A stretch of 25,347 nt of DNA. Origin: a virus. The stretch lies in the IMG/VR virus record IMGVR_UViG_3300025164_000736, positions 1-25,347 of that record; one strand, given 5' to 3'. Below are positions 1 through 25,347 of the stretch, in pieces. The first letter of the stretch is position 1; every line of letters starts with the position of its first letter. The translations under genes and the position numbers were made by a program. The notes under the pieces were generated by a model that saw only the letters and a program-made list of their open reading frames with translations, ran no database searches and had not been told where the DNA came from.

Positions 1-176
1 CGGCCTCAGAAATCGGCGAAATCGCCGGTGAGCCGGTTGATCTGTCAGTGCTTTCCTTCGCCGAACATCTGATCGGATGGTGGCGCATGGAGAATAACGG
101 GAACGACGAGACGGCCAACGCGAACCACGGGACTAGGCTCGGGGACCAGACGTTCTGGGCGACGGTGACACCATGA
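1..176 (+). CDS. C-terminal end of a tail-type protein with LamG-like domain (partial)
   Basis: An open frame runs in from the left edge and stops with TGA at 174-176. The visible 57 residues include the segment HLIGWWRMENNGNDETANA followed by NHGT. This resembles the start of concanavalin/laminin-G-like (LamG) domains, which usually read GWW-x-(L/M)-(D/E)-x-N-x-x-D-x-x-x-N-x-x-x-GT. Such domains are often found at the ends of phage tail, fibre or other virion surface proteins, where they may bind carbohydrate. Only the first strands of the fold are present before the stop, so the domain is either short or truncated. The start lies outside the window. The stop overlaps an ATG (ATGA) of a tiny ORF. 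The call rests on a short motif and on position before lysis-type genes. Confidence 0.55.
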   Translation, partial: ASEIGEIAGEPVDLSVLSFAEHLIGWWRMENNGNDETANANHGTRLGDQTFWATVTP

Positions 177-201
177 CAGCGCACAGCATGACAGCGCACA
201 G
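172..201 (+). repeat. Perfect 15-bp tandem duplication at a gene junction
   Basis: The 15-mer CATGACAGCGCACAG occurs twice back to back (172-186 and 187-201). Copy 1 spans the overlapping stop/start ATGA at the end of the upstream gene. The duplication keeps the frame of the tiny ORF that runs through it. Confidence 0.9.
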
Positions 202-214
202 GATCGGCAGATGA
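173..214 (+). CDS. Possible 13-residue relay ORF
   Basis: ATG at 173 overlaps the upstream TGA (174-176) and reads MTAHSMTAHRIGR. It ends with TGA at 212-214, which overlaps the ATG of the next gene at 211. Both ends therefore have the ATGA arrangement used throughout this genome. The peptide is encoded almost wholly by the 15-bp tandem duplication. A product of this size need not function as a protein. Its translation could simply carry ribosomes from the tail gene to the next start. It may also be chance, since there is no independent Shine-Dalgarno for it. Confidence 0.25.
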   Translation: MTAHSMTAHRIGR

Positions 215-468
215 CCGTCACCCCGGAAACCATCGTCAACCTAGAGGGGCAGATTGCCCTCCTCCGCGCGGAGCTCTCGGGTAAGCTAGACGCCGTGTCG
301 ATTAAGCTCGACCTTCACGCAGAAGCCAGGACGGCGGCGAGCGAAAGAGTCGAGATCCTAGAAAAGGACTTCCGCCGGCTCGAGCGCATGGTGCTGATCG
401 TGGGGGTTGCCGCCTTCCTTGGCGGTGGGTCCATCACTGGGACGATCTTCCAAATCCTGAAGCCATAG
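211..468 (+). CDS. XhlA-like small membrane protein (haemolysin XhlA type)
   Basis: This 85-residue protein has a heptad-like, charged N-terminal half (about residues 8-57, rich in Glu, Leu and Arg). A single hydrophobic segment ending near the C-terminus follows (about 60-82, MVLIVGVAAFLGGGSITGT). That order, a short coiled coil and then a C-terminal membrane segment, is typical of the XhlA family. XhlA proteins are coded next to holins and endolysins in phages and are implicated in membrane association of lysis proteins. The ATG at 211 overlaps the stop of the 13-residue ORF. The neighbours downstream are further small membrane proteins, which fits a lysis region. Classification is by architecture, with no catalytic residues to check. 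Confidence 0.65.
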   Translation: MTVTPETIVNLEGQIALLRAELSGKLDAVSIKLDLHAEARTAASERVEILEKDFRRLERMVLIVGVAAFLGGGSITGTIFQILKP

Positions 469-498
469 TAGGCACAGGCTTTGCTAATACGATCCCCC

Positions 499-870
499 AT
501 GGAACCACACAACACTTTCTTTGGCCTACCGACCATTCGAGACCCCGAGGCGGCCCTGCTGTTCCTTGGGGAGTCCCTCAGGGACGCGGAGGCGTACCGA
601 GCCCGCCACCCGGAAGCGATCCCAGGAACGAACGACCCAATGGGGGCTGCGGCGGCGATTGCGGCCGTTGCCACGATCATCCTCGCGGCCAAAGAAATCG
701 GGCTAGGCAGCCACCCGGCCATGACCGGCATCATGAGCAAAACCAACGACCTGGCGGCATGGCTAATTCTGGCCCTCAGCGGGGCTGTTCACCGAGGCCA
801 GGACGGCACGACCAATTCCGACCAGCCTGTCGTTCCGGAGGCCGAATGTGTCGTTCCGGAGGCCGAATGA
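499..870 (+). CDS. Small protein with hydrophobic segments, holin candidate
   Basis: From ATG 499 the protein has 123 residues. An in-frame TTG at 481 would add six. Neither start has a convincing Shine-Dalgarno. A polar N-terminal region is followed by a hydrophobic stretch (AAAAIAAVATIILAA, about residues 49-63) and a second one (LAAWLILALSGAV, about 84-96), then a polar tail. Two short membrane segments close to lysis-type genes would suit a holin, but no known holin family is recognised. The last 14 residues, VVPEAECVVPEAE plus its preceding residue, come from a 21-bp tandem duplication. The stop overlaps the ATG of the next gene. Confidence 0.55.
   Translation: MEPHNTFFGLPTIRDPEAALLFLGESLRDAEAYRARHPEAIPGTNDPMGAAAAIAAVATIILAAKEIGLGSHPAMTGIMSKTNDLAAWLILALSGAVHRGQDGTTNSDQPVVPEAECVVPEAE
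828..869 (+). repeat. Perfect 21-bp tandem duplication spanning a stop/start junction
   Basis: The 21-mer beginning TGTCGTTCCGGAGG is present at 828-848 and 849-869. It covers the end of the holin-like gene and the start of the next one. It is a multiple of three, so it adds VVPEAEC to the upstream protein and leaves a second in-frame ATG (846) for the downstream gene. Confidence 0.9.
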
Positions 871-1115
871 AAACCATGATCCTGACGGCAAAAGGGACGG
901 CGCCGTGTGTCGTGTATGCGCGGACCCTCCGCGAGGCCACGCGGATCGCTGTCTCGGCCGGACAGTCGTCCGGAAGGGCATGGGTGGTCACCGACGAGTC
1001 CGGGCGGGAAGTGGCGACGGGGAAGGCTGTGCCCAGGCCAGAGTTCTGGCCGGCCGCCGGGAAGACGGCCGAGGATCTTGACCGCCGCCTAGCCAGACAG
1101 CGTCACCCAAGATAG
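867..1115 (+). CDS. Hypothetical protein, 82 residues
   Basis: ATG at 867 overlaps the stop of the upstream gene (AATGA), which makes it the likely start. An in-frame ATG at 846 exists only because of the 21-bp duplication. The GGAGG at 857-861 lies at suitable spacing for 867. The protein begins MKTMILTAKG and is basic at its end (LDRRLARQRHPR). It has an N-terminal alpha/beta look (VVYARTLREATRIAVSAG, then WVVTDESGREVATG), but I recognise no family or catalytic motif. Its position between a holin-like gene and a peptidase gene says only that it belongs to the late small-gene cluster. Confidence 0.6.
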   Translation: MKTMILTAKGTAPCVVYARTLREATRIAVSAGQSSGRAWVVTDESGREVATGKAVPRPEFWPAAGKTAEDLDRRLARQRHPR

Positions 1116-1124
1116 TCTTGGGGC

Positions 1125-1529
1125 ATGCCTTCCAGGCGCGGGCTGGCGCGATATCTCCGGCGGTCCGCCGATGCTCTTGGGCTCCACCGATGGCGCATCA
1201 CGGCACTGTCTGACCCTCCCCGCTCTGAGGACGACGACGCCGAGGTCATCGTACACGCCGAAGCCAGGCGCGCGGAGGTCCGCTTCGGACCCGGCTTCTG
1301 GGAGGCGAGCGCGGCTGATAAGCGGCGGATCGTCGCTCACGAGCTCGTGCATTGCCTTACCATGCACACGATCATGGGGTACGAGTCGGTCATTGTGGCG
1401 CATGCCCCACCGGCCGCGGTGGAGTCCTTGCTTGCCCTGCTCACAGATCAGTACGAGCGCGACACCGAAGCCCTGGCTCTCCTGCTGGCCCCGCGCCTCC
1501 CTGTGTGGGTTGACCGAAGGGGCGGGTAG
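1125..1529 (+). CDS. Putative zinc metallopeptidase with HELVH motif
   Basis: This 134-residue protein carries RRIVAHELVHCLTMH at about residues 67-81. It is an HExxH zinc-peptidase motif with His72, Glu73 and His76. A third ligand could be a Glu in YERDTEALALLLA near the C-terminus, which is inference. The protein is close to the minimum size of phage-encoded gluzincin-like peptidases (SprT/ImmA-like size class). The N-terminal part has a W-x-I-x-x-L pattern and acidic Asp/Glu residues, as these small peptidases often do. The substrate is unknown and could be a virion or a host protein. It is not obviously an endolysin. The gene begins with ATG nine bases after the previous stop, with only a weak GGGG upstream. 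Confidence 0.7.
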   Translation: MPSRRGLARYLRRSADALGLHRWRITALSDPPRSEDDDAEVIVHAEARRAEVRFGPGFWEASAADKRRIVAHELVHCLTMHTIMGYESVIVAHAPPAAVESLLALLTDQYERDTEALALLLAPRLPVWVDRRGG

Positions 1530-1544
1530 GTGGAGGATCGGGGA

Positions 1545-1769
1545 ATGGAAGACCTGAAAAGCAAACTCACCTCGCGCAAGCTAGCCGTGGTCCTGGCCTC
1601 TTTCGCCATGATTGGGGCGGCCATGTTCTCGGGGGTGCTAGAGGTCGCCGAGGGCGTCGAGAACATCGTCAAGGTGGCCATGGCCTACATTGGCGGGCAG
1701 GGGCTGGTGGACGTGGCCGGGGCCATTGGTCCCGTCCTGGCCAAGATGAAATCGGACGACCTGAAATGA
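1545..1769 (+). CDS. Small holin-like membrane protein
   Basis: The start ATG 1545 is chosen over the in-frame GTG at 1530 because GGAGG at 1531-1535 lies about nine bases ahead of it. The 74-residue product reads MEDLKSKLTSRKLAVVLASF, followed by a hydrophobic segment (about residues 12-30). A second weaker segment (VKVAMAYIGGQGLVDVAGAI, about 42-61) ends in a short charged tail. A Lys-rich N-terminus followed by 'SRK' and a membrane helix, with a 'AYIGGQGLVDV' second segment, resembles short phage holin-type proteins. The stop overlaps the ATG of the next gene. The function is inferred from shape and neighbourhood. Confidence 0.65.
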   Translation: MEDLKSKLTSRKLAVVLASFAMIGAAMFSGVLEVAEGVENIVKVAMAYIGGQGLVDVAGAIGPVLAKMKSDDLK

Positions 1770-1978
1770 GCCGGCCCGATGGTTCCAGGGTACGGCAACA
1801 CCTATGGACCCAGTCCAACAAGGGCTGGCGCCGCAAGTGGACGTGCCGTGCCTGCGGGGCTTACCTTTGGTCGGACGAGTTCGCCGAAATCGGGATCTCT
1901 GAAGACGAGAGCGACACCGCTCTTGATCTGGCTTACTTCATGGGCGGAGAAAACAGAGACAAAGGGGGTTGCCAATGA
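1766..1978 (+). CDS. Small protein with one CxxC pair
   Basis: This is a 70-residue protein whose ATG overlaps the previous stop (AATGAG). Its centre reads WTCRACGAYLWSDEF, a single CxxC knuckle with aromatic residues. An acidic segment (ISEDESDTALDLAY) and a basic tail ending in Cys follow. One CxxC pair plus the terminal Cys could bind zinc, but this is half of a usual ribbon. Many phages code such short CxxC proteins in gaps between structural and lysis genes, and their role is not known. I recognise no specific family. Confidence 0.6.
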   Translation: MSRPDGSRVRQHLWTQSNKGWRRKWTCRACGAYLWSDEFAEIGISEDESDTALDLAYFMGGENRDKGGCQ

Positions 1979-2211
1979 ACGAGACGGTCCTGGTTGGATG
2001 CGCCATCGGGGCCGCCTGTGTAGGGGCTTTCCTTGCGGGGTGGTTCGCAGCTCGAGCGAGCTCGGCCGCGAAGGCGGCGGCGATCATCCTGGCCGTGCGC
2101 AAAAAAGAAGGCGAGGACATCGCCAGGGGAGAGGCCACCATCGCCGGGCTTAAAGCCGCGGCGGAGGAGCGCAGAAAGAAGGCCTGGAAGGATCGGGTGA
2201 AGGACCTATGA
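1975..2211 (+). CDS. Single-pass membrane protein with charged C-terminus (i-spanin-like candidate)
   Basis: ATG 1975 overlaps the previous stop and is preceded by a strong GGGGG, so it is preferred to the in-frame TTG at 1969. The 78-residue product has an N-terminal membrane segment (VLVGCAIGAACVGAFLAGWFAA, about residues 5-26). A long charged helix rich in Ala, Lys, Glu and Arg follows to the end. This is the shape of an inner-membrane spanin or another N-anchored phage protein with a coiled coil. The next gene starts inside its stop codon and codes for an exported protein, as in spanin pairs. The pairing is inference. No family signature is visible. Confidence 0.55.
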   Translation: MNETVLVGCAIGAACVGAFLAGWFAARASSAAKAAAIILAVRKKEGEDIARGEATIAGLKAAAEERRKKAWKDRVKDL

Positions 2212-2516
2212 CCGCGCTCGGGACAACCGTCATCGCGTTGGCCTTGTCGCTGGCTGTCGCGCAGAACCCGTGTGACCGCGTGAAAGAGCCGAGCGCGTGC
2301 GAGTCGCACTTGCTGACAAAGTACGAAGACCTCGATCTCAAGCTCCACATCTGCGAGGTCTCGAATGACGTCGGGCTTAGGCGCTACGAAGTGGCCATGG
2401 CGATGGTCGCCGTGCAAGACGCAGAGAAGCACCTATGGGAGAAACCTGGTTTTTGGGTCCTCATCTCCGGTCTCGCCCTCGGGGCCGGTCTCGGCGTCGG
2501 CCTGCTGATCCGGTAG
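2208..2516 (+). CDS. Exported protein with C-terminal membrane segment
   Basis: This 102-residue protein has a short hydrophobic N-terminus (MTALGTTVIALALSLAVAQ) that looks like a signal peptide or anchor. A soluble middle has two Cys (about residues 23 and 31) and a further Cys near residue 49. A C-terminal membrane segment (FWVLISGLALGAGLGVGLLI) ends almost at the stop. There is no lipobox (the residues before Cys23 are AQNP), so it is not a lipoprotein. It could be the outer partner of the protein coded just upstream or an independent membrane protein. Its last 84 bp overlap the 3' end of the convergent integrase gene, so both proteins use the same DNA for their C-termini. Confidence 0.6.
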   Translation: MTALGTTVIALALSLAVAQNPCDRVKEPSACESHLLTKYEDLDLKLHICEVSNDVGLRRYEVAMAMVAVQDAEKHLWEKPGFWVLISGLALGAGLGVGLLIR

Positions 2517-3551
2517 CCCCCAGTCGGTGGCCGCGGGCATCTTCACGACCCGCTTGCTCTCTTCGACGTACTCCATGGTCATCATGATGTTGCTGTGGCC
2601 AGCCCAGCGCATGACATCCAGCGGCGAGCACCCTTCGCGCAACCATATCGTGATCCTGGAATGCCTCAGGGCTTTGGCCGTGAACAACTCGACCCCTGCA
2701 CGCTTGCACGTCAGGGCGAGGTTCCGGCCGAACTGGAACCGGTTGGGGATCTTGAATCGCCTCTTCTCCGCCCACAGGATGTGCTCCACCAGGGCCGCGC
2801 TCGTCGCCTGGTCCACCACGGGGATCTTCCGGACCTTCCCCCCCTTGGCCGTGTCCACGGTGAGCTCGCCCGTGTTGACGTCGTAGTGTCGCGGCCGGAT
2901 CCGCATGAGCTCCTCGGGGCGCAGACCAAGAGACCACAGAATGATCGCATACCGGCGTGGCCAGTCGATCTTGAAGGCGGTAACCACTCGGCGGATCTCG
3001 TCCGGCTCCACCAGGCGCCTCGTGTGGATCGCGGCCTGTTGCCACGGTGGCCTGTTGGCCTTGGCCGCTGGGTTTTCATCCACAAGTCCGATCCGCAAGC
3101 AGTAGGAGAAGAACGACGCTACGTCTGTGTGCCTCCTGGCGAGGGTGTTTGGGGCGAGGCCGTGGGCGCGGAGCTTGTCGATCCATGCGTCGATGTCCCC
3201 CGGGGTGACCTCGGCAGGCCTCTTCCGCGGACCCAGTTGCGTGATCAGGGCCTCAACCGCGGTCTTGACCTCGCCGATCCGCACGCCTCGGTGAGCCCTG
3301 GACCGCAGACACCCCCGAAGGGCGTCTGAAAGGGTCAGGCCCCGCGAGGCCCTGCGCGCCCGGATGTGCTTGAGCTTGCGGGACCAGGCGTCCGGGTCCT
3401 GCTCCATCTGGGCGTAGAGGGCCTTCGCCGCCTCTTCGGTGGTGACGTCTAGCATGCCTCTGAGAGCGACCCCTTGGCGGATCATGCTCACGTGCCACCA
3501 CTGTCCCAAACGGTACAGTCCGGGGTAGCCCTCCACCTTGTTGTCGCCCAT
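2433..3551 (-). CDS. int: Tyrosine recombinase / phage integrase
   Basis: This 372-residue integrase catalyses site-specific strand exchange between phage and host DNA. Visible elements are an N-terminal DNA-binding region, a SAM-like core-binding domain (about 75-165) and a catalytic domain (about 175-335). The catalytic residues are Arg211 in SLGLRPEELMR, a beta-hairpin Lys near 236 (TAKGGK), the box KALRHSR with Arg296, His319 in WAGHSN, and the nucleophile Tyr328 in MEYVEES. The first His of the usual HxxR box is Lys293 here, a substitution seen in other integrases. The gene is last in the leftward operon, just after the DUF5675 gene, with AGGTGAG before its ATG. The acidic tail after residue 340 is coded opposite the end of the gene at 2208-2516. 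No att site could be identified. Confidence 0.93.
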   Translation of the reverse strand: MGDNKVEGYPGLYRLGQWWHVSMIRQGVALRGMLDVTTEEAAKALYAQMEQDPDAWSRKLKHIRARRASRGLTLSDALRGCLRSRAHRGVRIGEVKTAVEALITQLGPRKRPAEVTPGDIDAWIDKLRAHGLAPNTLARRHTDVASFFSYCLRIGLVDENPAAKANRPPWQQAAIHTRRLVEPDEIRRVVTAFKIDWPRRYAIILWSLGLRPEELMRIRPRHYDVNTGELTVDTAKGGKVRKIPVVDQATSAALVEHILWAEKRRFKIPNRFQFGRNLALTCKRAGVELFTAKALRHSRITIWLREGCSPLDVMRWAGHSNIMMTMEYVEESKRVVKMPAATDWGLPDQQADAETGPEGETGDEDPKTRFLP

Positions 3552-3558
3552 GGCTCAC

Positions 3559-3975
3559 CTACTTCTCTTCGGTCACTCGGAGTGCGTGGCGCCGCCCCTC
3601 TTCCCATCCGCCCAGCGCCATGAAGAGGGCTGTCATGGCCATCCGCGACCAGTTCACCCCATAGACCCCAGCCGAGAGGCCTACCAAGACGCAACCGGTC
3701 GTGTCCTTGGGGAAATTGCCGGAATGGATGTAGATCCGGCCTCGCGAGTAGGGACCGAGGACCCTGAGGGCGCGCGCCTTGCGGCCGGCTGGGCCGGTCC
3801 ACATGGCGTGCTCAACCTCGTAATCACCGACCGGAAGGCGCTTGTAGCCCTCAAGGCGTTCGAGGACAGGCAGCGAGAGGTCCCCCCACTCGAGCCGGCC
3901 TCGGGACCCCTGGGCTCCGGACTTGTCGGTCACCATGGCCAGGTCAATCGGGTGGCGATGAAGCAGGAGCATCAT
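3559..3975 (-). CDS. DUF5675 family protein
   Basis: This 138-residue protein carries the signature IYIHSGNFPKDTTGCVLVG (about residues 81-99). It matches the IHxGNxxxDTxGCxLVG pattern I know from DUF5675, a family common in phages and in bacterial secreted proteins. The conserved His and Cys recall the catalytic pair of L,D-transpeptidase-like (YkuD) folds. A cell-wall role is often suspected, but it is not shown here. A preceding strand region (LPVLERLEGYKRLPVGDYEV) also fits the family. The start ATG 3975 has GGGGGATC ahead of it and lies inside the end of an upstream overlapping ORF. No other endolysin is visible in the window, so this is a candidate for peptidoglycan attack during lysis. 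Confidence 0.8.
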   Translation of the reverse strand: MMLLLHRHPIDLAMVTDKSGAQGSRGRLEWGDLSLPVLERLEGYKRLPVGDYEVEHAMWTGPAGRKARALRVLGPYSRGRIYIHSGNFPKDTTGCVLVGLSAGVYGVNWSRMAMTALFMALGGWEEGRRHALRVTEEK

Positions 3976-4177
3976 AGGAGATCCCCCCGACCTCTGCCCC
4001 TCTCGGTGTCACACATCGCAGGCCTCCGTCTGCGGACCAGCACATTCCGCGCTCGTGCAGTGATTGGATTTCTCGCGCCGAAGGCCTGGCGACACAGCGC
4101 ACGTCAAGACATCCGGTCGCGGATGACAAGGCAAAGAGGCCACAAAGCCAGAGCGGTGGACAACCTCGGTGCCGCAA
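3944..4177 (-). CDS. Possible small lipoprotein embedded in another frame
   Basis: Starting from a TTG at 4177, this frame codes for 77 residues. A basic N-terminus (MRHRG) leads into a hydrophobic stretch (LWLCGLFALSSATGC), in which SATGC resembles a lipobox with Cys23 as the lipidated residue. The rest is polar (RPSAREIQSLHERG) with a few Cys. Codon third positions in this frame are GC-rich from about 4150 to 3960, more so than in the overlapping frame of the gene at 4009-4371. The ORF ends 32 bp inside the DUF5675 gene, which would couple their translation. An embedded lipoprotein beside a possible wall-active protein recalls Rz1-type spanins. The start codon and its poor Shine-Dalgarno are the weak point. 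Confidence 0.35.
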   Translation of the reverse strand: MRHRGCPPLWLCGLFALSSATGCLDVRCVARPSAREIQSLHERGMCWSADGGLRCVTPRGAEVGGISYDAPASSPPD

Positions 4178-4371
4178 TCGGGGTCCGTGAGGATCACCAG
4201 TCCGGCCTCGGCCTCCGTCAGGCCCCCGTGGACGTACTGGAACAAGGCCTCTGCCCATTCCGCTTGCGCCAGACTGGGTTCTGGCTCGTAAGCTAGGCAT
4301 CCCCCTCCTCCTCCTTCGTCCGTCGTCTCCATGATTTCCACATCCTTCGTGTTTTTTTGGTTGGGCTCCAT
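4009..4371 (-). CDS. Hypothetical protein overlapping the yqaJ 3' end
   Basis: ATG 4371 lies inside the end of yqaJ and has a good Shine-Dalgarno (AAAGGAGCTGAA), giving a 120-residue product and a 79-bp overlap. An in-frame ATG at 4332 is an alternative. The N-terminus is polar with a Gly run (EGGGGGC). A helical acidic segment follows (PSLAQAEWAEALFQYV, GLTEAEAGLVILTDPDCG, about 31-67). The C-terminal third loses coding character and overlaps the lipoprotein-like frame, so the true protein may be followed by, or embedded with, that second product. A competing ATG at 4300 with GGAGGAGGAGG before it opens the other frame, but its first 40 residues are Arg/Gly/Pro-rich and look like a shadow. 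No family is recognised. Confidence 0.45.
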   Translation of the reverse strand: MEPNQKNTKDVEIMETTDEGGGGGCLAYEPEPSLAQAEWAEALFQYVHGGLTEAEAGLVILTDPDCGTEVVHRSGFVASLPCHPRPDVLTCAVSPGLRREKSNHCTSAECAGPQTEACDV

Positions 4372-5333
4372 TTCAGCTCCTTTCCGTTGGCGGACCTAAT
4401 CCCAAGATTCGTGCCAATGATTGCCTTGAGCCTGGCCTCTAGATCGCTCTTGGCTCGCCCGACGCGATCAAGGCTTTCCTTAACCGCCCGGCTTTCCCGA
4501 TCCAGGCTGCGGGTCTCTTCCGTGAATTCCTCGAGCTTCGTTTCGAGTCCGGCCGCCTCCTCGTCGTGCTCGGCGAGCTCGTCCATCATGGACGACTGAT
4601 CTTGGTCGGCCACCAGGATGGTTCCGTTCGAGTCCGGGAACATCATCGACAGGTAGCGATTCGTGTTTGCGCCCCAGTCTGGGGCCGGGGGTAAGCCGTC
4701 GATGACATGCGTCTTGAACCACCGACTAGCCCTGGTCAGGGCGTCGGCGCACCATTCTTTGTCCCACCGTAGCCTGTATTGCCGGAATTCAGAGCTGTCC
4801 AGCAAGACAACGAGATCCCACTCAGGGAACCCCATGCCGTCCATGTAGGTCTGGCACTGGTCCCAGTAGTACAGCGGCACCGTCTCAGTTGCATGAGCGC
4901 GGTCCTCGATGACGATCCGATCCGGGATGCGCCACTTGCGCGCGTGCTTAGCCAGTCCGGTCTTGATCTCCAGACCGCGCGGCATCAGGTAAGTTTGCGA
5001 GATTGGGTCCCACCTGTTCATGGAGACATCCTCCACAGCACAGATCAATCGGTCCGGCGAGAAGTACAGGTGGGGGATGGTCGGGTGTACGCGACGAGGG
5101 GATTCCAACAACCGGACACCGTGGACGGTGGCGTAATGTTGGGCGATCAGGCCCTCCTTCAGCTTTCCCCACAGGGTGTACTTGTTCTCCTCGAAGGCCT
5201 TTGGCAGCCTCCTGGTCTTGTCGAGCCACAGGTCGTGCGCCGACATGTATGGATTATCCCCCAGGATTGCGGCGACATCAGAGCCGCCCAGTCCGGTTTC
5301 GCGTGGCCCGGTGTGTAGTTTTTGGTTGTTCAT
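4293..5333 (-). CDS. YqaJ viral recombinase / lambda-type exonuclease
   Basis: This 346-residue protein starts with RETGLGGSDVAAILG (about 11-25), the typical opening of YqaJ-family nucleases. The PD-(D/E)xK core is visible as the Asp of FSPDRLI (Asp94) and LEIKTG (Glu122, Lys124), with the QCQTYM helix near 157-162. These enzymes resect double-stranded DNA ends 5'-3' so that a single-strand annealing partner can recombine phage DNA. No annealase (RecT/Bet-like) is recognised in the window. Residues 245-310 form a Glu/Arg/Lys-rich coiled-coil extension, and the basic tail is coded in the overlap with the next gene. The ATG overlaps the stop of a 32-residue repeat-type ORF and uses the AAGGAG within that ORF. 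Confidence 0.88.
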   Translation of the reverse strand: MNNQKLHTGPRETGLGGSDVAAILGDNPYMSAHDLWLDKTRRLPKAFEENKYTLWGKLKEGLIAQHYATVHGVRLLESPRRVHPTIPHLYFSPDRLICAVEDVSMNRWDPISQTYLMPRGLEIKTGLAKHARKWRIPDRIVIEDRAHATETVPLYYWDQCQTYMDGMGFPEWDLVVLLDSSEFRQYRLRWDKEWCADALTRASRWFKTHVIDGLPPAPDWGANTNRYLSMMFPDSNGTILVADQDQSSMMDELAEHDEEAAGLETKLEEFTEETRSLDRESRAVKESLDRVGRAKSDLEARLKAIIGTNLGIRSANGKELKWSPTKKTRRMWKSWRRRTKEEEGDA

Positions 5334-5428
5334 GGTTTCTCCTTGAGGGTGTTATAGACGTACTCAATGACGGCGGCCCGGTTGAAGTCCCAGACGGAGG
5401 CCCAGACGGAGACCAGTGGCGCCTTCAT
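5330..5428 (-). CDS. SVxx-repeat micro-ORF, 32 residues, directly ahead of yqaJ
   Basis: This ORF has 33 codons including the stop. It reads MKAPLV, then two tetrapeptide units (SVWA, SVWD), then a non-repeat segment FNRAAVIEYVYNTL and the end KEKP. Its ATG at 5428 overlaps the stop of the 72-residue gene upstream. Its own TGA overlaps the yqaJ ATG, and the codons for KEKP contain the AAGGAG that serves yqaJ. It shares its first residues with the repeat ORFs at 5640, 16374, 16565 and 16744. Its C-terminal plan is VWDF, about 12 residues and then KE-x-P, as in the ORF at 16374. This is the shortest member of the family described here. The function is unknown. Confidence 0.55.
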   Translation of the reverse strand: MKAPLVSVWASVWDFNRAAVIEYVYNTLKEKP

Positions 5429-5643
5429 GATCGCCTCTCTGCCCGGCGACCGGCCTGGACGTCGTCGGTTGGAATGCCCTGTCGGAGAATGACACTGAGA
5501 GGCTCAATGGCCCGGAGAACAGGTCCGGACACCCTAAACACGGCCTGGCTCCAAGCGTAACCGCCCACGCTACCCCCGAGGGCAATCATACTGAGCATCC
5601 GTGAGCGCGGGTCTGTGTGAACGGCGGCGAACACGGTCTTCAT
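5425..5643 (-). CDS. Hypothetical protein, 72 residues
   Basis: ATG 5643 follows AAAGGAGGCCCC, a very strong Shine-Dalgarno that lies within the last codons of the repeat ORF upstream. The product begins MKTVFAAVHTDPRSR. It has a moderately hydrophobic stretch (MLSMIALGGSVGGYAW, about 16-31) and a second short one (LSVILR), and ends in a basic tail (AGRRAERRS). It carries no tetrapeptide repeats, although it sits between two repeat ORFs. Its stop overlaps the start of the next repeat ORF. It may be a membrane-associated peptide. I recognise no family. Confidence 0.5.
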   Translation of the reverse strand: MKTVFAAVHTDPRSRMLSMIALGGSVGGYAWSQAVFRVSGPVLRAIEPLSVILRQGIPTDDVQAGRRAERRS

Positions 5644-5810
5644 GGGGCCTCCTTTACGGAGTCCCAGACGGAGTCCCAGACGGAGTCCCGGACAGAGGCC
5701 CGGACAGAGGCCCGGACGGAGTCCCAGACGGAGTCCCGGACAGAGGCCCAGACGGAGTCCCAGACGGAGCCCCGGACGGAGTCCGAGACGGAGACCAGCG
5801 GCGGCTTCAT
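5640..5810 (-). CDS. SVxx-repeat ORF, 56 residues
   Basis: The start ATG 5810 has AAAGGAGGCCCC directly ahead and overlaps the stop of the previous repeat ORF. The protein is MKPPLV, then eleven consecutive tetrapeptides of the form S-V-(W/R/S)-(D/A/G), then SVKEAP and the stop. Ser and Val codons are nearly always TCC and GTC, while the third and fourth positions vary. The TGA overlaps the ATG of the 72-residue gene, and the KEAP codons carry that gene's Shine-Dalgarno. The same design on the other strand at 16.3-16.7 kb, again in operon sense, argues that this reading frame is the real one. I recognise no family. Structure and role are unknown. Confidence 0.6.
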   Translation of the reverse strand: MKPPLVSVSDSVRGSVWDSVWASVRDSVWDSVRASVRASVRDSVWDSVWDSVKEAP

Positions 5811-5911
5811 GGGGCCTCCTTTAGGGCGTCCCGGACGGAGGCCCGGACGGAGTCCGAGACGGAGACCCAGACGGAGGCCCAGACGGAGTCCGAGACGGAG
5901 CCCGAGACGGA
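5640..5911. repeat. 12-bp periodic repeat array, left locus
   Basis: Read on the minus strand, degenerate 12-mers of the form TCCGTC(T/C)(G/C)GG(A/C/G)C run almost without break from 5911 to 5655. They are interrupted only by the short junction between two ORFs near 5808-5830. Two further units lie at 5387-5410. The unit length is a multiple of three, so expansions and contractions keep the frame. The array is far more regular than its surroundings and shares sequence with 16267-16745. Confidence 0.9.
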
Positions 5912-5920
5912 TCGGATCAT
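5807..5920 (-). CDS. SVxx-repeat ORF, 37 residues
   Basis: ATG 5920 overlaps the stop of the DUF6745 gene (ACATGATC) and follows GAGGTGGAG. The product starts MIR and lacks the MKAPLV opening. It then has seven tetrapeptides S-V-x-x and ends ALKEAP. Its stop overlaps the ATG of the next repeat ORF, and the AAAGGAGG in its final codons is that ORF's ribosome-binding site. The opening residues IR-S-V are shared with the first repeat ORF of the other locus (GIRSVWG at 16252), so the first member of each run has its own kind of start. Confidence 0.55.
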   Translation of the reverse strand: MIRSVSGSVSDSVWASVWVSVSDSVRASVRDALKEAP

Positions 5921-6801
5921 GTCTCCACCTCTGGCGAGTAGGTCTCCGCATCCAAGCCGAAGCTCCAAGCCACCCCGTCATGTGGTGTTTTCGTTGTGGG
6001 CGGGACCTGCAAGAAATATACCTTGCTGCTCCCGTCTGGCTCGGGCGTCGAATTGATCACCCGCACCATGCGCGTGGGCTCTCTCCTCTCCTCGGGCCAC
6101 CGGATCTCCCACAGCGCACCAAACTCGTCTTCGGCAAGGGCGGTAGCTCCGATCTCTCGGAGAAACCGATCTTCCCCGAAGACCCCCATCAGCGCCCGCC
6201 TGACCTCGGCATTGTTCTCGGACCGGATCCTCTCGGCCGTGAGGGTCTCCGGATGTTCGATGATGTCCGCCGACACACGGACCCCATGGATAGAGTACAC
6301 CACGGTCCCGTCACCATACCGCAGGGCGGGCCGGTCGGTGGCGTGGAGGCGACCACGTAGATCCCGGAGGATAACCTCCGGCTTCGCCGCAACGAAGGCG
6401 ATCTCGGTGCCAGGGAAAACCCAGCCGCACTCCCCCGCCACAGCGAGCAGGCCGCGCAGCTTTTCGGTCTCGTCTACGAGGCCACACTTCTCTCGGAAGA
6501 ACGAGCAAAACGCGAGCCACCCCGCGTCGTGCTGTCCGTACACGCATTGCCCTAGGTAGTGTGATGGCGGGTGACGGTGCTCGTCCTCGGCCGCCACGGC
6601 CCGCAACATCGCCGTTGGTCCTGCAAAGGACCGGATCTCCTTCGGCGGGGGCACGCCCCCGCACTGGTACATCAGACGAACCGCCGCCCGCGCCCGCGCC
6701 TCGACAAGCGGGCTCGTGTCGAGCCCGATGGCAATCCATTCATCCCTGACGCTGGGCATGGCGGCTTCTTGCTCGGGGGTCAGCTTCTCAATCTTCTTCA
6801 T
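5917..6801 (-). CDS. DUF6745 family protein
   Basis: This 294-residue protein opens MKKIEKLTPEQEAAMPSVRD, the usual start of DUF6745 proteins. It contains GRLHATDRPALRYGDG followed by HGVRV (about 165-190), then an AERIRSENNAEVRRALMGVFG segment. It ends with NSTPEPDGSSKVYFLQVPP and a tail PEVET. These blocks agree with the DUF6745 pattern as I remember it. The family is found in bacteria and phages and its biochemical role is unknown to me. The start has GGAGGAG ahead of it. The stop overlaps the first repeat ORF, so the micro-ORF run begins as a translational continuation of this gene. Confidence 0.8.
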   Translation of the reverse strand: MKKIEKLTPEQEAAMPSVRDEWIAIGLDTSPLVEARARAAVRLMYQCGGVPPPKEIRSFAGPTAMLRAVAAEDEHRHPPSHYLGQCVYGQHDAGWLAFCSFFREKCGLVDETEKLRGLLAVAGECGWVFPGTEIAFVAAKPEVILRDLRGRLHATDRPALRYGDGTVVYSIHGVRVSADIIEHPETLTAERIRSENNAEVRRALMGVFGEDRFLREIGATALAEDEFGALWEIRWPEERREPTRMVRVINSTPEPDGSSKVYFLQVPPTTKTPHDGVAWSFGLDAETYSPEVET

Positions 6802-6818
6802 GGGTTGCTCCTCCGGCG

Positions 6819-7142
6819 TTAATCGGCAACCTGGCGCTCCCCCTCAGGGGAGTACTCGCGCTGTCGCCTGACGATCCAATCCCCGGCGGGGATATGGATC
6901 TCCGCGTGTTCTTGGTGCCTGAGGACGGCCGGCCGCTCAAGCCGAAGGAGACGGCTCAGGTCCTCTCCGGCCTCGGGGAGCGTGTAGAGCGCGGCCCCGG
7001 CCTCGTCGATGGCGTGTGCATGGCCCGTGGCCTCGCCGTAGGCGAGGACCACTCGTCCACCGTCGCGGGGGATCTCGGCTCCCTGTTGCGTTCCGGCCGG
7101 CGCCCTCATGATGAGGACGTCGCCCTGTCTGTAGATCGTCAT
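6819..7142 (-). CDS. Conserved phage protein, 107 residues
   Basis: ATG 7142 is chosen for its AAGGAG at correct spacing. An in-frame ATG at 7163 overlaps the upstream stop (TAATG) but has no such site. The sequence MTIYRQGDVLIMRAPAG is followed by a GRVVLAYGEATGHAHAI block (about 28-44). A C-terminal HQEHAEIHIPAGDWIVRRQ then QREYSPEGERQVAD block completes it. This set of blocks (RQGDVL, GEATGHAHAI, HAxIxxPxGxxxVxxQREY) recurs in small hypothetical proteins of many unrelated phages. The His-rich blocks and predicted beta strands hint at a small barrel that could bind metal, which is inference. The function is not known. Confidence 0.75.
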   Translation of the reverse strand: MTIYRQGDVLIMRAPAGTQQGAEIPRDGGRVVLAYGEATGHAHAIDEAGAALYTLPEAGEDLSRLLRLERPAVLRHQEHAEIHIPAGDWIVRRQREYSPEGERQVAD

Positions 7143-7162
7143 GTTGTTCTCCTTCCCTTTCA

Positions 7163-7321
7163 TTATGGATCGTCGGTTGGCCAAAGGGCCTCCTCGAGCT
7201 CAATCAGCACCGCCACGGCCTCGTCCACGACGAGGGTTGTCCCACGGTCCGCACCGTCGAGCTCGCGGAGCTTTTGTATCAACGACCGAACATCGGCCTT
7301 GCCGATCCCTTCGCGTCTCAT
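7163..7321 (-). CDS. Hypothetical protein, 52 residues
   Basis: The start at ATG 7321 (MRREGIGKADVRSLIQKLREL) is preferred over an upstream in-frame ATG at 7372, whose extra residues look non-coding. GGTGGA lies upstream of 7321. The product is a short acidic helical protein (VVDEAVAVLIELEEALW) ending TDDP. Its stop overlaps an ATG in frame with the next gene (TAATG). It is the first leftward gene beyond the opposite-strand nuclease, so it must be read through from upstream or have its own promoter in 7322-7382. No family is recognised. Confidence 0.45.
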   Translation of the reverse strand: MRREGIGKADVRSLIQKLRELDGADRGTTLVVDEAVAVLIELEEALWPTDDP

Positions 7322-7382
7322 GATGGGTCCACCGTCCCATCCTGTTGACTTCCAAGTAAAGTGGGGATTCACCTATTTCGAC

Positions 7383-7808
7383 ATGGGAAAGAGCCAACGA
7401 AGGAAGGGTCACAACTTCGAGCGCGAGGTAGCCGCCGAGCTACGGGCCTGTGCGCCCATGATCGCGGATCGGATTCGGCGCGGGTTGCAGTCCCGGGACG
7501 GGTCCACCGTCCCGGACGTGATGACCCCCTGGCCGATCCATGTCGAGTGCAAGGTGGGGGCGAGGCCGAATGTCGGAGCGGCGATGCGACAGGCCTTGGC
7601 GGGAGCGGGCCCGGGCCAGATCCCTGTGGTCGTGACGCGGCGCGACAGAGACCCGGTGGGGGCCCTCGTCACGGTCCGATGGGTGGATCTGCGGCGGATG
7701 GTGAGCCCCCCGGCGATGTCGCCGGAGGGCTCGGGCGGGACTGGGTCAGGGGTCGGAGAGGAGCGAGTAGGCGAGGGCGAGGGCGAGAGCGAGGGCGAGG
7801 GGGCCTAG
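7383..7808 (+). CDS. PDDEXK nuclease, Holliday-junction-resolvase-like
   Basis: This 141-residue rightward gene lies within a leftward block. MGKSQRRKGHNFEREVAAEL opens as in archaeal-type resolvases and phage PDDEXK nucleases. Glu14 or Glu18 is the likely N-terminal acidic residue, and RRGLQSRDG follows. The core is VPDV (Asp45) and HVECK (Glu55, Lys57), then a helix with QAL and a VVVTRRDRDP strand. These enzymes cut branched DNA or recombination intermediates. After residue 113 the protein continues with a low-complexity tail rich in Gly, Glu and Ser, coded by GAGGGC-type hexamers. The gene ends in a 4-bp convergent overlap with its neighbour. I could not find a clear Shine-Dalgarno before ATG 7383. 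Confidence 0.75.
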   Translation: MGKSQRRKGHNFEREVAAELRACAPMIADRIRRGLQSRDGSTVPDVMTPWPIHVECKVGARPNVGAAMRQALAGAGPGQIPVVVTRRDRDPVGALVTVRWVDLRRMVSPPAMSPEGSGGTGSGVGEERVGEGEGESEGEGA

Positions 7809-8260
7809 CATGCCTCCCCGTCCGGACGCCGCCGGCGAGGGCCGCCGGTCGCTCTTGCGATGACCGCCTCGGCCGCGTCGTCGAGGGTGCGCCGGCGGCC
7901 CTCCACCACCGCCTCGGCGAGGGACCGGAGCAGTGGCCCGCACAGGGCCATCACTCTCAGGGCCCGCGCGTTCTCGAGCTGCTGCCCAACCGTCGACTTC
8001 CAGGCCAGGGCGGTCATCGCGGCGGGGGCGTCGATCCGCCCCCTGTCCGCCGCCGCTGAAGCCGCGTGTTCGGCGTACTCGGTCGTAATCGCTGCCCGGA
8101 CGAGGGCGGCGGCGTCGCCCCTGTACGCCTCGGGCCAGTCGCCGAGATCGGGCAGATCGCCCGTAAACCCGCGGCCGACTAGGTCGGCCAGGCGGAGGGC
8201 CTGGTCGAGCTCGGTTCGGGCGGAGTTGTGGGCTTTGATTAGGGTTTTCATTGTCTTCAT
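7805..8260 (-). CDS. Hypothetical helical protein, 151 residues
   Basis: ATG 8260 follows AAAGGAAAACC. A second in-frame ATG at 8251 is an alternative. The protein reads MKTMKTLIKAHNSARTELDQ and is Ala-, Arg- and Leu-rich throughout. Long predicted helices (AALVRAAITTEYAEHAASAA, RSLAEAVVEGRRRTLDDAAE) lead to a basic C-terminus (GGPRRRRPDGEAC). There is no catalytic motif, membrane segment or Cys pair. It lies downstream of the ATPase/DUF7192 pair in the same direction, but two hairpins separate it from them, so it may be transcribed at a different level. Confidence 0.6.
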   Translation of the reverse strand: MKTMKTLIKAHNSARTELDQALRLADLVGRGFTGDLPDLGDWPEAYRGDAAALVRAAITTEYAEHAASAAADRGRIDAPAAMTALAWKSTVGQQLENARALRVMALCGPLLRSLAEAVVEGRRRTLDDAAEAVIARATGGPRRRRPDGEAC

Positions 8261-8278
8261 GGTTTTCCTTTGCTTTCT

Positions 8279-8323
8279 GGATCGTGAGATCCATCCAGGG
8301 GTCGTCCAGCCGGACGACCCCTG
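8279..8323. promoter_or_regulatory. Strong intercistronic hairpin(s)
   Basis: A perfect 12-bp inverted repeat, CAGGGGTCGTCC / GGACGACCCCTG with a 4-base loop, occupies 8296-8323. A 5-bp hairpin (GGATC-GTGA-GATCC) lies beside it at 8279-8292. They sit in the only sizeable gap between the DUF7192-like gene and the 151-residue gene. No T-run follows on either strand, so this is not a standard Rho-independent terminator. An RNA-processing or stability element, an attenuator or a protein-binding site are possibilities. Confidence 0.7.
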
Positions 8324-8343
8324 AAGTGCCTCACGAGCCCGGG

Positions 8344-9393
8344 CTAGGCCGCCTCCCTCCCCCCACCGATGTCCCCAGCCCGGAGAGCCGCGAGGGTTTG
8401 GTGGGTCCACTTGCCCAGGGCAGCGCCCTGGAGTTCCCATGGAACCACGATGTCGGGGGTTACCCCGATCATCGCGGTAAGGACGTCCACAGGGATATCC
8501 TTCGGCCATCCGAGACCCGGATCGGGGATCTGGCCGGCGGCTGCGAGGCGGCATACCCCGCAGAAAACCCCGATCCGGGCCCAGCGGACGTCCGCGAAAA
8601 CCCCGGTCAGGACCCCGATATTTATGGATTGATCAGAGGGTTTTACTAGACCTGCCCAGTCCCGACGGCCACCCGCCGGGAAGAGGTCATCAGCCCTGAC
8701 CGTGGCCCAGGCCTCGACCGACCATCCCATGGCCCCGGCAGCCTCCACCAGGCCCGCTACGACGGCCCCACGAGCCGCGAAGTCCGACCGGCCCCAGGCA
8801 CACGATGCGGCGATGCTCGCGGAGACCACCAGGCGCCGTCCCGGCGCCGGCGACCGGACGGTGCGCTCCCATATCGCCGGAGAGGGATCGTCCTGGTCTC
8901 TGGACACGTATCGCCCCACGTCTAGATCGCCGTGCTCCCGGTCCGGCCGCACCCGGCGGCGAGGGGACGCCGATCCACCCGCCCATCCCGGACCGGATAG
9001 GATCTTGTCCCGGGACGCCTCGACCTGGGCCCGGAGGCCCGGGTCTGGATGATCCAGGAGCACGCTGGCCTGTGCCAGGGAGCACCCGTCCGTCCAGTCG
9101 TCCACGCCGTTCGTGGCCTTGCGGATCCGGTCGTCGATGGCGGGGTTTCCCCCGCCAAAATTCAGGGCCCTCGGCATGACGGACCGGATGTCCCGGTCCG
9201 TCACGGTGAGGACGTACCCTCCCGGCGCCGGCGCGGGAGCGGGTCCGGGTCCGGGCCCGGAGAGGCAAGTCGGATGCCAGAAGGACGTCCGGCCCTTCCC
9301 GCGCCACTCGTAAACGGCGGCCGACCCGGCCGAGACCGTGCCACCGCATGCGGCGCACTTGTGCGCCACCTTTGCCGTACAGGGTTTTTTCAT
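8344..9393 (-). CDS. DUF7192-like partner of the AAA+ ATPase, with N-terminal zinc finger
   Basis: This 349-residue protein begins with a probable zinc site, KCAACGG (Cys13, Cys16) and FWHPTC (His40, Cys43), with Trp and Tyr between. A Pro/Gly/Ala linker (about 45-59) follows. The C-terminal part has DLDVGRY (about 157-163), RLVVSASIAASCAWG and AARGAVVAGLVEAAGAMGWSVE. These match, from memory, DUF7192-type proteins that phages code beside CobS/MoxR-like ATPases and that relate to CobT/VWA-type partners. The substrate is unknown. Its ATG overlaps the ATPase stop by 4 bp, so the two are made together. The linker of repeated Gly-Pro/Ala-Pro and the added finger are notable. Confidence 0.65.
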   Translation of the reverse strand: MKKPCTAKVAHKCAACGGTVSAGSAAVYEWRGKGRTSFWHPTCLSGPGPGPAPAPAPGGYVLTVTDRDIRSVMPRALNFGGGNPAIDDRIRKATNGVDDWTDGCSLAQASVLLDHPDPGLRAQVEASRDKILSGPGWAGGSASPRRRVRPDREHGDLDVGRYVSRDQDDPSPAIWERTVRSPAPGRRLVVSASIAASCAWGRSDFAARGAVVAGLVEAAGAMGWSVEAWATVRADDLFPAGGRRDWAGLVKPSDQSINIGVLTGVFADVRWARIGVFCGVCRLAAAGQIPDPGLGWPKDIPVDVLTAMIGVTPDIVVPWELQGAALGKWTHQTLAALRAGDIGGGREAA

Positions 9394-10328
9394 GACGACA
9401 TCGCCTCCCGGTTGGCCGGCTCAAGGCGTGCGAAGTCCGCCGCGGGCCATCCCGCGCATGCGGCAGAGATTACCTCTGCCATGGACCAGCCCGCCGCGAG
9501 TAGCGCTCCCCCCCGGACGACGGTCCGGGTGGACAGGATCTGCCGGATGCGGTGCTCAGCACAGGCCTGCCGGGCTGTCGCGACCCACCGGATCCAAGGC
9601 TCCGGTGCGAGCCTGGCCTCCAGGCCCAGGTCGTAGCCTATCGCCACGCGCCCCATGGCAAAACGGTCCAGGAAAGCCCCATCTAGGGGCGACCGACCGC
9701 AGTACTCGGCCGTGGCCCCATGGCCCCATGTGTTTGCCGCCGCGATGGCGGTGAACATGGGGTGCCGTACATGGTCACGGCCGGACCGGGGGTTGGAAAA
9801 CCCCACGTCGTCCAGAGCTCGGTTAAGGGTAAGCATTAGGTTGGCGTCCCCCGCGTCCACCTCGTCTAGGAGGAAAACCCCCCCGGACTCGTAGGCTGAT
9901 ATGAAGGCCGACGCCTCCCATGCTGTCTCCCCTCCACGGAGGACGGTCCGTCCGAGCAAGTCACTCTCAGTCGCCCCCGCTGAGCATGACAAGGAGGAAA
10001 ACCCGAGCCCCAAGGCCCGGGCTGCATCAGCCGCGAGTCGGGTTTTCCCGCATCCGGCGGGCCCGGCCAGGAATAGGCTCCGGATCCCTCCGGAGATCCG
10101 AGCCAAAAGGCCCGGGAGCGACTCGTGGGCGCCGGTGACTTCCCCGAGGAGGCCCCCGTCGGGGGCCTCCATCCTGAGGACGAGCGGAGGGGCGAAGGCC
10201 AGGGCGGCCTTCGCCTCCTCTCTGGCTATGGCGCGGACCTGGTCCGCGTCCACGGAGGGCCGCAAGGCCCTCGACAGGATGTCGATCACCTCCTGTCCGG
10301 TTGGGGTTGGGGTTGGTGTCTCGTTCAT
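9390..10328 (-). CDS. AAA+ ATPase, CobS/MoxR-like
   Basis: This 312-residue protein has a Walker A motif AGPAGCGKTRLA (Gly89-Thr96), a Walker B VFLLDEVDAGD (about 151-161) and a conserved ANTWGHG loop. LDGAFLDRFAMG and STRTV carry likely sensor and arginine-finger positions. The arrangement is that of the MoxR/CobS branch of AAA+ ATPases. These work as hexamers with a partner protein to remodel other proteins or insert metal. The N-terminus (1-60) is a short helical region. ATG 10328 has AAGGAG at good spacing and is the first gene leftward from the divergent control region, so it is probably expressed early. The partner is the overlapping downstream gene. Confidence 0.85.
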   Translation of the reverse strand: MNETPTPTPTGQEVIDILSRALRPSVDADQVRAIAREEAKAALAFAPPLVLRMEAPDGGLLGEVTGAHESLPGLLARISGGIRSLFLAGPAGCGKTRLAADAARALGLGFSSLSCSAGATESDLLGRTVLRGGETAWEASAFISAYESGGVFLLDEVDAGDANLMLTLNRALDDVGFSNPRSGRDHVRHPMFTAIAAANTWGHGATAEYCGRSPLDGAFLDRFAMGRVAIGYDLGLEARLAPEPWIRWVATARQACAEHRIRQILSTRTVVRGGALLAAGWSMAEVISAACAGWPAADFARLEPANREAMSS

Positions 10329-10533
10329 GGTTTCTCCTTAGTGGCGACGGCGCCGGCCGGGCGTACCAGCTAGAGGCGCACCGGACGGTGCGCACTGGGG
10401 ATTTTGGCCGTACTACGAAGAGAATTGCGCGGTAGTATGAAAAGGCTTGCGTAGCACCGATTCTGTTGCACTGCACCGATTCTGTTGCACCTAGCGTCCG
10501 CGCGATGATGAGGGTAGGGTTTTCGTTGGGAAG
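10329..10533. promoter_or_regulatory. Divergent intergenic control region
   Basis: These 205 bp separate the leftward ATPase operon from the rightward 416-residue gene, so promoters for both should lie here. It contains a perfect GC-rich inverted repeat GCGCACC-GGAC-GGTGCGC (10376-10393). A second dyad, TACTAC...GTAGTA, spans 10411-10437 with a 15-base spacer, and a 19-bp tandem repeat covers 10454-10491. I could not assign a convincing -35/-10 pair on either strand. Dyads and tandem repeats between diverging operons are typical operator arrangements. Confidence 0.6.
10454..10491. repeat. Two tandem 19-bp repeats
   Basis: The 18-mer GCACCGATTCTGTTGCAC occurs at 10454-10471 and 10473-10490, giving a period of 19 bp with only the last base of each unit differing (T/C). 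A 19-bp period is nearly two helical turns, so the copies face the same side of the DNA. This suits paired protein-binding sites in the control region. Confidence 0.9.
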
Positions 10534-11784
10534 ATGGCGGGTAAGGGGAACCATTGGCGGTCGGCGACAGAGGACGCCATCGCGGCAGCGATGCGTCACC
10601 GGCGGGGACGGGGCGAGGTCCTGGCGTGGTGTGGGGTCGTCCGGGCAGTGGCCGCCGTGCTGGACACAGATCGGGCCGCCGGGAGCCCCTCTCCGACGCT
10701 GGAGCGCTGGTTGGCGTACCAGCTGGTACACCATGCTAAACCCCCGAAACCCCGGGGAAAGCGGGCGCCCTCGGCTGTCGGCGTCGGAAAGGGCGAGGGA
10801 CGCTCGGACGGCTTCCCTAGTCGTTTCCATGGCTTGGACGAGCCAGACCGGCCGTCGGTATCCGAGAGCCACACTAGGACGATCCCTAGTCCGGAGGAGG
10901 AACTGGGGTACGCCCTGGGGATCGATCTGGGGGGGGACACCCCGCGAAGCACCCCGGGGCTCGAGCGGAGTCCTGTTAGTGTACCCCATCGCGACCCCCC
11001 CGCCGTCCCGCTGCTGGAATCCGCTCCCGGCGACACCCGGGAGCTCGAGGCCCGGTTGCTGTCCGCCGCCGAAGCCGCAACGATCCCGGACGTATCCCCC
11101 CCGGGACCTGATCTCCGAAAGATCCCCCCAAGGAATCCGCTCCCCGCAAGGAAGCGCCTCAAGAAGCTGGCCCTCGCCGTCGAAGATCTGCGGAACTGGA
11201 TCGTCTTCTGGGGCCTCGAGATCCCTGAGGCTGCCGAGGTCCTCGGGTCCACCGTCGGCCTAGTCGAACGACTGCTTACCCGTCAGTATTCTGAGAGACT
11301 GTCATGCCGACTGAGCAGGCGGCTGTCACACATCATGCACACCGACCCGTGGACCCTGCCGGACATAGCCCGGCTGGGCTCCGTTGTGCTGAATGTCGTC
11401 CCGGTCCGTAACGATTCCGAAATCGGGACCGACGCCTACAACAACGGGCTGGTTATGACAGAGCTCACGTTCTGGCGTTTCTGGAGCGCGGAGCAGGTTC
11501 GCCTCAAGGTCTTGCTCGACAAGAACACGAGGGAGTTCCTCCCGGGCCGCGAGCTCAGGGATCTCGGCAAGCTCAGGGCTCTCGACCTGCCGCGAGACAG
11601 GCCGATTGCCTGCTGTGTCAGGCACGAGCCCAGCCGACTGACAACCATGGCGTCCCATGGCGCAACCTTCGACATGAACAGGAGAGAGGCTATGGCGCGG
11701 CTCGCCCTGGCTGTCGAGGAGAGGAAGGTCAGGGCAATCTCCATCTTCACTCCACCGGCAGACTCTGAGATTGTGGAACCATGA
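10534..11784 (+). CDS. Unknown 416-residue early protein
   Basis: The frame from ATG 10534 (weak GGGA upstream) is open for 417 codons. Residues 1-70 are helical (GEVLAWCGVVRAVAAVL, LERWLAYQLVHH). Residues 70-205 are Pro/Ser/Arg-rich and probably disordered. A helical region (about 210-250, LRNWIVFWGLEIPEAAEVLG then STVGLVERLL) looks like a helix-turn-helix with the 'PEAAEVLGSTVGLVERLL' spacing of sigma-region-4-like or response-regulator readers. The last 150 residues are mixed alpha/beta without known motifs. Its position next to the divergent control region would suit a transcription regulator. That is inference, and I recognise no family. Long reverse ORFs over the low-complexity part are shadows. 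Confidence 0.55.
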   Translation: MAGKGNHWRSATEDAIAAAMRHRRGRGEVLAWCGVVRAVAAVLDTDRAAGSPSPTLERWLAYQLVHHAKPPKPRGKRAPSAVGVGKGEGRSDGFPSRFHGLDEPDRPSVSESHTRTIPSPEEELGYALGIDLGGDTPRSTPGLERSPVSVPHRDPPAVPLLESAPGDTRELEARLLSAAEAATIPDVSPPGPDLRKIPPRNPLPARKRLKKLALAVEDLRNWIVFWGLEIPEAAEVLGSTVGLVERLLTRQYSERLSCRLSRRLSHIMHTDPWTLPDIARLGSVVLNVVPVRNDSEIGTDAYNNGLVMTELTFWRFWSAEQVRLKVLLDKNTREFLPGRELRDLGKLRALDLPRDRPIACCVRHEPSRLTTMASHGATFDMNRREAMARLALAVEERKVRAISIFTPPADSEIVEP

Positions 11785-12035
11785 GCGAGAAATGCCTGAT
11801 GCTAGACCATCCCAGTGGATGGGGTTCTGCTCTGGTGATCATGCCAGAGGAGGCCAAGCGAACAATGACTCTGCGGTTGCGAAGACACCCGGCCGCCGGG
11901 ACCTTCAAGGTGAGTAATGTCTACGTGTTCGGGACGAAGATCTACGTGGCCTCGAGGGGGTCGGACGACGACAAGCTCGGCGAGTTGACGTGGCGTCTGG
12001 GCTGGTTGCGAAGCAGACAAGAAAGGAAGGAATGA
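11781..12035 (+). CDS. Hypothetical protein, 84 residues
   Basis: The ATG overlaps the stop of the 416-residue gene (CATGAG). The product begins MSEKCLMLDHPSGWGSALVI and is beta-rich (KRTMTLRLRRHPAAGTFKVS, VYVFGTKIYVASRG). It ends in a basic helix (LTWRLGWLRSRQERKE). No motif is recognised. Its stop overlaps the ATG of the RNA ligase, and its last codons carry the AAAGGAAGG that serves that gene, so it is translationally tied to both neighbours. Confidence 0.6.
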   Translation: MSEKCLMLDHPSGWGSALVIMPEEAKRTMTLRLRRHPAAGTFKVSNVYVFGTKIYVASRGSDDDKLGELTWRLGWLRSRQERKE

Positions 12036-13033
12036 GCATGCGAGTGCTGGCGTCAATTCAACGTGTGTCCGAGATCGCGCCGCTCGAGGGCACCGACCAC
12101 CTGTCGGTGGCGCGGGTCCTTGGATGGACCGTCGTAGTCCGAAAAGACGAGCTGGCCCACAACTCCCGCGTGATCTTCGTCGAAGCGGACGCCGTCGTGC
12201 CCGAGATGGAGGCGTGGTCGTTCTTGCGCGAGTCCGGATGGCGGGTGCGCACGAGGAAGATCCGCGGGCAGCTCTCCGAGGGGCTGGCCGTTCCATTGCC
12301 TCTCCCGTTCTCGTCGCTCCCTGACGGGACAGATCTCACGGCGATCCTGGGGATCACCAAGTACGAGCCACCCCAGCGCATGATCGCGGGGGAAGAGGAG
12401 GGTTCGTGGCCGGTGGGCGTCCCGAAGACGGATGAGGTCAGGCTTCAGGCGCACCCGGGCTTACTGAAGGAGATCCAGGGCCGCGAGCTGGCGGTGACGT
12501 TGAAGCTAGACGGCACGTCGGCGACGTTCTTCAAGTCCGCACAGGGCGAGTTCTTTGTCTGCTCGAGGAATCGGTCTGTGAAGAGAGGAGAGAACACCTA
12601 CTGGAACATCGCCCAGAAGTACGACCTCGAGAAGAACATGCCCCGGGGCACCGTTCTACAGGGAGAGATCTGCGGGCCAGGGATCCAACAGAACCCGCTC
12701 GGGCTCAGCAAACACGAGTTCTTCGTCTTCGGCCTGCGCCTACAATGCCCCGGCGGCGAGTACTTGGAGGCTCCATACGCCGACATGGCGTCCGGCCTAG
12801 GCCTCTCGTCGGTCCCTCCGGTGTGCATTATCCCGAACGGGAGCGGAGACCTTCGGTTTTGGCTGAACCTCGCCACGACGGCGAGATACGCATTGGCTGG
12901 CGGGTCTGTGCCGGGGGAGGGAATCGTGGTCCGCCCTGTGAAGCAGGGTGTGAAGGCGGCCTGCCTGCGCAATAGAAGGATGTCCTTCAAGGTGATCAAC
13001 CCGGACTACCTGCTGAACGGCGGCGAACAGTGA
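12032..13033 (+). CDS. RNA ligase, DraRnl / Rnl5 type
   Basis: This 333-residue ATP-dependent RNA ligase seals breaks in RNA through an enzyme-AMP intermediate. The N-terminal part (MRVLASIQRVSEIAPLEGTD, VARVLGWTVVVRKDEL, FVEADAVVPE, then RKIRGQLSEGLAVPL) is the OB-type domain of the Deinococcus DRB0094 family. The nucleotidyltransferase domain has motif I KLDGTSATFF with the AMP-accepting Lys158, a motif IV-like EGIVVRP and a motif V-like SFKVINPDYL near the end. ATG 12032 overlaps the upstream stop. ATG 12038 has better spacing from AAGGAAGG and would begin MRVLASIQ, closer to family starts. It could repair host or phage tRNA or mRNA cut by a defence nuclease. No kinase/phosphatase partner is visible. 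Confidence 0.88.
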   Translation: MSMRVLASIQRVSEIAPLEGTDHLSVARVLGWTVVVRKDELAHNSRVIFVEADAVVPEMEAWSFLRESGWRVRTRKIRGQLSEGLAVPLPLPFSSLPDGTDLTAILGITKYEPPQRMIAGEEEGSWPVGVPKTDEVRLQAHPGLLKEIQGRELAVTLKLDGTSATFFKSAQGEFFVCSRNRSVKRGENTYWNIAQKYDLEKNMPRGTVLQGEICGPGIQQNPLGLSKHEFFVFGLRLQCPGGEYLEAPYADMASGLGLSSVPPVCIIPNGSGDLRFWLNLATTARYALAGGSVPGEGIVVRPVKQGVKAACLRNRRMSFKVINPDYLLNGGEQ

Positions 13034-13134
13034 TCGAGCGCGCAATCGGGCTGTTGGTTGTCGCCTGTGCGGCCGTTACCATACCGGCGATCTTGGCTGT
13101 GATTGTCCTCTGTCTGCTAGACGCCGCGCTGTGA
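13030..13134 (+). CDS. 34-residue single-pass membrane peptide
   Basis: GTG 13030 overlaps the RNA ligase stop (CAGTGATC). The product starts MIERAIGLLVV and continues with about 25 almost purely hydrophobic residues (ACAAVTIPAILAVIVLCLL), ending DAAL. It is one membrane helix with a charged N-terminus. It ends 18 bp inside the convergent kinase gene. Such a peptide could be a membrane-active or inhibitory product, or simply a relic. Clear hydrophobic composition over its full length and coupling to the upstream gene favour a real ORF. Confidence 0.45.
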   Translation: MIERAIGLLVVACAAVTIPAILAVIVLCLLDAAL

Positions 13135-13716
13135 GATGAAGCCGCCGCGGACCAAGGCATCGACGGCCAGCCTCAGCGTCTCCATGTCCTGGTAGTACCC
13201 CAAGACGAAATCCGCTGCTGCCTCCGCCTGACCAGACAGGGCGAACCTTTCGCTGGGCAGCTCGAGCTCGGCACCACCCTTCTTGTGGATGACCACCCCG
13301 CCCGCCCTTTTGATCGCCAGGGACTCGTTCTCGAACCGGACGTCTTTGATGATCACGTGTTCGATGATGCAGACGCCAGATCGGCCGCCAGACCCAGAAG
13401 CCGGGTGAGGCAACTGGTGGACGGACGAACCGACGGACTCCCTGGCTCGGCGAAGCCCGAGACGTACCCATGCGTCCGGGTCCAGATCCCTGACGGCCTG
13501 ACCGATCCCGGACAGGGCTTGTCTGGGAGACACCGTGGGGGAGGGTTTCTCTTTGCGTTCCTCGATGTCCTCCGCGGACCAGAGCCATATCTGGCCGGCG
13601 AATTCCTTGATCGGATCCGCAAACCCGATGATTTTCGTTCTGCCCATTCTGTCGGCCAGTAAAGAGGCGACCGTGTCTTTGCCCGCTCGAGCGCGTCCGG
13701 AGATCCCAATGAGCAT
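13117..13716 (-). CDS. Deoxynucleoside monophosphate kinase
   Basis: This 199-residue P-loop kinase is likely to phosphorylate dNMPs for phage DNA synthesis. ATG 13716 gives MLIGISGRARAGKDTVASLL, with the P-loop GRARAGKDT at 7-15. The usual lid and substrate segments follow: IGFADPIKEFAGQIW (about 30-45) and a QALSGIGQAVRDLDPDAW block. IIKDVRFENESLAIKRAGGVVIH matches the DVRFxNE motif of phage T4 gp1-like dNMP kinases. Longer in-frame extensions upstream to 14112 run through the HNH gene and are not supported. The Shine-Dalgarno is weak. It is the only leftward gene between two rightward blocks. Confidence 0.82.
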   Translation of the reverse strand: MLIGISGRARAGKDTVASLLADRMGRTKIIGFADPIKEFAGQIWLWSAEDIEERKEKPSPTVSPRQALSGIGQAVRDLDPDAWVRLGLRRARESVGSSVHQLPHPASGSGGRSGVCIIEHVIIKDVRFENESLAIKRAGGVVIHKKGGAELELPSERFALSGQAEAAADFVLGYYQDMETLRLAVDALVRGGFISQRGV

Positions 13717-13785
13717 GATCAGACCGTAGGGCGCTCGGGGCCGAGAGTCTAGGCCGGGGCCATGGATTGTGAGAAGATGGGGTAA

Positions 13786-14262
13786 GTGCTGAAGCGGTGC
13801 CCGATGTGCGGAGAGGTCCTCCCTGCTGAAGGCTTCACCCACAACGGCCGGTGTCGGACCTGTGGCCGCAAAGAGCAGCGCGAGAACAAGGAGCGAATGA
13901 GACTGCGCGACCCGGTGACCTGGTGGATTCGCACGGTCATTAGAGGGGCGAAGAGCAGGAGCAAGAACGCTGATCTGACGCCGCAACAGGTCGCCGAGAT
14001 CCTGGCCGCTCAGAAGTCTTTGTGCTTCTACTGTGATCGACCCCTCAACTTCAACGTGCGCGCCGGTGAGGCTCGAGGCGTCTGGCATCCAGAGTCTCCG
14101 TCCCTGGATCAAGTAATACCGGGCGGCGGTTATTCACCCGCCAATGTGGTCGTTGCCTGCTGGGAGTGCAACCGGGCCAAGGGGGCGGCCAGACCAGACC
14201 AGATCGCTCGGCTTCATGAGCGGATCCAGGCGTTCCTGAACCGGACCAGATCGCCCGGTTGA
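13786..14262 (+). CDS. HNH endonuclease
   Basis: This 158-residue protein starts at GTG 13786 after a weak GGGG. There is an N-terminal zinc knuckle (KRCPMCGEVLP, RCRTCGRK; four Cys within residues 5-26) and a basic region. An HNH/McrA-like domain follows: CFYCDRPL (about 84-91), SLDQVIPGGGYSPANVVVAC and WECNRAKG. The catalytic His position of the canonical 'DHxxP' is Asp-Gln here (LDQVIPG), a variant known in this superfamily. The asparagines of SPANVV and CWECN are kept. Phage HNH proteins can nick DNA during packaging or act as homing nucleases. The context here does not decide. Its stop lies inside a terminator hairpin. Confidence 0.82.
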   Translation: MLKRCPMCGEVLPAEGFTHNGRCRTCGRKEQRENKERMRLRDPVTWWIRTVIRGAKSRSKNADLTPQQVAEILAAQKSLCFYCDRPLNFNVRAGEARGVWHPESPSLDQVIPGGGYSPANVVVACWECNRAKGAARPDQIARLHERIQAFLNRTRSPG

Positions 14263-14330
14263 TCATCTCCTCTGGTAATTTTTTTTTGTTAAAAAATTTC
14301 TCAGATCAGATCCGGCCGGACCGGATCGGA
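14245..14330. terminator. Rho-independent, probably bidirectional terminator
   Basis: Rightward: an ACCAGA / TCTGGT stem (14245-14250 and 14271-14276) is followed by AA and nine Ts (14279-14287), placing termination right after the HNH stop. The 20-base loop is long for a terminator. Leftward: a GATCCGG / CCGGATC hairpin (14309-14315 and 14321-14327, loop of 5) is followed on the minus strand by a run of six Ts (14291-14296). The T9/A6 tract is the most AT-rich stretch in the window. CCGGA repeats around 14312-14345 could have an added role. Confidence 0.65.
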
Positions 14331-14429
14331 CCATACCGGACCGGAGAAGACCAAACCGCGCGGGCCATACAGATTGGCTCAGCCCACCACCTCTCTCCTC
14401 TTCACCCATCCCCAGAGGCCAGGAGCTCC

Positions 14430-14546
14430 GTGAACAAGATGATCCATTCTGGCGATCCAGGGCTTTCGAACAGAGATGACCGTCCCACAGGGGAACGAAG
14501 CCGAGAGTCTAGCCTTTGTGGCTTGAAAAGCCTCTGGACCAACTAG
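14430..14546 (+). CDS. Possible small ORF, 38 residues
   Basis: GTG 14430 has AGGAG at four to five bases upstream and opens a polar 38-residue frame (MNKMIHSGDPGLSNRDDR and onward) ending LKSLWTN. No motif or hydrophobic segment is seen. It is supported only by the ribosome-binding site, and codon composition is not decisive. Confidence 0.25.
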   Translation: MNKMIHSGDPGLSNRDDRPTGERSRESSLCGLKSLWTN

Positions 14547-14605
14547 ACCGCGCCGACCATGGAAGGGCTATCCGGCGGTACTTCGCACCCTGCGTTCCTT
14601 CGACC

Positions 14606-14776
14606 ATGAAGATTAGGGACGTCAACAACAACACCCATCCCCGTCGGCCTATCGCCCCGGGTGAGTCCACCATGCCACCGCCCCAACCAAAGCGCAAGAT
14701 CGTCCTGCCAAGGGTTTCCTACGATTGCACGGTCAACGGCCCAGGCGTAGCCTCAGTGCATCGAACAGTCGGTTGA
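14606..14776 (+). CDS. Possible small ORF ending at UGA-C, candidate frameshift donor
   Basis: ATG 14606 overlaps the stop of a 16-residue ORF (14559-14609), again in ATGA form. The frame codes for 56 residues, MKIRDVNNNTHPRRPIAPGE and onward. An internal ATG at 14672 begins MPPPQPKRKIVLPRVSYDC. It ends GTC GGT TGA C at 14774-14776. The frame +1 to it is open from 14751 and continues with protein-like sequence to 14963. The last 25 residues overlap that frame. It may be an independent peptide, the front part of a frameshifted gene, or non-coding. Confidence 0.3.
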   Translation: MKIRDVNNNTHPRRPIAPGESTMPPPQPKRKIVLPRVSYDCTVNGPGVASVHRTVG

Positions 14777-14963
14777 CATCGTCCAGCTTCGCCTGCGGCT
14801 CAGGGTTCGTCCCGGCCGCTGCGAGGCATACGAGATCACCGACAACGGACCCAGGTTCCTGGGCGAGTGCGATTGGCGCGTGATGTGGCGCGCACTGTCG
14901 CAGCTCGTGGTGACCCAGGGCGGGGCGGGGAAGGAAAGGAAAGCAGATGGCCAAGTGCAGTGA
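14751..14963 (+). other. Protein-like open frame without a start codon
   Basis: After a TAG at 14748-14750 this frame is open for about 70 codons. It reads DIVQLRLRLRVRPGRCEAYE, then ITDNGPRFLGECDWRVMWRA and LSQLVVTQGG, with GC-rich third positions. It runs 17 bp into the next gene, as translationally coupled genes here do. Yet it has no ATG, GTG or TTG until the GTG-ATG deep in the middle. It may be the second half of a gene joined to 14606-14776 by a +1 frameshift, a gene broken by a 1-base change, or one using a rare start. Confidence 0.4.
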
Positions 14964-15375
14964 CTACGGGGACAGGCGCGGATGCGGCGCCGAGATCATG
15001 CTGATCAAGATCCATCGGCGGGACGGAAAGGAACAATTCATGCCGTTCGACCGTTGCTTCGAGGTGCGCCTCAAGGACGGGTCCGAGGTGATGGGGGCCT
15101 TCATCCCTCACTGGCTGACGTGCCCAGAGGCCGAGGACAAAAGGGCGAAGGAGATCGCCTACATGCGTCAACGCGAGGAGAAGTTCCAGGCGGGCCGTCT
15201 GAACAAGGACGGCAACGGCAACGGCGGAGGTGAAGGCAAGCGGGGCGGCGACTTTCGCCGCGCGTCCGAGCGTCCCGACCAGCGCCAGTCCGCGAACCGC
15301 GACCGGGGGACCGGCGGCCAGGCTCGTGGAGACCAACGGGGCCGTGGCGGCCGTGATGAGGACATTCCCTTCTAG
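14947..15375 (+). CDS. Zinc-ribbon protein with SSB-like acidic tail
   Basis: This 142-residue protein starts at ATG 14947 after AAGGAAAGGAAAGC. Residues 1-75 resemble a common small phage zinc protein. KCSDYG and RGCGAE carry Cys4 and Cys13, QFMPFDRC carries Cys37, and FIPHWLTCPEAE carries His55 and Cys59, the usual 'H-x-x-T-C-P' ending. Residues 80-135 are a Gly/Arg/Asn/Asp-rich flexible linker. The last residues are DEDIPF, the form of the SSB C-terminal tip that binds replication and repair proteins. It does not show a clear SSB OB-fold sequence. It may recruit replication partners or stand in for SSB in the helicase-containing operon. The tail match is direct, the role is inferred. Confidence 0.65.
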   Translation: MAKCSDYGDRRGCGAEIMLIKIHRRDGKEQFMPFDRCFEVRLKDGSEVMGAFIPHWLTCPEAEDKRAKEIAYMRQREEKFQAGRLNKDGNGNGGGEGKRGGDFRRASERPDQRQSANRDRGTGGQARGDQRGRGGRDEDIPF

Positions 15376-15420
15376 GGAGATCCGAGTGCGGTTCAAAGGC
15401 GAAAGGTCTTGGAGGTATCC

Positions 15421-15690
15421 ATGAGGGCATTCATTCCGTTCGGCCGCCGTGTCTTGGTCCGTGTTTCTGGTCCCGACGAGCTCACCCCGGGCGGGCTTCA
15501 CATCCCCTCTGTGGCCCAAGAGGCCAAGCTGGAGGGTGTCGTCGTCGCGGTCGGGTCGGATATCGAGGTGATCCGTCCCGGGCACCAGGTTCTCTTTGGA
15601 CGGTTCAGCGGAACCGTCCTCACCGTCAACAACGAGACCCTGCGGCTCGTCCACGAAGACGAGCTACATGGAAGGTTCGAGGAGTCGTAG
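15421..15690 (+). CDS. groES: GroES-type co-chaperonin
   Basis: This 89-residue phage-coded chaperonin-10 caps the host GroEL ring during folding of phage proteins. ATG 15421 has GGAGG at good spacing and gives MRAFIPFGRRVLVRVSGPDE. The mobile-loop region LTPGGLHIPSVAQEAKLEGV matches the 'T-x-GG-(I/L)-x-(L/I)-P' GroES loop. The following VVAVGSD, RPGHQVLFGRFSGT and LVHEDELHG strands match GroES order and length (family about 95). Phages such as T4 (gp31) use their own GroES to fold large capsid proteins, so this may aid the capsid protein coded at 24839. It lies between the SSB-tailed protein and a lipoprotein gene. Confidence 0.88.
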   Translation: MRAFIPFGRRVLVRVSGPDELTPGGLHIPSVAQEAKLEGVVVAVGSDIEVIRPGHQVLFGRFSGTVLTVNNETLRLVHEDELHGRFEES

Positions 15691-15693
15691 ACA

Positions 15694-15951
15694 ATGAAAA
15701 CCCCCCTTCTCTGTCTTGTGGCCGTCCTTGGTTTCTCCTCCGGCGTTGGGTGTCAAAGGGCCGTCAAGATGGAGGAGGGGGGTAATGCCCGGTGCTACTA
15801 CGACGAGACGCTGATCTTCAACGGACAGATCACCTTGGTCGGAGAGGGAGAGGTCAACTTCTCTGAGACCCTAACCGGCATTCATCGGCTGTGCTCGGAC
15901 TCGGCGGTGTGGTGTCAGATAGACTTCTCCCCTAAGGGGGACGCCAAGTGA
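15694..15951 (+). CDS. Small lipoprotein
   Basis: This 85-residue protein has a complete lipoprotein signal, MKTPLLCLVAVLGFSSGVGC. It has a Lys2 N-region, a hydrophobic core and a lipobox-like SGVGC with Cys20 as the lipidation site. The mature part is short and polar, with Cys residues (ARCYYDET, HRLCSDS, VWCQID) that could form disulfides. It would sit in the periplasm or on the outer membrane. Roles such as superinfection exclusion or lysis are usual for phage lipoproteins, but nothing here decides. The stop overlaps the GTG of the next gene. No family is recognised. Confidence 0.7.
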   Translation: MKTPLLCLVAVLGFSSGVGCQRAVKMEEGGNARCYYDETLIFNGQITLVGEGEVNFSETLTGIHRLCSDSAVWCQIDFSPKGDAK

Positions 15952-16259
15952 GCGGTGGATCTTACGACTACGGGCATCTGCACCTCGCCGACCTCGCCGA
16001 GGAGGTCCAACGGCGGGCGCTAGGCAAGAAGAACTGGCAGACGCGCCTCGCGTTTGCTCGCCTCCTCTCTTTGTGTGCCCTGGCGGCGCATGCTCTGGAG
16101 TGGGTGGACTCTGGCGATTATGCCGCCGGTGACGAGGACGCCCCCATTCTGGCCGCCTTGGGATCCCAGGCCGCCGATATCGCTTCCTCGGCAGACAAGA
16201 TTCGTCGAGCCGCGGAGGCCCTGGTTCCGGAGTTGGCCGGCGAGGAGCCCCGTGGCTGA
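15948..16259 (+). CDS. Conserved phage protein, MSGGSYDY type
   Basis: GTG 15948 overlaps the upstream stop (AAGTGAG). The 103-residue protein opens MSGGSYDYGHLHLADLAEEV, a start I know from many small hypothetical phage proteins (MSGGS(Y/F)(D/N)Y). An all-helical body follows, with FARLLSLCALAAHALEWVDS and SGDYAAGDEDAPI, then SSADKIRRAAEAL. The conserved 'ALEWVDSGDY' portion also recalls that family. The function is unknown. Its last codons (GAGGAGCCCC) serve as Shine-Dalgarno for the first repeat ORF, whose GTG lies 8 bp before its stop. Confidence 0.7.
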   Translation: MSGGSYDYGHLHLADLAEEVQRRALGKKNWQTRLAFARLLSLCALAAHALEWVDSGDYAAGDEDAPILAALGSQAADIASSADKIRRAAEALVPELAGEEPRG

Positions 16260-16377
16260 TCAAGGAATCCGATCCGTCTGGGGCTCCGTCTGGGACTCCG
16301 TCTGGGGCTCCGTCTCGGACTCCGTCTCAGCCCCCGTCTGGGACTCCGTCTCGGAGTCCGTCCGGGAGGCCCCATGA
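16252..16377 (+). CDS. SVxx-repeat ORF, 41 residues
   Basis: GTG 16252, with GAGGAG ahead, opens MADQGIR, then seven tetrapeptides (SVWG, SVWD, SVWG, SVSD, SVSA, PVWD, SVSE), then SVREAP and TGA. The stop overlaps the ATG of the next repeat ORF, whose Shine-Dalgarno GGGAGG lies in the REAP codons. Like the first member at the left locus (IRSVSG), it lacks the MKAPLV opening and starts from IRSV. Reading in operon sense and the shared ending support it as a coding frame. The role is unknown. Confidence 0.55.
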   Translation: MADQGIRSVWGSVWDSVWGSVSDSVSAPVWDSVSESVREAP

Positions 16378-16745
16378 AGGCACCACTGGAGTCCGTCTGG
16401 GAGTCCGTCTCGGGCTCCGTCTGGGGTTCTATCTGGGATTCCTTCTCGGCCTCCGTCTCGGACTCCGTCTCGGAGTCCGTCTCGGAGTCCGTCTGGGACT
16501 GCGTATGGGATTTCCCCTCTGACCAAATCCGGGATCTCGTCGCGGTCTCCGTAAAGGAGATTCCATGAAGGCACCACTGGTCTCCGTCCGGGCCTCCGTC
16601 TGGGCCTCCGTCCGGGACTCCGTCTGGGACCCCGTCTTGGCCTCCGTCCGGACCTCCGTCCGGACCTCCGTCTGGGAGCCCGTCTCGGCCTCCGTCTGGG
16701 ACTCCGTCTGGGTCTCCGTCTCGGACTCCGTCCGGGAGACCCCAT
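16267..16745. repeat. 12-bp periodic repeat array, right locus
   Basis: On the plus strand, degenerate 12-mers TCCGTC(T/C)(G/C)GG(A/C/G)(C/G) recur through 16267-16745. The breaks are ATGAAGGCACCACTGG openings at 16374 and 16565 and one non-repeat insert near 16500-16550. The array shares units with the left locus at 5640-5911 but lies in the opposite orientation in the window. Confidence 0.9.
16374..16568 (+). CDS. SVxx-repeat ORF, 64 residues
   Basis: This ORF starts MKAPLE and has ten tetrapeptide units, mostly S-V-(W/S)-(E/G/D/A). Degenerate members are SIWD, SFSA and CVWD. A non-repeat segment FPSDQIRDLVAV follows, with the end SVKEIP. The ATG overlaps the previous stop, and the TGA overlaps the next ATG. 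The final codons contain AAAGGAG for the next ORF. The plan of VWDF followed by a short non-repeat insert and KE-x-P is shared with the 32-residue ORF ahead of yqaJ. It is the most diverged member of this locus. Confidence 0.6.
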   Translation: MKAPLESVWESVSGSVWGSIWDSFSASVSDSVSESVSESVWDCVWDFPSDQIRDLVAVSVKEIP

Positions 16746-16747
16746 GA
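16565..16747 (+). CDS. SVxx-repeat ORF, 60 residues
   Basis: This ORF starts MKAPLV and has twelve tetrapeptides in a row, of S-V-(R/W/S)-(A/D/T/E/V) type with two PV units (PVLA, PVSA), ending SVRETP. AAAGGAG of the upstream ORF's end serves its ATG at 16565. Its own end codons (CGGGAGACC) serve the ATG at 16744. Ser and Val codons are again nearly all TCC and GTC. It is the longest uninterrupted member. I recognise no family. Trp and Arg alternation with acidic residues might give a surface-binding or membrane-active fibre, which is speculation. Confidence 0.6.
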   Translation: MKAPLVSVRASVWASVRDSVWDPVLASVRTSVRTSVWEPVSASVWDSVWVSVSDSVRETP

Positions 16748-17061
16748 AGGCACCACTGGTCTCGGGCATCACGCAGCGCACGGCGATCAAGCGGCAAGAA
16801 GAAGAAGGAGAAGCGACTATGGCAAAGCAAATCTACACAGCGCGGATCGAGGTCGAACTCATGATCATCGCGGAGTCTGCCGACGGGGCCAGAATGATTG
16901 CCGCACGATCTCTCAAAGAAGAAGCTTCGAACTTTAGCTGGGTGGACTTTGACACCGTTCTCTCGAACGGCAAGTTGGCTAAAGGCTGGGTTGTGAATGC
17001 ACTGCCTTACGGCAAGAACGAAAACAAGACCGTCGGTGGGTGGATCGGAGGAGGAGAATGA
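16744..17061 (+). CDS. Small protein preceded by a repeat-ORF opening
   Basis: From ATG 16744 the frame gives 105 residues. The first 20 nucleotides (ATGAAGGCACCACTGGTCTC) are identical to the start of the repeat ORF at 16565, but no repeats follow. A basic-acidic leader leads to an internal ATG at 16819 with AAGGAG at suitable spacing. From there MAKQIYTARIEVELMIIAES runs on to a conserved-looking alpha/beta domain (SADGARMIAARSLKEE, FDTVLSNGKLAKGWVV), 80 residues in all. That internal ATG may be the original start, and the repeat opening a later addition that couples translation to the repeat ORFs. The domain resembles small phage proteins with a beta-alpha plan. The function is unknown. 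Confidence 0.65.
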   Translation: MKAPLVSGITQRTAIKRQEEEGEATMAKQIYTARIEVELMIIAESADGARMIAARSLKEEASNFSWVDFDTVLSNGKLAKGWVVNALPYGKNENKTVGGWIGGGE

Positions 17062-17138
17062 TGGCTGATGTGATGCTCGTTCTTCGGTTCCTGTGGGCTC
17101 TCTGGGAGGACACGGGCCTCGAGGAGACGCCAGAATGA
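17058..17138 (+). CDS. 26-residue ORF
   Basis: ATG 17058 overlaps the stop of the previous gene (AATGATGG) and follows GGAGGAGG. The product reads MMADVMLVLRFLWALWEDTG and ends LEETPE. It is a short amphipathic, Trp-containing hydrophobic segment with an acidic end. Its stop overlaps the ATG of the methyltransferase, whose Shine-Dalgarno GAGGAG lies in its last codons. It has the same relay layout as the repeat ORFs without their sequence. Confidence 0.45.
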   Translation: MMADVMLVLRFLWALWEDTGLEETPE

Positions 17139-17584
17139 ACAACGGGCGCAACCACCAATCGACCCCGCAAGACCTGTTCGACTGGGCGCACGCTCGCTGG
17201 GGACCATTCACGCTCGATGCCTGCGCCTCGAGCTGGAACGCCAAGGTGCCCCACTACTACGGCGAGGAAGCGGACGGGTTGGCGTCGCCATGGGCAGGCC
17301 GGGTCTGGTGCAATCCGCCGTGGGATCGCGTTGATCCGTGGGCCGAGCGCGCCCTTCTGGCTGTACGCCAGCGAGAGGCGGAGCGTGTCGTGATGCTCGT
17401 CCCCGCCAGAGCGGGGCGCGGGTGGTGGCACAACATCATCCGTCCCCACGCCCTCGTGCTCCCTGTGGGTCGCGTCCAATTCGCCCCGCCACCAGGAGAG
17501 CCCGTGGGCTCAGGCGGATTCGAGGATGCGGTGTTCGCCGTGCTCGAGGGGTCGCCACCGGCAGGGCTCGGGAGGAAGAAGTGA
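17135..17584 (+). CDS. DNA N6-adenine methyltransferase, phage Dam type
   Basis: This 149-residue protein starts at ATG 17135 (GAGGAG ahead). It carries FTLDACASSWNAKVPHYYG (about 25-43), matching the S-adenosylmethionine-side segment of phage Dam-like enzymes. VWCNPPW (about 57-63) is the catalytic (N/D)PP(Y/W) motif for amino methylation. The rest follows the family plan: AERVVMLVPARAGRGWWH, then LPVGRVQFAPPPG, then GGFEDAVFAV. It probably methylates adenine in phage DNA, which could protect against restriction or time packaging. The recognition site cannot be read from the sequence. The upstream in-frame GTG/ATG codons to 17093 belong to a shadow. Confidence 0.85.
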   Translation: MNNGRNHQSTPQDLFDWAHARWGPFTLDACASSWNAKVPHYYGEEADGLASPWAGRVWCNPPWDRVDPWAERALLAVRQREAERVVMLVPARAGRGWWHNIIRPHALVLPVGRVQFAPPPGEPVGSGGFEDAVFAVLEGSPPAGLGRKK

Positions 17585-17820
17585 AGGAAGAACCAACCAA
17601 CCACCGACTGATCGTGATCCTCGACAAAGACGAAACGCGCGCCGCCTTCGATGCGATGCTGGAGGACGCGAAACGGGATCGGGCTAGAATGACACGCCTC
17701 GGCGCGTCGAACAATATCGCCCGCATTGACGGCTGGATTGCAGGAGTCCTAGCCTGTCGGTCCGTGATCGCCCGCCTCGCCGCCCAAGACGAGGCCCTTC
17801 CCGAACCCGAACAAGAATAG
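17581..17820 (+). CDS. Hypothetical protein, 79 residues
   Basis: GTG 17581 overlaps the methyltransferase stop (AAGTGAAG) and follows GGGAGG. The product is MKEEPTNHRLIVILDKDETR, then a helical region (AAFDAMLEDAKRDRARMTRL, ARIDGWIAGVLACRSVIARL) and an acidic end (EALPEPEQE). It is a soluble, mostly helical small protein with no recognised motif. Its position directly before the helicase gene could suit a helicase-associated factor, but this is inference from location only. Confidence 0.55.
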   Translation: MKEEPTNHRLIVILDKDETRAAFDAMLEDAKRDRARMTRLGASNNIARIDGWIAGVLACRSVIARLAAQDEALPEPEQE

Positions 17821-17829
17821 GAGCCAACC

Positions 17830-19083
17830 GTGACCGACCCGGCCGAGGCCGTGCTAGGCTCAATCCTCCTGGATAACGCGGCGATCTACGCTGTGGCCGA
17901 CATACTTTGCCCGGCTGATTTCGAGCTCGGGTCTGACGCGGAGCTGTTCAGCCGCATGGTGGCGCTCTCGTCGTCCGGACGCCCAATAGACCTAGTCACA
18001 CTCGACGGCGCCGTAGACCCGGCGAGGTTCGCCCTGCTCCTGGACGCAGTCCCTACAGCCAAGCACGCGCCGCACTATGCGGCCCAGGTCCTGGCTGCCT
18101 CACAGAGGCGGAGACTTCGTGCTGTGGGCGAGGAAATGGCCGCATCGGCCGATGACGAGCGACCGGTGGATCTCCTTATCGCCCAAGCCGAGGCCGCGGT
18201 CATGGGGGTTCGTCGGTTTTCCGTGTCCTCGGACTTCGTCTCCGCCGGAGAACAGGCGGCCAGGCTGTATTCGCTATATGAGGAGCGGGCCTCTGAGCCG
18301 GGAGCGATGCTTGGCCGACCAACCGGGATCAAGGGGCTAGACGACCTTCAAAGCGGCCTCAGTCAGACCGACCTGGTCGTGATCGCCGGACGTCCGGCCA
18401 TGGGTAAGAGCGCGATTGCGCAACAGATCATTCTGAACCTGCTCCGCGCAGACCGCGGCGCCGTGGGAATCCTGTTCTCGCTGGAGATGTCCTCGGATCA
18501 GTGCGTCACCAGGGCGCAGGCGCAGATCTCGGGGCTGGACTCGAGGCGCATACAGACAGGGCGGCTCAATGACCGAGAATGGGGCGACCTGGCAGACGCC
18601 TGTCGAGACCTCGAGCGCATGCAGTTCTGGATCGATGGCTCCGGATATCAGTCAATGCAAACCATCGGATCTCGGTGTCGCGCCATCAAAGGCCGTCTGG
18701 GGCGGCTCGATATCGTGGCCGTGGACTACCTGCAACTGATCGCCCAGGACTCGCGCGCCGGGAACCGCGAGCAAGCCATCGCTCAGGCGTCTCGAGACGC
18801 CAAGCTACTGGCCAAAGAGCTCTCGGTGCCGGTGCTGTTGCTGTCCCAGCTTAATCGAGGCCTCGAATCCAGGGACGACAAAAGGCCGCGAATGAGCGAC
18901 CTCCGCGAGTCCGGAGCCATCGAGCAGGACGCGGATGAAATCCTGTTCGTCTACCGAGACATCGTCTACAACGAAGGAGCAGACCCTAATGAAGCGGAAA
19001 TCATCGTCGCGAAGAACAGGGACGGAGCCACAGGGAAGTGCTTTGTCCGATTCGAGGAGAAGTCCACGCGGTTCCACGACTAG
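17830..19083 (+). CDS. Replicative DNA helicase, DnaB family
   Basis: This 417-residue hexameric helicase unwinds phage DNA at the fork. The N-terminal domain (about 1-125, EAVLGSILLDNAAIYAVADI) is the DnaB N-terminal fold. The RecA-like core has PTGIKGLDDLQSGL, Walker A AGRPAMGKSA (Gly187-Ser194), GILFSLEMS, Walker B DIVAVDYLQL (294-303) and motif H3 LLSQLNRG (337-344). RMSDLRESGAIEQDADEILF and a late DGATGKCFVRFEE segment complete it. Length is slightly below bacterial DnaB (about 470). It starts at GTG 17830. No separate primase or loader was recognised in the window, so those functions would come from elsewhere in the genome or the host. It is the best anchor for a replication module here. 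Confidence 0.95.
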   Translation: MTDPAEAVLGSILLDNAAIYAVADILCPADFELGSDAELFSRMVALSSSGRPIDLVTLDGAVDPARFALLLDAVPTAKHAPHYAAQVLAASQRRRLRAVGEEMAASADDERPVDLLIAQAEAAVMGVRRFSVSSDFVSAGEQAARLYSLYEERASEPGAMLGRPTGIKGLDDLQSGLSQTDLVVIAGRPAMGKSAIAQQIILNLLRADRGAVGILFSLEMSSDQCVTRAQAQISGLDSRRIQTGRLNDREWGDLADACRDLERMQFWIDGSGYQSMQTIGSRCRAIKGRLGRLDIVAVDYLQLIAQDSRAGNREQAIAQASRDAKLLAKELSVPVLLLSQLNRGLESRDDKRPRMSDLRESGAIEQDADEILFVYRDIVYNEGADPNEAEIIVAKNRDGATGKCFVRFEEKSTRFHD

Positions 19084-19090
19084 GCCGCCG

Positions 19091-19507
19091 GTGATCTATG
19101 TCGCCGGACCGTACTCGGCGCAGACCAAGGCGGGGGTCCTGGCCAACATCGATCGCGCCATGGCGGCCGGGGCAGAGCTTGTGTGCCGCGGGTTCGCCGT
19201 CATTGTCCCCCACTTCTGGGGGCTGTCTGGCGCCGTGGCCAATGTGGACTATGAGGGCTGGATGTCGCGCGACTTCGCCATCCTCGAGAAATGCGACGGA
19301 CTCTTCTGGTTGCCCGCCCTCCCCGCGACCGCAACAACCGCGCCTGAGCCGAGCCCGGGGACCGCTCGAGAGCTCGCCCTCGCCCGCTCGTTGGGAATCC
19401 CTGTGTTCCGCCATCTCGACAGCTTCTCGCACTACGATTGGAGCACAAGAGCCCCTGCCGGCGTCGTGTTGCGCCCGTTGCGGCGCAGCCGCAAAGCCCG
19501 CCTCTGA
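19091..19507 (+). CDS. DUF4406-like / nucleoside deoxyribosyltransferase-like protein
   Basis: GTG 19091 opens MIYVAGPYSAQTKAGVLANI, then DRAMAAGAELVCRGFAVIVP, HFWGL, a WMSRDFAILEKCDGLFWLP block and a GTARELALARSLGIPVF block. This is the pattern of DUF4406 and related nucleoside 2-deoxyribosyltransferase-like folds. YVAGPYS binds a nucleotide, and GTxxELxxAxxxGIPV ends the domain. It may act in nucleotide metabolism, although phage members are uncharacterised. An in-frame ATG at 18989 inside the helicase has AAGGAG upstream, but its extra residues are basic and low complexity, so the GTG is preferred. The 3' end overlaps the convergent terminase gene by 76 bp. Confidence 0.72.
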   Translation: MIYVAGPYSAQTKAGVLANIDRAMAAGAELVCRGFAVIVPHFWGLSGAVANVDYEGWMSRDFAILEKCDGLFWLPALPATATTAPEPSPGTARELALARSLGIPVFRHLDSFSHYDWSTRAPAGVVLRPLRRSRKARL

Positions 19508-21393
19508 TCTCTGGCAATCTTCTTCTTCACTGCGGCCTGGAGCCACGGGTCAGCCCCGGCGTTCCTCGTTGCGGCCTCCGCGTCGGCTTTGTCCGACAGG
19601 TCGCGGAGCGCCATGATCGGGGCAGCCGCCTTGAAGTGAGCATAGACGGCCAGCGCGGTGGCGATCACGTAGTCATCGGTCTCGCCAGACGGGTGCGTGA
19701 GTCGGCCGTTCTCGTTGACGAAGATCTCGTGTTGTCGTATCCCCTCGACCGTTCGCAGCGAAAGGCCGCGATCCTGGATCAGTTGCTGAGACATTGAGAT
19801 GATCAACGCCTTCGTGTGCGCGTAGGTCTTGAATCCGGGTGTGAACCCGTCGTCCTCTGAATTGTCCACGCGCTCCTCATTTTTGCGGTGATACATCGGA
19901 GAGGTGTGGAGCTCAACCAGGCGCTGGCACGTCGAATTGCCCGGGTAGTTACCCTCGCAGCACACGTAGGCGTCTCCGTATGTCTTGTGCAGCCAATGGA
20001 TGATGTCTCCGAAGTCCCGGGTGTGCGGCTTGCCGGCGAAGCGGGCGACCTCGATCAATCGCGTCCCGTCGGTGCGGTCGAAGACGATGGCGACAGAGAG
20101 ATCCCCGTCTGATGCGTCTGTCTTGCCGGTGGCCACGTCGGCGCCGATGATGTACTTACGCTCCGGCTTCGGCTTCTCCCATATCACTGTCTGGGCCGCC
20201 GCCTCCCGGTTGGCGCGCGCAGGCATCTGGAGCACGTGCTTGCGGTCATCTACCACCAGATACCCACACCACTCGGGCTTGGCCTTGTCGGCCTCCATGC
20301 GCATCGCCTTTAGGGCCCCCGGTGCGAAGATCGAGTTACCAGACCCGACGAACGCCTCCTGTGGCTCAGACGGGTACTCCTGGCGGAAGAAGTCCTCCGG
20401 AGACATCTTGCCCTGTTCAGAGCACTTCGTCTGGATGGTGTGGCGGCGCCAACGGAGCTGCTCCATCGACAGGCCGAATCGGCTCACGAGCTCGGTTTCG
20501 ATGTCGTCAAGGTTCTGCTTCATCCACGCGGCTTCGTCCTCCGATACCGGCAACCGGTAGTGTGGATCTTGCCACCACGCCCAGAAGAACCTGAACTTGC
20601 CGTTCCAGTCTCCGGGCGTCCTTCCGGTCTCCTTCCAGCACTTGTAGACCTCCTCGAATGACAGCGAGCCCTGCACGGAGGCGTAGAAGGAGGCGTCGTG
20701 TCCGTTGGCGGTGGACTCCTCGAAGCAGTAATGATCGGGCATCATGGCGTTCTTCGCCGCGCTGATCGCGTCCGCGTTCGCGAAGTGGGCCACCTCCGAC
20801 AGGTGGGTGAAGTCCAGGTCGTACCCGCGAGCCACGCCTTCGTCTTTGCCCACGGTGACGATCATTCTGGAGTCCCACGCAGGCTCGTCCTCGGCGTCGC
20901 CCATGGCCCACTCCAGCCCATCCCCGCTCGATTTCTTCATCGGGACCTTGTGGAAGGCATATTCCTGGGGCCAGGCCAACACGAATCGCTGAGCGATCTT
21001 GCCGATGTTCTGCGCCCCGTCCTTCCTGTGGGCCATCAAGAGGGCGTTCGTGTGCGGGGAGAATTCGCACAAGTGAAAAGCTAACGCCTCGATGTATGTG
21101 GACATTCCCTCCTTTCTGGGCTTCAGCACGACGACGTCCACCGGGAGGTGAGACACCTGCACAGTGGGGTCTTCCTTCGCCCTCGCCGAAGTGCGCTCGA
21201 GGTTGAACGCTTCGATCATTTCGACAAGCCGATGTAGGGACTCTTGGGCCGGGTTCAGGACGAGCGGGACCAGCTTGGTGGCGGCCGGATCCCTGGATCG
21301 CACCCGCAACACGTCGGCGAAGAACCGTCGACGGTCTCTACGCCATTCGTCGCGTTTGGCCTGGACCGACTGGATGCTCGCCTTGTCTGCCAT
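19432..21393 (-). CDS. terL: Phage terminase, large subunit
   Basis: This 653-residue packaging motor is oriented opposite to the portal gene. The ATPase domain has an atypical Walker A region VVLKPRKEGMSTYIEALAF (about 88-106, with KPRKEGMST), HLSEVAHF as Walker B-type strand and an EESTANG coupling motif (about 225-232). The nuclease domain has YIIGADVATGKTDASDGDLS (first acidic cluster), CCEGNYPGNST and GETDDYVIA near residue 590. The last Asp-Asp belongs to the RNase H-like active site. It cuts concatemeric DNA and pumps it through the portal. No small terminase is recognisable nearby. Its 3' end overlaps the DUF4406-like gene. The start lies 41 bp from a divergent gene. Confidence 0.88.
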   Translation of the reverse strand: MADKASIQSVQAKRDEWRRDRRRFFADVLRVRSRDPAATKLVPLVLNPAQESLHRLVEMIEAFNLERTSARAKEDPTVQVSHLPVDVVVLKPRKEGMSTYIEALAFHLCEFSPHTNALLMAHRKDGAQNIGKIAQRFVLAWPQEYAFHKVPMKKSSGDGLEWAMGDAEDEPAWDSRMIVTVGKDEGVARGYDLDFTHLSEVAHFANADAISAAKNAMMPDHYCFEESTANGHDASFYASVQGSLSFEEVYKCWKETGRTPGDWNGKFRFFWAWWQDPHYRLPVSEDEAAWMKQNLDDIETELVSRFGLSMEQLRWRRHTIQTKCSEQGKMSPEDFFRQEYPSEPQEAFVGSGNSIFAPGALKAMRMEADKAKPEWCGYLVVDDRKHVLQMPARANREAAAQTVIWEKPKPERKYIIGADVATGKTDASDGDLSVAIVFDRTDGTRLIEVARFAGKPHTRDFGDIIHWLHKTYGDAYVCCEGNYPGNSTCQRLVELHTSPMYHRKNEERVDNSEDDGFTPGFKTYAHTKALIISMSQQLIQDRGLSLRTVEGIRQHEIFVNENGRLTHPSGETDDYVIATALAVYAHFKAAAPIMALRDLSDKADAEAATRNAGADPWLQAAVKKKIARDQRRALRLRRNGRNTTPAGALVLQS

Positions 21394-21434
21394 TGGCTTG
21401 CCAGTATAGGGGAAAGCCTATAGAGTTTTCCAGC
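21394..21434. promoter_or_regulatory. Short divergent promoter/operator region
   Basis: Only 41 bp separate terL (leftward) from the rightward 21435 gene. The dyad TATAGG-GGAAAG-CCTATA (21405-21422) is a perfect 6-bp inverted repeat. Leftward, TATACT (21403-21408) lies nine bases before the terL ATG, with TGGAAA 18 bases further upstream. Rightward, TATAGA (21419-21424) lies ten bases before ATG 21435. Neither gene has a Shine-Dalgarno. If these are -10 boxes, both messages would be leaderless or nearly so. Confidence 0.45.
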
Positions 21435-21683
21435 ATGGCTTCACTCTTGGTCGTGGTGGTGATCCTGGCTGTCTGCCTGCCCGTGACCGCCGCCGTGGTT
21501 TCTCATTACCACGTGCTTGCGATTGAGTCCTTCCACGCACACATCAAGGAGACGCAGATCGTCGGCGGAGAGCTGGCGGACGTCTACCGGTCGAAGGCGA
21601 CGTGGCACATGCAAGAGGCCGAGAAGGAAACCGAGCGCCGGCATAGGCCCCGCGTGGTCGATCCTAGGCAGGTGATCTCGTGA
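21435..21683 (+). CDS. Small N-anchored membrane protein, 82 residues
   Basis: From ATG 21435 the product is MASLLVVVVILAVCLPVTAA, followed by a polar region with His and Tyr (VVSHYHVLAIESFHAHIKET). A basic tail ends HRPRVVDPRQVIS. The N-terminal membrane helix spans about residues 3-20. The stop overlaps the GTG of the portal gene, so it is cotranslated with structural genes. I recognise no family. It could be a membrane-associated packaging factor or an inhibitor. The frame upstream to 21393 lies on terL and is not used. Confidence 0.6.
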   Translation: MASLLVVVVILAVCLPVTAAVVSHYHVLAIESFHAHIKETQIVGGELADVYRSKATWHMQEAEKETERRHRPRVVDPRQVIS

Positions 21684-23767
21684 CCAAGATCCCAGAGAAA
21701 AGGGCGCTCGAGCTCCTGGCTGTGGCCAAGGCCCGCTGTGAGGATGCCAAGATGGCGGTTCGGGATCGGATCGATCTGTGGCTGGAGCGCCTGGCCTTCA
21801 TGCGCGGCTGGCAATACGCCGTTCGCGACGGCGCTTTCGTTGTGGATGATGACGCCTCAGGAGAGGAGCGCGAGGTTCACAACTACATCGGGACGTTTGT
21901 CCGGTCCGCCGTCGCCAACAGGCTCAAGACATTCCCCAACCCACAGGTTCCGGCATCCAGCGGAGACCAGCGGTCGATGGCCAAGGCCGACGCAACCGAG
22001 AAGCTGTTGGCATCCTTCATTGACGACGAGATCGTAAGCAAAGAGGAGATCATCCGGGCGTTGACGTGGGCCGCCGCGGTTGGCGGCGCATGGGTGAAGT
22101 GCTACTGGGATCCCCACGCGGGCAGGCCTCTTCTCGAGGAGCCGTCGTTCATCGAGCGGCATGAGACCGACCCAGAGACCGGTGAGACCGTGGTCCAGTA
22201 CGAACGAGAAACCGACGAATTCGGGGTCGAGATCTTCTCACGAGATTTCGAGGGCTCAATCAGGACCGAATTCGTTGACACCATAGACGCGCTTCCGGAC
22301 CCGACGGCCAAGCGTGGATCAGAGATGCGTTTTTGGATCCACAGGAAACTGAGGCCGGTCTCGGAACTCGAGGCCAAGTTCCCGGTCGATTACGCTGGCA
22401 AGAAGACCAAAGGGCGGTTCGACGTTGGAGGGAAAGAGGTCGGCCAAGCAGAGAGGGACATGGTTGGCGGCGCTGAATCCATGTCGGTCGAGCAAAGGCA
22501 CGACAACGAATCCCGCCTGGCTCACCTGTACGAGTATTGGGAGCCCGCCTCACCCGAGCGGCCCAACGGGATGTTCTTGGCGTGGTCGAATGATGTGATC
22601 GTGGCCATTGGGGCTAACCCGTACAGGCCCGCCCGCATTCCGGCCGTTCTGTTCCTCGGCGACAATCTCGTCCCGTCCGGGCTGTACGCCGATGGCGTCG
22701 TGGAGCCGTTGATCCCGCTTCAGCGTACGTTGAACTCGCACGAAAGCATGAAGAAGGAATGGATCAAGGCGCTCTACAGCCCGAAGATCCTCAATCCTAT
22801 CGGGTCGATGGTTGTGGCCGACGACTTCGGCGATCTGCCGTCCGTGATCGACCACGCCCCAGGCCTGAAGCCCTCCCCGATGCAGGTGCCGGACATGCCA
22901 TCCGCAATGTTCGAGGCCGCCGCCGAGCTCGTGTCGCGCATGAAGGAGATCAGCTCCTACAGCGACATCAGCCGCGGCGACGTCCCGCAAGGGGTGGAGT
23001 CCGGCCGCGCAATCGCGTTCCTTCGCGAGAACGAGCAGACCATCCGTGAGCCGGACATGCTCCTTCATCGATCCGCCTGTCTGTCTATCCTGCGTCACTG
23101 CCTGTGGCTGGCCAAACAGTTCTACCACGAAGATCGGGCCATCAGGACCATGGGAGACGACGGATGGGAATACTTCATCTTCAAGGCCGACGATTTCGAC
23201 TGGTACGCCGACCTAGCCCCGGAGGCCTTCTCCGGTGCGCCCAACTCTAGGGCCTTGCGGTGGGCGGAGACCGTGGAGGCGTTCACGGCCGGCCTATTCG
23301 ACGACGAGAACCCGGCGGCCAAGAAAGCGCGTCGCATGCTCGAGCTCGATCACGCCAACAGAAGCACGGTGGATCCGGACCGCACATCCAGGAGGCTGGC
23401 ACGAATGGAAAACCTACAAGCCATCGAGCTGGCGGCCGGTCGAGGCCAATGGATCAACGAGGTCCGCGAGTTCCACGACGACAAGCTACATCTTGAGGAG
23501 CACAACGTCGTGCGCAACAGCCCGATCTACTTGGCGTGGCCCCATGAGGTCCAGGCGGCCTTCGATCATCACTGCGAGAACCACGAGGGCAACCTAGAGG
23601 CCAAAGAAGGCCTTGTGGCTGGCCAGCAAGACCCGGCCGCCATGAACGCCAAACCAGGCCCACCCCCTGCCCCGATGGGAGCAGAGTCGCCAATGGCCGG
23701 CGGCCATTCAGTCGGAGAAGCAGAGCCGGCAAGCCAGGACGAATTTCTCTCTGGCCGGGCCAGTTGA
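21680..23767 (+). CDS. Portal protein
   Basis: This 695-residue protein forms the dodecameric ring at the capsid vertex through which DNA enters. GTG 21680 overlaps the upstream stop. The protein has the open portal plan of the long podovirus/P22-like portals. An N-terminal helical RDRIDLWLERLAFMRGWQYA region precedes VHNYIGTFVRSAVANRLKTF. A wing/crown beta domain spans about 170-330. Stem and clip helices include MKKEWIKALYSPKILNPIGS and YSDISRGDVPQGVESGRAIA, a motif widely kept in such portals. A Pro/Ala-rich C-terminal tail is disordered. It lies just before scaffold and capsid genes, as in most tailed phages. Confidence 0.85.
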   Translation: MTKIPEKRALELLAVAKARCEDAKMAVRDRIDLWLERLAFMRGWQYAVRDGAFVVDDDASGEEREVHNYIGTFVRSAVANRLKTFPNPQVPASSGDQRSMAKADATEKLLASFIDDEIVSKEEIIRALTWAAAVGGAWVKCYWDPHAGRPLLEEPSFIERHETDPETGETVVQYERETDEFGVEIFSRDFEGSIRTEFVDTIDALPDPTAKRGSEMRFWIHRKLRPVSELEAKFPVDYAGKKTKGRFDVGGKEVGQAERDMVGGAESMSVEQRHDNESRLAHLYEYWEPASPERPNGMFLAWSNDVIVAIGANPYRPARIPAVLFLGDNLVPSGLYADGVVEPLIPLQRTLNSHESMKKEWIKALYSPKILNPIGSMVVADDFGDLPSVIDHAPGLKPSPMQVPDMPSAMFEAAAELVSRMKEISSYSDISRGDVPQGVESGRAIAFLRENEQTIREPDMLLHRSACLSILRHCLWLAKQFYHEDRAIRTMGDDGWEYFIFKADDFDWYADLAPEAFSGAPNSRALRWAETVEAFTAGLFDDENPAAKKARRMLELDHANRSTVDPDRTSRRLARMENLQAIELAAGRGQWINEVREFHDDKLHLEEHNVVRNSPIYLAWPHEVQAAFDHHCENHEGNLEAKEGLVAGQQDPAAMNAKPGPPPAPMGAESPMAGGHSVGEAEPASQDEFLSGRAS

Positions 23768-23792
23768 CGGGTAAACCCCTTCGGGATAAACT
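23764..23792 (+). promoter_or_regulatory. Candidate promoter before scaffold and capsid genes
   Basis: TTGACG (23764-23769) and TAAACT (23787-23792) are separated by exactly 17 bp. These are 5/6 and 4/6 matches to bacterial primary-sigma boxes. The site starts at the portal stop and lies about 100 bp upstream of the scaffold ATG. A separate promoter would allow high expression of scaffold and capsid. Host sigma preference is unknown. Confidence 0.45.
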
Positions 23793-23893
23793 CTCCACGT
23801 GTTTCGGGGAAAACCCGCAAGACTGGTGCGTCAATCCAGGCCCCGATCCGTCTCCATCGAGCGTACCGCGTCAAGGCGTAGGAGTGTTTCACA

Positions 23894-24817
23894 ATGAGTC
23901 TGTTCCCTCCGGCAAGCACAACCAATTCACCATCGACGGGCCTGGCTGATTACAACCGGGACGCCGGCGGAGGGCCCGAGCCAAGCGCAGGGCAGGAGGC
24001 CGATCAGGTCTTCGAGGTTGGCGAGGCGGAGGAGCAGGAAGCCGAAACCACCAACCAACCAAACCGGACCAACGGAGAGGAAGAGGTCGGCGAAGAAGGG
24101 CAGAACGTAGGGGCAGATCAAGAACCAGAGGAGACAGAGCAGCGACAGGCTCCCGGGCGCGCGGATAAGCGCATCCGGCAACTTGTCGGCGAGAAGAAGC
24201 GGCAAGAAGAGGAGAACGCCTCGCTGCGTGCGACGTTGCAGGCCCTTCAGGAGCACATGCGAGAGCAGGTGGCCTTGGGCCGGGAGCAGTGGAACGCCCA
24301 GAGGCCGTTCGTCGAGCAGCAAAGGACACAGCAAGGGAAGACCGAGAAGCGGCAGAAGATGCTGGAGCTCGGCTTCGACCCGGCGGACTACAAGGACCAC
24401 GCCTTGTATGACGCACTGCAAGAGAACGTCCAGATGCGATCCGAGCTCGGCGAGGTCCGAAAGATGTTCGAGGAGACGAAGCACGAGAAGCAGATGCGCG
24501 CCTACTCGGAAGACTTGTCTCGCCGGATCACGGCCGAGCTGGAGGGCTATGACGTCTCCAGTGAGCATCTCGCCAGCATCCAGGAGCAGGCCATTGAAAG
24601 CGCGGTAGCCAAGGGGCTGGACTCAGCACAGGCCGCCGCGACTGTGGCGACCAGGGTCAAGCCATTCCTCAGGAAGAGATCTGCAACCACCAAGCCGAAA
24701 CCGACCGGAGGGGATGTCCACGGGGTCATCTCTACGAGCGGCCGGAGCGGAGGCGAGGGGACGTCCCGAGCCAAACCCTCCACCTTCGACGAAGCCTTGA
24801 AATCTCTGTTTGGGTAG
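23894..24817 (+). CDS. Putative scaffold protein
   Basis: This 307-residue protein lies between portal and capsid genes and has the usual scaffold profile. The N-terminal ~90 residues are Glu/Gln/Gly-rich and disordered (GEAEEQEAETTNQ, EPEETEQRQAPGR). A long charged coiled-coil region follows (about 95-215, RIRQLVGEKKRQEEENASLR, LQEHMREQVALGREQW). A C-terminal segment is basic (RVKPFLRKRSATTKPKPTG) and ends FDEALKSLFG, a likely capsid-binding helix. Scaffolds guide capsid assembly and are later removed. The ATG has TAGGAG about ten bases ahead. Identity rests on position and composition, as scaffold sequences are poorly conserved. Confidence 0.72.
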   Translation: MSLFPPASTTNSPSTGLADYNRDAGGGPEPSAGQEADQVFEVGEAEEQEAETTNQPNRTNGEEEVGEEGQNVGADQEPEETEQRQAPGRADKRIRQLVGEKKRQEEENASLRATLQALQEHMREQVALGREQWNAQRPFVEQQRTQQGKTEKRQKMLELGFDPADYKDHALYDALQENVQMRSELGEVRKMFEETKHEKQMRAYSEDLSRRITAELEGYDVSSEHLASIQEQAIESAVAKGLDSAQAAATVATRVKPFLRKRSATTKPKPTGGDVHGVISTSGRSGGEGTSRAKPSTFDEALKSLFG

Positions 24818-24838
24818 AAAGAAGAAAAGGAACACACC

Positions 24839-25347
24839 ATGGCATTGACGGATACCAGCGGAATCGCAGGACAAAGCAGACTCTCTTTCCAGGGACGGCT
24901 CAAGACCGAATTCCTGCCCAAGTGGGATGATCACGTCCACAAGAAGACCAAGGTCGCCGAGAAGATCGCGAAGAAGAAGGGCACCATGGGTGGCCTCGAA
25001 TCGCTCGGGTCCGTGATGGACGCCCTCCCCCAGAGCGCAGGGATCGCGCTGCTTGAGGGGCACGACCTGCCGAATCCTACCGTGGGGTCGTATTTCCAGC
25101 CGAAGCTCCATTCGCGTTCGATCTACACCCGACTGCGCTGGACCGGCCATGTCGAGCGAGCCGCCCGGAAGGGCGACAAGCACGCATGGGCCAAGCCGCG
25201 CGCAGAGGACATGAAGGCCGCGGACGAGCAGATGCGACTCAACTTCGCGCGCATGCTGTACCTGGGGCCGTATCAGGCACTGGCTTGTGTCAGCTCGTTC
25301 AACGACACCACCGACAAAGCAACGCTGTACGGACGGGACGCCCGGCG
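24839..25347 (+). CDS. Major capsid protein, HK97-type (partial, cut by window end)
   Basis: ATG 24839 follows AAAAGGAACACACC. The visible 169 residues run off the window without a stop. They include MALTDTSGIAGQSRLSFQGR, QSAGIALLEGHDLPNPTVGS, YFQPKLHSRSIYTRLRWTGH and VERAARKGDKHAWAKPRAED. The GSYF-x-P-x-L, SxYTRLRWTG-x-VERA-x-RK-x-D pattern is the one I associate with a branch of HK97-fold phage capsid proteins. It forms the icosahedral shell. Its place directly after the scaffold is standard. Confidence 0.8.
   Translation, partial: MALTDTSGIAGQSRLSFQGRLKTEFLPKWDDHVHKKTKVAEKIAKKKGTMGGLESLGSVMDALPQSAGIALLEGHDLPNPTVGSYFQPKLHSRSIYTRLRWTGHVERAARKGDKHAWAKPRAEDMKAADEQMRLNFARMLYLGPYQALACVSSFNDTTDKATLYGRDAR

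Follow-up and report, generated by a model that had tools for sequence, protein, structure and literature searches.

The closest described analogue of the arrays reported here is gp54 of mycobacteriophage Tweety (Che8 gp57, PMC gp51), a protein built on a 12-bp unit that encodes a tetrapeptide and whose first six bases are invariant. The last two residues of this unit vary at first and second codon positions, from which its authors inferred selection for variation, and the number of units differs between phages (PMC2884959). The same paper describes tandem coding repeats in VR2 of bbp36 from Bordetella phage BMP-1, the number of which varies between isolates and which are not essential for growth (PMC2884959). 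A further likeness is found in diversity-generating retroelements, where diversity is also restricted to set codon positions of a phage protein.

We analysed a stretch of 25,347 nucleotides (the window) from a temperate phage bearing two chains of micro-genes made of SVxx repeats. The arrays of the window and Tweety gp54 have in common the 12-bp unit, the invariant first half and the variable first and second codon positions of the second half, so they are alike at the DNA level. On the other hand, gp54 consists of AAxx units in one long ORF with no free micro-ORFs; it is not homologous to the DUF6745 protein of the window, and it matches phrog_3416 with no match to PF20530 or any other Pfam family. 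The VR2 element of bbp36 differs in being 24 bp long and not a tetrapeptide unit, and no micro-ORF chain is described for it in PMC2884959. A diversity-generating retroelement was ruled out, since no RVT_1 reverse transcriptase was found in ten phage records including the window (records that may be fragments) and the substitutions are not adenine-directed.

Micro-ORF chains and the DUF6745 gene of the window

The initial annotation of the window had listed six SVxx ORFs, at 5330–5920 on the minus strand and 16252–16747 on the plus strand, all ending in (K/R)ExP-TGA and four of them beginning with MK(A/P)PL. Inspection of the ORFs confirmed these positions and counts, and revealed two more members of the chains, m3 and p4. 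The minus-strand chain runs from m1 (5807–5920; 37 aa, seven V-periodic units, MIRSV to KEAP) through m2 (5640–5810; 56 aa, 12 units, MKPPLVSV to KEAP) and m3 (5425–5643; 72 aa) to m4 (5330–5428; 32 aa, two clear units, MKAPLVSVWASVWD start and KEKP end), which is possibly decayed. The m3 ORF has no repeats and no Pfam, PHROG or NCBIfam match, and carries the same Shine-Dalgarno sequence and ATGA start as the rest of the chain. The final link, joined to m4 by ATGA, is a gene for a YqaJ/RecE-like exonuclease (4293–5333, minus strand; PF09588, E=2.4e-18; phrog_434), through which a search for close relatives found no viral relative. The plus-strand chain lies about 10 kb away and does not adjoin the DUF6745 gene. 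It comprises p1 (16252–16377; 41 aa, nine units, ending in REAP), whose GTG start overlaps by 8 nt the 3′ end of the preceding gene (15948–16259), p2 (16374–16568; 64 aa, ten V-periodic units and a degenerate tail, MKAPLESV to KEIP), p3 (16565–16747; 60 aa, 13 V-periodic units, MKAPLVSV to RETP) and p4 (16744–17061), which begins with MKAPLVSG and lacks repeats. In p4 the start module of a micro-ORF that was otherwise lost has probably become joined to a downstream gene that starts at 16819 (MAKQIYT...), and a GGAG is present upstream of that start.

The last codons of the micro-ORFs encode GGAG(G), a Shine-Dalgarno sequence, followed by ATGA, four nucleotides in which the stop codon overlaps the start codon of the following ORF; such junctions number five in the minus-strand chain and three in the plus-strand chain. 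These signals indicate that both loci are translationally coupled micro-ORF chains, and they largely account for the common starts and ends that the initial annotation had taken mainly for protein modules. The tandem repeats, scored 237 and 278 by TRF, reach a lag-12 identity of 84/96 in the window, whereas none of 200 mononucleotide shuffles exceeded 45/96; they are thus not due to chance. Two further assemblies of this virus carry the plus-strand array base for base, and the number of units is unchanged in both.

Directly upstream of the minus-strand chain, with its stop overlapping the m1 start (ATGA), lies a gene (5917–6801, minus strand) for a 294-aa protein of the DUF6745 family (PF20530, E=1.3e-58, 198 bits with a cut-off of 27; phrog_31813). 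The link between the micro-ORFs and this adjoining gene was absent from the initial annotation. The protein lacks the internal tetrapeptide array that stands before YGQHDA in most other phage members and has about 22 unrelated residues instead, as do those of three other loci (L119, L121 and L143). Its alignment to the array-bearing member of L079 leaves a gap where the L079 array stands; L079 was the only informative one among the 79 genome contigs in which the 12-bp pattern was found, most of the others being simple SVSV/SVAV-like repeats or unrelated frames. The window gene differs from most viral members in having its array in separate coupled micro-ORFs, in two chains. No match to PF20530 was found for p3, and the micro-ORFs are array pieces, not DUF6745 members; the internal array, common as it is in phage members, lies outside the Pfam definition.

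A small partner gene (6819–7148, minus strand; phrog_27831, E=8.8e-15) encodes a QGDV...QREY-PEG protein, a pattern that adjoins DUF6745 in 25 loci. Neither this gene nor DUF6745 matched PADLOC-DB, which covers known anti-phage defence and not phage counter-defence proteins. Comparison of the DUF6745 fold with the PDB gave nothing below E=0.001, and the three BFVD matches below that value were two DUF6745 proteins and one unnamed phage fragment. A literature search found no paper naming DUF6745.

Arrays inside and outside DUF6745 genes

The DUF6745 family includes Microcystis phage Ma-LMM01 A0A7T8 and Mycobacterium phage prophiGD102-1 gp38. In most of its viral members there is an in-frame array, xVxx or xLxx, with the same unit as the micro-ORFs, and in-frame SVxx arrays of 8 to more than 100 units were observed in most of 80 viral DUF6745 loci. 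The view that the micro-ORFs have no related family was therefore not upheld, since SVxx arrays are integral to DUF6745 and an array-less member overlaps the minus-strand chain. Besides the window, about 12 contigs combine an array-less DUF6745 gene with nearby detached micro-ORF sets of SVxx, QVxx, AVxx, QLxx or SLxx type, each set with its own common start and end; the window shows this same arrangement, with ATGA/GTGA overlaps. In viral contigs the MKAPL start pattern was found only in assemblies of the same virus. Among loci fetched through DUF6745, a sample in which free arrays elsewhere would be missed, detached arrays accompany array-less DUF6745 in 8 of 13 cases and array-bearing DUF6745 in 2 of 39 (p=6e-5), a count that replaces one inflated by 6-bp microsatellites; both exceptions seem spurious. 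The split is not obligatory, as several phages with array-less DUF6745 have no detached arrays in the flanks covered (L124-128, L145, L152, L204 and L255). Within DUF6745 genes, the array stands in shifted frames in L112, L160 and L162, possibly through assembly errors or real frameshifts. Altogether, these comparisons show, at the level of sequence, the micro-genes to be the variable-repeat part of DUF6745, detached and multiplied, an arrangement of which we found no prior description, and they support the earlier proposal of a multiplied, dispersed element.

In 1,236 array units, minor codons numbered 7 at the S and 29 at the V codon, versus 704 and 523 at the two x codons. The S and V codons chosen differ between phages (five S codons and three V codons) and the encoded residues recur; at the x positions, the choices W/R/G and D/A likewise recur across phages by different codons. 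These data indicate that the frame is coding. Selection on the reading frame, as had been proposed, is supported at the protein level by the kept frame and this codon pattern; related free ORFs of other phages also keep frame, starts and ATGA junctions, the comparison suggested at the outset for telling coding repeats from repeats acting only as DNA. The two x positions look diversified by selection. In many arrays position 7 is C, T or G and never A, and position 11 is mostly A or C only. Adjacent units tend to differ (z -2.4 and -3.1), and periodicity of the x residues along the arrays is weak, so that it was set aside as a sign of solenoid turns. Structure prediction modelled the array with low confidence, and AlphaFold2 gave a single helix for m2 (pLDDT 84); the array peptides may perhaps be rod-like helices.

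Possible role of the detached arrays and alternative explanations

The micro-ORFs are presumably real genes that are translated, and in our judgement their products probably represent the variable part of DUF6745, detached and multiplied, and act in trans together with this protein. Each micro-ORF would encode a detached copy of the tetrapeptide array internal to most phage DUF6745 proteins. As most of the ORFs end with a Shine-Dalgarno sequence and an ATGA overlap, a ribosome finishing one could restart on the next, which would yield a set of differing array peptides alongside DUF6745. New peptides would arise when whole ORFs duplicate, as with the two identical ORF copies in L231, and when 12-bp units are gained, lost or shuffled, in keeping with the different arrays on the near-identical cores of L105 and L106. 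Selection would meanwhile restrict every fourth residue to V (or L) and favour diversity at the two x positions. The peptides would then work with the array-less DUF6745 as exchangeable separate subunits in place of the internal array, and would probably touch a partner that varies, for instance a host factor; both the assembly in trans and any target are our suggestions.

Of the other explanations, it is unlikely, though worth weighing, that the micro-proteins derive from the DUF6745 array and have become independent, fast-evolving early effectors, for instance against host defences, that no longer work with DUF6745. The second chain of the window, on the other strand and 10 kb from DUF6745, the sets lying kilobases away in L227, L200 and L191 and the more varied x residues of free than of in-gene arrays would fit such effectors. 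Against them speak the link of free arrays to those DUF6745 genes that lack an array, as opposed to those that bear one, in loci fetched through DUF6745, and the micro-ORFs overlap-coupled directly behind this gene in the window, L119 and L143. We regard as improbable that the arrays are weakly constrained junk, grown by slippage of 12-bp repeats, with ORFs that stay open for the sole reason that repeats of this sort leave every frame open. All frames of the arrays do tend to be open, the window arrays are looser than in-gene ones, m4, p2 and p4 look decayed, and pN/pS between related free ORFs is 0.44-1.45, where a value near 1 also fits relaxed constraint; however, drift would alter the third positions of S and V too, which are hardly altered, and the arrangement recurs with different unit types. 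In other phages, chains with as many as seven ORFs retain the starts, the Shine-Dalgarno sequences and the ATGA/GTGA junctions.

Silent donor cassettes recombining into a DUF6745 gene, and altering its internal array in the manner of the pilE or vlsE systems, would account for several different arrays in one genome, for different arrays on near-identical genes (the DUF6745 cores of L105 and L106 are 95.7% identical) and for the whole-ORF duplication in L231, where two copies are identical. We nevertheless hold this to be very improbable, since DUF6745 genes with free arrays next to them lack an internal array that could be exchanged, the free ORFs have ends unlike the in-gene flanks SPLSQGLTRAI / GYGQHDA, and the cassettes keep translation signals of their own. 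The least probable explanation gives the repeats a function at the DNA or RNA level (as iterons, recombination sites or a structured leader), with the ORFs as by-products: positions 1-6 are near-invariant within each array and two QVxx arrays, those of L143 and L231, gave better folds than their shuffles did (z -3.8 and -4.4), but the invariant bases differ between phages where the residues recur, and a conserved protein gene encloses most of the arrays. A general role of the arrays through RNA structure was ruled out, as those of the window fold no better than shuffles (z -0.6 and +0.3).

Extending the reading of array peptides that act in trans with DUF6745, we propose tentatively, and with rather less confidence, that phages may have repeatedly split one scaffold with a variable repeat arm into a constant DUF6745 core and a polycistronic, translationally coupled library of short array peptides. 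Such peptides would be interchangeable arms for recognition, and shuffling of units together with duplication of whole cassettes would renew them with no dedicated mutator involved.

The data point to DUF6745 as a widespread, named and unstudied phage family, whose repeat is near-invariant at the DNA level, each 12-bp unit varying at one or two bases that change an amino acid. Micro-ORFs of this kind will probably escape gene finders or be given the wrong frame. The detached chains constitute a natural experiment, in which the variable part stands alone, small and in multiple copies, and is easy to express, tag, delete or swap, so that the binding target of the array becomes directly testable. 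Judged from its sequence, the array pattern points strongly to diversifying selection on a phage protein whose gene lies among early genes and which is possibly in contact with host factors.

Chained micro-ORFs of the window phage

Sequence analysis identified the window virus as a temperate tailed phage, with genes for an integrase, a P22-like portal, a DnaB-type helicase, a dNMP-kinase-like protein, a Dam-type methylase, an RNA ligase and a GroES-like chaperonin. The last (15409-15690, plus strand; PF00166, E=1.7e-14) lies just upstream of the plus-strand repeat region, and the product of 11990-13033 (plus), which matched an RNA-ligase domain and a PHA02142 OB-fold domain, is possibly a phage RNA repair enzyme. 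The record is probably a fragment, since G002, another assembly of this virus, extends 10.5 kb further.

The six short SVxx-repeat ORFs reported in the initial annotation at 5330-5920 (minus) and 16252-16747 (plus) were confirmed, and two additional ORFs, m3 (5643-5425, minus) and p4 (16744-17061, plus), were found in the same chains. The minus-strand order is DUF6745 (6801-5917), m1, m2, m3, m4 and a YqaJ exonuclease gene (5333-4293), with an ATGA stop/start overlap at five consecutive junctions. The plus-strand chain begins with p1, whose GTG start codon lies within the 3′ end of the gene at 15948-16259; here too, ATGA junctions link p1, p2, p3 and p4. The common tail (KEAP/REAP/KEIP/RETP) is encoded by GGAG(G) and a spacer immediately 5′ of ATGA, this GGAG(G) being the predicted Shine-Dalgarno sequence of the next ORF. 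The repeat signal in the window was well beyond chance level, and the plus-strand array was unchanged in two further assemblies of the virus (G002 and L001). G002 was 99.9% identical to the window across 15.4 kb, with zero indels; 9 of the 14 differences cluster within about 60 bases (15933-15995), just upstream of the plus-strand chain, perhaps reflecting a recombination tract or strain mixture.

Arrays within DUF6745

A genome scan with a corrected 12-bp pattern gave one informative match, in a Bryobacter MAG (L079), where SVxx units run within a protein that then reads GYGQHDAGWLAFYEYF. The protein directly upstream of the minus-strand chain contains the same domain, DUF6745 (PF20530, E=1.3e-58), and aligned with the L079 protein over the greater part of its length, the L079 array falling opposite a gap. 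A viral-contig scan yielded 80 DUF6745 loci, most of them with in-frame arrays flanked by SPLSQGLTRAI-like and GYGQHDA-like sequence; in other lineages the same site is occupied by QVxx, KVxx, AVxx, QLxx or SLxx units. The free micro-ORFs are thus built from the unit and reading frame of the DUF6745 array.

The longest array (L109/L189, IMGVR_UViG_3300043811_000051) has about 135 units, admits more kinds of residue at its x positions and lies with DUF6745 in a 917-residue open frame. At three loci (L112, L160 and L162) the array is in shifted frames that split DUF6745 into N- and C-terminal parts, through either assembly error or real frameshift. Array-bearing genes are probably under-represented in assemblies, because many contigs stop inside the array (L107, L110, L115, L120, L122 and other contig-end loci).

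In AlphaFold2 models, pLDDT was mostly >90 for the DUF6745 core and <50 for the array, and a PDB fold search with DUF6745 gave no match below E=0.001. The micro-ORF product m2 was modelled as a single helix (pLDDT 84), a weak lead because AlphaFold2 often models low-complexity input as helix and a strict 4-residue period does not line up hydrophobic residues in a straight row along an alpha helix.

The codon pattern was tallied in 66 in-gene arrays (1,236 SVxx units) as deviations from each array's own majority codon: 7 for S and 29 for V, vs 704 and 523 at the two x positions. Most x codons are NGG (W, R or G) or GAN/GCN (D or A). Between phages, the S codon (AGC, TCG, TCC, TCT, AGT) and the V codon (GTC, GTG, GTT) vary, the AGY and TCN groups being more than one base apart. 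Duplication has homogenised the unit per lineage, and the same residue choices were kept or regained. We infer diversifying selection with concerted evolution, which would produce this pattern as neither drift nor a fixed DNA motif would. At L105 and L106, core DNA is 95.7% identical and the arrays differ. The window arrays conform less strictly to this codon pattern: TCC GTC is followed by W/R/S and after that by D/A/G/V/E. In free ORFs of related phages the reading frame, start and junction are conserved, at pN/pS of 0.44 to 1.45.

Recurrence of the split arrangement

Free arrays often lie close to DUF6745 genes devoid of an array. L119/L201 carry seven ORFs, (M/V)IDPG(P/E)C...LEEE(S/P), with ATGA or GTGA junctions; in L143/L245, three ORFs of the type M(I/K)SVKYQV... 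are joined, and the partner gene is followed by a fourth. Similar sets occur in L121/L206, L191, L200, L236, L238, L239, L231 (about eight ORFs, one present as two identical copies) and L237 (QLxx units); L224 has a single SLxx ORF, and in L227 the arrays lie about 3 kb upstream. Start and end sequences are particular to each phage. After removal of near-duplicates and of stretches with 3- or 6-nt period, a 12-nt periodic stretch outside the DUF6745 gene was found in 8/13 array-less vs 2/39 array-bearing loci (Fisher p=6e-5), a count in which loci were retrieved via DUF6745, making free arrays elsewhere invisible, some flanks were short, several contigs were dropped by the motif filter, and L231, L236, L239 and similar relatives are only partly independent. 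The two array-bearing exceptions were an RVQV microsatellite (L197) and a single window (L186).

Novelty and proposed role

Variable tetrapeptide-repeat phage proteins as such are already known: Tweety gp54, described in 2007, has a variable 12-bp unit of the same style, from which its authors concluded that variation is selected (PMC2884959). Unlike the window system, gp54 belongs to a separate protein family and has its repeats in one single ORF. In a search of open-licence papers, none named DUF6745 or printed the array motifs in any phage context. Within that literature, the detachment of arrays into coupled micro-ORF chains and their link to DUF6745 thus appear to be new.

Among the mechanisms considered, the best supported is that coupled translation would produce several different array peptides, which would substitute for the missing internal array and work with DUF6745. 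A small partner protein with a QGDV...QREY-PEG pattern (phrog_27831; 6819-7148, minus, in the window) adjoins DUF6745 in 25 loci, upstream or downstream. This conserved partner and the YqaJ-type exonuclease, as neighbours, suggest an early intracellular role, and from the variation of the arrays our guess is that the peptides may contact a variable host factor.
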